Below are positions 1 to 64,000 of a stretch of 64,000 bases of DNA, piece after piece. Origin of the DNA: Sycon ciliatum (Eukaryota; Porifera; Calcarea; Leucosolenida; Sycettidae); contig NC_088650.1 of assembly GCF_964019385.1 (NCBI RefSeq), positions 26,499,266-26,563,265 of the forward strand, given 5' to 3'. The first letter of the stretch is position 1. Each line of letters starts with the position of its first letter. A model generated the notes under the pieces. That model was not told where the DNA came from. It was given only the letters and a program-made list of their open reading frames with translations, and did not search any database. A program made the position numbers and the translations under genes.

Positions 1-360
1 GTGGAGAATGCCAGGCAGAACTGGAGAACAGAATGAAAAGCTGCAGCGCCAAGAGTGCTATGCACTAGTCTGTTCTGCATCCAGCGCAGACAGTACGATT
101 GGGCCCAGAGATCACAGACCTAGTTGGCAATACCGTGACACCGTAACATACTGGAATCTCTATCCTGGAACACTGTACTACAGTCAGTCTCGTGAATAGC
201 AACCTCAGGTAGAACACAGCAACTCACGAATAACGACACAATCACAATCTTCAGACCTACTGACCATTTGACTGTATACTTTCAACATCATGAATAACGA
301 CAATTTTCTCATGCCAGGTCAAAAAGGCAAGAATGCCACGTCAAGACACAACACAGTACC

Positions 361-439
<79 letters not shown>

Positions 440-458
440 ACAACGACACCAATGTTAC
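1..458. other. Intron sequence left of the last visible MSH6 exon
   Basis: No exon is recognised here on either strand. On the minus strand this should be the intron after the exon ending at 459. I looked for the next conserved MutS segment, a Gly-Lys-Phe-Tyr-Glu-like motif, and did not find it, so it should lie beyond the left edge. The only obvious structure is the CAA repeat at about 358-447. Confidence 0.5.
358..447. repeat. (CAA)n trinucleotide repeat
   Basis: About 90 bases of CAA units interrupted by a few CGA units. It starts about a dozen bases from a GT donor, inside the predicted MSH6 intron. It creates spurious poly-Gln and poly-Leu reading frames and is not itself taken as coding. 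Confidence 0.9.
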
Positions 459-551
459 CTTGAAGAAGAGAATCGCATCGTAGTTGTCAATCTTCATCTT
501 CCACCACTGTTGCATTGCCGGTGATTGTTTGCTGAGGAAGTCACGTGGGAC
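459..551 (-). CDS. MSH6: MSH6 exon: VPRDFL...WWKMK...FFK segment
   Basis: 93 nt, 31 codons, phase 0 at both ends. It encodes VPRDFL, QQWWKMK and YDAILFFK, the segment just before the mismatch-contacting loop in MSH6. The donor is AAG|GTAACA, about a dozen bases from the CAA repeat. Confidence 0.85.
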
Positions 552-1038
552 CTGACGCCACAAACACAGCATTGCACAACAATGAAAACCAGTATCAGCA
601 CTACAAGAAGCGAACACGCAGCGCGTAGCAGTGCTGCAGTACATGCCACCTGGAGCGCTTGGGTCGAAATGAAGCCGAGACCGTATGGTCGGCAAAGCTG
701 CTCCTGCCTCGCTCCCACTCCTGCCACTCCATGTCTCATCGCTGCCTTGCTGCTTCGTGCCGTCAAATGGTGAGTGTTTTTGTATAAAATAAATTAAATT
801 AAACATAGTCATAGTAGGCCAGGATAAGCAATACAACTCACATAGAGAGTGCGAGGGTCGTAATCCGGATGAGACTTCAAGTGTCCTTTGGCATCTCTGC
901 AAAGAGGAGAAGAACAAAGGGACGGGGGCCAAATAGTCTCGAGGCATGTAAGAGCTAAACAGACACTCACAGGCAGCGAGCGGCCTGCAAGCCCACACTA
1001 GAATAAAAAAACTTCTTATTATAAACACGGCGTGTGTA

Positions 1039-1080
<42 letters not shown>

Positions 1081-3401
1081 CGCGCGTGTGTGTGTGTCCG
1101 TGTGTTCACTGAAACCAGAACGGATGGTCTTACTTGACTTTCTCGTCCTTGATCCAGTCCAGTGTCTCATGTATGTACACAGTACCCAGCTCTGTGGAAT
1201 CAGCAGCAGAGGTCGGAGCGGGAGACGACACCACCTACACACAAACACATAAGGCACGCCGATAGTGCTGAAGGGGAGGGTATCATCAGAAGAAATAAAC
1301 GGAATTGCCATGCAAAAGAAAAACAACCAGCTTTGCAAAGCTCGTGACAAGCTCACTTGAAGCGGTACCATATCGTATGATAGTCTCTGCAGCATTTGCA
1401 GTGGAACGAGGCAAGTGGCTCAATCAATACGCCGGCCGTGTCGCTGCTGTAGCTGCTGCATGCATGCATCAAGCCCAATCAAGTCGATGTGAGGGCAAGA
1501 CGTGTATTCAAATCGGATAGTTCTACGCATGACAAGTTGCCAATGCATAATATAGCATGCTGTGTGCCGAACATCTGTCATCCGTCTTTCTCACACATCA
1601 TCAGGTTTGTATTTTCAGAAAGAGTGTTCAGAACGAGACAGGACTTACTACCTGACAGTAAGCATACGGAGGAAAACAAGATCAACTGCGCTGTCCGATG
1701 ATCACTTATGCATGAAATTAAGTCACAGCTGTAAAGTTTTCAATCCATGTGTATAGGCCTCTGCACCGCAGTGTAGTGATCTGTCTAGCTGTCTCTCTTT
1801 TTCTGTCTCCCTCTCCTGTCTACCTCTGCCTCTACCTCTACCTCTGTCTGCTTCTGCCTGTCTGTCTGTCTGTCTGTCTCTCTCTCTGCCACAACTTGCT
1901 TGAAGTGTACTGTTACAGGAGAGCACTGTACTTACGGCAGGACTCTGGAACTTTGAAAGTGAGGATGCAGCCGCCATAGCAGAGAATGCATTCATTGACG
2001 AGCTTGATGATGGGCTCTTCAACTGCGTGGAGGAGCTTGGAGTTGTCAACCCTAACACATCCCAAAAGCAGACACAAGCCACAATAGAGGTAGGACACGA
2101 CTGTTCGGCTATCGCCGCTGTAGACACTGGCCAGACATAAATTAGTTTTGGAGCGCCTGTTATTAATTTGACCCATTTGTCATATGAAGCCTGGGCATAA
2201 GGGCCGCGCACGGTATTGCTATGGTTATGGTCATGGCTGTATGATATCGTGTTGAATGCTTGTGAGTGGCAAGGTGACAGGACAGTAAAAGGTTTAGCAC
2301 TAACCTCTTGTGAAGTACTGTTTTCGCTTTGTCAAAGCGGCTGCAGTTGTGTCTCAAACCCTGGGGAAATGGAACCCGCAAACAACCACTCCCCCTCCCC
2401 AGGACACACAAAGCAAACGCAATCGTGCATACCCTGAGAAAGAGAACAGGCTCTGCGCGGTGTCACAGGTGTCTTTCCTGCTGTAGCCGCTTTGCTGGTT
2501 GACTTGGAACGACTCCCGGCACCTGTTGATGGATGTTTGCGCTTCCGGGAGGGCGTTGGCTGTAAAAAGGACACGGACAAGATAGAAGAAACGTCATGTA
2601 CAACGAAATCCACCTGTATTTTTAACGGTTCAAGGTTCGAGAATGAGTATTAAACAAAAAACAAGGAGCAAGATAGTATTCGTAAGAGCTTGCGGCAAAA
2701 AACTTGCACAAATAAACAGAGTAAAAAATCCTTATTCGCATGTGGTGGTCGATAGGAGACTCGTATTGAATGCCTAGAGCATGGCAACTTCTTGGGATTA
2801 TATTGCCAACTCTGAACCTGCAAAACAACTACCAATTGCGGCCATGATTTCTCAAAAACCAACTGGTTTGCAAAGATAAATTTTCATTACACTGCACACG
2901 CGTACTATGGCTGTGCCACATCATGTCCGCATGCACAGCTGAGTTAGAAATTGCATCACCACATGTACCTCATCATCTTCATCGAAGAGGTCATCGGGAT
3001 CAATACCATCCAAGGTGTCATCCTCCTCAGCACAACTCAATTCTTCATCGTCGTCGTCGCTGTCTTCTTTTTTGTCTGGGACGTACCCATCTGAACAACG
3101 AAATGTCAACAAAACGAAAGACAGAAACAAGAATGATACACCTGTTAGATCACTGAAGAGACTCGCACATATGGACAACACAAAATGATCAAACAAGACG
3201 GAGATTTTCTGCCACGGATTTAACCCGGAGAAGAAGAAACAGACAAGCTGTCACAGCGGCCATGATATTCTCATGTCCGGCTCAGTAATAGCAAGCGTCG
3301 AGCCACTCACCAGAGTCGTCTGAGTCCGACGCGATCACCGTCTTGCGTCGCTTGGCAGCGCCCTGGCTGGATGCTCTACGCGATGGACGTGATGAAGACC
3401 G
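459..3401 (-). CDS. MSH6: MSH6-type DNA mismatch repair protein, partial (7 internal exons)
   Basis: MSH6 pairs with MSH2 to form MutS-alpha, which recognises base mismatches and small loops in nuclear DNA. Seven exons are seen: 3401-3311, 3090-2969, 2559-2433, 2051-1936, 1189-1134, 896-842 and 551-459. Each has an AG acceptor and a GT donor, and all phases join, giving 660 nt (220 codons). The first four encode an acidic, Ser/Lys/Arg-rich disordered segment with DSDDS and a KRRK cluster, as in the MSH6 N-terminal region. The last three match the start of the MutS core: HETLDW, then HPDYDPRTLY, then VPRDFL...QWWKMK...YDAILFFK. Upstream PWWP exons are not seen; a repeat and an N gap lie there. 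The gene runs off the left edge before the mismatch-contacting Phe-x-Glu. The fifth exon needs an AG two bases downstream of the first candidate, so that junction is the least certain. Confidence 0.85.
842..896 (-). CDS. MSH6: MSH6 exon: HPDYDPRTLY segment
   Basis: 55 nt. It completes the split Lys codon and encodes DAKGHLKSHPDYDPRTLY, then a GTGAGT donor. The HPD-(Y/F)-D-x-x-TLY motif is characteristic of MSH6. Confidence 0.8.
1036..1077. repeat. (TG)n dinucleotide repeat
   Basis: About 40 bases of TG followed by an impure GC/GT stretch, within the intron between the predicted MSH6 exons at 1134 and 896. Confidence 0.9.
1134..1189 (-). CDS. MSH6: MSH6 exon: start of conserved core (HETLDWIKDEK)
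   Basis: 56 nt ending AA|GTAAGA. It encodes LGTVYIHETLDWIKDEKVK, matching the conserved His-Glu-Thr-Leu-x-Trp motif at the entry to the MSH6 MutS core. Two AG acceptors lie two bases apart. Only the downstream one (exon from 1189) keeps phase with the previous exon. Confidence 0.75.
1786..1890. repeat. Pyrimidine-rich tract with CTGT/CTAC repeats
   Basis: An imperfect tract of C and T with CTACCT and CTGT units, just downstream in sense of the MSH6 exon that ends at 1936. It is intronic. Confidence 0.7.
1936..2051 (-). CDS. MSH6: MSH6 exon: Ser-rich linker before the MutS core
   Basis: 116 nt. The acceptor is gttag and the donor is GTAAGT, a strong consensus. In the joined frame it encodes LTTPSSSTQLKSPSSSS and then a short MNAFSAMAAASSLSKF helix-like stretch. 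Other frames through this exon are open but do not join their neighbours in phase. Confidence 0.65.
2433..2559 (-). CDS. MSH6: MSH6 exon: Ser/Lys/Thr-rich linker
   Basis: 127 nt, phase 0 in and phase 1 out. The acceptor is ttttacag and the donor is G|GTATGC. It encodes PTPSRKRKHPS and further basic, Ser/Thr/Ala-rich sequence ending RRACSLSQ. No domain is expected here in the family. Confidence 0.7.
2969..3090 (-). CDS. MSH6: MSH6 exon: acidic Asp/Glu-rich segment
   Basis: 122 nt, completes a split codon with AT and ends in phase 0 at GAG|GTACAT. It encodes GYVPDKKED followed by an almost wholly Asp/Glu run. The low-complexity acidic composition fits the disordered MSH6 N-terminal region. Confidence 0.75.
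3311..3401 (-). CDS. MSH6: MSH6 exon: basic/acidic linker (KRRK...SDSDDS)
   Basis: 91 nt, enters in phase 0 and leaves in phase 1. It encodes a Ser/Arg-rich stretch, then AAKRRKTVIASDSDDS. The acceptor is ...ttcag and the donor is GTGAGT. It resembles the nuclear-localisation and acidic part of the MSH6 N-terminus. It is the most upstream exon visible. Confidence 0.75.
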
Positions 3402-3452
3402 CTGAATGCATACATGGCATGAGCACAACACACAAGTCAGTCAGGCAGGAGT

Positions 3453-3621
3453 ACCGTATTTCCACGATTATAAGTCGCACCCCCATTTTCAGGTTTGAGC
3501 AATATTAATTTGATACATTGACTTCAGTAGAAATTCATGCTCGATTAAAAGTCGCCCCCCCCCCTTTTTACCCTTGAATTTTAGTGTAAAAAGGTGCGAC
3601 TTCTATTCGGGGAAATACGGT
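3453..3621. mobile_element. 169-bp MITE-like element with ACCGTATTTCC terminal repeats
   Basis: The left end reads ACCGTATTTCCACGATTATA and continues AGTCGCACC. The right end, read inverted, gives the same motif with a few changes, so the terminal repeats are about 28 bp. There is no coding capacity. It lies 5' of the most upstream visible MSH6 exon. The superfamily cannot be told from the ends alone. Confidence 0.75.
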
Positions 3622-3657
3622 GTGTACAGCATGCATGTACAGTGTTCTATGCAAGAT

Positions 3658-3933
<276 letters not shown>

Positions 3934-4000
3934 CATAATCCTGAGCAGAAGGTGCTATCAAATCGAGTGCTCGCCACATTCAGATGTTGATCTAAGGAAT

Positions 4001-4200
4001 NNNNNNNNNNNNNNNNNNNNNNNNNNNNNNNNNNNNNNNNNNNNNNNNNNNNNNNNNNNNNNNNNNNNNNNNNNNNNNNNNNNNNNNNNNNNNNNNNNNN
4101 NNNNNNNNNNNNNNNNNNNNNNNNNNNNNNNNNNNNNNNNNNNNNNNNNNNNNNNNNNNNNNNNNNNNNNNNNNNNNNNNNNNNNNNNNNNNNNNNNNNN
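4001..4200. other. Assembly gap of 200 N
   Basis: Exactly 200 N bases. It follows a long GA repeat. Missing 5' MSH6 exons could lie in or beyond it. Confidence 0.99.
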
Positions 4201-4845
4201 TGCCAGGCAGAGTAGTGTGCAGGCACTGGATCAGCGAGAAAGGGGCCACGAAAAGCAGCAAAAAAGGAAACTGAGGAGAAATAAACATTAACGCAAAACG
4301 TTCTGCACTGAGGTGATTCGAGAGCTCTAGGGAGCAAGGTACAGTTCAGTGGGGTGAAGACAAGGTGATCGTTGTGGGACCGGAGAATGGAACATCGTCA
4401 AATTTAGCCATGGAATGCTGTCGCCCACAACCAATCCTGGCGCATCAGGTGCTGACAAATGCGAGACTTGAAGGCCTGCATTCCCTTCGCCTTGCGGACT
4501 GCAGTCTTGGTGGCTTGCACTGGAAGACGGACGTGACCCTGGGGAACCTAGGTACCAGCCGCAGCCAGGCGATCTACTTTGTCATTGAGGAATAAGCCAC
4601 AGTGACTGCTAACCCAGACAAGGTGGATGCTGGTAACAAGCTGGCTAATGCTCTTGATAGCCTCAAACACAGGAATCATATCTGGGCTCATACGGTACGG
4701 ATCGCCGGCAACGGCTTCCAGCCGAGTCTCACACGAACCGTGAAATTTTTGTTTTTATTGTTTTTTTGGAAGAGATCGCAACTTTCGCAACTTTCTTCAT
4801 TTTCACGAACTACTTCGCAACTCTCCGCAACCGTGAGCAGTAGTA
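4201..4845. other. No gene recognised
   Basis: Short open frames only; none has a family motif I recognise. A 76-codon plus-strand frame at 4365-4595 is unremarkable. I see no splice-linked exon here. Confidence 0.5.
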
Positions 4846-7180
4846 GTAGTAGTAGTAGTAGATTTTATTATTTTACTAGGGGAGTCCCAACAGGCGTTGC
4901 CTTTTTACTGGGAACCCGAGGTGAATTTTTACCATGTTTACACACAGAGTAAGAGACGGGGCCTGACGGCAGTCAGTGGGAAGAGCATTCCATCTGTCTG
5001 CCGCCAGGAAAGAAATAGAACGCATGCCATATTGCGTAGAAACAGGCGGAAGAACTAATGCGCGCTGTGCCTGGCCGCGCGTGCGAGCCTGGTGTCCAGG
5101 CACAGCTAGCAGCCCTAAGCTGGAACAAGGATTGGAGAAGGGGACTAGCAAGATGTGGGGTCAAGCAGCGGTACACGAAAACATAGAGTTTAAGATTTGT
5201 GCGCTGTTCAAAAGAGGAGAGATGATATTTGCGGAGAACAATTTCAGTAGACATCATACGGTCAAACCCAAAAACTTTCTTCATTGCTATGTGACTGACC
5301 GTCACGATTTTATTGAACAGGGTGGCGCTGAGACAGTGCAGATAAGCGTTACTGGCATAGTCGAGAGTCGATTGCACAATGGATAAATAGAACGTCCTCT
5401 TCGCTTCAGGTGTTAGGTTTTTTCGGCCATGTCTGAAGGCGACAATCTTGCCGAACACCGCACCGCAGACCTTCTCGACTTGCGGCTGGAAGGTGAGATG
5501 CTCGTCGATGAGTAGTCCGAGATACTTCACGGTGGCTGCAGGGGTGAGGGGCTTGCCTTTACAAACCAGGGGGATTGGTAGATGCGGCACAGGTTGGCGT
5601 GGGCGCCGAAGGACCAGGAACTGCGTCTTGTCAGGGTTCATGAGAAGTCCTTTGTCATCAAGGTAGAGCTCCAGAGCGCTAAGGTCATCCTGAAGCTTTC
5701 GCAGCATGACAGAGAGGTCCGTTCCAATGACGAAAAAGGCGATGTCGTCGGCATAGAGCTGAGAAATACTGTTCCGAACAATCTGTGGAACCTTGCGGAT
5801 GTAGACGCAAAAGAGGAGGGGGCCAAGGACGGACCCTTGCGGAACTCCCCTGGTGCAGGGCACAGTCCCACCACGCTCCCCATTGACCACGACTTGTTGA
5901 CTTCTGGAGGACAGATAGTCTGCGAACCACTTCAGCACCGAGCCGCCTAGCCCTACGTCAGCCAGCTCGTTGACCAGTTGTTGATGCTGTACACGGTCGA
6001 AAGCCTTGCTCATATCTGCGAACAGTATCGCGCATCGCTGGCCATTGTCCAGTGCTCTTGTCCACCTGTCTATGGAAACAGCGAGGGCATCTTCGCAACT
6101 GTGCTTTGGACGGTACGCAAACTGCTCCAGCGGCAAGGCGGACAGCTCTGGGTGGTCACGGAAGAATTCAGTAATCTGCCGGTGGACAACCTTCTCCAAT
6201 ATCTTGGAGGCAACGGGCAGCAGAGATATTGGCCGGTAGTTGGTGGCTGCAAGTTTGTCCCCAGACTTGAAGAGTGGGCACACGTGTGCATGCTTGTAAG
6301 AGGCTGGAAAAACGCCAGAAAGTAGGGACTGATTGATTATGGATGTTAGTGAGGCCGTGATATTTGCTTTGCATGACTTTAAGATGCAGGGAGGAATGCC
6401 ATCCGAACCCGCGGCCTTGTGGGAGTTTAGAGTAGTCAGTAGAGCCTCAACTGTTTCAGTGTTGACCAAGGTGAAGTCAGTCAGGGTGCTAGGTGCTGTC
6501 GGATCCCTGTCGGCTGGTATCTGCAACACTCCTGGCCTGGCTGGGTCGTGGACAACTGCCGCAAATGTTGCAGTGAGTGCTGGAAGTGGCGCTGCAGGGG
6601 TGGATTTCGTGGTGGCTCGACCAGAGAGCTTATTTAAGAGACACCACTGGCCTCTGGGGTCACGCTTCATGTTTCTGAACTGTTGCATTAGGAACTCCGA
6701 CTTCAGGCGCCTGTTCAGTAGTGTCCCTTCCCTTCTCACTGCCCAGTACCGTTGCATTAGTTGTTGATCAGAGGGACGTGACCGAACCTTTCTGTGCAAA
6801 TGCTTACGATGCTGTAAAAGATATCGCAGGTGAGGAGTCAGCCAGGGTTGAGGTTTGGGTTTGCTGAAGGATGGTACGCAGATGCGACGGACGGGGCAGA
6901 GTTTGTCGTAAGTTGACGTGAGGACGGCTGTTAGGTTGTTCGCCAAGATATTTACATCTGTTGCAAGGGGGGATGACGTCAGTTGTTCGTCCACGGCTCG
7001 GCATAGAGCGTCCCGGTCTATTTCTGTGGCGCTCGGCTTCCTGATATTGGTGTAGAGTGGACAGGTAGACATGGTTGGATATGTTACTTCCTCCGTATAC
7101 AAAAACTTCGTGACTTTTTTTTGAAGGCTGCGCACAGCTCTGGAATTGTTCCGTTTGACTTGGAATAACACTCGTGGCAT
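4846..7180 (-). mobile_element. 5'-truncated LINE 1 (CR1/Jockey-like), RT plus 3' tail
   Basis: The main frame, 7180-4973, encodes about 735 residues. Visible reverse-transcriptase blocks are SDGIPPCILK, NYRPISLLPVASKILE, ADMSKAFDRV, GVPQGSVLGPLLF and the catalytic YADD. The usual conserved C-terminal stretch (SISFLAADRWNALP) is in another frame ending at 4876, so there is a frameshift at about 5060-5100. The apurinic endonuclease half is absent. The 3' end is a small hairpin (AGGC...GCCT) followed by a (CTA)n tail at about 4846-4862. It is dead by frameshift and 5' truncation. The element copies itself by target-primed reverse transcription. Confidence 0.9.
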
Positions 7181-7404
7181 TGTCTAACCTGTTTACAAGC
7201 TATATACAAAGAAAAAAGCAACTCAGACGAATGAGATTGAGTTTATTCAGAGTCTTCGTTGCTCCTGTCATTGTAACCTGACGACGCTGACGCCGCACCG
7301 CCAACAGTCACTGCTTCCGCTCCCACTCGCTCAGATTCTTTTCAGCTGCAGTGATGATCCGACGCGGGACTTTGGTTACGTCCTCTTCACCTCCAGAGCT
7401 GTGT
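7181..7404. other. No gene recognised between LINE 1 and the mariner relic
   Basis: No conserved motif seen. A 37-nt tract at 7085-7121, just inside LINE 1, recurs at 18348-18384 in opposite orientation. Confidence 0.4.
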
Positions 7405-7665
7405 ACGAATCAGTGTCGACTATATTCAGTCGTACCAACCCGCGACCTCCATTGTGTCGTGAAACGAGTCGCTCAAGCACACCCACACGCTTCGCATTTT
7501 CTCGGCAGGATAATCCTCCCAGCATTCTACAACGTCTTTGAGGAGGTCCCTGCGATTCCCCTAGACGACGACGGAGACGTCTGACTGGAGAGCGGCGAAG
7601 AAAGCCAGGTCGTCGACATTCCGAGCCGGAGTAAGCGCTGGTTGCACGACGACTGAAATGTTTCA
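7405..7665 (-). pseudogene. Relic of a Tc1/mariner-type transposase C-terminus
   Basis: On the minus strand one frame reads VQPALTPARNVDDLAFFAAL, then Gln-Ser-Asp, then a stop, then RRDLLKDVVECWEDYPAEK and MRSVWVCLSDSF. This resembles the end of mariner-like transposases, where a catalytic-region QP-x-SPD-x-N-x-x-DL-x-FF block is followed by a WxxYP...VW helix. The usual third catalytic Asp of SPD is replaced here and there is an in-frame stop. Only this fragment is seen; no terminal repeats were found. Assignment is by motif only. Confidence 0.5.
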
Positions 7666-7685
7666 TCTTGCCGTGCGAGTGGAAC

Positions 7686-9720
7686 CGATTTATTATTATT
7701 ATTATTATTATTATTTGAGGGATTCCCCAAAGGCCGAAGCCTAAATCAAGGGGGTCTCCGAGAATAAATATACGTGTACAATGCGTGTGCAATAGGGTGC
7801 AATTCTTAAAAGAAAGAAAATATTACGATAAAAAAAGATTAATGTGAAGAGGTTAAATAAGAAGTCTGAGTAGAAGCAAGCGAAAAGGGTACTGGTAAAG
7901 AAGGGGGGTAATCAGGAAGTGAGAAAACCTCGAGGATGGAATCTATACCTGTGGAAATGGGACTTAACGTGCCGGCTAAATACACCACGGGTTTCAGATA
8001 TCCTAATCTCGGTAGGCAGGGAGTTCCACGTGGTGATCATGGAATGTAGTAGAGTGGATCGGAAACAGGGACCAGTGTGAGTGGGCAGGAGGTAAAAGTG
8101 GGGACGTCGTGCACTCTTGGATAGAACTATGTTGAGATTATTGAGGGTTTCCGGGTATTGGCGGGTGAAATGGTAAAACAGTTTGAGGCAATGTATATGC
8201 CGCCGCCACGCAAGACTTTCCCATTCAGCAGCTTCAAACACGTTCTCCATGCCATGAGGAATGGGCACTTTCCGACGGTGTAAATACTGCCTGGCCACGC
8301 GTGCTTGCAATCGTTCCAAAGTGTCAATATTTCCTGCGGTCAGTTTGTTATTCCACAGAGGTGAAGCATACTCAATGGAGGGACGGACGTATCCTTTGTA
8401 GAGGCGGGCAATGAGAGCAGGGGTCAGATTGGGTGACATGTAGGATAGCAGAACAACGCGACGACGAAAGTTGGAGGTGACACTATTGATGTGGGTCTGG
8501 AAAGACAGGCGGGGATCCAGGGTGATTCCTAGATGGCGGTGGGTAGTCGAGGGACATAGGTCTGCAGCATCCACACGCAGTGCTGGGGCAGGAGTCTGGG
8601 CGGGGTCAAGTTTGCCGAATACAACACGCACGGATTTAGCGGCATTAAACCTGCCACCAAATGTAGCAGCCCAGTCCATCACCATGTTCACTGCTGACTG
8701 GAGCTGTTGAGGTGCTGCTGCTGGCGGTCGGGATAACCCCATCGCAGTATCATCAGCATAGAGGTATGTTTCCGTCCTGTTGCCATCAGGGATTGATCTC
8801 GGGAGGGTATTAATGTACAGGAGAAATAGGATGGGGCCAAGGTGGGAACCTTGAGGAACTCCCGCCGAGATAGGGGCGAGGGGGGAAATGTCTTCGCCAA
8901 CTTTGACCTGTAACTTGCGAGCTGCAAGGTAACCTGCAAACCAAGTAGTAGCCGTTGGGTTGCATAGTGGTTGTAGAAGGGCCAGAAGGGTAGAATGCGG
9001 GACGCGATCAAATGCCTTGGCAAAATCCAAGAAGACCACATCATACTCCTGGCTGCTGTCCATGCTCTTGGCGGCGCTAGCCGTTAAATGTATCAGTTGG
9101 TCAACTGTGCTCCGACCGTGTACAGACCCGAACTGATCCGAAACTATTACATCTTCATTCCTAAGGAACCTGCTAAGACGGCGCGCGACAATCGAATCAA
9201 GCACTTTGGCGACCGAGTTCAAGAGAGAAATAGGGCGGTAGTTCTGGGGTTCAGCTGTGGAACCTCTCTGCTTATATATTGGTACAACTTGCGCCGTTTT
9301 CCACGATGGTGGCAGGCGGCCTTGTGTTATACTTAAATTAAAGACTTTGCAGAGGGAGTGGGCAATGACACCAGCGGTCTCCTTCAGAATGCGGTTCGGG
9401 ATGTCACCACCGGCAGCTTTATGGACAGGCAATCTCTTGAGAGTATCAAAGACGTCGTAGGCAGATATAACTGAGATATCGAAGGGGGATGTTGGCGTAG
9501 GTGGGGGGTGCGGACTAGGTAGTTGTTGGGTGTGGGTGTTGGAGCATTGGTTGGAGAACACGTCAGCCAGCAAGTGCGCCTTGGAGGCGTCTGTGGTTAC
9601 AACCTCGCCTCCAGACTCAAGGGATGGAATTGGTGCACGCGTTTTAGATATATTGGTGAGCTGTTTGGCTTGGCGCCACCACTGGTTATGTTCTCACGCT
9701 GCATATGGGGGCCGCGCACC
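7686..9720 (-). mobile_element. 5'-truncated LINE 2, RT domain and 3' tail
   Basis: A 553-codon frame covers 9573-7912. RT blocks seen: NYRPISLLNSVAKVLD, DFAKAFDRVPHSTL, AGVPQGSHLGPILF, YLYADDTAMG. Upstream of its first Met the same frame stays coding to about 9700 (HNQWWRQAKQLTNISKT), so the true 5' limit is near there, where stops and frame changes begin. The endonuclease is missing. The 3' UTR ends with a hairpin AGGC-TTCG-GCCT flanked by CCCC/GGGG and an (AAT)n tail at about 7690-7716. Confidence 0.88.
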
Positions 9721-9859
9721 GCAAGTACAAGCCTGGCCAGTTTCAGGGCAGCGAATGCTGCGTGACTCCGTGTTCCAGCCGCGAGCTCCACTTCGTCACG
9801 GTGTCAGTTTCGAGCAAGTAAGTGTTAGTTTTTCTTCATTTGACTCGTGAGTTCCTGTC

Positions 9860-11775
9860 GGCAATTATTATTATTACTATATTAGACACAATCTCATAGC
9901 ATGTGACAAGCATAGCTAATGCAGGGACAGAATCCCTTGAGACAAGGGCGTTGAGCCAGCCACGGCAATAGTAAGCTAGGAAAACAAAGCAAATATGAAT
10001 TAGAGCAGAAAATGAATGGAAAATTACAAAGAAAAACGATTAACGGAAGTGAGCACTATCAAAATTCGTGCATCACCCAGGTATTCGAGAATGTTCTTCG
10101 ATGATAATTATTGCGTCTAGTTCAGTTGTGATAGTAGATCTTTAAACTGACCAATAGAAGAACAAGTTTTCAGACCGTATGGTAATGATAACCAATGAGA
10201 GTAGCCGGAAAACAAAGGGGACTTTAGATACTGGGCTGACTTAACAAGAGGCAGGATGAGCGCGTTACGGGTTGAGCTTGTCGAAAACCAATTGTACTTC
10301 ATCATGTGTGAAGGGGTTTTATGAAGATATATTTTATGAACCAGTGTACAGAGATGGTGCTTATGACGAACGGAGAGAGGAGAAGTGTGTGCAAGTCGAT
10401 AAAGGGCATCCGAAGGAAAACATCGATCCTTGTTGTAAAGAATTTTAAGTATAAATCTATGGTGGACTTCTAATTGGTTCAGAGTTGTGTCAGAAAGGCC
10501 ACACCAAGCGGTATCGCAATAGTCGAATATAGGGAGAATATAGCACTGATAAAATAATAGTTTACACTGGATGGGCAAATGAGTGCAATGTGGTTGTAGT
10601 ACCCCTAATGCTGAACTGGTTCGCTTGCATACACAGTTGACATGTGCAGCCCAAGAGAGTTTGCAGTCAAACATCACACCTAGATGTTTGTGCTGAGTAA
10701 CAACACGGATAGGCATAGTCGAGTCAGGGAAGTATAATGGTTGATCAGGAGGGAATGAAGAAATATACATGGCTTCTGTCTTGTCTAAATTGGGCTGGAG
10801 TTTCCACGTTTGCATCCACATGACAGTGCTGTTGATGCGATGCTGCATGGTAAGGAGTAATTGTGCAGGGGAGGAATCAGAACAGATAAGGCCAGTGTCA
10901 TCCGCATACAAACTAACATCGGGGACAACTGAAGGTAGGTCATTAACGTAAAGCAAGAATAACAAAGGACCCAGAATGGAACCTTGGGGCACTCCAGACG
11001 TTACAGGGAGGGGATCAGACAAGAAATAAGACAAGCGAACAGCCTGAGAACGAGCAGACAGATACGAGGATATCCAACGCAAGGCAGCATCCTCCACCCG
11101 GAAGGTGACCTCCAACTTGGCAAGTAAGCCACGATGCCAAACGGTGTCGAATGCCTTAGCCAAGTCGAAAAACACCATTCCCACATGCTCCCCACAGTTC
11201 CTCTTTGTCGCTATGTCTTGGACAAGTCGAGTCACCTGGTATTGAGTTGAGTCACCACGGCAGAATCCCGACTGAGCTGGTGAGAGAGCCGGAGCGATGT
11301 GCAGGTAGAGGGAATCGAATACAATACGCTCACAAAGTTTGGAAACTGTGCGCAGCAGAGAGATGGGGCGGTAGTTTGCCGGGCAAGCACGGGAGCCTTT
11401 ATTCTTGTAAAGCGGTGTCACGATGGCGGATTTCCAATCCTGTGGGAATGTACCAGTTCGAAATGACATATTAAAAATAATGGCGAGAGGATAGGCTATT
11501 GATGGTGCAAGAGACTGCAGCACTTCATTCGGGATCCCATCTGAGCCGGGAGACTTTCCACATTTCAGGCGCTTCAGATATTTCCGAACTTGAAACGTAG
11601 TGACAGTGATTGTACGGAACGGAACAGATATGAAAGGCGACTGGGACAAAGGGGGAATGCGCCACGAAGGATCATCAGGTAGCCCAAATGAGGTGAACTG
11701 AGTGTTCAGAACATCAGCTATGCTCTTGGGGGACGTGGCGACCGTACCGTCGGATGCTATCATCGTTTGGGGCAT
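9860..11775 (-). mobile_element. 5'-truncated LINE 3, RT domain and 3' tail
   Basis: An uninterrupted 552-codon frame at 11775-10117. RT blocks: SPGSDGIPNEVLQSL, NYRPISLLRTVSKLCE, FFDLAKAFDTVWHRGL, SGVPQGSILGPLLFLLYVND, SLYADDTGL. The 3' UTR runs to an (AAT)-type tail near 9866. The 5' side ends abruptly beside the BEL LTR at 11785. No endonuclease is seen, and the sequence beyond 18210 does not resume it. The open frame suggests a fairly young copy. Confidence 0.88.
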
Positions 11776-11784
11776 GACACGGTT

Positions 11785-12038
11785 TGTTGTGTATCACTGG
11801 CCGATTATCTATGTCAGTCCATGACACACAACAAGAGCTTCGGTTGTTGTAGCTTGACTCTGTTCAAGGCTACGAGTAAGATCATTTCAAGTAATGAAGT
11901 CGATGATAAGAAGAAATTCGGCAGCTCTTTCACCAACCGGAAAGAGCTCTTTGTTTCGGGGGAAAACAGCAGCAACACCATTACGAGCACACTGTAACCA
12001 AATATGAATACTACAGAAAAGGGGTGAGCACGGTGCTA
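11785..12038 (-). repeat. BEL 3' LTR, distal block
   Basis: Matches the last 254 bp of the 5' LTR almost base for base, for example one C/T change in the dinucleotide before the ACACACAACA core. It is cut at GGTGCTA, where the 2.8 kb insertion starts. Confidence 0.9.
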
Positions 12039-12929
12039 TAGTCCTAGGGCCCATTTGAAATTTCTCACTTTTACTTGACACATGTTTGCTAACATAGATT
12101 TTATGATCATTCTTGGATGGTTTTTGCCTCCTGAACACGATGGCATAGGTTTCGATTGCCGAATTGTGTCCGAACATGGTGAAAAACATCAAAATAGAAA
12201 AGACCGTTATTACTATAGCAACCCAACTAGAATTGCTCCTATATCCATTTTTACTGACATGTATATGGCCAAGTAGCACCTCATTTTGCTCAGAATAAGC
12301 AGTAGATACAGTACGGCAACAAGTACTGTACTTTTACAGTGTCAAAACAAAATTTCCAAAGTGCAGTGAAACTACTTGGCTTTTGGACATGTTCATGTAC
12401 ATTTACATGTCGCGTCGAATGTTAGCATTGAGGTACGTGTACATGTATGTGCAGCTAGCAGGTACATGAGACTATTTACAGGCATGCATTATTATAATAA
12501 TCAGACTGCAAACACGAGGGAAGCGTCAGACGGTTCGGCGTTACACTTCAACTGAGAGAATAGGTATTGTCAAATACTAACAGGAGAAGGAAAAGGTGGT
12601 AGGAAACTGTCAGAGTCTAAGGAACGAAGTGCTATAGGACAGTTTCAACCTGAACTAATTTACTCGAAGTACGTGTAGATAATACGATAGATCTTGCAGC
12701 AATATAAGAAGAACAACACTACTTGTATGCGATGGCAGTGCTGTAACGAAAAATGATGAAAATGAAAATACCAAAATCCTTTGCATAAAACAGTCCAAAC
12801 ATTGGCTAGCTTGTCATTCAAGGCTGCAGTTGGACAACGCTCACATGTGAATAGCTGCAGTTTAAAAAGCTGATCGATCCCAACATTGTGATACGAATAC
12901 TTTCACTTCCATGTGTTTTGGGAGAATCG

Positions 12930-13553
12930 TACGTCGCAATCGAGCTATGTCGTTGCTGTGTCATCATCTATGTGCCATGCGCTACTTGATGTACCGGCCT
13001 GCTATGCCGGATACCGCCAGCCATGCATCGACCAGGTGCCAGGCGCGAACTGATGGTGGTGGTGGTGAGAAGGAGAGCTCTGTGCCAGAACTTTGCAGCC
13101 TAGAGAGCGTGTGTGGGCAGGCGTGTGTTTACCGCCATATTGCCAGGTGTGTCTTTACCACCATATTTAGCAACCATAAGTACAGCTGCAGTGGTGTCTT
13201 CAACTTCATTCTCCCGAGTCAAGCTCCGTATGAAGACATCCAAGAAGAAGATTGCCTGATGAGTCCAGCGGGGACGAAACGTACGTCGCAATCGAGCTAT
13301 GTCGTTGCTGTGTCATCATCTATGTGCCATGCGCTACTTGATGTACCAGCCTGCTATGCCGGATACCGCCAGCCATGCATCGACCAGGCGCCAGGCGCGA
13401 ACTGATGATGGTGGTGGTGAGAAGGAGAGATCTGTGCCAGAACTTTGCAGCCTAGAGAGCATGTGTGGGCAGGTGTGTGTTTACCGCCATATTGCCAGGT
13501 GTGTCTTTACCACCATATTTAGCATCCATGTGTTTCACTTTAACTGAAGTTGT
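12930..13553. repeat. Two tandem copies of a ~345-bp unit
   Basis: The segment starting GTACGTCGCAATCGAGCTATG at about 12929 recurs at about 13281. Its later part (CTGTGCCAGAACTTTGCAGC, then a TTTACCGCCATATTGCCAGG block) also recurs. The copies differ by a few bases. A third, inverted partial copy is at about 54497-54641. The unit is multi-copy and contains no recognised gene. Confidence 0.8.
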
Positions 13554-14208
13554 TCTTCCGTCTGAGCTTCGGAAACTCTACGCCGTACAGCTGAGCCCAT
13601 CTCTACTCCGCCACCTACACCATCACTGTTGGCTCTGCAGTCAGGGACAATTCTTTAGCCACTAGTTCATGAGGTATTACATGAACATGTTTTCCCTCTT
13701 CACCACCGCTCTTGAATCGCATCAACTACGTGCAGTGATCAGTTCAGGAGAGACAAGCCACGACATTGGACATCGGACTCTTTCTTGCAGTTAGTGTTTT
13801 ATAAGTATAACTGTAGTTTCACATTGCCTAGGCCCAGCCATCAAATTCTGCGACAAGGAAATGATTCTTCTACTGCTGGTGTTGCATATTGGGATAGGTT
13901 ACCTCCAGGTACTCGGATTTCGTTTTTGTAACACTCCACACCACATAGCTACTCCCTCTCACTGCAGCATGGCACTCCTAAGGCAGTTGTCCTAGAGCTG
14001 TTGAGCTGGTAAATAGGCTTTGTGCTAATGGTAGCTGATCACCACGGTCGGTGTGTTCAAATCATGGTACTAACACTAGCCGCTCTTGTAGATTCGAATC
14101 AAATGCTTGTCCACTGTAACACCTCCTGTGCAGCAGTACTTACAAAGTAAATGCCTTCATTCCAGCCCGATGAAGTTAGCCAGGTCTGAAACTTTCCACG
14201 GTTGTAGA

Positions 14209-14571
14209 TTAGTCCTGCGAATAGTTACAACTGGCTTGGCAAGCTATGATGACTTTCCCCTGCTTTCCACACATAATTGTTGTGCTGCTCCTTGTTGGAA
14301 TCATGCCTACTTTTCCGGGGAGCCAAGATGACATTGTAATGAAGGTTCTGCTGAATTTAGCATCGATCCATTCGTGGACGTTCCCACAGCAAAAGCACCA
14401 GCGAGTCAATGCAAAACTTTGAAGAAAGTGTCCAAACGAGGTAACACATTTCTGGTATGTCACAACTACACTACGGTACTTGATGCTCAATCTTTCCAAC
14501 TCTCGCACAAAATCAGTGTACGCGTCGGTTCGCATCCTGTGTATGTACGGTGTTACTATAGCTCCTGGCAC
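14209..14571 (-). pseudogene. Degenerate ORF, faintly piggyBac-transposase-like
   Basis: A 120-codon frame with RSVVVTYQKCVTSFGHFLQS followed by CGNV, and later TTIMCGKQGKVIIACQ. The spacing resembles the piggyBac block V-x-x-D-x-x-x-TS...C-x-GT followed by a W-x-DK-R-x-V strand, but the Asp is absent and the match is weak. It may be chance. It lies inside the 2.8 kb insertion. Confidence 0.22.
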
Positions 14572-14848
14572 ATAAAAGGGTAAAAACTCCCAGGTCCAGT
14601 CAATATAGTACCGAGAAAGTCTTGAAAATGCTTGAATATAGCCGATGAGAACTTAGTTTTTTCGGCAATTTTGTATTCCTATCGAGGGTGATTTCGGGAC
14701 CTTTGGACGCGATTGGACTCGCCATACTGGGCCAAGATGCTCTTGAAGACATTATCTATCAAATAACACCGAAAAATCCTTGTTAGCCAACATGTGTCAA
14801 GGCATGTATTTTAGAGGTCGATTTTTTGAATTGGCCCCTGTACTACTA

Positions 14849-14972
14849 GCCCAATTCGGCACTAGCACCCCGAAGAGAAAATACAGCGTACAACAATACA
14901 GTACGCATAGCAGATTTAGGCGCACGATGAGCAAATAAGGAGTTGATTAGATTATTCTCGCGATTCGCGACA
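14849..14972 (-). repeat. BEL 3' LTR, proximal block
   Basis: Identical in layout to the first 124 bp of the 5' LTR in minus orientation, ending at the LTR boundary TGTCGCGAATCG. It follows directly on the short segment after the DUF5641-like region. Confidence 0.9.
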
Positions 14973-15129
14973 CTCCCGGGCGAAAGAAGCAAACAAAGAA
15001 AAGAAAGCTAGCGGAAGAGCAATTAAACGACAGACGCAGTCACAAATCTGGGAAGACCAAATAACTTGGCCAAATAATTACACGATCAAAGAAAGAAAAT
15101 AAAGTACACAACTAACTCACAGTGCATCA

Positions 15130-15629
15130 TCATCCCTCAGCCTGCGAACCATATTCTGGCATTTCTGAGCAGCAGCGCGGCGTGGCCTGTTTCTGAGATG
15201 CAAGCTGCACAGTTGCTGATCTCACCCAACCATCTTGGCTGTCATGAATATCCACCACTCTGCCCAGCCTCCATGTCCCTCTTGGCATGCTGCTCTCCTT
15301 GATCAACACAATACTGTTCACACGCGGTTCCACATTCTTGCTTCTCTTGGCTGGTGCACTATGTGGGCGTTCTCGTAGGCTGGTAAGACACTGCTGGCCT
15401 GGCTTGCAAATTATAATTAGAGCTAGATACAATACATTCTGTGTCATCATGTACATTAGTATGAAGAAAATGGGGAACATAAGATAATGGAGGGATAAGA
15501 AATGAGCCGGTGTCAGAGGATCCCCCATCCCCCAGAACTCGTCAGTATGGGCAACAGGTGGCCTGGTGTTCACAACAGCTGTGGTATCGATGCCAAAGGA
15601 TGCGCATTCTGACTGAATATCTGTGATCA
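15130..15629 (-). pseudogene. BEL/Pao integrase end and DUF5641-like domain remnant
   Basis: Minus-strand frame: VVNTRPPVAHTDEF and GDPLTPAHFL match the C-terminal end of BEL/Pao integrase. SLRERPHSAPAKR, IVLIKESSMPRGTWRLGRVV and DGWVRSATVQL then match the DUF5641 domain found after it. The deletion joins this remnant almost directly to the protease frame, with a stop (TAG) just after VAE at about 15634. The region is therefore not translated in frame with gag-protease. Confidence 0.8.
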
Positions 15630-15636
15630 GAGTGTC

Positions 15637-17772
15637 CTATTCTGCAACACACTCTTCAAACTCATCAGGAGTGGGTGTGGTCAACCGTACAGGATCCTCC
15701 CCCAGAAAGGAAGATGGAGATCCGTGCAACTCGCTAGGTGGCTTATCCAAGAAGTCAGAACGAGTGCACTGAGGGTCAGGAACATCATGGACCATGACTG
15801 TGGACTCGTCTGGTTGGATCTCGGAGTGGGGAACCTTTCCTGTGCAGATAAAACCTAACTTGGTGTCTAGGAGAATCAGACCATCTGGGAAGTGGGTGCG
15901 ATCTGTCAGCACAAAGTCATAGTAGAAATCTGTCCCAACCAGAATGTCAATCTCGACATGTTCGCGAGTGAGTGTTAAGGGCTCAGCAAGAGGTAGGCGT
16001 TCGAGCGACGGATGTGTCTGGGTATCCAGCGGAGTCTTCAGAATTGGACAACAGATCTGCGGGACAACGCTGGCTTGAACGGATTGGGCAGAGCCATCGA
16101 GAAGTTGGACATTGAATTCCACTTGTGGAAGGTTCTGCGTGGTGCGTTGGGATGCACCAAAGTTGGCCATTGCTGTGACATCAGTGCCAATTGTCGGAAT
16201 GTGCAAGGCTTTTCGGGTGGATTCTTTGATGTAAGTTCGACTGGAACCAGTATCGAACAAAAGGCGAGCTTGAAGGCTTTGCCCTGACTCATCCTGGATG
16301 GTAGCAAGGGCCGTCTGCATGATAACATGTTCGCAAGTCGATGTCAAGGTTTGAGTTGCAGACAGAAATGGTGTAGCATCGACGTTCAATGTTGTAGAGT
16401 TCTCCGGCTTCTGCTCCGACTGCGCTACCGAGGCACCGCCAAACTTCTTACCGCACAAGCTTCTGTGATGCGTAGACAGTTTACAGTGGAAGCACGGTCT
16501 CGCCTGTTTGCAGTCACGTGCGATATGATCTGATCTGAAACATATGGAGCAGCGATCATTGAGTTTCGAGTGAGCTTTGCGTGCATCTAAATCTCGGTAC
16601 TGCCCGCATTCATCGCTAAAGTGTGCCCCTGAACAGTAGAAACATTTCGGAGGTCTGCGTTTCTCATGATGTGGCAAGAGGGATACACCAGTTGAAATGA
16701 CATGGGATGGCGCAGGATGCTGTTGATGTCCTTTGTTCGCGTCGTGACATTGGCGTTCACTAGTTTCCTTGACACGTACCAAGATGCCAAGGGCCTTGCG
16801 TAAGGATGCGACTGTCCAGCTGTCGCTGCCCCGTGCAAGCTCAAGCTGCACCATGACAGCCTGTGGGAGCTTTGCTGTGATCATAGGAATAAATAACGGG
16901 TGTTCTACGTCTTGTTTGAGTGCTTCAAGACTGCGGAGGTTCCGTTCGATTTCGTCAAGTAGTTTCCGCAACGAAGCAGGTTTGTCTGTTGCTGGAGGTA
17001 GATGCGTCATGGCTGTGTAGTGACTGTCGATATGGATTTGAACGTCACCAAATCTTTCCTCTAAAACATCCATCGCAATGCGATAGTTGGCACCCGTCAG
17101 GTCGAACCCAGCAATTGCCTCCTTTGCGACGCCTTCAACATTCTCTTGGAGATATGCAAACTTTTCCACATCAGACAATTTGCTGGCACCGACAGAGGCT
17201 TGAAATATTTCGTGAAATTCACGGAATTTCGAAAAGTTGCCATCAAATTTGGGTAAGGTAAGCTTCGGTAGCCGGATGGATGCATACGAACTACCATGTG
17301 CGCTGTCTGGTACTGCGGGATTTGAAACATTAGAACTGGAGGGAGAACGTGATGTTGCGGTGGATGATGTAGCAGTGGATTGTGAAGGTCGCTGCATGTT
17401 GTCTCGTTTGGATTCTAGGCACCTAAGTTTACCCCTACTGACGAGCCCCAGTTGCAGTCGATCTTTCAACCCCGACTCATTTAAATCAAGAAAGCCATAC
17501 TTCATGCAAGCGTTATCAAAAGTAGAACAGGCAGCCAGAAAAGAATCAATAGCAACGGAAAGTTCAGAAATAAATAAACTAAGCTGTTGCAAGGATACAT
17601 CGTCGTCGTCCAGCACCGCGTCGGCGGTCTTGTAGATGGAGTAGAGCTGCTCGTTGCTGATAGTAGTCACTTGCCTTGCGTGTAAGACCTGCGGGGGTGG
17701 CAAGGGCTCATCGTCATCAGATAGTAAGCACTTTGCTGCTCGAGTCTTCGCCTTCTTGCCCTTCGGTGGCAT
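15637..17772 (-). CDS. BEL/Pao gag-protease polyprotein
   Basis: 711 codons from an ATG 40 nt downstream of the primer-binding site. Order: basic N-terminus (MPPKGKKAKTR); Ser-rich linker; a DUF1759-like gag region from about residue 168 (LPKLTLPKFDGNFSKFREF); paired zinc knuckles near 375-440 (CFYCSGAHFSDEC, CSICFRSDHIARDC, CFHC...C); and a DUF1758-type aspartic protease with LLFDTGSSRTYI near residue 505. The frame stops where the internal deletion begins, so no RT follows. It would make capsid-like protein and protease only. It is fully open, which suggests a young deletion. Confidence 0.88.
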   Translation of the reverse strand: MPPKGKKAKTRAAKCLLSDDDEPLPPPQVLHARQVTTISNEQLYSIYKTADAVLDDDDVSLQQLSLFISELSVAIDSFLAACSTFDNACMKYGFLDLNESGLKDRLQLGLVSRGKLRCLESKRDNMQRPSQSTATSSTATSRSPSSSNVSNPAVPDSAHGSSYASIRLPKLTLPKFDGNFSKFREFHEIFQASVGASKLSDVEKFAYLQENVEGVAKEAIAGFDLTGANYRIAMDVLEERFGDVQIHIDSHYTAMTHLPPATDKPASLRKLLDEIERNLRSLEALKQDVEHPLFIPMITAKLPQAVMVQLELARGSDSWTVASLRKALGILVRVKETSERQCHDANKGHQQHPAPSHVISTGVSLLPHHEKRRPPKCFYCSGAHFSDECGQYRDLDARKAHSKLNDRCSICFRSDHIARDCKQARPCFHCKLSTHHRSLCGKKFGGASVAQSEQKPENSTTLNVDATPFLSATQTLTSTCEHVIMQTALATIQDESGQSLQARLLFDTGSSRTYIKESTRKALHIPTIGTDVTAMANFGASQRTTQNLPQVEFNVQLLDGSAQSVQASVVPQICCPILKTPLDTQTHPSLERLPLAEPLTLTREHVEIDILVGTDFYYDFVLTDRTHFPDGLILLDTKLGFICTGKVPHSEIQPDESTVMVHDVPDPQCTRSDFLDKPPSELHGSPSSFLGEDPVRLTTPTPDEFEECVAE

Positions 17773-17811
17773 TTTGAATTTCCTTCAGTAACAAACTCTA
17801 GTTATCTAAAG

Positions 17812-17829
17812 GTCGGGTTTTTGGCACCA
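17812..17829 (-). promoter_or_regulatory. BEL primer-binding site
   Basis: Three bases after the 5' LTR end, the minus strand reads TGGTGCCAAAAACCCGAC, starting with the TGG expected for pairing with a tRNA 3' CCA. The tRNA species cannot be named from this alone. Confidence 0.65.
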
Positions 17830-17832
17830 GTT

Positions 17833-18210
17833 TGTTGTGTATCACTGGCCGATTATCTATGTCAGTCCATAACACACAACAAGAGCTTCGGTTGTTGTAG
17901 CTTGACTCTGGTCAAGGCTACGAGTAAGATCATTTCAAGTAATGAAGTCGATGATAAGAAGAAATTCGGCAGCTCTTTCACCAACCGGAAAGAGCTCTTT
18001 GTTTCGGGGGAAAACAGCAGCAACACCATTACGAGCACACTGTAACCAAATATGAATACTACAGAAAAGGGGTGAGCACGGTGCTAGCCCAATTCGGCAC
18101 TAGCACCCCGAAGAGAAAATACAGCGTACAACAATACAGTACGCATAGCAGATTTAGGCGCACGATGAGCAAATAAGGAGTTGATTAGATTATTCTCGCG
18201 ATTCGCGACA
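17833..18210 (-). repeat. BEL 5' LTR (378 bp)
   Basis: TG...CA ends in minus orientation. It is near-identical to the split 3' LTR and is followed by a TGG primer-binding site. It carries the element's promoter by family expectation; I did not pick out a specific TATA box. Confidence 0.9.
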
Positions 18211-18403
18211 GGCAACGTCCTCACACGCATGGCTTCCGTGGAGAATCTGTTCGGGATCAACCAAACCTACCTCAACATGAATGTGGGTGGTCGATGACAG
18301 CCTTTGGCGAGGTTCGTTGAGCAGGTTCTTGCTCAAAAACACCGTTGAAAAAAAGTCACGAAGTTTTTGTATACGGAGGAAGTAGGTGGGTTATAACTAG
18401 GTT
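18211..18403. other. Short host or relic segment between BEL and LINE 4
   Basis: No gene recognised. It contains the 37-nt tract shared with 7085-7121 (opposite strand). It ends at the LINE 4 poly-A. Confidence 0.45.
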
Positions 18404-18699
18404 TTTTTTTTATTTTTTTTTTTTATACGAAAGTCCACTATATTCCCGAATATGTGCGAGAAGTGGTGGCGGGGCCAGGCTGCTCTGCCGACCTCAAAGG
18501 TCTCGGCGTCTACGCAGACAAAGCGCGCCATAATGCAGTAAAACCATGTAGAGAGGAGGAAGAGGGGAAATGAATAATAGTGAGAAACAAGGACAATGGG
18601 TAGATGGTCGTGAGAGAAGCAGAGTGAAAGATAACGTCACACTGTGGTAAGGGGGGGGGGGGGGAGGAGGATGCTAGTGAGGCACTGGTCTAAACCGTT

Positions 18700-21591
18700 T
18701 CATAGGGCGTCGGTGGCTGCTTGCCAGTTCAGGTGCAGCAGATACTTGTTGCATTTTTCTTTGAATAATTGGAGCTGGCTGGGTTGCGGCCGTGCTGGTA
18801 GAATGGTCGCTGGTAGGCTGTTCCACAAGGGAATAATGCAGTCTGGGTAGGAACCCTGGAGGCTGCTACGAATGCGCACGGGCAGCGTCGACTTGAGCTG
18901 GAGCGGGTGGCAGTGGGCAGTCTCCGTGGCTAACCTAGTGGATCGACCACCCGCTGGGCGGGGATTGGCTGGAGGTGGGAGGATGGGCTTCAGGGGGCTT
19001 GTTGTTGGAAGGTAAGACAGCTTGAACGTGAACGAAAGCGCAGCAACCAGTCGGCGGTGTTTCAGGCTGGGGAGCCAGGCGCCTGGGCCAATCACCTTCA
19101 GTGCCTTGTGCTGGATTTTGTCCAGTCTGGATGTACCTGACCCCATCCACACCAGGCAGCAGTATTCCATTGTTGGCCGCACGAAGCCTTTGTAGACTGC
19201 CGTGCGGCCGCTGGAGTCCAACAGGGGCGCAACCTTTCTCAGGAAGTGTAGGCGTTGGGCAGCCTTTGAGGCCACGGCCCGGAGGTGTGCTGCGTAGGAC
19301 AGTTGCGAGTCGAATGCTATGCCCAGAAGTTTAATTTCTTTCTCTTCAGGAACAGTCACTCCATTGAAGAGCACTGGTGGGAACGCTGGGGGAGGCTTGC
19401 GGTGGTCGATGATGAGGGCCTGAGATTTGGATGGCTCGAAGGTGACCTTCCACTTGGAACCCCAGTGGGAGACGGCGTCCACTGCTTCCTGGAGTTGTGC
19501 TGCAGAGTCGGATATGCTGGCGGTGGCAGAGATGCACTGATACAGTGTCGTGTCATCTGCATACGTGGCAAGCTCAGCACCAGCAGGCAAGGTGTCCTCG
19601 CAGTCATTCACGTACAGGAGGAATAACGTTGGTCCAAGGATGCTACCTTGTGGTACCCCTGCTTGGATATGGTGCAGGGAGGACTCTTGGCCGCCCACAA
19701 CAGCCTGCAGGCGCCGGTTGTGCAGGTAGCTTTCCAGCCATCCGAGAAGCGGGCCGTCTATACCGTACACGGAAGCCTTATGCAGCAGGCCAGCATGGCT
19801 GACTTTATCAAAGGCGCCTGCTATGTCTATCGCCAAAACATGGGCGGCTCCTCCTAGGCCGGCTGCTCGGGACCATTCACAGTGGAGCTTGGTTAAGACG
19901 TCGGCTGTGCTCAGGCCCTTTCTGAACCCGAACTGTTTCGCAGAGATGACATTGTGGGACTCCACGAAACTGGTTATCTGACGATTGACAATTGTTTCCA
20001 TCACTTTGGATATGATAGACAGCAGAGACACAGGTCTGTAGTGTTGAGGCAGGTTCTTGGATTTCTTCTTGTGAATGGGTGTGACTCTAGCTGTCTTCCA
20101 GGATGTCGGCATAACCATGCTGTAGAAGCTAAGGGAGAACAGTTTGGAGAGTGGCTTACTTAGGGGGTCGGCACACATCTTCAGAACTCGCGCGGGAATG
20201 CAATCCGGTCCAGTAGCTTTCGATGCATTTAGGCGCCGGAGTTCTCTCTTGACAGTGGCAGGGCGGAACCGAACCGTTGAGAGCTTTTCAGCCGTGCGCT
20301 TTGCAACGTGGGGGAAATCAGTCGCTGGTTGGTTGGCGGGGAAGTCGTCGGCGCCCAGGCTGCACTTTGAGGCGAAATACTGCCCAAAACACTCAGCTTT
20401 TTCGGCATTCGATACGCATTCCAAACCAGGCTGCGGCGTAAGAGTTGGGATGGACGTGTTTCTGCTGCTGCCACCTGCTTGCTTGATGGTAGACCACCAC
20501 GAGCGGTCACTCAGGCTAGCTTTGGAGAGCTTAGTACGCAGGGTAGCCAGGCGGGCCACCTTGGCATGCTGGAGGATGTCATTACAACATAGAGTGGCTG
20601 CTGAGGCTGTCTGCCGCGCTGCTGTTGACTTCTGCCGTCTGGCAGTAGCCCAAGCCCTCTCTTTTGCTTTTATGGCATCCGTGCACTCAGGGGTCCACCA
20701 AGCTGGATCCGTCGGCCGGGATGTGAGTTGCCGGGATGGGATGAAACGTGACATACCCTGGAGGATAACTTCGGTGATGTTGGCGCACGACTCATCAGCG
20801 CTGGTGGTGAAGGCAGTTGACCAGTCATAGGCTAGGAAAAAGTGACAGAGGCGGTTCCAGTCTGCTTGGTTGTACCGCCAGACAGTGCGTGTGGTTTTTG
20901 GTTCACGGAACGCAGAGATAGGGAAGTCCATGGTGAGGACAGCGTGGTCAGAGGACCCCAGTGGGGCATGGCATTTCACCTGAACCGGTTCACTGAAGTC
21001 AGACATCACAAGGTCCAGGGTGTTGTCTCCACGTGTGGGGATGTTGACATGCTGCTCCAGGCCATGAACATAGCAGAGTTCCTCGGCTGCTTCTCCTGCC
21101 GAGGTAGTCTTGGTGCTCCCTAGCCATGCTGCATTGTGGACATTGAAGTCCCCTGCGAGGATAACATAGTCACCGTGGCTGCGGGCCTCGTCTAGGTGGG
21201 TATCAAGGTATTCGATCAGCTCGGTGTCTGTCCCGGCTGTGGAGCCTGATCGGTAGAGTGCACAGATAACAATCTTGGACCGGCTAGCTGTTGATACAGA
21301 TATCCATATCACTTCGTGGTGTTCCGTGCTGAACCGGTCCAGGTGCTGGAAGGCCATGTTTGATTTCACCCAGATGGCAACTCCGCCTCCATGAGCGTTT
21401 CTGTCATGTCGGATTGGGGGAGCGTATCCGGACAGACAGACCTCACTGTCAGTGACCTTTGCGGTTGAGAATTTTGTCTCCGTAACAGCGATGACATCAG
21501 GTGAGGAGCACTTTGCAACATGTGCAAGTTCACCAAGCTTTGACTTTAGGCCAAAAGCATTGGTGAGTAGGAGCCTGAGGAAGCGCTTCAT
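18700..21591 (-). CDS. LINE 4 ORF2: apurinic endonuclease plus reverse transcriptase
   Basis: 963 codons. The N-terminal endonuclease has LLTNAFGLKSK, VIAVTETKF, HGGGVAIWV, ICALYRSGS, LAGDFNVHNAAWLG, TRGDNTLDLV and GSSDHAVL, the full set of APE-type motifs. RT blocks follow: ATGPDCIPARVLK, HYRPVSLLSIISKVME, AIDIAGAFDKVSHAGL, AGVPQGSILGPTLFLLYVND and catalytic ATYADDTTLY. The protein nicks target DNA and copies element RNA from the nick. The start ATG overlaps the ORF1 stop as ATGA, which suggests reinitiation. CR1/Jockey-like by layout; the exact clade needs a tree. Confidence 0.92.
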   Translation of the reverse strand: MKRFLRLLLTNAFGLKSKLGELAHVAKCSSPDVIAVTETKFSTAKVTDSEVCLSGYAPPIRHDRNAHGGGVAIWVKSNMAFQHLDRFSTEHHEVIWISVSTASRSKIVICALYRSGSTAGTDTELIEYLDTHLDEARSHGDYVILAGDFNVHNAAWLGSTKTTSAGEAAEELCYVHGLEQHVNIPTRGDNTLDLVMSDFSEPVQVKCHAPLGSSDHAVLTMDFPISAFREPKTTRTVWRYNQADWNRLCHFFLAYDWSTAFTTSADESCANITEVILQGMSRFIPSRQLTSRPTDPAWWTPECTDAIKAKERAWATARRQKSTAARQTASAATLCCNDILQHAKVARLATLRTKLSKASLSDRSWWSTIKQAGGSSRNTSIPTLTPQPGLECVSNAEKAECFGQYFASKCSLGADDFPANQPATDFPHVAKRTAEKLSTVRFRPATVKRELRRLNASKATGPDCIPARVLKMCADPLSKPLSKLFSLSFYSMVMPTSWKTARVTPIHKKKSKNLPQHYRPVSLLSIISKVMETIVNRQITSFVESHNVISAKQFGFRKGLSTADVLTKLHCEWSRAAGLGGAAHVLAIDIAGAFDKVSHAGLLHKASVYGIDGPLLGWLESYLHNRRLQAVVGGQESSLHHIQAGVPQGSILGPTLFLLYVNDCEDTLPAGAELATYADDTTLYQCISATASISDSAAQLQEAVDAVSHWGSKWKVTFEPSKSQALIIDHRKPPPAFPPVLFNGVTVPEEKEIKLLGIAFDSQLSYAAHLRAVASKAAQRLHFLRKVAPLLDSSGRTAVYKGFVRPTMEYCCLVWMGSGTSRLDKIQHKALKVIGPGAWLPSLKHRRLVAALSFTFKLSYLPTTSPLKPILPPPANPRPAGGRSTRLATETAHCHPLQLKSTLPVRIRSSLQGSYPDCIIPLWNSLPATILPARPQPSQLQLFKEKCNKYLLHLNWQAATDAL

Positions 21592-22685
21592 TGGTGACCA
21601 TGTAGGTCATGTTGTGGCGCAGATCCGTTTGATCTCTTCAGGTCTCCAGCCTCTGGTGGGGAGAGGTGGGAGTTTCTCCGTTTTTGGCCACCAGGCAGTG
21701 GAGTGGAGATGATGTCTGCCGGTGGTGGTGGCGGCGGCGGCGGCGGCGGCGGGGAGGAGGTTGAGCCCTGCTGCTGTTGTTGCTGTTGCTGTTTAGTCAG
21801 AACACTGGCAGAGGTGCTGTTTCTGCTACTGTGGCAGTGACTGCTGGTGCTGCCCTCAGGGCTGGTTTCAGAGAACCTCCATGGCCTGCAGTATAGGGGT
21901 CTTGGCCAGAAGTTGGGCGCTGTAACTGTGGAGAATGAAGTGGCATCGATGGTCACTCTGGCGGAAGCACGCCCACTTTCTGACAGCCATACACTGCAGG
22001 TGTGGACAGGAATAGAGGCGCCCAGAAACTCACTCCTGGTTTTGATAAATTGCCTGAAGTGGCTCTCAGTGCTATCTGTGGCGATATTGCCCACGTACAC
22101 TACGGCACGCTTGTTCTTGGGTGGTTCTGAGGAGACAAGCTTCCATGAGTCATCCTCGATAACATGGAAGATTGGCTTGCCGTTGGACTCTGTCACATCT
22201 GTCTGAGACTTAGACTCTGTCACATCTGTCTTGGGCTGTGACTCAGAACACTCTGCCTTTGCCAAGCCACCGCTTCCCTGGGCCTGGGGGCCGTGGGGCT
22301 TTCGATCCGCGCTTGTGACGCCAGTACGTGATACGGTGCTGCTGGGTTCCATGTGAGCTGCAGCTTGCTTGGCGCTGCGTTTGCTGGCACGGGTACTACC
22401 GGTACTACTTTGCGTACGATGTACGTCTGCTTGAACTGGTGAGCTGTTTCTCGTCGTCTTCGACTGCATCCAGGCAATGGCGGAGTTTTTTGAAACAACT
22501 AACTCTTCCTTCAAATCTTTTACTTCCGCTGCCAGCTCACCAATTTTGCGTTTCATCCGCGCTTCGCGATCAGCAGACTCGGTCGCGAACTTTGCCAGCG
22601 TTTGCATCACTGCAAGGAGACTCTGCTCAATCCCCGGGAGGGTGCAAAGCAGCTTCGTCATGGCCTCAGCAGAGAGCTCGCCCAT
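21588..22685 (-). CDS. LINE 4 ORF1: coiled coil and RRM-like nucleic-acid-binding protein
   Basis: 365 codons. Residues about 20-75 form a charged coiled coil (ADREARMKRKIGELAAEVKD). The middle is Ser/Thr-rich with a repeated short unit TDVTES. An RRM-like module begins with RAVVYVGNIATDSTESHFRQ and ends ...PLYCRPWRF, the pattern seen in ORF1 proteins of CR1-like LINEs. The C-terminus has a Gln run (CAA/CAG) and a Pro run of about 11. It would coat element RNA. The stop codon TGA overlaps the ORF2 start. Confidence 0.8.
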   Translation of the reverse strand: MGELSAEAMTKLLCTLPGIEQSLLAVMQTLAKFATESADREARMKRKIGELAAEVKDLKEELVVSKNSAIAWMQSKTTRNSSPVQADVHRTQSSTGSTRASKRSAKQAAAHMEPSSTVSRTGVTSADRKPHGPQAQGSGGLAKAECSESQPKTDVTESKSQTDVTESNGKPIFHVIEDDSWKLVSSEPPKNKRAVVYVGNIATDSTESHFRQFIKTRSEFLGASIPVHTCSVWLSESGRASARVTIDATSFSTVTAPNFWPRPLYCRPWRFSETSPEGSTSSHCHSSRNSTSASVLTKQQQQQQQQGSTSSPPPPPPPPPPPADIISTPLPGGQKRRNSHLSPPEAGDLKRSNGSAPQHDLHGHQ

Positions 22686-22861
22686 GGCGAAGGGTTCCTG
22701 CCTGGCCCTACCTAACTATCTAGACTATCCTACACTATTTCCACTACTACTACTACCCACGCAGCTATCTCCAGTCCGGCCTGATGCCGGCTGGGATGTC
22801 CAAAAAAACGAAAAGCTACGAGCTTGAAAAACGCGTGCCACACTCGTAGCTGCAAAAAAAA

Positions 22862-23371
22862 AAAAGAGGTCATGGTCGCTGATACCGTCCACAGGGTGCA
22901 CTGCTGTCTGTGTAAGCTGGACTCCAGTGGAAACAAGTACCAAATCGATGCAGGTCTGCCCATGACGAGTGGGAGCAGTGACACCATTCCGGAGATCAAA
23001 CTCGCAGCACATATTCCGGAGATGTTTGTAGTGTCCACTGCGAGGCTGCAGAACATCCGTGTTCAGGTCACCGAGGACAATAATGTTCGAAAACTGACGT
23101 AGAATGTTGTCGAGTTGAAGGCTGAAGAGTTCCCAGAACTCGACCTTTGCGTTGGGTGGACGGTACACGCTGCACACAACCAGCTCGTTGGATTTGGGTT
23201 TGGAAGACGGTATGCGAACACGTACAAATATGCACTCCACTCCCGGTATACATCGCATTGGGGCAGGAGAGGAAACAAGAGACGCGTGCACATACATGCA
23301 TACTCCTCCGCCATGTAGAGAAGCGCCTTGGAGGAGACCATTGAAGTGTCCGTGATGCTCCGCTTCAACAA
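22862..23371 (-). pseudogene. Endonuclease fragment of another LINE
   Basis: Minus-strand motifs: HGGGVCMYVHASL, VVCSVYRPPNAKV, VLGDLNTDVL, TRHGQTCIDLVL and GISDHDL, which are successive APE-endonuclease blocks. The frame then runs into a T-rich tract and the 5' end of LINE 4. Upstream (23300-23371) the frame changes. No RT of this element is found on the far side of LINE 4, so it may be a simple fragment rather than an interrupted element. Confidence 0.8.
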
Positions 23372-23751
23372 GAAGCGCTGAAAAACTGCATCAAATCATC
23401 ATTACAAGTGTAGTACTTCTCGAAGAACATGTACATGTACATGATGTACATGTACAAAATGTAACAAAAGTCATTACATGTGCTAGAGCTGTTAGCCAGT
23501 TAGTTGTAGAACGTCAGTACCGTCGGTCAGTGTCGTGCAATGTTATCGCATGAGCTGATTGTTTAGTAACTGGTGGTGTTAGTGGGCATTATAGTGTAAC
23601 TTGTAGTTCCTTGGTCCTTTTTACTTTTTATAGAAAAAGTCATGTATATAATACATGTACATGTACATACATTGTTGGTTGACAGCATCCTTCATCTTTC
23701 TGTGAGAACCGGACCTATGGGACGGTGAGAAGGCAATCAATAATAGTCAAC
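23372..23751. other. No gene recognised; TACATGTA-rich
   Basis: AT-rich sequence with clustered TACATGTA palindromes at about 23427-23458 and 23655-23672. No ORF of interest. Confidence 0.5.
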
Positions 23752-24089
<338 letters not shown>

Positions 24090-24131
24090 CATGTTACAAC
24101 GCGGAGGACCACTGTGTTTGGAAACAGTGAC

Positions 24132-24219
24132 CTTACTACAACCATCCACGGTTGGCAGAGCCCCAGTCTTTCGACCACTTGAACTGGCTCTGCCAACCGT
24201 GGGTGGACGGTTGTAGTAA
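24132..24219. repeat. Foldback: inverted repeat with ~31-34 bp arms
   Basis: The left arm (from CTTACTACAACCATCCACGG) pairs with the right arm ending CCGTTGTAGTAAG-type sequence, with a few mismatches and a loop of about 22 bp. It abuts the CAA/CAG repeat. It fits a small foldback element. Confidence 0.75.
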
Positions 24220-24663
24220 GCACTGAGCTGCTATGATATTATGCACAAGAACTCACTCATTTTGAGTTGCGATATCAGCAACTTTCGAGCTTTTTCTGAA
24301 AATATGGATGCTTTTTAAGCAACTTTCGCTTGTTTTGGCATGGTTGCGAAAAGCATAAGTTGCGAAATATTTTGGTATCTTTGGGAAAGGGCTATTGCTG
24401 AGGCGTTCGGTTTTGCATCGAAGCCTCCAAGGCACCGGCAGAGTCAACGGCTAAGGTCCACTCGACTAGTCATCGGATTTGGGAGGTGTCTACCGCACAT
24501 TCTAATTGTCCTGATGTTAGTTCTGATCAGATTTAGTATGAGTCGTCCATTGCTAGTCATTTGTTTCAGCATCCTGAATGTCGTGCTGTGTATTCAGACG
24601 ATTGTTTTTCGATTTCGTCACGTGTACGCAGTGCTAAGTTGTTGATTGTTTTAGAAGCCGTCT

Positions 24664-24800
24664 ATTCATAAAATTATAATAATAAATGGTGAAAAAGGAG
24701 AAGGACAAAATGTTACGAGTTATGACTAACTGTCCACCAACGTAACCAGATCTTATACAGTCAGCGAGTGCAAAATGGCACAAAACTGACAAGGAGGTTT
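24664..24800 (-). mobile_element. 3' end of a LINE, family G (short fragment)
   Basis: It shares with 25863-25990 the order: AAT-rich tail, ACGAGTTA...TAACT hairpin region, TATACAGTCAG, GTGCAA and GGCACAAAACTGACA. Only the 3' UTR is present, as in strong 5' truncation. Confidence 0.6.
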
Positions 24801-25382
24801 AATTGGCTCACCATCCGAATTATAATAATTATAAATCTTTATTTCAGGATTACACAAGGGCTGAAGACTTCCGGGGGGATCTCCTATTTGTGTATGTACA
24901 ATGAACATTGGAGTTCACGCAAAGAAACCTAAACAGTAACTATGTAAACAGAAACAAATTAGATTCACACTTAGGCTGTTTAATAGGTACGTGTAGGTCA
25001 TCAACAACTCATTAGTTATGTCCATTGGGTGTGTATTTTAACGTATTGTTGTCAGTAACTTATCACACTACGTTGTACATTTCACGCTTATTAGGTTTTC
25101 TCACACTTGCACCTTTTTGTCATTCTTTCTATGTGAACGAGTGGGTCATACATTTTCGTTTTGTTGTGTTGGACAGCTATCTTCTTCTTTGCCCTGTTTC
25201 ATCACCTCTCAACTGTACATCTATTGTTCTTGTTCCTTGCTTTTGCTTGTATTTCAACTGACGAGAAGGCTTGAAACAATATTGTCCTGCAAATTTCAGG
25301 ATGTTGTTCAAGAGCCTGAGGTATGTCCTTCTTCTTAATATCACAGTGCCCGGCTTTACTGTTTGCATTAGGCAGAGCTCAC
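24801..25382. other. No gene recognised
   Basis: Low-GC sequence with short frames. A LINE-3'-like segment may be present at about 24820-24890 (TTATAATAATTATAAATC followed by a G-run), but it is too weak to call. Confidence 0.4.
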
Positions 25383-25585
25383 TAGGCCTTGGCGGATAAT
25401 GCTCGAAAAGGTGGCAGATTCTGCTCGAAAAGCAGTGAAATTGGCAGAACCATACAAACCTTATGGCGGGCAATTCCTCGAATTCTGCTCCATTTCTTTA
25501 TCCACATACCAAACATGCATGAAACTTACCAGAAAAAGTACCGAATTCTGCCAATTTTTCTGCCGGCATTATCCGCCAAGGCCTA
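25383..25585. mobile_element. 203-bp hAT-type MITE with 8-bp target duplication
   Basis: Perfect terminal inverted repeats TAGGCCTTGGCGGATAATG. Both ends are flanked by the same 8 bp, GAGCTCAC (25375-25382 and 25586-25593). An 8-bp duplication is the signature of hAT (and P) elements. No coding capacity; it depends on a transposase elsewhere. Confidence 0.9.
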
Positions 25586-25593
25586 GAGCTCAC

Positions 25594-25862
25594 TGACTTG
25601 TCAGTTTGAGCACTCTGTCAAGGTACGTTCGTCGTTCGGGCCTGGTTTAAATCTGGCTTTGGATAATTTATTGTTCATTGCTAGCAGGGTAGTGCCTTTG
25701 CGGTTTGCGTTAGGCCTAGCTTATTCACTTGTCAGTTTGAGCACCTGAGCCACAGCTACTGCTGCCCTGAAATAGCATAATTGTGGCCTACCAAACCGCA
25801 AAGCGATGCGTTATAGCTTACGGGCATGGGAACGTTGGCGGTTAGGGTCCAGACGGACGTAT
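25594..25862. other. No gene recognised
   Basis: Contains two imperfect copies of a short sequence around CTCACTGACTTGTCAGTTTGAGCAC (about 25589 and 25727, given here only in part). No ORF of interest. Confidence 0.4.
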
Positions 25863-26045
25863 ATTATTATTATTATTAATATTTGTAGAAGAGAAAAGGA
25901 CATATGGATACGAGTTAAGAGTAACTCTCCATCACTGTAACATGATACTATATACAGTCAGAAAGTGCAATAACTAGGCACAAAACTGACAGAGTACTGA
26001 AACATTCGACGTCCTGACACCTAGCTTCAACACATCTCCGTAGCG

Positions 26046-26264
26046 CTAACCGACAGCCTTCCAACTTGGAAGGTTCAAGGTTATGGAAATACCAAAGAGG
26101 GGAAGGCAAGCGCAACGAAAACGAGCAGAATTGTCGGCAATAGCCGACAATTCTGCGGATTTGTTGAGAACGGAGCGGCAGTTAATGGAGAACAAGTTTA
26201 GCTTTTCCTGGCAGCGCGGGTAGTAGGGCCGAGCCAGTGGATTTAGGTGGGAATTGGCCATCAT
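26046..26264 (-). pseudogene. LINE 5 ORF2 N-terminal remnant (endonuclease start)
   Basis: It encodes LNLFSINCRSVLNKSAELSA, the conserved opening of APE-type LINE endonucleases (Asn-x-Arg-Ser). It then meets stop-rich 3' UTR sequence. A perfect hairpin (CAGAATTGTCGGC-AATA-GCCGACAATTCTG, about 26128-26157) lies in it. Confidence 0.7.
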
Positions 26265-26988
26265 TCGCTAGCTGTTGCAACATCGTTTGTGCTGGTGTCA
26301 AAGCTGTCACTTTTGAAGCGCCAGGGTCGGATGGTGTGGGAAAGCATGTCAAGCCAGAATGCCTTATTGGCTACTTTCTCCTCGTCGGCTGCCTCCACAG
26401 TCACGCGTGCATATGCAGTCCTGAAGTAGGCTGATGCATAGACGACGCATTGCACTATGTCGACCCCATGATCGGAGCACCATTTAGCAATAGATGATGC
26501 GGAGCAGTGAGGTTGCACGTTCCCAATGTAAAAGACCTTACGCTTTGCCCGCGGGGCGCTGCCGTCAACTCAGCAACATGGCCACCGGCGGGGGGTGTTT
26601 CGTTTGTGTAGCGGGACTTCTCCTCGCGCTTGGTGATCAAGGATGTCTGCATATTAGTATTGCCTTCTACGGGTGTGCTTGAACGCTGAGCCCTGCGCAA
26701 ACGCCTTGCTTGGACGTCCTGCCATTCGGGTTGAGGGGTGTGCGTACGGTGTGAGACAGAGTCGACAGTGCTAGGTTGCTGTACAGTACAGTGTGTGCAC
26801 TGGGCTGGCTGGCACTGCCAGCATGTGCGTGTGTACCGTACAGGGTGTGTACCGGCGGGCTTGAGCTGGAGGGTCCAGCGGGTGCACGTGCAGGTAACAA
26901 AAGCAGGTTGTTGGGATGTTCCTGCTAGTACGTCGCTGTACTGTGCTGTGCTGCCAGAGGTCGTGTGGCTCCCGTGTACGCGTTGCAT
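26261..26988 (-). pseudogene. LINE 5 ORF1, C-terminal part, frameshifted
   Basis: Frames 26988-26455 and 26518-26261 together cover a Thr/Gln/Cys-rich stretch and an RRM-like end: RTAYARVTVEAADEEKVANK then HTIRPWRFKSD. This is the pattern of LINE ORF1 nucleic-acid-binding domains (compare LINE 4 ORF1). A frameshift separates the two frames near 26500. Confidence 0.65.
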
Positions 26989-27035
26989 GGCATGCTGTGT
27001 GTGTACTGCGGTGTGTACGCTATTGTCTCTTACAT

Positions 27036-27503
27036 CAGGGAGTAGTACAATACCGGTATTGTACTACTCCCTGGTTTACATGAGAAATTTCAACCCGGGT
27101 CGAGTTCAGCCCGGGTTGAAAGTCTGTACGACAGACAAAAGAGGTGAGCGTTTACATGAAGACAGTTGACCCGGGTCAAATACTGATATGCCGCCAAAAG
27201 TCCACTTCTACAGTCCTGTATGGTCACGTGAATCCGTTCGCGCGAAATTTGCATCTGCAGTGCTGTTCAAACCTGGCGCGAGATACGCACAGAAGTACGT
27301 TTGTACGATTTTCTTGACCCGGGTTGATTTCAACCCTCCCCTTGGGGGGAGGGTTGAAATCAACCCGGGGCGAAATTTCAACCCGGGTCAAGCGCAATGC
27401 GTCATGTAAACGCGCCATTCACTTTGTGCACATGGCGGGTTGAAATCTGACCCGGGTCGAACTCAACCCGGGTTGAAACGCTTCATGTAAACACAGCCTT
27501 AGA
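27036..27503. mobile_element. 468-bp MITE rich in CCCGGG palindromes, inside LINE 5 ORF1
   Basis: It is flanked by the 7-bp repeat CTTACAT (27029-27035 and 27504-27510). The first 38 bp (27036-27073) is a perfect palindrome with no loop. The remainder (27074-27502) has its own inverted ends (GTTTACATGA...TCATGTAAAC) and many (TTCAA)CCCGGGTT motifs, including a long internal foldback at about 27315-27372. It looks like one micro-element inserted at the end of another. Confidence 0.7.
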
Positions 27504-27504
27504 C

Positions 27505-27760
27505 TTACATGTAGGTCAGCAATTTCCCGCCTGAGTTGTTGAATCTCAAGTTTCAAGGACGCAATTTCATCGTCTCTGCCCCCCGTTGTCGCCATCATCT
27601 CCTTGTTTAAATCCATTATTGTGGTGGACAATGAGGCTAAGGCAGTCGTTATATCTCCTATATTATCCTGCAAAGTATTTTGTAGGTGCGTGACTACTAC
27701 GTCATGTACTACAATTGGTACATGACTTAATAATAGCCGTTTGGCATGGTACAATAACCT
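27505..27760 (-). pseudogene. LINE 5 ORF1, N-terminal coiled coil
   Basis: Minus-strand frame with VTHLQNTLQDNIGDITTALA then TTIMDLNKEMM and DEIASLKLEIQQLRREIADL, a clear heptad coiled coil as in LINE ORF1 proteins. It breaks off at the MITE at 27503. The start codon is not fixed; a run of Lys codons upstream comes from an A-rich tract. Confidence 0.6.
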
Positions 27761-27799
27761 TTTTTTCTTTTTTTCTTTTTTTTTCAATGGCTTATTTAT

Positions 27800-28300
27800 T
27801 CGAAGAGAATTGGTGAGCACACATGCTCATTCCCTGGGCACTGCAAATTCACAACTCATTTCACTGCAAATTCACAACTCATTTCATTTCACAGAATCAT
27901 TTTCAACGTTTCGGCAAATTGCCATCATCAAGATACAATATGAAGTGGAAGTCTGCCAAGGAGCAGTTATATACACTAATTTGGTGTTCTTAGGTGTTGA
28001 TAATATTTCTATGACTACATATGTTACCTCAGTGCTAGAAATATGATATGTCTAATAATAATAATAATAATTCGCGGGATTCGCGTTGGCATCGCTTGAA
28101 TGTTCAGAAACACACAAACTAGCCTTCGCTTCCGCAGGCCACCACTATGCCTATGCCTTGCACACCTGAGTGGCGAATGCAGACCTCACAAGTGAGTCAG
28201 GGGAGAGTAGGTGAGTCTCTCAACCAATCGGGCGTGTAACGGCCCATAACCCTGTAAACTGACTGCATCCTTGTTACCCTCACTCCGAGCTGTGAGTACC
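27800..28300. other. No gene recognised
   Basis: Contains a short direct duplication (CTGCAAATTCACAACTCATT, twice near 27841-27880) and an (AAT)n strip at about 28051-28071. Confidence 0.4.
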
Positions 28301-28372
28301 CAGTTGACCGTGGGTGTCGGCGCAGTTCACCACGCACAAAGAGCGAACTGCGCCGACACCCACGGTCAACTG
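28301..28372. repeat. Perfect 28-bp inverted repeat with 16-nt loop
   Basis: Arms 28301-28328 and 28345-28372 are exact reverse complements and GC-rich (core GGGTGTCGGCGCAGTTC). This would form a very stable hairpin. No terminator context or gene is nearby, so it is best read as a minimal foldback element. Confidence 0.9.
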
Positions 28373-28952
28373 ATATGTCTAAAACTAGTGAAAGATCACA
28401 AGTTTTCACTGACTCATATGCTGGGTGTTGGTAGTTAGCACAGCGCAGATGTCACCAGATAACTTGAGAAATGTCTGAACAGGTTTCTCGCAAGCAATTC
28501 ACGAATGTGACCATGTCAGTGGTAGTACTGTTGTCTTCTTCTTTGGCGGACTTGCTTGTGCCTGGAAGACCTTGGCTGTCGGATGCACTGGGTTATAAAT
28601 CGCGGAATCAAGTTTTCCCTCCGGCATTGTAGCAGAAATGACAACTGACACTCGCTCCTTTTGCGCTTGCTACAATTTACGGGCCCATAAAAAATAAAAA
28701 TCCAATCTGAAGAGCAATGTCAATAAAGCCGCTCATAACGCTAAAAATCAAATCAATTCAGGAAAATTCAATTCAATTCAAAGTCGTGACACATCCGGTA
28801 AAAAACAGCAAGAAATAATATCTCGGTGCAAAAGAAGAAAAAGGAAATAAAAAGCCGCTTCATTTTAAAAAGGACCAAATGAAGAAAAGCAAAGAAATAC
28901 CCACATCAGCGCTAAATTGCACCTTAAATTATAAACAAAAACATCACGCATC

Positions 28953-29378
28953 TGTCATGACCGGGGAGTGGGCCAGACATACTATCAGGATTCTACAATT
29001 CCAGGTTCTTTACGGAAATATACCAGGAGTCCAGATACCCATTCCTCACCCTCACCACACAAGAAGACCAAAGCTTCACTCTAGAACCAAGTAGTTCCAA
29101 GCACGAACAACAGAGAAGCAAGAAGAACAACAACCACAACAACCACCTATCGAAGCAAAACATCGAGCTATATACTGCTACATGTATTATGTCCTAGTAG
29201 CGTGCAAGCTGAAGGAGCGAAGGGCGCGAGCAGCCAGCCAGCCAGCAAAGCATGAATAGTGATATGTTTCCCAACGCTATTCATAGACGAGACACATCGA
29301 CGCCACGGCAAACACTTGACAAAGATACATGTAGGAGCAGACGGAATACAATACAGATAGCAACACACGGACACGACA
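28953..29378 (-). repeat. 3' LTR of the gypsy-like element
   Basis: 426 bp, preceded on the minus strand by a purine-rich tract. Flanked on its left by CATC (28949-28952). Confidence 0.85.
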
Positions 29379-29811
29379 TATCCCCCGCCTACCAACATGT
29401 TACGTCCTCGTAACAGAAGAAAAGTAACGGCACTGAAAAAGAAAGCCAAACAATAAAACTCTTGAAAACTTGAAAAGGAGGAACCAACCTCTTCCGACCC
29501 AAGAACCAAAGAAAACATATGCGCCAGTCTTGCACAGACTCTCAGCCACAGCAGTGTTAGAAAAATAAGTTATGCCGTTACAACTACGTTCGAACAAGCT
29601 ATTGGTCAGCCTGCAGGGATTGCTTCTGTGTTACTATCATTATGAACTAATAAGACAAATCAAGACTAGACGGGTGACAAGACCAGAAACGTGTCCAGGA
29701 ACTGGTAACTGACCCGAACTAACTTCACTTGAAATCCGCGGCTCCCGTTTGCGTGTTGCCTTCATCTTGACTTCCTCGATGTACCTCCTCTCCAGCTCTG
29801 GCTACGTCCAG

Positions 29812-29970
29812 CAGTTTATCGTCATGCTCCGGGACGGGCGCGTTGGTGATGTTGACCAACCGCGGTCGCCAGGGTGCAGTTTATCGTCGTACCCAGGACG
29901 GGCGCGTTGGTGATGGTGACCAACCGCGGTCGCCAGGGTGCAGTTTATCGTCGTACCCAGGACGGGCTGC
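29812..29970. repeat. 64-65 bp tandem repeat, 2.5 copies, in the gypsy-like leader
   Basis: Units at 29812-29876 and 29877-29940 and a partial one to about 29970. Each full unit carries, on the minus strand, TGGCGACCGCG, one base different from the start of the primer-binding site. Confidence 0.9.
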
Positions 29971-30042
29971 GGTGTGGTGACGATGGCTATTGGCAGCGCT
30001 CCCTCTCGCTGCCGAGGGTTCGGAATGTTAGTGGCGCTGGAC

Positions 30043-30060
30043 ATCCTGGCGTGGTCGCCA
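30043..30060 (-). promoter_or_regulatory. Primer-binding site of the gypsy-like element
   Basis: Minus strand TGGCGACCACGCCAGG, two bases after the LTR end CATGACA. TGGCGACC is a common Ty3/gypsy primer-binding start. Confidence 0.65.
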
Positions 30061-30062
30061 AA

Positions 30063-30488
30063 TGTCATGACCGGGGAGTGGGCCAGACATACTATCAGGA
30101 TTCTACAATTCCAGGTTCTTTACGGAAATATACCAGGAGTCCAGATACCCATTCCTCACCCTCACCACACAAGAAGACCAAAGCTTCACTCTAGAACCAA
30201 GTAGTTCCAAGCACGAACAACAGAGAAGCAAGAAGAACAACAACCACAACAACCACCTATCGAAGCAAAACATCGAGCTATATACTGCTACATGTATTAT
30301 GTCCTAGTAGCGTGCAAGCTGAAGGAGCGAAGGGCGCGAGCAGCCAGCCAGCCAGCAAAGCATGAATAGTGATATGTTTCCCAACGCTATTCATAGACGA
30401 GACACATCGACGTCACGGCAAACACTTGACAAAGATACATGTAGGAGCAGACGGAATACAATACAGATAGCAACACACGGACACGACA
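30063..30488 (-). repeat. 5' LTR of the gypsy-like element
   Basis: 426 bp, near-identical to 28953-29378. Flanked on its right by CATC (30489-30492). Confidence 0.85.
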
Positions 30489-30539
30489 CATCCATTAGCA
30501 TTGAGGACACTGCCATTAGCGAGGTTATACACACCACTG

Positions 30540-31919
30540 TTACATCCGTCCCTCAGCCATGGCTAGTGGGCGCAATGCATTTACCGGTCGATGGTATGCA
30601 GAGCGAGCCCCTCTGATGCACTTAACTGCAGCTCGGAGGAGTGCAAACGACAGACGGCATCTGACATAGGCCATAACCTCGCCGTAGGGCTTGCCATCAT
30701 GCTGTGCCAGCATAGCGCATAATCGCTTCAAAAACCGCAAGCATTCTGGGGATGCACTGCCAGCCGTGGTAAAGACAAGCGGGGTAAAGTTACCACGGTC
30801 AACATTGACAATCCTTTCGCTATACTGCAGCTTCTTCTGCCTCTCGTGCTGGAGAAGGAGGTCAGCGATGGGCTTCTTTGCGTACGAGGCGGCGTCAGGA
30901 TGAAAGACTCGAATGTCAAGGAAAGTGTTCTGTGCCCTTGTCCAAAACCCACGTATGCGGACGTCAGATCGGGCATCATGTGCCGTGTTGGTGCTGGCAG
31001 CTCTGAAGACTTCGCCCTCCAGCGGCGCGAGCAATGGCTCCACAGACACGTCAGGGCACACCTCCGTGACTAAGTCCGCTATCATGTCTCGTACCTCATT
31101 ATGTCTAATGGTAGGGAAGCCCCCGGTTGGGCAGCACATCGCATGAGCCGCGGTGAAATCCTGGCCACACACGCATTTCTCCTGGACATCCCTCAGAGGC
31201 CATCCGCACCTCAGCGCAATGGCATCGCGGAAGTCGCACTTGGACAGACTGAAGCCGTGCTCACGCAGCGGAAGGGTGTGGAGCCAGCTCGATACACCCT
31301 TGGCCGAAAGGTGTTCCAACTGGCGGGCGGCAAGCGGAGTAAGTGTTTCCTTGGCGCTCATATACCGCTGTTCGTCATGTTTTAGCCGTTCCGCCAGAGC
31401 TGCTGACTTGGCTCGCTGGGCTGAATGAATTGCATGCTCTATCGATATCGAGGGCCTGGACCGGTCATTCTGGTCGAGTATCTCCAGCGTTTGATCTGAT
31501 GTGATTTTCCTCGACGTCTCCAGAGCCCCATTAGCCATTTGAGACAGGGATGGCACGGTAAAGCCACCCAGGCGTGTGGGAAGCTGAAGAACAGCCCATT
31601 CGTTGTCCGAAAATGCCTCCCTGCCAGTTACCGCAGGTATCAATACCGTGCGCATCATGTCATCCATCTGAGAGAGGCAATCGGCTGGAAAAGGTACTGT
31701 TCTGAGGAGGTAGGTCCACCGGCCGCGAAGACCATGTGTCAGGGCAGCATAGGCTGCATGCGGTTCCGTGCGCGCAACATCCGATAGTGCCTTTAGTTCC
31801 GCAATCCACTCGCCTACTCGCCGCCGCACATGCTCGGCAACAGCATCAGACTCGCCAATGTAGGAGCCTAGGTATTTCGTGGCGCCGGTCACGATACGTA
31901 TGCCAGTACCAGCAAACAT
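30540..31919 (-). pseudogene. R2-like LINE, post-RT region and restriction-like endonuclease
   Basis: 459 codons, uninterrupted. It starts just after the RT domain (TKYLGSYIG; RRRVGEWIAEL; HAAYAALTHGL). The C-terminal part has a zinc-like CVCGQDFTAAHAMCC motif, then GGFPTIRHNEVRDMI, then DVRIRGFW and FLDIRVFHP. That is the CCHC / RHN / PD-(D/E)xK order of restriction-like endonucleases in R2-type non-LTR elements. The protein would cleave a target site and prime reverse transcription there. The RT half is missing here but is found at 40159-40690, broken at the matching codon. It is followed at 30540 by a stop 50 bp from the gypsy-like element. Confidence 0.8.
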
Positions 31920-31921
31920 AT

Positions 31922-32917
31922 AGACTAGTCAGGGAGCCGACCTTCAAAAAAGTGGCGCTCCAGGTCGGGCGAGATGGAGTACAAGATCTCTTCAGCAATG
32001 GGTTATGGGTCTATCAGAGAAGGGCTTTCGAGTTCTTGGCCATCCCAAAGCTGTGCACGGACATCGCGAGGACGCATTTTGTTCGACGATCAAATTCACA
32101 ATTGTCAAGCATTTAGGCGCAAATGTTTTTCGTTCTCAGCCGACTTCTCGGTTTGAGAAGTAGGTGCGCACGCTCAAAATTCCAAATCAGTGACTATGCG
32201 CCTGTCCAGAAGATGACGACGCTGCAAGCTTACTTTCTCAAAGCGTGACATACATTTTCATTACGATTTTGACTTCGAAAGTGAGAATAGTATTGCCATC
32301 GTCAGGTCCACTAGTCACGAAGCATAGCGCTTCTGGACAAAAGCGCAACATAGAGTGTGTACCAGCAATAGTGCACAATAATACTCGCGCCTACTCCGGC
32401 AATTCTGCAACGCGTGCCAGCAAAGTTTCAAAAGTATATTTCCAGGTCTGACTGAGGTCGAGTCGAGCGAAGATTCCGGCAGAGTAGGCGAGATGTTGCT
32501 TGCTGACAAGTCGGCCTCCGCGTCGGCCTCCGCGTCCCTGAGTCCTGACTGCCAGTGCCACAGCTGTATGCACCAGTGACCAGTCACCGGACGTGCAAGA
32601 TCATCATCACCCATGTCGGTACTCTGCCTGGCCTATTTATCTGCTGGTGGTGTCAACTCCGTTGCAGTTTGCCAGCTTGTTTGTTCCGGTACTCGTTCTT
32701 CACTGGTTCAGGTGAGCCCAGCTGCTTTTGCACAAAATACTTTGTGGATCCTGTGAGAGATCATGTAACTCGAAAACGAGACGTTGTTTGAAACAAAGGT
32801 AGAATGACAATCACTGCCAGTTCCACATGCACTTCTGACAGGAACTACGACAGACGTCTACGTGGCAGCACCAAAGGAGAGCATGGGATAGGCAACATAA
32901 CAAGATAGAACATACAT
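31922..32917. other. No gene recognised
   Basis: Left part of the 8.2 kb block that separates the two R2-like pieces. Short frames only; a small direct repeat GTCGGCCTCCGCGTCGGCC lies near 32511. Confidence 0.4.
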
Positions 32918-33850
32918 GCGCGCACGTGCATGTGTGCGAGCTTGTGTACACGCGCGCACGCCCACACACGCTTGCAAGCGTGTACTCACATGTGTGCGAG
33001 TGTGCATGAGTGCACACACACGCACACACATGTGACTCTCTGTTCGCACACACACACACATACATGTGTGCGAACATGCGCGCATTCATCACACACGCGT
33101 GCGCACATACACACAGGTGGATGCGCACATGCCAATGCTCACACACACACGCATACACGTGTACATGTGCACGCACACACACGCGTGCGCGCTTGCACGC
33201 ACATACACACAGGTGGATGCGCACGTGAAAATGCTCACACACACATACACGCATACACATGTACATGTGCACGACACACACGCGCGCGCGCACACACAGG
33301 TGGATGCGCGCACATGCATGTGTGCGAGCTTGTGTACACGCGCGCACGCCCACACACGCGCGCAAGCGTGTACTCACATGTGTGCGAGTGTGCATGAGTG
33401 CACACACACGCACACACACACACACACACACATGTGACTCTCTGTTCGCACACACACACACATACATGTGTGCGAACATGCGCGCATTCAACACACACGC
33501 GTGCGCACATACACACAGGTGGATGCGCACATGCCAATGCTCACACACGCATACACGTGTACATGTGCACGCACACACACGCGTGCGCGCTTGCACGCAC
33601 ATACACACAGGTGGATGCGCACATGCAAATGCTCACACACACATACACGGATACACATGTACATGTGCACGACACACACGCGCGCGCACACACAGGTGGA
33701 TGCGCACATGCAAATGCTCACACACACACGCGCATACACGTGTACATGTGCACGACACACGCGCGCGCGCGCGCACACACACACGTGGATGCGCACATGC
33801 AGATGCTCACACGCATACATACATATAAACACACACACTCATGCACGCGC
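32918..33850. repeat. CA/CG-rich minisatellite with higher-order repeats
   Basis: Alternating purine-pyrimidine sequence. A module containing AGGTGGATGCGCACATG recurs at about 33115, 33211, 33299, 33517, 33610, 33694 and 33784 (spacing about 84-96 bp, with one 218-bp step). A larger block starting GCATGTGTGCGAGCTTGTG is duplicated at about 32928 and 33313 (385 bp apart). It opens long His-Thr and Cys-Val frames that are not genes. The alternating pattern favours Z-DNA. Confidence 0.95.
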
Positions 33851-34988
33851 GCGTCATTATCTACGAATCTCAGAAACATGCAACACGCGGCCAGAAGTTA
33901 ATCATCACCAGTGAACTTGCTGTGATTGTGGTACCAACAACATGCTGTGCAAGAACGTCACCATCATCGGCTGCTCTGAGGTAGCATTCCAGAATGGCAA
34001 TTTACAAAGCCGCTGTCTAGTGCCCTACTATCATCTCCACGGAGCAGCAGTCGGAACCCAGGAGATAACTGCTCGGCATAGCTGCAAACATCGCAAAGGT
34101 TACAGCACTGGATGCTTCTAGTGCAACGGGTCACCCCAACCCTGTACTATACTTGCTGGTGCATGTCCGAATGTGACAACCCAATCATTAGCGCCCATGT
34201 TCTGGACCGTCACTAACGCTTCCGCCCAGGGCCTTACTACGGGATTTTACGGTACTCATCGATGCAGGTCCGAATGTGGATACCCGCTCAGCAGCACTAC
34301 ACATGTGAGCAACAAGTGGACGTCGTTGGCAGCACAGAGCAGAGGATCGCAAACCGGATGAAGAATGGATACTGTTCTCCATGATGAAGGGATCAAAAAC
34401 CGCTCAACACAGATATTGCGCTACATCGTCTTGCCTGGATGTATGCGGTGGTGCCGATGGCGGTGCCGATGCATATCGCGTCCATGACACTGTTTACATA
34501 TCTGCATTCAGCCTTTGTTCACATAAATATGATGCACCGTAGCTGTAGTTTTAAAATGATTATATTCTACATGTTACCGCCACATTTACTGATTGCTTTT
34601 GCGGAAATTCCTAAAATTAATATACTACGTCTACTACTACTCAATTTACCACACAAAGGACTGAATGAAGTAGGGAAATAATCATCCCATGATCTTCTAC
34701 AATGTGAATGCTTCCACGTACGCGCATGTCATTGTGCAGCATCCGAAACTTCAACAAAACAATGATTCAAAGAGACGTTATTCAAGATAAGTCATGCATT
34801 TCTACGTTCACTGGTATAATCAAAGATTCCGCAAGGCAGCTGCCATGGTGTGTACCTTACCACCTTTAACACACGTTGTCAGTCCGCTCATCGACTAGCA
34901 TGAAATCGTTTGTAGCAGGAGTACTCTTGTTTGTAGTGAGGATCAATCTACAAAACACTATTGGTAAAAACAATCCAGAGTCACCTCG
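33851..34988. other. No gene recognised
   Basis: Short frames with no motif. Nothing repeated that I could link to other parts of the window. Confidence 0.4.
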
Positions 34989-35231
34989 ATGGAGACGGAC
35001 AGTTCCTACGAGACCTGCCTGTCGACATCAGGGTCAAGTGACAAGTCATTTAGCCGTTACGCACGACAATCTCAGGAACACCAGTCATGTCCTCCTCCGA
35101 CGAACCAGCTACTGTATGTTACTTCAGAACTCAGAACGACACAATTATACAAACAGAATGAAAAATGCTTCATCGACGGTGTGACTTTACGTTTCGCTTC
35201 GTGTTTCTTTGTGTTTCTCTTGAAAATCTAG
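34989..35231 (+). CDS. Possible hypothetical ORF, 80 codons
   Basis: It opens METDSSYETCLSTSGSSDKS and stays polar for 65 residues, then becomes Phe-rich. The composition is protein-like, but I recognise no family, and the Phe-rich end may be intron read-through. Weak. Confidence 0.15.
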   Translation: METDSSYETCLSTSGSSDKSFSRYARQSQEHQSCPPPTNQLLYVTSELRTTQLYKQNEKCFIDGVTLRFASCFFVFLLKI

Positions 35232-36612
35232 CAAAATTGAGTCATTCGCATGAAAATGTCTGTTTACGTCAGCGAAACCCGCTGATTTTCCCCATTTTTC
35301 AAGCGCTGAATGGCGCAAAAACTGTGAAATCACGGCAACGAAATAGTGTTCGACGAGCGAACAAACCTCCTTGCACCGGCATTGGTGCACAGCTTCGGGA
35401 CGGCCAAGTTCTCAAATCGTCCTCTAGAGACCCTTACCTACCTCTGTGCGAAGTTTCAAGTCCTCCCTCTGAAGTGGCATACCCCGAAAATAAAAAGCAT
35501 CCTACAGATTTCAGCTCCCGGACTAGACACGTTGTCTACGTAGCTACGTAAGTTTCTACGTAAGATGCTCGGTACCTGGTCCTGGACCAGGGAGCTACTC
35601 CATGGCTCCTACCATCGCGCGGCCGGCTGGCCGCATGCGTGTGCATTGCAGACTTTTTGTTGTTGCCTTTTCGGATGTGCATGCACGAGGAACTTCCTTC
35701 TTTGGAACTGCTTCTTGCATGAGCTGTTTCGGATAGTTCGTCTCCTGGCCTGGCTTATTTCGTTTCGGCGCTGCTGAGACCTCCTTTCGCGGAATATTAC
35801 TCAATGACAGGTGAGTTGACCAGTTCACTTTGATTCATTTGCTTGTGTTGACTCTTTCATTTACGAAAAGTGTGCTGATTTTGGGCGGAATGAAATAAAT
35901 AATGGAAAAGCTGACAGGATCTCCTTTCTAAATTTAGCTTTTCCGCTGCCGAGGCCTCCTTTTACGGAATACTCAATGACAGGTGATCTCTGAGTTGACC
36001 AGTTTCCTTCGATTCATTTGCTTATGCTCACCCTTTCATTTACGGAAACGTGTGCTGATTTTATTCGGATTTAGACTCCATTTTTATCTCTTTGCCCTTG
36101 CCTACAGTGTGCGAAGAACGCGAGTTCACCTTCTTGACGGTAAGGCTTATGTTAGATGTGTTGTCGAAATACTCATATCCATTGCACATTAGTACGTTAC
36201 AAGTAAGGCACTGGTCAGTGGCATACTATCGTTGGCAGTTCCCAATCTGGAGGGAAAGGTTCAAGGTCTCATTGACCGAGTTTGCCAAATAAATTCGCAT
36301 ATCAAGGAAAATCTCCATTGTGGAGAGGTTCAGTAACTTGTTTGCTTCATGCGAAACGAGCCAATGGGTGCAGTCTCGTGAAAATCTCGTACTTGTATGA
36401 TTGCATTTGTTTACTCGAGTCTTGGCTTTTTGATTTGTGAGTACCGCCGAGATTGCACTGCCCCAAATAAAGTTTCGTGCCGCCAATGCAAGAATTACGA
36501 TCTGCAATCTGTTTGTAGTACCTGTAGTACCTGCAAGAATGTGCAGTCCGTGTATCGTACTTTCTCTGTTGCTGTTTCAGTTGCTGTCATGTTGCTAAAG
36601 AAAGGTTCAGTA

Positions 36613-36889
36613 GAGAGGTTCTGCAAAACGAAAATTCGAACGAAGTTTCGCGACAGTCCTTGCGAAAGTGTGTACGAATTTTTGCACGAACTTTGCGTTC
36701 TGCACATTTTCGTAGTTTGCGCGGGCCAAGTGCACGTAGGTCATGATCCGATCTCACGAAATTCCTACGACAGTTCATATCGTGTTCCCTGCAAGTTTCG
36801 CTTCCAAAGTTGCGAAAGTTCGTGCGAAGTTTCGCACCTCCTGTTGTAGAGGGAAAGTTTGTACGCATTTTCGTTTTGCAGAACCTCTC
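36613..36889. mobile_element. 277-bp MITE with TA target duplication
   Basis: Ends GAGAGGTTCTGCAAAACGAA and its inverse, flanked by TA. The inside is rich in TTCGTGCGAA/CGAAAGT motifs. The same MITE lies at the matching place in the right copy (58621-58898), so it was present before the duplication. TA duplication fits Tc1/mariner-type mobilisation. Confidence 0.8.
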
Positions 36890-37088
36890 TAGTGACTCTT
36901 TTGTTTGATACGAGACGAGTCAATGAGTCGGTGTGGCTTAGAATCTTTCGCTGTAGAATAAATCTATTCGTATGTCTATTTGAGAAATAATTGTATTCAG
37001 TGGTTATAAAATAGGTTAAGACAAACTCACAGAATAAATACCATCGGTCCCTTGGTGTTCGTCCTAAAGAGGTTCGACTGGATATCAT

Positions 37089-38080
37089 CAAGAGTCCATA
37101 ACCCCCCAGAGTGTGCAACTCGTGATCCTTCTCAGCACAAATCAGTGCCGCAACGAAATCCAAACTTCATACGTCATGTAGTGAGTAGCTATGACGAAAT
37201 GGGAAGTTTGGCCCGGACCTACTTCGCCCGTTTGCCCAATTTGGGGTCTTTCTTTACGAATCCACGGTCAGGTATTGTACGTAACACGCCTGGAAAGGCT
37301 CAAGTACACAAAGAATTATTTTAGAGTTGTCGAACAGTTTTCTCTTTTGAGTGTCTCTCCGATAAGAGAAGAACAATGGCCACTGTTGAACCTAAAGCAA
37401 AGCGCTCCCCATTGTCGCCGGAGTGCAGTGTCTCTGTGGACGATATTCGTCAGTTTTTGTTCGATCTGGGCTCCTCATTTTCTTCTCTCGATTGTCGAGT
37501 GTTGGAAATTGTTAATTCTTCCAGCACCTGGATAGAGATTTATTGCTCGAAGTCTGTGCTTCTCACATGCAATGGAACACCCGTCAATTTGAACCGTCTG
37601 GTTGTGAACCCAGCAGGAACATTCACTGCAGGTTGAAGCACATCTACTTCGAAATCGATCGGGTCTTCATGCCGTGTGCCAAGAGCTATTTCCATCAAAT
37701 CTTGTAAATCTATATCCATGCCTATTCTTGCTATCCCGGAGTCACGAACTCTCCCAATACAAGCTTTTCAGACAACGAGCAGAGAAACTCTCTTCAAATA
37801 AAAAAATTCTGTGACTGTGAAATCAAAGCCGTTCTGCTGACACTGCATGCAGCATAGCCCGTGCGCGTGCAGCAAACGTTTTACGTGACACTTCCGTGGC
37901 TTGCTTCAAAGCAACCTTCAACTAAGTTACTTGGAACCCCCGCCGGATGTACCAGATATGCACATGGGGATATGGCCCCATCCGCCCATGCTTGCCCGGG
38001 GACCGGATGACGCAATGTTTGGATTTCGTTGCGCCAGACCCCAACCTGGAGTTGCACACTCTGGGGGGTTATGGACTCTT
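37089..38080. mobile_element. 992-bp DNA element with 8-bp target duplication
   Basis: About 31-bp inverted ends starting CAAGAGTCCATAACCCCCC. Perfect 8-bp flanks GATATCAT (37081-37088, 38081-38088). The right duplication copy has one uninterrupted GATATCAT at the matching site (about 58426), so this is a clean insertion. An 86-codon frame at 37376-37636 is not recognisable. hAT-like by target size; non-autonomous. Confidence 0.88.
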
Positions 38081-38778
38081 GATATCATTCATACTCACCA
38101 AAAGATGTGTAAGATTTTATTATCATGGAGTGCCTTGTTTATCTCTCAGTATCAGTACCTCCAACCATAGCCTTGACCCTTTTATCCTCAGGATCAGTGT
38201 AGTTGTTGGAACGAGGTGTCGGACTCAGCAATGTATTTGTTTACATTTTAATACATGTTTATTGTTCCTCCTTTGCTGTGTTTGAAGAAGGGCTGAGGCT
38301 TCCTGCAGCTTCATCTGTGAAAAGAATTCGGGTGGACACACCCATTCCCATAGCGCTGTGTTGTTTTAGAAAATCGTGGACTAACAGTTTGAAGTCATTG
38401 AACTACTTCCAAAAGTTGTATCGACATCAACAGGATTACGATTTCAGTGCAATATGATGGTGGATGACCTTATCACGATAACCCATGATTATAAACCAAT
38501 ATAAACACAGAATCAACAAAAACATCTGCGACACGCACCTGGCGCATGGCTACATTTCTCAAACGAATCTGATCGAGGGTGGGGAAATCTGAAATATCTG
38601 AAAGGCACGACTCATGCATAACCTTCCTAGGGGGCTCCCGTAAGAAGACCATAGATCTGTGGGAAACACCCTAGTAAAAAAAAAAAAAAATTCACGGTTC
38701 GCGTGAGACTCGGCTGGAAGCCGGGCTTTCCGCATCCGTAGGAACGCCACCACCCTTCAAGGATCAAGGCGCAGCCAA

Positions 38779-39171
38779 GGGCGCGTTTGGTTGGTACGAA
38801 CTAGAACAGGATTCACTAGAACAGCGCGTTTGGTTGGGACTGCACCTGTTCTGGGTCGGCCAGAACATGTTCTGCTTGCTCCGGCCTCGAGGCCGGAGCA
38901 GACCGAGCAGTTTCACTTTTTCACAGTGAAACCTGGCGGGAACATCGATTTTGGTCCCAGATGATCACGTGCATACGCTTTTGGGTTGGATTCGTCGTAC
39001 CGTACAAAGTGACCATGGTGACCCATACACATTTTTGAAGAATGCACCATTTTGGCACATTTTCTCACAAAAATGTGCTCTGTTTCTGGAGTACCGTTTG
39101 GTTGGCATGAGGCTGCTCCATGTGCACCAGCTGTTCGATCCTGTTCTAGATCGTACCAACCAAACGCACCC
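38779..39171. mobile_element. 393-bp MITE with GGGYGCGTTTGGTTGG ends
   Basis: Left end GGGCGCGTTTGGTTGGTACG and right end its inverse with few changes, continuing about 34 bp (to CTAGAACAGGAT). It lies in a 0.6 kb block absent from the right duplication copy. An AAT-rich tail follows at 39176-39205, which may be a LINE 3' end. Ends of this type are known in PIF/Harbinger-like and other MITEs; no clear target duplication is seen. Confidence 0.75.
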
Positions 39172-39373
39172 CTAGTAAAATAAAAGTAAATAATAATAAT
39201 AAGACAAATGAAATTCTGCAACAGCAACATGCACAGAGTGAACTCCGTATAAAAAAGTATAACCACCACTACTCACATGTTCACCTGCAGGAGAACATGC
39301 ATTATCATGCCAGTGCCATTTTCTGCCAGAAAAGGCTTGCACATCAATGCGTATAATACGGTATTGATATGAT

Positions 39374-39601
39374 CAAGAGTCCATAACCCCCCAGAGTGTG
39401 CAACTCGTGATCCTTCTCAGCACAAATCAGTGCCGCAACGAAATCCAAACTTCATACGTCATGTAGTGAGTAGCGGATGTACCAGATATGCACATGGCCC
39501 CATCCGCCCATGCTTGACTATGGACCGGATGACGCAATGTTTGGATTTCGTTGCGCCAGACCCCAGCCTCAGTTGCACACTCTGGGGGGTTATGGACTCT
39601 T
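39374..39601. mobile_element. 228-bp deletion derivative of the 992-bp element
   Basis: The same inverted ends as 37089-38080 and the same inner flanks, but lacking about 750 bp of the interior. Perfect 8-bp flanks GATATGAT (39366-39373, 39602-39609). Confidence 0.88.
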
Positions 39602-39609
39602 GATATGAT

Positions 39610-39629
39610 CAAGAGTGCATAAACCTCTT
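39610..39629. mobile_element. 20-bp residue of the same element family
   Basis: CAAGAGTGCATAAACCTCTT lies between two copies of GATATGAT (39602-39609, 39630-39637). Only the extreme ends of the terminal repeats remain. Confidence 0.6.
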
Positions 39630-39672
39630 GATATGATGTGAAGGCCATCATTTACATAATTATTGATACCGG

Positions 39673-39705
39673 CAAGAGTACATAACCCCGGGGTTATGTA
39701 CTCTT
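39673..39705. mobile_element. 33-bp palindrome: two abutting terminal repeats only
   Basis: CAAGAGTACATAACCCC joined directly to its inverse, ending CTCTT. The flanks GATACCGG and GATATAGG match at 6 of 8 positions, as an aged target duplication would. Confidence 0.65.
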
Positions 39706-39750
39706 GATATAGGGCATTCCATTGATTGGTGACAGAAAAAACAAAAGAAA

Positions 39751-40157
39751 TTATAGCAATAAAAACTGCTTTATGGCAGTTTTCTAAAAAAGGTTATTGT
39801 GTTCTAGTCCATGGACCCCGTCCAAAAAGTAAGAAATTACCGAAATGTGATAGCTGAAAATTAAAATTTCACACAAAACCTCACAATAATCACACACAGA
39901 ATTAAAAGCTACATGTAGAAGACCTTTTCCCCTCGTGATCCTCTTTCCTATGCATGCATGTTGCCAATTGTTGGTGCAGTACAAGTTAAAGTTGAAAGCA
40001 GCATTTCAAGTGTTGTGATTATTGTGAGGTTTTGGGTGAAATTTTAATTTTCAGCTATCACATTTCGGTAATTTCTTACTTTTTGGACGGGGTCCATGGA
40101 CTAGAACACAATAACCTTTTTTAGAAAACTGCCATAAAGCAGTTTTTATTGCTATAA
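39751..40157. mobile_element. 407-bp foldback MITE (left duplication copy)
   Basis: Long inverted arms of about 120 bp, starting TTATAGCAATAAAAACTGC. A near-identical copy is at 56433-56840. Its right end is exactly where the R2-like RT frame at 40159 breaks off. Confidence 0.85.
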
Positions 40158-40158
40158 T

Positions 40159-40690
40159 ATTGTAGGCTTCCTCCTCCTGCTCGGGCTTCACGAGAAGAAG
40201 CGTTTTCTCCGGGTTGGTGTTGTATCCGTACAGCTTGCCTTGTTCCTCAACGCTGTCCCACCATCCACGGAGACGAGTCAACTGCCCACCCGCACCAGAA
40301 TCATCTGCATACCACGTTTGCCGTACGGTAGGATGCACAACCTGCAGTGCCTGGACTAGAGGGAGCGTCGCTAAAGCGTAGAAGACCATGGACAACGGGT
40401 CACCTTGCGTAGTGCCCTCGTCGGACGAAATCTCACCACCACCTGCAACAAAGAGTCGAGCCGGGGTGTTATACGAATTTTTCAGTATTGTCGCAATAGG
40501 TGGACATAGGTATTGTACATTGTGCAAAGCTGCTTGTCTGTTCAAGCAGTTGAAGGCATTACGTGCGTCTACCAAAAGAACAGCCTCGCAAGACTCATCA
40601 TCATAAAGGCGTTGCATGGCATGAACAGCAGCTTCGATGCCCGCAGGAAGACCCGAGCACTTCTGTATGAAACCGCACGCTTCTTGAACA
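40159..40690 (-). pseudogene. R2-like LINE, reverse-transcriptase fragment
   Basis: Minus frame: GLPAGIEAAVHAMQ, VLLVDARNAFNCLNRQAAL, EGTTQGDPLSMVFYALATLP and the catalytic WYADDSGAGG, then NTNPEKTLLLVKPEQEEEAYN. It stops at the foldback MITE. The next expected residues are those that open the piece at 31919, so both are parts of one ORF. The 5' side is truncated near 40690. Frame read-through into the MITE (to 40051) is not element coding. Confidence 0.82.
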
Positions 40691-40915
40691 TCTTACTTGG
40701 AAGCTTTTGTTTGGCCCACAGGGCGCTAGGGCGTCCACCGGAGTGACGTCTTCTCAATCACCCCAGTTCAAATGCCTGGAGTCATACTTTAGCCTAGGTA
40801 TGGAAGGTAGCACAACAGATACATGTATATGCAAGAATGCAGCATCGGAATGGCTGCCCCAGGGAATAATATACTAGTAGGGCCTGGCGCAGGTTGGGAC
40901 TGTTGATGTTGTAGT

Positions 40916-41226
40916 TAGTGCTGAAACGAGTACTCTATAAGCTATCGAGCGAGTACTGTCACTATCGAGTCGAGTATCGAGTACTCTATAAGTATAAGCA
41001 ATCATGCGCATATATGTCAGTACCACATACCCATTTTTTGCACACCATTTACGCAATTCAATAACCTTCAATAAACACAAATTTTCATTGCAAAGCCACA
41101 TGGACGAAGGATGTGTATGTCGCTATCAAGTTTTTTATTTATTTATTTATCGAGTCCTTTTTTGATATCGAGTCGAGTACTCAACGAGCGGGTACTCGAG
41201 TACTCGGCGTACTCGTTTCAGCACTA
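40916..41226. mobile_element. 311-bp hAT-type MITE with 8-bp target duplication
   Basis: Ends TAGTGCTGAAACGAGTAC and its inverse, flanked by GTTGTAGT on both sides (40908-40915, 41227-41234). Subterminal sequence is rich in GAGTAC/GTACTC and TCGAGT, typical of transposase-binding repeats. No ORF. Confidence 0.88.
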
Positions 41227-41234
41227 GTTGTAGT

Positions 41235-41952
41235 TGTTCATTCTATTTTAATTCGCAGTGGCCAAACCGTCGGCGAGCAGAGCCTGAGCTGAGGTGCTCA
41301 ACAACAAGGAAGTGAAGGAAAGTCAAGGAGTACGACGGGAAATCCACAAGATTAATGGAGGAAGGGTCGGGGATTGAATGGAATGGACGATGGGAGCACT
41401 GATACAGAGGGGCATGCGTTTCAATGGTAGCAAAACACTTCAGAGCTCCCAACGGTACGTGAATGATCGCCTCATCATTGACCGGGACACTGATTGCGCA
41501 TCGTTATCTATTAGAGCACGACATCACGAACTTCTTATGTCACTGCTTCACAGGCGATCATTAAAATCTAGCACCCCCGGAGGATGCACCTTTGCTGCAA
41601 CGGACCGGCCTTGTTCCAATGTTATACTGTCTACGAACATAGCAGATACTCAAGGCCTTCTTGTTCTGGTGTTTTGGAAGAAGTATCTAATACTTGCCAG
41701 TGATCCTGATCATGAATTTCTCAACAACCCTGCAGGACTATCAGCATCGCCAGAATCCCGTTCAGTATGATGTTCGTGCCTCGAGCACCGTTCGCAAAGC
41801 ACAAACTCGAACCCCACCCCGCAGTATTTGTACCTCCGTTGACGTGCTCAGCTCACCAGTACAACACCAGCACATCTAGGAGAAATCGAGAATCGAATAT
41901 TACGTGCAGGTCTCTGCCCTTTACTTTCTCCGCTCTGTTGCTCACACATGCT
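41235..41952. other. Region upstream of the left C4-like gene
   Basis: A 130-codon plus frame (41378-41770) has no recognisable motif. The promoter of the C4-like gene should be here, but I cannot mark a specific element. Confidence 0.4.
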
Positions 41953-43016
41953 ATGAGAGCATTGACAGTTGCGAGAATGCGGAAAACTGCCACCATTCTT
42001 TGTGTACTGTTGGTAGTGATGGTGGTTGATGCAAGGGCCACTACATCCAGCGATGTTAGTACCTCCGCAGTATCAAACCAGTCCAATGATTGTATGCAAG
42101 CCTTCTTCCAACAGGCTGGAGTACGCAGTTCACATGTCACTCAGTACGTTGCTAATTTCCGACAAAATGGCGTCGGACCAGAGGTTCTGTTTGACTTGAG
42201 GTTTGTGGACTTGGCCAAGACACGTTTAGCATTACGTATGCAGGTGATACGTTCGGCATCCATACTTGTATCACTGGTCGAGGTCGGTGTGTGGTGCAGC
42301 CTTTCTGCCATAACGAGGGGACTTGTGTCTATAGTGAAGTCACACGTCAACACCATTGCAAGTGCAAGCACAAGTATACCGGACCAAGATGTTCCAAGAA
42401 AGTCGAGAATCCCGTGGAGGAGCTGAGACGGAAGGTAAAACAAATGTCTGTTGTGCTAGCCAATGTTGGTGTGTCGTATACCCGCTGGGGAAGGAACTCC
42501 TGTAATTCCTCTTCGGGAGCAGAACTTGTTTATCCTGGACAAATGGCTGGATCGTTGTACACACACACTGGAGGTGGATCCAATTACATCTGTTTACCAC
42601 TGAATCCACAGTATGACAAATACAGGAGTGGAGCTCAGGGCCACAGTTACCTTTATGGTACCGAGTTGGAAACCGGTGGTTATTTTTCACCGTTTGGCAG
42701 TCTTCAAGATCAGAACCCTTCCTGTGCTGTATGTCACGTGGCGGGAAGATCATCCCAGATCATGATTCCTGGTCACATGACCTGTCCGCCATCATGGAGT
42801 CGGGAATACCATGGTTACCTGATGAGCGGGAGCCATGGTCAAAAGGGCCGCACGGAGTATATCTGTGTTGATGGCAATCCTGATGTGTTGCGCGGCCAGA
42901 GCGCGGACACGAATGGAGCTCTCCTGTACCCTGTCGAGGTCCACTGCGGCCATGGATTGGACTGTCCACCATTCGACAACAGCAAGGAATTGACATGTGT
43001 GGTTTGTTCCAGATAA
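41953..43016 (+). CDS. Secreted EGF plus short-chain collagen C4-type domain protein (left paralogue)
   Basis: Predicted exons 41953-42143 and 42230-43016 (325 residues), with an 86-bp intron GTACGT...TTTAG. The paralogue at 61855-62913 has GTATGT at the same place, and both joins keep phase. The N-terminus is a signal peptide (KTATILCVLLVVMVVDA). An EGF-like module follows (CVVQPFCHNEGTC...CKCKHKYTGPRC), then a short heptad helix (NPVEELRRKVKQM), then a domain with YTRWGRNSC, GGGSNYICLP, LYGTELET, CAVCHV, SQIMIPGHMTCP, EYHGYLM, TEYICVDGNPD, TNGALLYPVE and ELTCVVC. That domain is the C-terminal part of sponge short-chain collagen C4; no Gly-X-Y tract is present. It is likely extracellular. 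The start is the Met before the hydrophobic run; a second Met lies 8 codons on. Confidence 0.75.
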
Positions 43017-43997
43017 TTGGTAATGTCGAAAGTTCGTCAAAAATTTGGCAATCGCCGTACAGGAATCTAGCTAACACCCTCCCTAGCTATTAGTCTTCCT
43101 GTACAATGTACATGTACATGACTGATTGTACTTAGTGGCAAAGTGTGCATGCGACTAGACAGGGGGGTATGCGACTAGAGAGGTAACAAACTACATGTAC
43201 TAACAACAGCTGTTTGCTTGTTCGCAAAATGCTCAAAACACACTTAGTAGTCTAGAGGCACTGGCACTCCCATATTCCATTTCCAAACATGCAGCTAGTT
43301 ACTTCACGATCCTTTATCTTGGCTCTTGTTGTGTTCACCAAAGTACAGTCACACCTTTGTCGATTGCCGCTTCTCCACGGGGCCCGTCTAACACCCTGTT
43401 ACGTGTGCCATAGGAGTATTACGAGGAATGCTCCGTTCTATCTCACGAATCATCTTTTGTTAGCTCATGCAAGTCTGCATACATGTACTACTGATGTTGC
43501 ATCGTTAACCCATATACTAGTACCCACTTTCAGGTGTACCAGTAGCATTTGTATTTTTGTGTTGTAGTTTATTGCTATACTTGGGTATTCCGAACAGACC
43601 CTAAGGTCTTCTAACAGGGTGCCCAGGGTGGTGTGAAGTATATTGCATACAGTGCAGCTGCTTATCTCGTTAGTGTTCCACCAAGTGTTTCAATACACTG
43701 TACATGTACTGTACTGTATAACCTGGCTGACATTATCAAAAAATATTGAAAGACATCAGAATATCTTTCCAGGTACTATTATAGTTTCTAAGTAGCCATC
43801 TTCTTCATGAAAGCACATGGATTCCGTACAACTGCATGCTCTATAAATTACTGGTACGGAAAATTCATAAATATATTTGTATCAGGAATCATTCAATTGC
43901 TCGGCGTAAAATAAGGGTTAACAACAGCAACAAGGACATGAACAGCAGCATAGACCTCCACAACAGCAACAATTTTATTATTATTATTATTATTATT
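43017..43997. other. No gene recognised
   Basis: Downstream of the C4-like gene. TACATGTACATG palindromes at about 43105 and 43703; an (ATT)n strip at about 43976-43996 abuts the next inverted-repeat element. Confidence 0.45.
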
Positions 43998-45122
43998 TTA
44001 ATAACGAAGGTACGTGTTGGGTCGTAAGTATCCACGCAAACACACATCCAGTCAAAATAAGGCACTTGTCAAAGTATCCGAACGTTTTCGGTCCCTTCTC
44101 ATCAAGGATTATACAGGGAATGGCTCAAGTTGGAAAGACTACAACTTATAATAATAATTATAGCGTAAAGATATGAGATAACAACACTCGTGACAAGGTG
44201 GAAAATTATCAAGTTCAGCACGACACAAAACTCGAAGGAAATAATACATGTAATAGTGACAAGAACATAGTGAACAAATTAAGTTACATTGTTAACACCT
44301 CGACGAGGAGTAACACCAAACAATTGTAGCGACAACACATTTTCTTTCTGTACGCAAAGTTCAGGATCTAACTTACGGAAGTACAAAGCTTCTAACACAG
44401 CCAGATGCAACGCACATCTACCACGTGACAATATTGAGAACACATTATCACTGTACAACTCACGACAATTGGTACGGGCTGACAGATGTTGCTTGATGGA
44501 CGAAGTGCGATTCTTAGCTCCGTTGGGTGTTGTCTCCTCCAATGTCCCGGTCATCTCGCCTCTTCGCGGCATCACCACTATCCGTCTCTTTGCTTTTCCG
44601 CGGCCTTCCACGTTTTCTGACACTAGCCGTTGTGTGCGCGATGCCCAGTGTCCTTTCAGCTACGTCTCCTCCATTGCGGATTTCTATTGATCTTCTTACT
44701 CCAACTTGTCCGGTGTTCGATATTGAGGTTCGTTTTCGCGGTCTACCACGTTTTCGAATATTGACTGTTGTTGTCACTTCCGTTGTCGTTGTACGTGCGT
44801 CCTCACCAGTCCGTATTTTATATATTTGTTTTGTTTTGTTTTATATATTTGTTCACTATGTTCTTGTCACTATTATTATTTCCTTCGAGTTTTGTGTCGT
44901 GCTGAACTTGATAATTTTCCACCTTGTCACGAGTGTTGTTATCTCATATCTTTACGCTATAATTATTATTATAAGTTGTAGTCTTTCCAACTTGAGCCAT
45001 TCCCTGTATAATCCTTGATGAGAAGGGACCGAAAACGTTCGGATACTTTGACAAGTGCCTTATTTTGACTGGATGTGTGTTTGCGTGGATACTTACGACC
45101 CAACACGTACCTTCGTTATTAA
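43998..45122 (-). mobile_element. 1.1 kb inverted-repeat element carrying AT-hook and GIY-YIG-like remnants
   Basis: Arms 43998-44277 and 44847-45122, about 278 bp and near-identical, starting TTAATAACGAAGGTACGTG. Between them the minus strand encodes AT-hooks and the second half of a GIY-YIG-type nuclease. The arm downstream of the ORF is its 3' UTR; the other arm is an inverted copy of that. Inverted terminal copies and a GIY-YIG domain both occur in Penelope-like elements, so this may be a deletion derivative of one. Inference. Confidence 0.7.
44279..44777 (-). pseudogene. AT-hook plus partial GIY-YIG-like ORF, frameshifted
   Basis: Frame 44777-44514 has two AT-hooks (KRGRPRKR and KRGRPRKSK). 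Overlapping frame 44623-44279 has SSIKQHLSARTNCRELYSDN, then VFSILSRGR, then AVLEALYFRKLDPELC and SLQLFG. The second block resembles the C-terminal half of a GIY-YIG endonuclease, including the conserved Glu in LEALY. The GIY/YIG strands are not seen. A frameshift must join the two parts. A sister ORF lies at 53351-54055. Confidence 0.5.
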
Positions 45123-45150
45123 AGTATTATCCGCCTCCGACTTCTTGTGA

Positions 45151-45151
45151 A

Positions 45152-45183
<32 letters not shown>

Positions 45184-45806
45184 GAAATGACCCAAAGGCA
45201 ATGTGCCTATCGAGGGGTTCATTTGATTGAAAGAACAGTAGATGTAGATGTATGTACAAAGAGAAGTAGGGATTGATGAGGAGAGAAATGGGGAAAATCA
45301 ACTGCAAGGTGGCGGAATTCCGTTGATTGCATAAGCATAGTCAGCTGTAAATTTCCTGAGGGCAGCTTTGAACTTATAGAGCGAGGCTTCCGATGTTAGA
45401 CTGGGGGTAAACAGTTCCATAGAAAAGCAGTTCGGAACATGAAGAGAGACTTAGACAATGATTTAAATTTGGGAAGAATGATTTTATTTGGTCGTCGCTC
45501 ACTATTCGTAATCTTGAAATGGAAATCAGCAAGGTAATCACGATGATGGAAAACATATCTGTGAAAAGTAGTGAGACTGATGATTTGACGACGATAGGCT
45601 AGTGACTCTAGGGAGCATTTAGAATTTAAGACAGATTTGGAAGAAGTGTAATCAAATGCATTTTTTTTCTTTTTCAGTAGAGCTCTAGCAAACCTTGCCT
45701 GTAATTGATCAAGAGTGGTCATGGGTTTCTTATTAGATCCAAACGACCACACCGTACAGCTATATTCGATCACAGGTCTTACGAACCCTTTGTACAGTAT
45801 GATCAT
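45151..45806 (-). mobile_element. 5'-truncated LINE 6, C-terminal RT fragment and tail
   Basis: Minus frame 45806-45396: ILYKGFVRPVIEYSCTVWSF, LDQLQARFARALL, MFRTAFLWNCLPP, the usual end of CR1/Jockey-like ORF2. The 3' UTR ends in a hairpin AGGC-ACATT-GCCT enclosed by ACCC/GGGT and an (AAT)n tail at about 45152-45182. Confidence 0.85.
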
Positions 45807-45904
45807 TGCCGAAGGCGCAATGACAGCAGCACCACCAACAACAAGAGCAGCAGCATGTGATAAGGAAACTCCTCCTCGGCCTCCAGACTGGTACTGAAGT
45901 AATT

Positions 45905-46010
45905 TGTAATTTTTTTATTATTTGAGGATTCCCCAAAGGCTTTCGCCTATCGAGGGGGTTTCAAAGCTTTCCATAATAACAATCTGTAAAAGAAGTGATG
46001 AGCAATAGGC
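45905..46010 (-). mobile_element. 3' end of LINE 7 (very short fragment)
   Basis: Minus strand ...CCCCCTCGATAGGCGAAAGC, continuing CTTTGGGGAATCCTCAAATAAT and an A-rich tail. The same hairpin as LINE 2 and LINE 6, here with a GAAA loop. The left limit in sense is uncertain. Confidence 0.65.
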
Positions 46011-46640
46011 GAGCAAAGAAAGAGATAGAGACATAGTCTAGGGCAGAGCTCTGCGCTTGAACATAATGATTGTAATAAGCGTGCAGAACTGGGATAATAC
46101 ATGTAAATGATGTAAAGTGTGCCAGAGATAAGCTAAGTACATGCGAAAGAGATGCACACTTTCGCAATCTTTCAACATCTCTGTTGTGTAAAATGGGAGC
46201 TTCTGCTGGATACCATGGACTACTTTGACGTTGAGTTTCAGTAGCAGCGCGAGACATGTTTTACGATAACAGCATGTCAAAAGGCGAAGGACACACTCTA
46301 TACTGTAGAAAACAGTTTTCCTGACCGCAACCAGAACCCTATTGGTACAGTCTCGGTTGCATACATGCACCATGTACATGTACCTTACGTTAATTTAACT
46401 TTAACATATGTTTTCACGATGACAGCATGAACATTAATTTTATTCAGAACAAGGCCAACTTGCATGTACTTCGAAGTACAAAATTAATTTAATTTACCTT
46501 ACGCGTAGCACATTTTCCTCTTTACACTACTGCCCTGAACTCCAAACCTGGAATTGTCATAGGCGGAATTTTTGGTATGCAGATGTACTAACATTCAGTT
46601 ACAATGTAACTGTTTGTTTAAAGCCACCCCGCCATTTCAG
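46011..46640. other. No gene recognised
   Basis: Short minus-strand frames without motifs. TACATGTA at about 46373. Confidence 0.4.
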
Positions 46641-46644
46641 ATCA

Positions 46645-46790
46645 GTTTGTCGGGCATAAACACATTATGCGCCTGAAGACCAGAGTTCCTTCACCACCAG
46701 GTGCACGACACACCAACATTGGCTAGCACAGAAGGCTTCATTCTCAGTTCCTCCACGGGCAGAACAGGCTTCCAACTTGGATCAAAGTTA
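46645..46790 (-). pseudogene. Decayed fragment of a third C4-type gene copy
   Basis: It matches the paralogue at about 62320-62470 in the same orientation: ACGACACACCAACATTGGCT, nearby GGAGTTCCTTC-type and CAGYTCCTCCACGGG blocks in the same order. It covers the helix and the first part of the C4-type domain. Small indels and stops break the frame. Confidence 0.7.
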
Positions 46791-46794
46791 TGAA

Positions 46795-47065
46795 ATAATT
46801 ATGATAATGGGGAAGGTGAGCGCACTCAAGACGAAAACAAATAAACATCACAAGGAACTAAAAATGTTAGCTTCAAGGGACATTGTGGTGAAGAGAGATG
46901 AAGGACAACGCCACGGGACTGCCATGCCTCATGGCATTAGTTCTTCGTCTCTTGTGACCAGTAAGATCACCTTGTCAAAGCTAACATTCTAAGTTCGCTG
47001 TGATATTTAGCTTGTTTTCGTCTTAAGTGAGCTTACCTACCCCTTTCTCATTCATTATTATCTCA
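46795..47065. mobile_element. Foldback MITE-like element, about 270 bp
   Basis: Left GGGGAAGGTGAGCGCACTCA, then AGACGAAAACAA and TGTTAGCTT; the right side carries the inverse in the same order (AAGCTAACA, TTGTTTTCGTCTTAAGTGAGC, ACCTACCCC). The arms are imperfect. No ORF of note. Target duplication not resolved. Confidence 0.6.
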
Positions 47066-47258
47066 TACATTCGAACCTGCCAATGGAAGGTTGTTGTTTT
47101 GCGCATACGAAACGTGATTGAGCTTAACAGCAGGTCGTTGAATGTCGGCACCACTTTAGTCAGCATTGTGCTAACTGTTGTACCTTCTGACTTCACAATA
47201 TCTTGCTTGTAGTGTTGGACAAACTACGCAAACATAATCATTCCCGAAACTATGCAGA

Positions 47259-49544
47259 AGACGTTACTTAAGAGAGCATGTCTGAGAAAACCAGAACATA
47301 TGTGCAAGTCGATCTCTCAGATTTCGCTCAAATTTGGCAGGTAGGTTTGCTTTGGGGTGTAGATCGACATTCCAAAGCCCGCGCAAAATCTTTTGAAGGG
47401 AACTATGAAATTGGAATACCCCTCAATATTGGCCCAATATTGGCACGATTTATGGGTCTACAAACGAGCCACGGCACAGCGTACAAGAACAAGCTACGAA
47501 CAAAACTCCATCAAGCCATCATTACCTCACCTTAGAAGAGTTCTTGGGGCAGCACCACTTAGCCACGCCAGCATCCCAGAAGACGAGGGAAATCATCCCT
47601 TGACGCCACAAATGATCGTCTTGAAAATAGCCAAATTACAAGCGCTGATAAAACAGCGAGCTACGTCCTCAATTAGCAAACACTATACACCGGCAGATAG
47701 TAGAACACCTCTTCTAGCACTGAGGACATGTCCCCCATCATCCTTTTGGGGTTTTCTTGAAATAAACAATTTTGAATTTTTCCACTCGACCTTTCTGAAA
47801 TACGTCCAAACTCATACCTGCGCAGGAAAGCTCGCCCCTCCGCGACGTCTAGTCAGCAATTTCTACTCCAACACCACTCCCAACGCTGCAGAACAAAGTG
47901 TATTGTTGACTCTGACAAGGAAAAGCAGCGGTGATCACTTGTCACTCCAAACGACAAGCTTCTCCTTGCGCCACCAACATTTTTCGTTGCAACAGTTGAT
48001 GCAAAAGTGACTGAATTTTTGCGTGTAGTTTTTGGATTTTACTGCAAGAGGAATGATGAAATCACGTGCCTCGGGACACAAGAATGCCAGGTCTCGTAGA
48101 TCACGGTTCAGCAGTTGTTCCGAGTCACCTAGATCAAGCGCTCCTGCACTTACATGGATCACCCGTTGATCTAGATCGGATCAAGTGCATCTTGATGTCC
48201 AGCTCAAGAGCACGCATGTCGTGTTGTAGGCCTTCCAGCTGGGACTTTCCCTCAACATGCAGCACAGAGACTATGGCGCGGCGAGTAGGGTCAAATCACG
48301 TTGTTCATGACGTAAGAAATCTGCCCTGTGGGCGCGCCACATACTTCATGCAACCAGTGTTGGCCGCGCGCTTGTCAACTCCAAGCGACCTTGATGGCAT
48401 GGACCACGCTCATTCCTTGCTGTTGCAGATCTACGTGGATCATCAGCATGTAAACCAGCCGTAGTTCCTGTTGAACCATGTTCGGGATGAGCGAGGTTAG
48501 TGTGAAAAAATGCATCCCTGTTCTTACTGCAAGAGGAAATATCTCCAAGAATTCTTGCCAATGCAATACAGCTAGCGTTATAACGATAGTTTCTGCATGT
48601 TCTGAGCAGAGCATGCAAGAAATATAATGCATCTTACCTCCTCCCTCATGGTCCGTTTCGAATAGCGCCTCAGGAACGATCGTGATCGTGTGCATTGTGT
48701 CGTGTACCAGAAAGCATTATTCTACGTCACGATCCACGTGATTTCTTCATTCCTCTTGCAGTAAAATCCAAAAACTACACGCAAATATTCAGTCACTTTT
48801 GCATCAACAGTTGCAACGAAAAATGTTGGTGGTGCAAGAAGAAGCTTGTCGTTTGGAGTGACAAGTGATCACCGCTGCTTTTCCTTGTCAGAGTCAACAA
48901 TACACTTTGTTCTGCAGCGTTGGGAGTGGTGTTGGAGTAGAAATTGCTGACTAGACGTCGCGGAGGGGCGAGCTTTCCTGCGCAGGTATGAGTTTGGACG
49001 TATTTCAGAATGGTCGAGTGGAAAAATTCAAAATTGTTTATTTCAAGAAAACCCCAAAAGGATGATGGGGGACATGTCCTCAGTGCTAGAAGAGGTGTTC
49101 TACTATCTGCCGGTGTATAGTGTTTGCTAATTGAGGACGTAGCTCGCTGTTTTATCAGCGCTTGTAATTTGGCTATTTTCAAGACGATCATTTGTGGCGT
49201 CAAGGGATGATTGCCCTCGTCTTCTGGGATGCTGGCGTGGCTAAGTAGTGCTGCCCCAAGAACTCTTCTAAGGTGAGGTAATGATGGCTTGATGGAGTTT
49301 TGTTCGTAGCTTGTTCTTGCACGCTGTGCCGTGGCTCGTTTGTTGACCCATAAATCGTGCCAATATTGGGCCGATATTGAGGGGTATTCCAATTTCATAG
49401 TTCCCTTCAAAAGATTTTGTGCGGGCTTTGGAATGTCGATCTACACACCAAAGCAAACCTACCTGCAAAATTTGAGCGAAATCTGAGAGATCGACTTGCA
49501 CATATGTTCTGGTTTTCTCAGACATGCTCTCTTAAGTAACGTCT
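47259..49544. mobile_element. 2.3 kb element with ~800-bp terminal inverted repeats
   Basis: Arms about 47259-48066 and 48735-49544, starting AGACGTTACTTAAGAGAGCA and nearly identical throughout. The 668-bp centre has no recognised gene. Each arm carries a 205-codon frame (47393-48010 and 48793-49410). The two translations differ at about eight residues, so the frame shows no sign of constraint. A long-inverted-repeat (foldback-type) DNA element; transposase unknown. Confidence 0.85.
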
Positions 49545-49616
49545 GGCGCTAGCCAGGGTCCACACAGCTTTAATTTGGTGTTTGTTTGTTTGTTTGTTTG
49601 TTTGTTTGTGTCACGG

Positions 49617-51845
49617 CTGGAGCTATCCCGTATCTGTCCCGTATATGTCCCGTATCTGTGACTACAAAGGCTGTACAGGATTGTACATAACAGCCAGGGA
49701 GTCGTCAAATACCGGGAGTGGAAACGAGATGCGCGAGCGTGATCCATGCTCGCCTCGCGCTGGAGCACGCCGATTTTTTTCAAATAATCTTTTTTGTGCC
49801 ACATTCACCAATTCCGCGGGATTTTCAAAATGTCAAAATTTATTTTGGTTCTTCCTGCAAGCGGAGCAGTTTAGACGTCTCGACCATACATAAGCCTTCT
49901 CGTCAGATTTCCGCTTCCCTTTTGTAGTATTATCACTCTTCGTCGTGGATTCGTCGGCAGTGCATGGTCATGCTGGACAGGGAGATATCGGTAGCCATTT
50001 TACGGCTGATGTTTTAGGAACTTGGGCGAGAGGTGAGTAAAAACCAAGCTTTATCGAGTGAATACTTCTATCACTGAATAGCTTTGTTTTGGTTTGTTAC
50101 ACATGCATGCTGCATGTACAGAGCATTCGATTTATCAACCTGCAGTCAAGTACAGACCCAGGGAAGCTTCTCTTTTACTTGCCCAATGATCGTGCATAAA
50201 ATTTTATGTGAAACTCGTAAAATGAAAATCAGAAATGCAATGGTAGATTTAAGAAACTATGTGATGGTCAGGAATCAGGATACACATGGCATTCTCTACC
50301 TGGATGAATACTTGTGACAATTTTAATATAGAAATACTGCGCTGTTTTCCGTGTGCGTTTTGTCCAGACCTGGAGACCACATCAGCTGTGTTTTCAAGTT
50401 TAATTTGCGGTACAGTAGTGGCAAGAAAGCCGTCCATCATGCCAGCATCATCCGCAGGAGCACCCCAGCCCACCGCCATAGTCAACTGCACTGCAGAGAC
50501 ACCTAAAATATACCATGGTGGTTGGTGTGTTGTTGCGGTGAGAAGAGAACTGGAAGCTAGCAGAAAGCCTGAGTTAACTAGCCTCAAGCCGGTGTTGGCG
50601 ACTTTCGGCCATGAAATTCTGGCCAACATGTCTCCGAATCTACCAAACTTTGAAAAGATAATTGAATCTAAGACACATGAGCATCCACCGTGTGTGTGCA
50701 TGCACAGTGTGGGCATGTCAGTATGTGTGTGTGTGTGTGTGTGTGTGTGCTGCCAAAGATGGCTCTCTCGTCGTGCCGATTGAATATGGTCCCTAATCTC
50801 TTGGCAGACTACCGACTTTCTGCCGTCGCTTCCATGTTGTCGGTCCCGCAAGGGGACAGGTGACCGTAATGGCAATGTTTACCAGGACCAGGTGTGTGTG
50901 TGTGTGTGTGCATGCATGCATTCCAGTGTGTGTGTATGTGTGTGAATGTGCGTGCATGCGCAGTTCGTGCATGCCGTGTGTGTGCATATGCAGTTTGTGC
51001 ATGCCAATGAGTGCGTGCGCACCCGTATATTGGTGCGTGCATGTACGCATGCGTAACTGCTGACACCCAAAGTTGGCAAAGAGAAGCGAGACAGAAAGAG
51101 AGGGATTTAGAACAGTTTAATTCGGTGTGCATTGTCAATTCTGTGATACTCGCCACAATCGGCCAAATCTGTAATTGGATTCTCAGTGTTGGTGGTGCAT
51201 ATACGTTGTCATGCTTCCTCTTGACATGAGACATACTGAAAGCGGTGATGTTCTCTTACACTGAAGAAGAAAATAAGAGAAATTCCTTGACTTTATAATA
51301 ATGTGGTCGTCATTAAAAAACAATAATGTTTTAGAAACAAAGGGTCCCTCAAAAAGTCAGTGGCATATCATCTTACACCGAGAAAATTCACAGGTAGCAC
51401 CTATATGGAAAGGACAATGGTTACGAGAAGTTTTTTCGTGGGTCGAACCAAGTGGCTTTGATTACTGAGGCTGAGCTATTTTCCTCGATAAATTACATCA
51501 AAAGTCACGTTACTATCCGCGCGTGAATCGGGCCTCCAGTCATACATCGCAACACTGCGATAACGCCTACCGATAAATTAGGTGTCCTCCTACTAGTAAA
51601 CGAGCAGACCACTGCAAATATCTCTGTATACACGTTCTGATGGACGCTTTCTCCCAAAAAATACTCAAGGCTACTCTAAATTGCATTTGACGACGCTGAG
51701 GTACTCAAGGCACTGCAAAAATTTTGCGCGAGGCGAGCATGGATAATCAAGATTAACGGCGTTTCCACTCCCGGTATTTGACGACTCCCTGATAACAGCT
51801 GTCCACAATATTTGCGGGCTCCTGTATCTGTCCCGTACCGTACCA
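49617..51845. mobile_element. Possible 2.2 kb element bounded by ~120-bp inverted repeats
   Basis: Left block 49617-49755 (CTGTCCCGTA, GGGAGTCGTCAAATACCGGG, GCGAGGCGAGC in inverse) recurs inverted at about 51718-51845. Similarity is partial with indels. The interior has TG microsatellites (50724-50748, 50892-50912) and no recognised gene. The ends are not precisely defined. Confidence 0.5.
50880..51056. repeat. Impure TG/TGCA-rich repeat
   Basis: GTGTGTGT runs mixed with GCATGCATGC and GTGCATATGCAG units. It causes Cys-Val and His-Thr frames with no gene content. Confidence 0.85.
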
Positions 51846-52021
51846 ATATTCGTCGTATTATGTATACGACTCCCTGATGTAGAGGAAGATTTGGAAAAAA
51901 ATAGGGAGACGAAGAGGAAATTAAATTAGAATAGACGCCGATTAGGTCATAGGATGCGTCAGCATAAACATACTTTGGAAGAGAGATCCCGTCGTCTCCA
52001 AAAGAAGCGTGAACGATCGAT

Positions 52022-52265
52022 TCAGTGCCGGTCACAGGAATCGTCGGAAGAGAGATCCCGTCGACTCCAGAACGCCCGTGATCGGTAGAGTCCGGCGGTA
52101 CCAGGCAACGTCAGGACAGACATCCCTTTGAGTCCAGAACGCCCGTGATCGGCAGAGTCTAAGCCGATCCCAGGAAACGTCAGGACAGACATCTCGTCGA
52201 GTCCAGAACGCCCGTGATCGGCAGAGTCAGCGCCGGTCCCAGTAAACGTCAGGACAGACATCCCG
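52022..52265. repeat. ~63-65 bp tandem repeat, about 4 copies
   Basis: Each unit has TCCAGAACGCCCGTGATCGG, then AGAGTC, a variable middle, then CGTCAGGACAGACATC. It has the even spacing of a minisatellite and varies in the middle. It is not a CRISPR array: the units abut, without unique spacers. Confidence 0.88.
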
Positions 52266-52520
52266 TCGACGCGCAGAAAAACTAAATCTGCAGCCTCTTT
52301 TGCCGTCGAACAGGATACGTTTTTATATAGGAGACTGTAAATTTATGTAATGTCCAAATTTCGACGTGAGCAGCAGGTCACTCGCGTTGATTTTTCGACG
52401 TGCGAGCCAAATAACGCGAGCTAAACTTTCGCGTCGCAGACATCCCGTCGACGCGCAGAAAAACTAAATCTGCAGCCTCTTTTGCCGTCGGACAGGATAC
52501 GTATTTTAGGAGACTGTAAA
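52256..52520. repeat. Direct duplication of an ~80-bp segment
   Basis: GACATCCCGTCGACGCGCAG and the following ~60 bp (to GACAGGATACGT) occur at about 52256-52320 and again at about 52438-52502, with one A/G change. The first copy is joined to the last tandem unit. Confidence 0.85.
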
Positions 52521-53160
52521 GTTATGTGATGTGCTCCACAGGCAACCATGCATTCGGCGTCGTCATTGGCTCAACAGGTCAATGCACATGTATTACTACA
52601 AAAAGGCCAGAAAATCCGATCACTGTATTAAAATCAACTAATGTTCGCTGGCGATTTAATTTCGCTGATTTCGCCGCTTGGTACCAACCGGCCAAAGTAA
52701 ATCGCAGGCCAACGTTTGTCATATAGGCAAATGATGCATGATTGAGCAATGGATGCATGTGAGAGCAAAAATACCGATCGATTTCAAATTTGACGTGAAA
52801 CTGCGCGTCACGTCGGAAATAACGTGCATCTTAACCTCTCTAATAGAGAGGTTTCTATTTCTCATCGGCCAAAATTTGTTGATTTACAATATAAGGAGAT
52901 AAAAAGAAAAGAAGGAGCAAAACAAAAGTAGATGATTATTAGAGAAATAACAATCCGCAATAAATTCTGCAAATACTTTTGCCTAACTCATAAGCAAACC
53001 GATTGAAACGTTTTTGCAATACAGTGATGTGGCCAATCAACGAAAAAGACATTCCCATCAGTTCTTATAACATGTACGATGAGCTAGGCAAAAATGCATA
53101 AAAGCATAGCGCAGGGCCCTGAGCTTCCAAGCTCTCTCGTTAATTATAACATTTTTTAAA
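52521..53160. other. No gene recognised
   Basis: A 66-codon plus frame at 52526-52726 has no motif. AT-rich to 53160. Confidence 0.4.
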
Positions 53161-54456
53161 TTTTAGAATTGCGATCAACAGAACGAGCTGAACCGACATT
53201 TCACAAAGGCTTTTATTGTATTAAAAAAAACGAGTGGATACGAAGGCAGTGAAGAACATGGAAGAAAGAAAAAATGTGATATGGAGAAAATGATGAACAA
53301 AAAATCGTACTTCGAACTAGTTTTCGCACAACACTCCTCAGGAAGCTACGTTGTACATTATCCCACGTAGCGCACAACTGGAGCGTCCCACGCGGGGAAG
53401 ACCCCGTAAACAACCACTACCTCCGCCAACACAGGACCTAGCGTCCCACTCGGCAAGTCCACCATTGGCTCCCGTGGCCATGACCAAGTCACTCCTTCCA
53501 CCAGCGGAGGTGGATGTGGCTTTGGCGACGCCACGTGTGCTGCATGCAGACACGTTTGCGTCATCATCGCTTGCTGCATCACCGGCAGAGACGACAACAA
53601 TACCTACCTCAATATCAACGAGACCCAGAAGAACAACTGCGAATTACACCATGACCTATTTCAGTACGGAAGTACAGAGCCAACGGAATGCACAACAGGA
53701 GCGTGAGACGAGGGATGGGAGGAGACGGGACCTGATTGCTCCAAGGCAGGACGTCGTTGAGGAGGATTCGGCCAGTGAGTCCAGTGAGTCCGGTGAGTGT
53801 GAGAGCGAGAATGATTGTGTGAGTAAGAGTGGGTGCGAGCGTGTGTTTTCTAGTAGGAAGTCATCAGTGTATAAGCATCTTGTATCTCGTCCTGATTGCT
53901 GCAAGGCGTATTCTGATTCTTCTTTTTCTGTTTTGTGCCGTGCTCGTCATGGTTATAAGTTGCAGTTGAGTGTGTTAGAAGCTGTTTGTCAACGTATTCA
54001 TAAGCCTAATCTGTGTGTCCAGAAGGACAGCATTATTCGTTTGAAATTGTTCTAGTAGCCGCTTGTTCTGTCTGTTTGGCCCAGGTTGGCCATGGTGTCA
54101 TCTTGTGTCACAGTATACTAGTAGTCTTTACTAGTTCGTTTTAAAGTGCTTTCGCAGTTTTTCCTGTTATTACCTTAGTGCTAGGATTATCATTTTCATA
54201 GGTGTTGTTTCTTCTCACTCCATTTCTCTTTATTAGTATCTTTCTGGATTGTTTTTCATTAGTACAACGTAGCTTCCTGAGGAGTGTTGTGCGAAAACTA
54301 GTTCGAAGTACGATTTTTTGTTCATCATTTTCTCCATATCACATTTTTTCTTTCTTCCATGTTCTTCACTGCCTTCGTATCCACTCGTTTTTTTAATACA
54401 ATAAAAGCCTTTGTGAAATGTCGGTTCAGCTCGTTCTGTTGATCGCAATTCTAAAA
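53161..54456 (+). mobile_element. 1.3 kb inverted-repeat element carrying an AT-hook and GIY-YIG-like ORF
   Basis: Arms 53161-53356 and 54262-54456 (about 195 bp, near-perfect), starting TTTTAGAATTGCGATCAACA. The ORF at 53351-54055 begins inside the left arm. Its 3' UTR includes the right arm. The same layout as 43998-45122, but the arm sequences are unrelated. Confidence 0.75.
53351..54055 (+). CDS. AT-hook protein with partial GIY-YIG-like C-terminus
   Basis: 234 codons, uninterrupted. An AT-hook lies near residue 14 (RPTRGRPRKQP). A Ser/Thr/Pro-rich and then acidic middle follows (EEDSASESSESGECESEND). The end has RKSSVYKHLVSRPDCC, YSDSSFSVLCRARHG, LSVLEAVCQRIHKPNLC and IRLKLF, close in pattern to the ORF at 44279-44777. 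It resembles the second half of a GIY-YIG nuclease, with Glu in LEAV, but the GIY and YIG strands are absent, so nuclease activity is doubtful. The first Met lies in the terminal repeat. It could be an exon of a larger former protein. Confidence 0.5.
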   Translation: MYIIPRSAQLERPTRGRPRKQPLPPPTQDLASHSASPPLAPVAMTKSLLPPAEVDVALATPRVLHADTFASSSLAASPAETTTIPTSISTRPRRTTANYTMTYFSTEVQSQRNAQQERETRDGRRRDLIAPRQDVVEEDSASESSESGECESENDCVSKSGCERVFSSRKSSVYKHLVSRPDCCKAYSDSSFSVLCRARHGYKLQLSVLEAVCQRIHKPNLCVQKDSIIRLKLF

Positions 54457-54496
54457 CTATTGTCGCCTCGACGCCTATTTACATATTTTTTTAAAT

Positions 54497-54641
54497 GGTT
54501 GATAAATATGGTGGTAAAGACACACCTGGCAATATGGCGGTAAACACACGCCTGCCCACACACGCTCTCTAGGCTGCAAAGTTCTGGCACAGAGCTCTCC
54601 TTCTCACCACCACCACCATCAGTTCGCGCCTGGCGCCTAGA
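54497..54641. repeat. Inverted partial copy of the 12930-13553 repeat unit
   Basis: Matches 13030-13165 and 13385-13515 on the opposite strand (CTAGGCTGCAAAGTTCTGGC and GTTCGCGCCTGGCGCC). It shows the unit is dispersed as well as tandem. Confidence 0.8.
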
Positions 54642-54802
54642 TAAAATTTAAAAGAAAGGAACCAAAATATTATAAAATTATTAAAATCCTTGGCTCTCCA
54701 TCCGGATATCCGAAGTCGGCGAAATGCTTAGTACAAGCATTGTCATTGTAGTCGGAGAAAGGACACTCACCCACTGTGGTCATTCGCTGAAAACATCGAA
54801 GT

Positions 54803-56232
54803 GTGCGCTTGTTGAGCATTGTTCCAGCATGGGCACGGTTTTGTACCAGTCCACGGCAACAGAACATCGTAGCGGCAGACATCATCAACCAAAGCGTCGC
54901 AGAGGGTGCCGACATGTCATCGTTCATCGGACTTGGCACACTGATTCCTTTACAAAAACCAAAAAAACCTAGAGGACCCGTGACTAGCCTGCGTCCCATT
55001 GTCCTCCTGAACACCATCCGAAAAGTTTTCTCCCTTGTAGTGCTCTGCCGAATCGCAAAGGACGTTGCTCGTTATGTTGGTCCAACTCAATCTGGCTTCA
55101 GACAAGGCCGAAGTACAACAGATGTGGTATGGGCACACAGCGATGGATTGCGGCCAAGGCGACTCGATGCAACTGGGAATGCCACATGCTGGGGATTGAC
55201 ATGTCCCGTGCGTTCGACACGATCGATCGCACCAAACTGTTAGACGTCATGGCATTAGTGACTGGCCCCGATGAAGTGCGCATGATCCAGCACCTACTGT
55301 TCCACACACAAATATCAGTGAAAGTAGGAAAGGCAACTGCCAATCCGTTTCTCAGCACCATCGGCACCCCCCAGGGAGATGGCTTGAGCCCTGTTCTTTT
55401 TATTTGTTACCTGGAGGCAGCACTACGCCAAGTGAGAGCAAACCTTCCCGAACGCCCTTTCGCCGACCGTCACATACCCGGAGAAACAGGTTACGCCGAT
55501 GATGTGACATTGTACTCAACCAGTGAGGAGTGGCTGAAGCGAAGCCTCCCCATCATTAGCGCAGAACTCGGGGATTGGTCCCTTACAGTAAACGAGACCA
55601 AGACCGAATTCTTGCATCTGACATCAACTTCAGACTCCTGGCGGTCCAGCAGGCAGCTAGGGTCCCTCATTGGCGACAGTGAGGACCTGGAGCGGAGGAA
55701 AGACCTCGCTTCGAGTGCATACGGCAGGATGTATAGCCTCTGGCTGAGGCGTGGGAAGGTCAGTGAGCAGAGGCGCATCCGCCTGTATAATGCCCTGGTT
55801 CTGCCCGTTATTTTGTATAACTGCGGCGCATGGGGGCTCACGGCAGCACAAGCAGAATCGCTTAACGTTTTCCACCGGAAGCAGCTCCGACGGCTCATTG
55901 GCATAGTCTACCCAGCCAGGATATCAAATACTGAGCTGTATGAGAGGTGCAACACGGAACCACTATCTGACATCGTGGACAGGAGAAGATGGCAGCTAAC
56001 CGGCCATATTCTCCGTATGGACAGGGATGCGCCGCCATGGATCGCGCTGACGGGCTATTTTGCGGGAGATACCAAGGCTGGGCGTGGACGTCCAAGGACA
56101 TCCATTGCGACGCGCATCACAAGCGACTTACAGAGGAGGAACATCGACTTGAAGCGCAGCAGTCAGCTGGGGAATGTGAGGGCCATCGCTCTGGACAAGC
56201 CTACATGGAGAAATCTGGCCGACAATCCATGA
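54803..56232 (+). pseudogene. RTE-like LINE 8: reverse transcriptase and C-terminal domain
   Basis: First frame: LIPLQKPKKPRGPVTSLRPI, VLLNTIRKVFS, GPTQSGFRQGRSTTDVVWAH. A one-base shift near 55138 leads into the second frame (to 56232): LGIDMSRAFDTIDRTKLL, GTPQGDGLSPVLFICYLEAA, catalytic GYADDVTLYS, then PVILYNCGAWGLT, RRLIGIVYP, RRRWQLTGHILRMD. The PLQKPGKP and QGDGLSP patterns and the C-terminal block are RTE-like. It is the only LINE RT in the window on the plus strand. The 5' part, including the endonuclease, is missing or unreadable before 54803. Confidence 0.82.
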
Positions 56233-56432
56233 TCTGGCGTCACAGGTCATCAGTGCGCCGTGTTAATAATTACCTTGATAATGGAATTTGATCATAGGAG
56301 ATAGGACAGAAGCGGAACGTATAATTATACCCACATAATTATATTATTACGCGTGCTGTGGTATTATTATTATTACGGCAACAGAATGTCACCACAGTCA
56401 TGTGCAATGATTATGTACAAATACTAAGTACA

Positions 56433-56840
56433 TTATAGCAATAAAAACTGCTTTATGGCAGTTTTCTAAAAACAGTTATTGTGTTCTAGTCCATGGACCC
56501 CGTCTAAAAAGTAAGAAATTAACGAAATGTGATAGCTGAAAATTAAAATTTCACACAAAACCTCACAATAATCACAACACTTGAAATGCTGCTTTCAACA
56601 CTAAACTTGTACTGCACCGACAATTGGCAACATGCATGCATAGGAAAGAGGATCACGAGGGGAAAAGGTCTTCTACATGTAGCTTTTCATTCAGTGTGTG
56701 ATTATTGTGAGGTTTTGTGTGAAATTTTAATTTTCAGCTATCACATTTCGTTAATTTCTTACTTTTTAGACGGGGTCCATGGACTAGAACACAATAACTG
56801 TTTTTAGAAAACTGCCATAAAGCAGTTTTTATTGCTATAA
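56433..56840. mobile_element. 408-bp foldback MITE (right duplication copy)
   Basis: Same element as 39751-40157, with arms of about 120 bp starting TTATAGCAATAAAAACTGC. Its right flank (TTTCTTTTGTTTT...GGAATGC) is the inverse of the left flank of the other copy. Its left flank is unrelated, so this end marks the limit of the duplication. Confidence 0.85.
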
Positions 56841-56954
56841 TTTCTTTTGTTTTTTTTCTGTCACCAATCAATGGAATGCTCTTTATTGCATGTCACGTGA
56901 GGGTTGCCTGTACTACAGCCAATGAGCGCTCTTGCTCAGCGGTCTGTATTTCTC

Positions 56955-57175
56955 GGTATTGCAAGTTATTGCCCGCTCAGTTACATGTACGCGCATGCGG
57001 ACTGTCATTCTTGTACTTTGTGGTTCGTGATCAGATCAAGTTAGTTGCTACAGTTCGGAGTTTCAAATTTGAAACACAAAACAGCAACTAACTTGATCTG
57101 ACTACAAACTACAAAGCAAGAGAATGACAGACCACACGCGCGCGCATGTAACTGAGCTGACAATAACTTACTTGT
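56955..57175. mobile_element. Foldback with ~100-bp imperfect arms
   Basis: GATCAGATCAAGTTAGTTGC and its surroundings are mirrored by GCAACTAACTTGATCTGA on the right. Outward, both arms have ACATG(T/C)GCGCGC-type and CTCAGTTACATG blocks. It is absent from the left duplication copy, so it is a candidate insertion. Confidence 0.75.
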
Positions 57176-57508
57176 TCCAGCCACCTGAACCAGCCGCCTC
57201 AGCAGGTGAATGCAACCTTGACATCGATATCGATGCGTTGATGAGCAGCCGACGAACTTGACGAACTGAATGCGTTTGTGGAGCCCATCCCAGTTTCAGT
57301 TCCTGTTCCTACACGCAGTGCTCAATCACGAACAACAACACCATCGATATCGTAAAGAAATAGAGAATTTCAAAACCACAGACGACGTTTACCACTGAAC
57401 AAGTGTGTCGGGAGATAGAGAAAGTCGGAAAGGTTTCTCTCCATTTTCTGGAATGTTTGGGTCAAGCATGCAATAAATGATTCACTGCGCCTCGTACGCA
57501 CTCGTACA

Positions 57509-57576
57509 TGGGCAATACCGGCTGATACATGACCTCACGGCTGGCGCCGTTCGGTCATGTATCAGCCGGTATTGCC
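57509..57576. repeat. 25-bp perfect inverted repeat, 18-nt loop
   Basis: GGGCAATACCGGCTGATACA plus TGACC pairs exactly with GGTCA plus TGTATCAGCCGGTATTGCCC. Absent from the left duplication copy. Confidence 0.88.
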
Positions 57577-57658
57577 CTTGTACATGTACTCGTTTGTACT
57601 CGTGCAGTAAATCATACGTATCAATATGTAAATGATGGCCTTCACATCATTTCAATAG

Positions 57659-57692
57659 CAGGGAGCCCTACACATACGTGTAGGGCTCCCTG
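57659..57692. mobile_element. 34-bp palindrome, CAGGG...CCCTG
   Basis: CAGGGAGCCCTACAC, 4-nt centre, then its inverse. Flanks TTCAATAG and ATCAATAC match at 6 of 8. In the left duplication copy the matching place holds a different set of insertions. Confidence 0.65.
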
Positions 57693-58620
57693 ATCAATAC
57701 CGTATTATACGCATTGATGTGCAAGCCTTTTCTTGCAGGAAATGGCACTAGCATAAATGATAATACATGTTCTTCTGCGGGGAAACATGTGAGTAGTGGT
57801 GGTGATACTTTTTTTTATACGGAGGTCATTCTGAGCATGTTGCTGTTGCAGAATTTCATGACTCTGTTATAAAATTGTCTTGCCTTTCAGATATTTCAGA
57901 TTTCCCCACCCTCGATCAGATTTATTTGAGAAATGTAGCCATGCGCCAGGTGCGTGTCGCAGATGTTTTTGTTGATTCTGCGTTTATAATGGTTTATAAT
58001 CATGGGTTATTGTGATAAGGTCATCCGGCATCATATTGCACTGAAATCGTAATCCTGTTGATGTCGATACAACTTTTGGAAATAGTTCAATGACTTCAAA
58101 CTGCTAGTCCACGATTTTCTAAAACAACACAGCAAAGGAGGAACAATAAACATGTATTAAAATGTAATTTGAAACTCGGGTGTTGAGCCATAAATAAATA
58201 TAGAAAGTTACAGTGATGGAGAGTTACTTTCAACTCGTATCCATATGTCTATTTCCTTTCTACATTAAAATGTAAACAAATACATTGCTGAGTCTGACAC
58301 CTCGTTCCAACAACTACACTGATCCTGAGGATAAAAGGGGCAAAGCTATGGTTGGAGGTACTGAGAGATAAACAAGGCACTCTATGATAATAAAATCTTA
58401 CACATCTTTTGGTGAGTATGAATGATATCCAGTCGAACCTCTTTAGAACGAACACCAAGGGGCCGATGGTATTTATTCTGTGAGTTTGTCTTAACCTATT
58501 TTATAACCAGTGAATACAATTATTTCTCCAATAGACATACGAATAGATTTCTTCTACAGCGAAAGATTCTAAGCCACACCGACTCATTGACTCGTCTTGT
58601 ATGAAACAAATGAGTCACTA

Positions 58621-58898
58621 GAGAGGCTCTGCAAAACGAAAATGCGTACAAACTTTCGCTCTACATCATGAAGTGCGAAGCTTCGCACGAACTTTCGCAA
58701 CTTTGGACGCGAAACTTGCAGGGAAAGCGAAATGAACTGTCGTAGGAAATTTCGTGAGATCGGGTCATGGCGTACGTGCACTTGGCCCGCGCAAACTACG
58801 AAAATGTGCAGAACGCAAAGTTCGTGCAAAAATTTGTACACACTTCCGCAAGGACTGTCGCGAAACTTCGTTCGAATTTTCATTTTGCAGAACCTCTC
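58621..58898. mobile_element. 278-bp MITE with TA duplication (right copy)
   Basis: Counterpart of 36613-36889 in reverse orientation, with the same GAGAGG(T/C)TCTGC ends. Present in both duplication copies. Confidence 0.8.
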
Positions 58899-59100
58899 TA
58901 CTGAACATATCTTTAGCAACATGACGGCAACTGAAACAGCAACAGAGAAAGTATGATACATGTACTGCACATTCTTGCAGGTACTACAGGTACTACAAAC
59001 AGATTGCAGATCGTAATTCTTGCTTTGGTGGCACGAAACTTTATTTGGGGCAGTGCAATCTCGGCGGTACTCACAAATCAAACAGCCCAGACCCGAGTAA

Positions 59101-59473
59101 GGCCCTCTTCAGACTAGGTACAAAACAGCCTATAAGTCACATTTACATAGAAGTTTCCAAGACAACAACAAGAATCTGGCGGGAAGCCTAAAAAGCTGCC
59201 CAATCCTTTCAGGCAGGGTGCCAACCCTTGTACAAGGCAACTTTCCTGCATTTATCGTACTTTCACCAGGCTGTTGTACGAACTTTGTACCCGGGTACGA
59301 CTGTCCGCTGCTTTCACACATCCCAGGCCCCTTGCGCAATTTCGTAGGGTCAAAGGTTGCCTGTATATTGCATGTGAAATGTGTAGTCTAAATGCAGGCA
59401 TGGGAAAATGTTGCCTTTTAGGTTTTATGTGATTTTGTACTGGATTTTCTATGTACGTAGTCTGATGAGGGCC
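59101..59473. mobile_element. 373-bp Harbinger-like MITE, TAA target duplication
   Basis: Ends GGCCCTCTTCAGACTAGGTAC and the inverse of GGCCCTCATCAGACTACGTA; TAA on both sides (59098-59100, 59474-59476). Three-base TWA duplications and GG(G/C)C ends are typical of PIF/Harbinger. Confidence 0.85.
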
Positions 59474-59476
59474 TAA

Positions 59477-59885
59477 GGCTGCAACCACACTAGGTACAAA
59501 ATCACGTACAAACTGCATTACAGTAGAAATCGTCATGCCGACGCGTGCGAAATGCAAAACGCGCTTTGTAGGTTTTCAGCAACTGGCGCACCCCTGTAGA
59601 AAGCCACGTTTGTCGTTTTCGTCGTTTTCGCGCTCCATCTCCTCTGTACAACTTTGTTTTTGTACCTGGTCGTCGTACATAGCATCAGCATTGTTTTTGA
59701 ATTTCCCGGTACGTACGCGGTTTATTCCAGCGCATGGCACACGCTTTGGTACGACAACGTCACGTGCTGTTCGTGTGAAAACGTCATCTATGCAGACCGA
59801 AAAGTGTAGTGTGGTTGCGTACCGACTTGTACTGAGATATGCATGAAAATTTGTACTGTGATTTTTACGTAGTGTGGTTGCGGCC
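59477..59885. mobile_element. 409-bp Harbinger-like MITE adjacent to the previous one
   Basis: Ends GGCTGCAACCACACTAGGTA and the inverse of GGCCGCAACCACACTACGTA; TAA on both sides (59474-59476, 59886-59888). A 103-codon frame inside (59535-59846) has no recognisable motif. Confidence 0.85.
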
Positions 59886-60790
59886 TAAACAAATCCAATC
59901 ATACAAGTACGAGATTTTCACGAGATTGCACCCATTGGCTTGTTTCGTATGAAGCAAACAAGTTACTGAACCTCTCCACAATGGAGATTTTCCCTGATAT
60001 GCGAATTTATTTGGCAAACTCGGTCAATGAGTCCTTGAACCTTTCCCTCCAGATTGGGAACTACCAACGATAGTATGCCACTGACCAGTGCCTTACTTGT
60101 AACGTACCAATGTGCAATGAACATGAGTATTTCGACAACACATCTAACATAAGCCTTACCGTCAAGAAGGTGAACTCGCGTTCTTCGCACACTGTAGACA
60201 AGGACAAAGAGATAAAATGGATCTAAATCCGAATAAAATCAGCACACGTTTCCATAAATGAAAGGGCGAGCATAAGCAAATGAATCGAAGGAAACCGGTC
60301 AACTTAGAGATCACCTTTCATCGAGCATTCCGTAAAAGGAGGCCTCGGCAGCGGAAAAGCTAAATTGAGAAAAGAGATCCTGTTAGCTTTTCCATTAATT
60401 TTATTGCATTCCGCCCAAAATCAGCACACTTTTCGTAAATGAAAGAGTCAACACAAGCAAATGAATCAAAGGAAACTGGTCAACTCACCTGTCATTGAGT
60501 AATATCCCGCGAAAGGAGGTCTCAGCAGCACCGAAACGAAATAAGCCAGGCCAGGAGACGAAATATCCGAAACAGCTCATGCAAGAAGCAGTTCCAAAGA
60601 AGGAAGTTCCTCGCGCATGCACATCCGAACACGGATCCGCAGACTGCATGCACTGAACACAATGTCTGCCGTGCACGTGCACAGCACGCGGCTACCACGG
60701 GTTCGTAGTAGATCTAATACCGAGCACCTTACGTAGAGACTTACGTAGCCTAAGGGAAATACCGAGCACCTTACGTAGAAACTTACGTAG

Positions 60791-61854
60791 CATAGCGATG
60801 TCGTTTTTTCTGCCATGTGAACACAATAATAGAAAAGCTGACAGGATCGCTTTTCTAAATGTTCATGTACATGCACACCACTAACAAAAATCATAAAAAA
60901 ATAATGGCTTTCTTCTGTCCACACAAGCCAGTGCATGCACTAGTATTGCCCATGCCACTCTACTACATGCCTTCGGGAACGGACACGATAATTTTCTTTT
61001 TTTTCTTTTTTTTACACGTACACGTAAATGTACATGTACATGTCAGCACACGAAGCACAGTAGCCATAATTATAATTTCGAGTAGGCCTTTCGTACCATT
61101 AGTCTTCAAGTCGAATGCAATGGTGATTAACAAGGTAGCAAGCAAGTCCTTATAATTATTATAACTGGCACTTTGGCGGTCAGAGCATTGACAAAAATGG
61201 CACTTGAAGAATAGCGCTAGTGGCGCCAACAACATATTTGGCGGTCAGAGCATAGACCAAATAGCATGCACTTTAAAAGATAGCGCTAGAGGCGCTAACT
61301 ACACAGTGAGACAATAACTATTACCAGTATAGTATCAGACAACAGTGGGGACCATGGTTCATGTACTGCAATGTCAAAACAGAGACAACTTTCGCACATA
61401 CAGGCAATAAAGCAGTCTCTCTCTCTATCTATCTCTCTCTCTCTATCTCGAATCTATCTCTCCTCTCTCATCATGCATGCGTCACACTCTCATGGAAATT
61501 TTTTTATTTATTTTTTATATAAGATTGCATGCTTCACACTCCCATGTAATATTTCTTTCCTTTCTTCGTCTTTTTGTGAGAGCTTGGACAATCCACTTGT
61601 CCAGGCAAGAAGGCAGCAATGCCTGTTCATTCTGGCGAAGTAAAATAAAATATACCAACCAACCAACCAACATACGTCTTTTGCACGCACAGTTCAGGCT
61701 TCAGTTGTAGATCTACATGATGTGTTCGAAACACGTCGTTTTTCAAGAAAGGCACAGTGGCATGCTGAAACAAGCAGCTGCAACTGGTGCAAGATAGAAA
61801 AAACTAGTCATGATAACATCCATTGCACGTACTTGGCACCTGGAGTGAAAGCAA
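60791..61854. other. No gene recognised; repeats 3' of the right C4-like gene
   Basis: Includes a tandem pair of ~66-bp units with GGCGGTCAGAGCAT and AGATAGCGCTAGWGGCGC-type blocks (61170-61300), a CT/CTAT microsatellite (about 61414-61462) and a LINE tail (about 61590-61672). Confidence 0.6.
61590..61672 (+). mobile_element. 3' end of a LINE or SINE, family F
   Basis: AGGCA-GCAA-TGCCT hairpin, then GCGAAGTAAAATAAAATA and a (CCAA)n tail. The same order (hairpin, GCGATGTAAAATAAAA, short tandem tail) ends the LINE at the right window edge. Confidence 0.65.
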
Positions 61855-62913
61855 TCATTGGGAACAAACCACACATGTCAGTTCCTTGTTCCCGTCAAAC
61901 GGTGGGCAGTCCAATCCATGGCCGCAATGAACCTCAACAAGGTAGAGAAGAGCTCCATTCGTGTCGGCACTGTGGCCACGCAACACATCAGGATTGCCAT
62001 CAACACAGATATACTCCGTACGTTGGTTACCACGGTGCGCGCTCATCAGGTAACCATGATATTCCCGACTCCATGATAGCGGACAGGTCATGTGACCAGG
62101 AATCATGATCTGGGATGATCTTCCCGTCACGTGACATACAGCACAGGAAGGGTTTAGGTTTTGAAGACTGCCAAACGGTGAAAAGTAACCACCGGTTTCC
62201 AACTCGGTACCATACAAGTTGCCACTGACCTGGCGTCCGCTCCTGTATTTGTCATATTGTGGATTCATTGGTAAACAGATGTAATTGGATCCACCTCCAC
62301 CATGGTTGTAATAAGATCCAGCCATTTGTCCAGCATAAACAAGTTCTGCGCCTGAAGAGGAATTACAGGAGTTCCTTCCCCAGCGGGTGTACGACACACC
62401 AACATTGGCTACCGCAACAGCCATTTGCTTTACCTTCCGTCTCAGCTCCTCCACGGGATTCTCGACTTTCTTCGAACATCTTGGTCCGTTATACTTGTGC
62501 TTGCACTTGCAATGGTGTTGACTTGTGACGTCGCTGTAGACACAAGTCCCCTCGTTATGGCAGAAAGGCTGCACCACACACCGACCTCGACCAGTGATAC
62601 AAGTATGGATGCCGAACGTATCACCTGCATACGTAATGCTAAACGTGTCGTGTAAAATACTGGCCTAGTCCACAAACTGCAAGCCAAACAGAACCTCTGG
62701 TCCGACGCCATTTTGTCGGAAATTCGAAACATACTGAGTGACATGTGAACTGCGTACTCCAGCCTGTTGGAAGAAGGCTTGCATACAATCATTGGACTGG
62801 TTTGATACCGCGAAGGTTCGTGAATCTCCATGGTTCGTGACAGCATAACTGCTGGCAATCAGCAAGATCAAAAACACCGTGCAGCAAAAGGGTACATTCT
62901 GCAGCAATATCAT
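61855..62913 (-). CDS. Secreted EGF plus short-chain collagen C4-type domain protein (right paralogue)
   Basis: Predicted exons 62913-62735 and 62638-61855 (320 residues), with a 96-bp intron GTATGT...TTTAG. The signal peptide (MILLQNVPFCCTVFLILLIA) differs from the left paralogue. From SNQSNDCMQAFFQQAGVRSS onward the two are close (about 88% identical by eye in the second exon). The EGF-like module, the NPVEELRRKVKQM helix and the C4-type domain are all present, including GGGSNYICLP, SQIMIPGHMTCP and ELTCVVC. Changes cluster in surface-like stretches such as SAHRGNQRTE. Both genes look intact, so both may be expressed. The role in the extracellular matrix is inference from the domain. Confidence 0.75.
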
Positions 62914-63478
62914 ACTGAACAGCAGCAGCAGCAGCGTCTGCTGGATCTCTTGCAACAGGCAGTGCTACTGAGACGATGTGTTGTGAACTGAGCGATGTAC
63001 TGCGGAATAGATCTGACAGGTCTTTGCATGATGTTGAAAGCAACTAAGCTCGGGACGGACAAGAGAGGGACTATATCTCGGATTTTCCTGAAAGCCTTTA
63101 GTAGTATCCTGTCTGTGCTGGGCCGCCACTGTTGCCCGCTCTGCAGTGCAGTGTAGTACAGTACTCAACGGATCTCACCTCTCCGAATTCCCTCTATACA
63201 ACGTAATGTAGAGGACTTGTAGCTTACCCGATGTTCGAGACAGCTGTAGACAGAGTGCTCCAACTACGAAAAGTAGCGAGCGATGCATAACGCCACGGCA
63301 CTAATAAAGCAGCCTACCGAGAGTGCTCAACAAGACCAATTTAGTTCTACAATCGTAATAACCGCATTGTTACATGTATGTTCAAAGGGCTGCATGAGCT
63401 GTGTGCAGACAAGCAGTCAGTACCATGCCTGCGCAGTCCATCACGCTCACCATACTCGTGAGTCGTTACTGGTAGCTA
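62914..63478. other. Region upstream of the right C4-like gene; no other gene recognised
   Basis: No other ORF with a motif. The promoter should lie here. TATATC-type and TATACA strips exist (for example near 63070 and 63190), but I cannot choose a TATA box. Confidence 0.4.
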
Positions 63479-64000
63479 CATTGTTTGTTTGTTTGAAGTT
63501 TTATTTTACATCGCAAACCAAACGGGCATTGATGCCCAATATTATGATGGCGATGGAATAAAAAGTGTAGCTCGATAAAGCTTCACTTGCGAAAATGAGA
63601 AAACAGTCAAAAGGAAGTATTTGTACCGGTAATTACAAGTCAAGTTCGAACGAAGTAACAATCAGGGAGAAATAGGAAGATGAGGACCTATGCCAGAGGG
63701 AGGTGCTATTCGGCCATATTAACCGTAGAAAAACACTTTCAGCAATCTTTTAAACGGGGTTGGACGACGAGCGGACGTGAGTTCCTGTGGCAGGGTGTTC
63801 CAAAGCTTCACGGCGGAAACCAATGGTCGGCTGTCGCCAGATGTTCGCCGAGTTAGCGGAACAACGTATTTGCAATTGTCATTGCCACGGGTGTTACTGG
63901 GAGGTTGGAGGGCTACTCTATCTTTCAGAAGAGGGCTGATGCTGCTGGTGTGGACACGGTGCATAAGGAAACGGAGTTTGCATTTGGCACGTTCAATTAC
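63479..64000 (-). mobile_element. LINE 9, C-terminal RT fragment and tail, runs off the right edge
   Basis: The minus frame from the window edge to 63719 ends RLLKVFFYG. It carries VVPLTRRTSGDSRPLVSAVK and LWNTLPQELTSAR, a standard CR1/Jockey-like ORF2 ending. The 3' UTR has a GGGCA-TCAA-TGCCC hairpin, GCGATGTAAAATAAAA and a (CAAA)n tail at about 63480-63494. Confidence 0.85.

Follow-up and report, generated by a model that had tools for sequence, protein, structure and literature searches.

What process leaves a palindrome of 34 to 38 bp, made of little more than two abutting transposon ends? The question is raised by 64,000 nucleotides of Sycon ciliatum DNA (the whole stretch analyzed, referred to here as the window), in which we found four perfect palindromes with arms of at least 15 bp and a spacer of at most 4 (27036-27073, 39673-39706, 57659-57692, and 27318-27369), while 100 dinucleotide shuffles of the window contained none. 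The first three lie where a preliminary description of the locus had placed them and are treated here, without strand, as putative scars. The palindrome at 27036-27073, of the CAGGGAGTAG class, is perfect, with 38 bp (19+19), and is flanked by TCTTACAT (27028-27035) and GTTTACAT (27074-27081), which are 6/8 identical; that at 57659-57692, of the CAGGGAGCCC class, has 34 bp, with 15-bp arms and a 4-nt center, and its flanks, TTCAATAG (57651-57658) and ATCAATAC (57693-57700), are also 6/8 identical. The one of the CAAGAG class (39673-39706) turned out to be a perfect palindrome of 34 bp (17+17), not 33, between ATACCGG (39666-39672) and ATATAGG (39707-39713), which match at 5/7 or 6/8 positions. 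A further CAAGAG residue, CAAGAGTGCATAAACCTCTTG, flanked by two ATATGAT copies and likewise without strand, measures 21 bp (39610-39630), not 20. Since an identity of at least 6/8 arises at ~1.7% of random window positions, the flanks in the window, taken apart from the wider genome, are only suggestive of target site duplications (TSDs).

In the whole 538-Mb genome there are 2,551 CAAGAG micro-palindromes (22 to 52 bp) and 643 CAGGG ones, these totals being places and not events, as the 34-bp scar of the window recurs in 27 of the 38 copies of one dispersed repeat. The reversed patterns of both gave no match genome-wide, so that the excess over chance anticipated for such palindromes was indeed present, and flanking repeats were far above the control as well. 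The individually listed places all come from contig C1 (first places only), and the TSDs were determined at 20 + 20 loci chosen out of 50 + 50 listed. A match of at least 6/7 was found at 14/20 CAAGAG loci, versus 7/380 in a swapped-flank control, and at 10/14 in a separate earlier set (15 loci, 14 of them distinct); for CAGGG, a match of at least 7/8 was found at 18/20 loci, versus 5/380. The TSDs of CAGGG copies have the form GTNNNNAC and the 8 bp previously proposed for all three palindromes, whereas those of CAAGAG copies have 7 bp. The latter are best taken as 7 bp, which leaves the ends symmetric (CAAGAG...CTCTTG). At 8/16 perfect CAAGAG sites an eighth base matches as well, only with the terminal G counted as target, and an 8-bp reading with symmetric ends gives a match of at most 3/8 in 20/20 loci.

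Filled and empty sites were compared in the frame of a paralogous segment, A (35670-40158, + strand), whose inverted counterpart in the window, B (56419-60629, - strand), has aligned blocks 89 to 100% identical to it. Among 38 paralogs, the 34-bp scar at 39673-39706 is carried by 25, and by 2 more with indels, is missing from 4, and is otherwise changed in 7; for the 21-bp scar at 39610-39630, 25 carry it, 6 have a variant, 4 are empty, and 3 are otherwise disrupted. Sites lacking a palindrome, which had been looked for as support, therefore exist: both CAAGAG scars near 39.6 kb are absent from 4/38 paralogs, with a single TSD copy there. At the place of the 57659-57692 palindrome, four empty-site paralogs read GGTATTGATATGATGTG. 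Because a perfect ATATAGG/ATATAGG pair is kept in 8 of the 27 paralogs having the 34-bp palindrome, the mismatched flanks at 39673 are the product of decay from an ancestral ATATAGG.

The palindromes are made of transposon ends, lie between decayed target duplications, and belong, as had been surmised, with two longer elements of the locus. The "992-bp" element (993 bp with symmetric ends; 37089-38081, + strand; TSD ATATCAT at 37082-37088 and 38082-38088) has an empty site in paralog B. Its positions 1-539 correspond to 1-530 of an autonomous element at 97% and its positions 540-993 to 5518-5920 at 84%, the autonomous element having 5,920 bp, terminal inverted repeats (TIRs), the TSD GTCGAAT, and an 824-aa protein. 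The 992-bp element also holds an 86-aa open reading frame remnant (37376-37636, + strand), near-identical to the start of the L069 protein, i.e., the N terminus of the 824-aa P-type transposase. The "228-bp" element (229 bp; 39374-39602, + strand; TSD ATATGAT) joins autonomous positions 1-101 and 5794-5920 and has landed on the left-hand TSD of a scar that predates it. Judged from these alignments, both are internal deletion derivatives of the 5,920-bp P-type element.

Assignment of the CAAGAG family to the P superfamily is based on sequence comparison. PF21787, the P-type RNase H domain, matched the 824-aa L069 protein (6.7e-10) and a second protein, L067 (7.1e-12), both over the cutoff, and 44 matches were found in the genome. 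The TIRs and TSD of the autonomous copy and the TSD consensus, RTNNNAY, agree with the combination of TIRs, a 7- to 8-bp TSD, and a GT...AC preference in that superfamily. The TIR may resemble that of Drosophila P, with matches at 10/17 positions (or 9/17, depending on the subfamily; P of 0.003 to 0.012, uncorrected). Pfam gave no THAP domain match at an E of 0.001 in two CAAGAG-type transposases, a search that may miss a divergent form; no match was obtained in a PDB sequence search with the transposase at an E of 1, and the CAAGAG end was not found in viral contigs. Known members of the superfamily share parts of this picture, according to the available parts of the respective papers. Galileo (PMC4168063) has mostly 7-bp TSDs (GTANTAC) and incomplete copies, but its TIRs, unlike those here, are long and variable. 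The P-MITEs of Anopheles gambiae (PMC1562414) are non-autonomous and keep P-type master ends and TSDs, which are of 8 bp, unlike in CAAGAG. In zebrafish, and so outside the flies, the P-superfamily element Pdre2/THAP9 (PMC10983969) likewise has copies with internal deletions; it differs from CAAGAG in its 8-bp TSD and 13-bp TIR, and over its first 13 nt it agrees with Drosophila P at only 4 positions. Footprints are not mentioned in the available text of the Galileo paper, nor are footprints or palindromes in that of the P-MITE paper.

We consider it very probable that the micro-palindromes are scars left by repair after P-superfamily DNA transposons had been excised. On excision, the transposase would cut one strand where the element ends and its partner ~18 to 19 nt farther in (17 nt in Drosophila P), leaving donor ends with 3' tails that hold the first TIR nucleotides. 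Once the two identical tails were end-joined, whether or not filler was added or bases were trimmed, two inverted TIR arms, abutting or separated by filler, would lie between the two TSDs; with little lost or added, the product would be a perfect 34- or 38-bp palindrome, and otherwise a shorter or one-sided remnant. Such a course would account for the sizes and for the stop at ~17 to 19 nt, as well as for one-sided scars and the variety of fillers. The same architecture, with filler or none, is described for the P{wa} excision junctions of Drosophila in the accessible part of PMC2895639, where the arms are retained 3' overhangs and fillers are templated; the arms there have 17 nt and the TSDs 8 bp, versus ~19 nt and, for CAAGAG, 7 bp here. 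The architecture, TSDs, empty sites, P-type parent of CAAGAG, and stopping points of the arms can be read from the genome itself. No site was found with a full element in one copy and a scar in another, and it is for this reason that we infer the excision step; the cleavage offset and the joining step are likewise deduced.

Compared with the parental end, the arms go no farther than about nt 19 and often have filler between them; their length hints at a long staggered cut inside the TIR. The arms extend to ~19 nt, and to 20 in the CAGGGAGCCC class, and among 50 listed CAAGAG micro-palindromes, tested against three subfamily TIRs, 0/100 arm ends reach nt 20. A poly-C run blurs the CAAGAG offset. 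A length of 38 bp is found in 16/39 listed CAGGG micro-palindromes and the perfect 38-bp form, which is also the sequence at 27036-27073 and the commonest CAGGGAGTAG one among those listed, in 13/39. The CCGG center of these 13 also matches parental nt 20-21, and they cannot show a stop at 19, because 21-nt tails annealed via CCGG would give the same product; the proposed 19-nt offset draws on filled and one-sided scars. At 20 places, an exact CAGGG 19-mer has no exact partner adjoining; 5 of these are parental ends, and the other 15 leave the parent at nt 20 (11 places), nt 21 (3 places), or nt 23 (1 place). Long fillers copying arm sequence were seen in 4/19 CAAGAG and no templated filler in 12 CAGGG cases, all hand-picked from the listings for having filler and thus not random; templated filler was accordingly rejected as a general signature.

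The preliminary description had left the choice between a mobile 33-bp element and hairpin-mediated collapse, and P-type staggered-excision scars are preferred here as a third reading. That the 34- to 38-bp palindromes are minimal non-autonomous elements moved by a transposase is unlikely in our view, although it agrees with good TSDs at many sites and with identical micro-palindromes at differing sites, each with its own TSD: the perfect 38-bp CAGGG sequence, identical at many loci, and one 32-bp CAAGAG sequence at two sites (L117 and L128) with different perfect TSDs. Identical products are also predicted by blunt or microhomology joining, and equally by mobility, which a scar may show on rare occasions. 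What speaks for scars is that 47/50 listed CAAGAG micro-palindromes are distinct sequences, as independent repair predicts, that one-sided forms exist, and that the arms end at the position expected after a staggered cut; moreover, the palindromes lack the sites inside the TIRs that the Drosophila P transposase also binds, according to the available part of PMC7776569.

Interrupted gap repair, i.e., copying from the sister chromatid that stops early and gives an extreme internal deletion, as opposed to direct joining of overhangs, is a highly improbable source. Internal deletion does take place, as seen from the 992- and 228-bp derivatives, and 2/26 lettered sequences of the 53- to 83-bp size bin keep subterminal sequence past nt 19, so longer one-sided remnants exist. 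Gap repair would, however, leave arms of any length, which the arm ends of the 22- to 52-bp class contradict, and beyond 52 bp there is a tenfold drop, to 264 places in the 53- to 83-bp bin, where 20/26 lettered sequences have another TIR end in their interior, in most cases that of a second scar.

The original proposal, hAT elements reduced to their ends, is scarcely tenable. It was compatible with the CAGGG ends, the 8-bp TSDs of the CAGGG copies, and the abundance of hAT transposase matches genome-wide (150 scored among 422 candidates), but a hAT origin was rejected for CAAGAG in view of its 7-bp TSDs and P-type transposase and is unsupported for CAGGG, where none of 37 paired elements on contigs C1-C4 encloses any of the 88 listed PF05699 (hAT) matches there. 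Excision of hAT elements leaves altered TSDs, unlike the 19-nt TIR arms seen here. None of these 37 paired elements on C1-C4 contains a PF21787 match either; in one candidate (L059), which lacks a confirmed right end, a CAGGG end is followed after ~1 kb by a P-type match. The CAGGG families would presumably use the same excision chemistry as CAAGAG.

Palindromes born by chance or in replication, unrelated to transposons, would suit the two longer window hairpins, which lack convincing flanking repeats, and have a negligible probability for the rest, given the shuffles, the reversed patterns, the family-specific TSD lengths, and the TIR sequence of element families in the CAAGAG and CAGGGAGTAG palindromes. 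Those hairpins, earlier linked to the same process, show no clear fit with it and were set aside: both are devoid of CA...TG family ends, and flank identity is 2/8 at 28301-28372 and 7/8, within GTAC-rich sequence, at 57510-57577.

Scars may also have a later history. The exact 7-bp spacing of tandem scars (26/50 of the first listed) and the 228-bp element on the TSD of an old scar suggest that scars are recurrent landing sites and preferred targets when further elements insert into the 7-bp site used before, so that a departed element may mark its own site for the next one. A stronger version, in which the TIR arms steer same-family copies into the abutting 7-bp TSD, so that repeated insertion and excision make scars self-perpetuating landing pads, is put forward tentatively, at somewhat less than even chances; it would predict runs of different scars with one common TSD and offer a possible route to short repeat arrays.

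The architecture of P{wa} scars, which in the available part of PMC2895639 come from a reporter fly, recurs naturally at thousands of places in this single genome. If the excision-scar reading is true, they would record genome-wide each family's cleavage offset and germline end joining: arm lengths hint at the transposase cut position without biochemistry, and junctions hint at how germ line breaks were joined over evolutionary time. Scars would also account for short perfect palindromes otherwise mistaken for tiny transposons. A satellite of 44-bp units at 5.684 Mb of C1, considered as a scar array, proved to be built of TIR starts and not of scars.

The three short palindromes of the preliminary description were borne out at their positions (beginning at 27036, 39673, and 57659) with slight corrections of length: the second spans 34 bp (39673-39706) instead of 33, and the residue between perfect flanks, correctly located, spans 21 bp (39610-39630) instead of 20. 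With arms of at least 15 bp and a spacer of at most 4, the window holds four perfect palindromes, these three and one at 27318-27369, while none was found by the same criteria in 100 dinucleotide-preserving shuffles of the window. Since about 1.7% of positions drawn at random from the window have flanks identical at 6 or more of 8 bases at the exact offset, the window on its own is suggestive, not conclusive. The window also has a 68-bp hairpin at 57510-57577, with 25-bp arms and a 7/8 flanking match, in GTAC-rich surroundings.

The 538-Mb genome, in which the window occupies C9:26499266-26563265, has 44 places matching PF21787, the P-transposase RNase H model. One of them, on contig C1 at 65.91 Mb, encodes an 824-aa protein, the start of which is nearly identical to an 86-aa ORF that lies within the 992-bp element of the window (37089-38081). 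The encoding element is 5,920 bp long, with terminal inverted repeats (TIRs) beginning CAAGAGTCCATAACCCCCCAGAGTGTGCAACTC and a perfect 7-bp target-site duplication (TSD), GTCGAAT. The 992-bp element consists of its positions 1-530 and 5518-5920, and the 228-bp element (39374-39602) of its positions 1-101 and 5794-5920; this derivation from a P-type parent makes the window's CAAGAG size series, judged by sequence, a P-superfamily series. The hAT affiliation proposed earlier does not hold for a parent that matches PF21787 and duplicates 7 bp. Two of the PF21787-type proteins gave no Pfam match for a THAP domain. Galileo, of the P superfamily, shares the 7-bp TSDs of the CAAGAG elements; its TSDs are mostly of that length, with the consensus GTANTAC (PMC4168063). 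A tandem array of ~44-bp units, each a CAAGAG TIR start plus subterminal sequence, lies at C1:5683500-5685100 (L066).

Exact matches to the 17-nt CAAGAG end numbered 7,462 genome-wide, and matches to its reversed pattern 0. Convergent 11-nt CAAGAG ends numbered 2,551 at 0- to 30-bp spacing and 264 at 31- to 61-bp spacing, and CAGGG micro-palindromes numbered 643, with a reversed control of 0 in each case. In the wider-spaced class, 20 of the 26 loci listed with letters have an additional TIR end inside them, in most cases that of a second scar (a micro-palindrome read as the repair remnant of an excised P-type element), and two of the remaining six kept subterminal sequence beyond nt 19. The 8-bp flanking duplications proposed for all the palindromes stood for CAGGG, with at least 7/8 positions matching at 18 of 20 fetched loci (5/380 when flanks were exchanged between loci; L130/L133 and L134/L147 have identical flanks, each pair being duplicates of one event), but not for CAAGAG, whose flanks as symmetric 8-mers matched at 3/8 positions or fewer at all 20 fetched loci. 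As 7-mers, the CAAGAG flanks matched at 6/7 or better at 14 of these 20 (exchanged flanks, 7/380) and at 10 of the 14 loci of a separate set. An eighth base matches in only 8 of 16 perfect CAAGAG sites, if the terminal G is counted as target, so the 7-bp reading fits all. Twenty-five CAAGAG sites, 9 of them taken by hand from elements and paralogs, gave the TSD consensus RTNNNAY, and 12 CAGGG sites gave GTNNNNAC.

Two inverted paralogous segments of the window, copy A (35670-40158) and copy B (56419-60629), are 89 to 100% identical over the blocks aligned in self-comparison and belong to a dispersed repeat. Copy A carries the 992-bp element as GGATATCAT-CAAGAG...CTCTTG-ATATCATTC, and copy B has the empty site, GGATATCATTC. 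Copy B bears its 34-bp CAGGG palindrome as GGTATTGAT-[34 bp]-CTATTGAAATGATGTG; compared with four empty paralogs, which read GGTATTGATATGATGTG, copy B gained 34 + 8 bp, the second TSD copy having two mismatches. A 144-bp query taken from this repeat returned 41 matches, namely, the window, one partial match left outside the sample, and 39 other paralogs, 38 of which were scored, one being interrupted by a contig end. At the first site (39610-39630) these held the 21-bp scar (25), a variant (6), the empty site (4), or another disruption (3), and at the second (39673-39706) the 34-bp palindrome (25), the palindrome with an indel (2), the empty site (4), or another change (7). A perfect ATATAGG pair flanks the second-site palindrome in 8 of the 27 paralogs bearing it, and ATACCGG beside the window's palindrome is a decayed ATATAGG copy. 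The history of the first site is readable as an empty site, then the 21-bp scar, and then, in the window copy, entry of the 228-bp element into the scar's own left TSD; this insertion was present in none of the 38 fetched paralogs. At L107, the DNA between both scars is gone, and the left scar is joined to the TSD of the right one. A further inverted-repeat element, GCGTTTGGTTGG...CCAACCAAACGC, lies at 38775-39175, and an insert resembling it interrupts the 21-bp scar at L104.

In Drosophila, P transposase cleaves right at the element border on the strand with the 3' end but 17 nt inside it on the 5' strand (PMC7776569), and donor ends therefore bear 17-nt 3' tails of TIR sequence. Fly repair junctions (PMC2895639) read acccagac-CATGATGAAATAACATA-(filler)-TATGTTATTTCATCATG-acccagac, the same architecture as that of the structures here, whose arms extend to ~19 nt. 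Among the 50 CAAGAG micro-palindromes listed, 47 sequences were distinct, such varied junctions being expected of end joining; 4 of 19 long CAAGAG fillers copied 8 to 16 nt of the arms, and none of 12 CAGGG fillers did so. Compared with the TIRs of three subfamilies, no arm end among the 100 of the 50 listed CAAGAG forms extended as far as nt 20: 33 stopped at nt 17 to 19 and 67 earlier. The CAAGAG cut would lie ~18 to 19 nt inside, blurred by a run of C. The CAGGGAGTAG micro-palindromes were 38 bp long in 16 of 39 listed and had the perfect 19+19 form in 13. These 13 match the parent to nt 21, their central CCGG coinciding with parental nt 18 to 21, and thus fit a 19-nt cut and 21-nt tails annealed via CCGG alike; none of the other 52 listed arm ends went beyond nt 20. 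A cleaner test took 20 of the listed places with the exact 19-mer and no exact partner adjoining. Five (L151-L154 and L164), which continued as GGGAGGTGACACGG or nearly so, are termini of longer elements; the remaining 15 (14 independent, L150 and L158 being duplicates), several of them one-sided scars with the other arm trimmed, depart from the parent at nt 20 in 11 cases, at nt 21 in 3, and at nt 23 in 1. The CAGGGAGTAG cut would thus be placed ~19 nt inside. In the CAGGGAGCCC class (11 listed), which has no observed parent, arms reach 20 nt.

The CAGGG families may or may not belong to the P superfamily; the length rule argues for a chemistry of the same kind as that of CAAGAG. Strict CAGGG ends numbered 269, and those listed on contigs C1 to C4 formed 37 pairs 2.1 to 4.9 kb apart, inside which there was no PF21787 match and none of the listed PF05699 matches. 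At L059, a CAGGGAGTCG end lies ~1 kb before a P-type match with split reading frames; C9, the contig holding the window, did not yield the right end that was expected to carry the same TSD.

Another TIR end lies 6 to 9 bp beyond the scar at 4 of 34 CAAGAG loci, and L044 reads TSD-scar-TSD-scar-TSD, with fillers differing between the scars. Diverging CAAGAG ends at 0- to 30-bp spacing numbered 532 genome-wide (reversed pattern, 9), with a spacer of exactly 7 in 26 of the first 50 listed. The simplest reading of tandem scars is repeated insertion at the same TSD; copying during repair may instead have produced them. Among the papers listed by the literature searches, no title or abstract opening described natural P-type palindromic scars genome-wide or scars as landing sites.

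Elsewhere in the window, a Type I hammerhead ribozyme match (13250-13293, 35.4 bits) lies where two direct repeat copies join (12920-13177 and 13271-13529; part also at 54495-54638), and an EGF-domain gene fragment is present as a 90% inverted duplicate (42061-43019 and 61852-62817).
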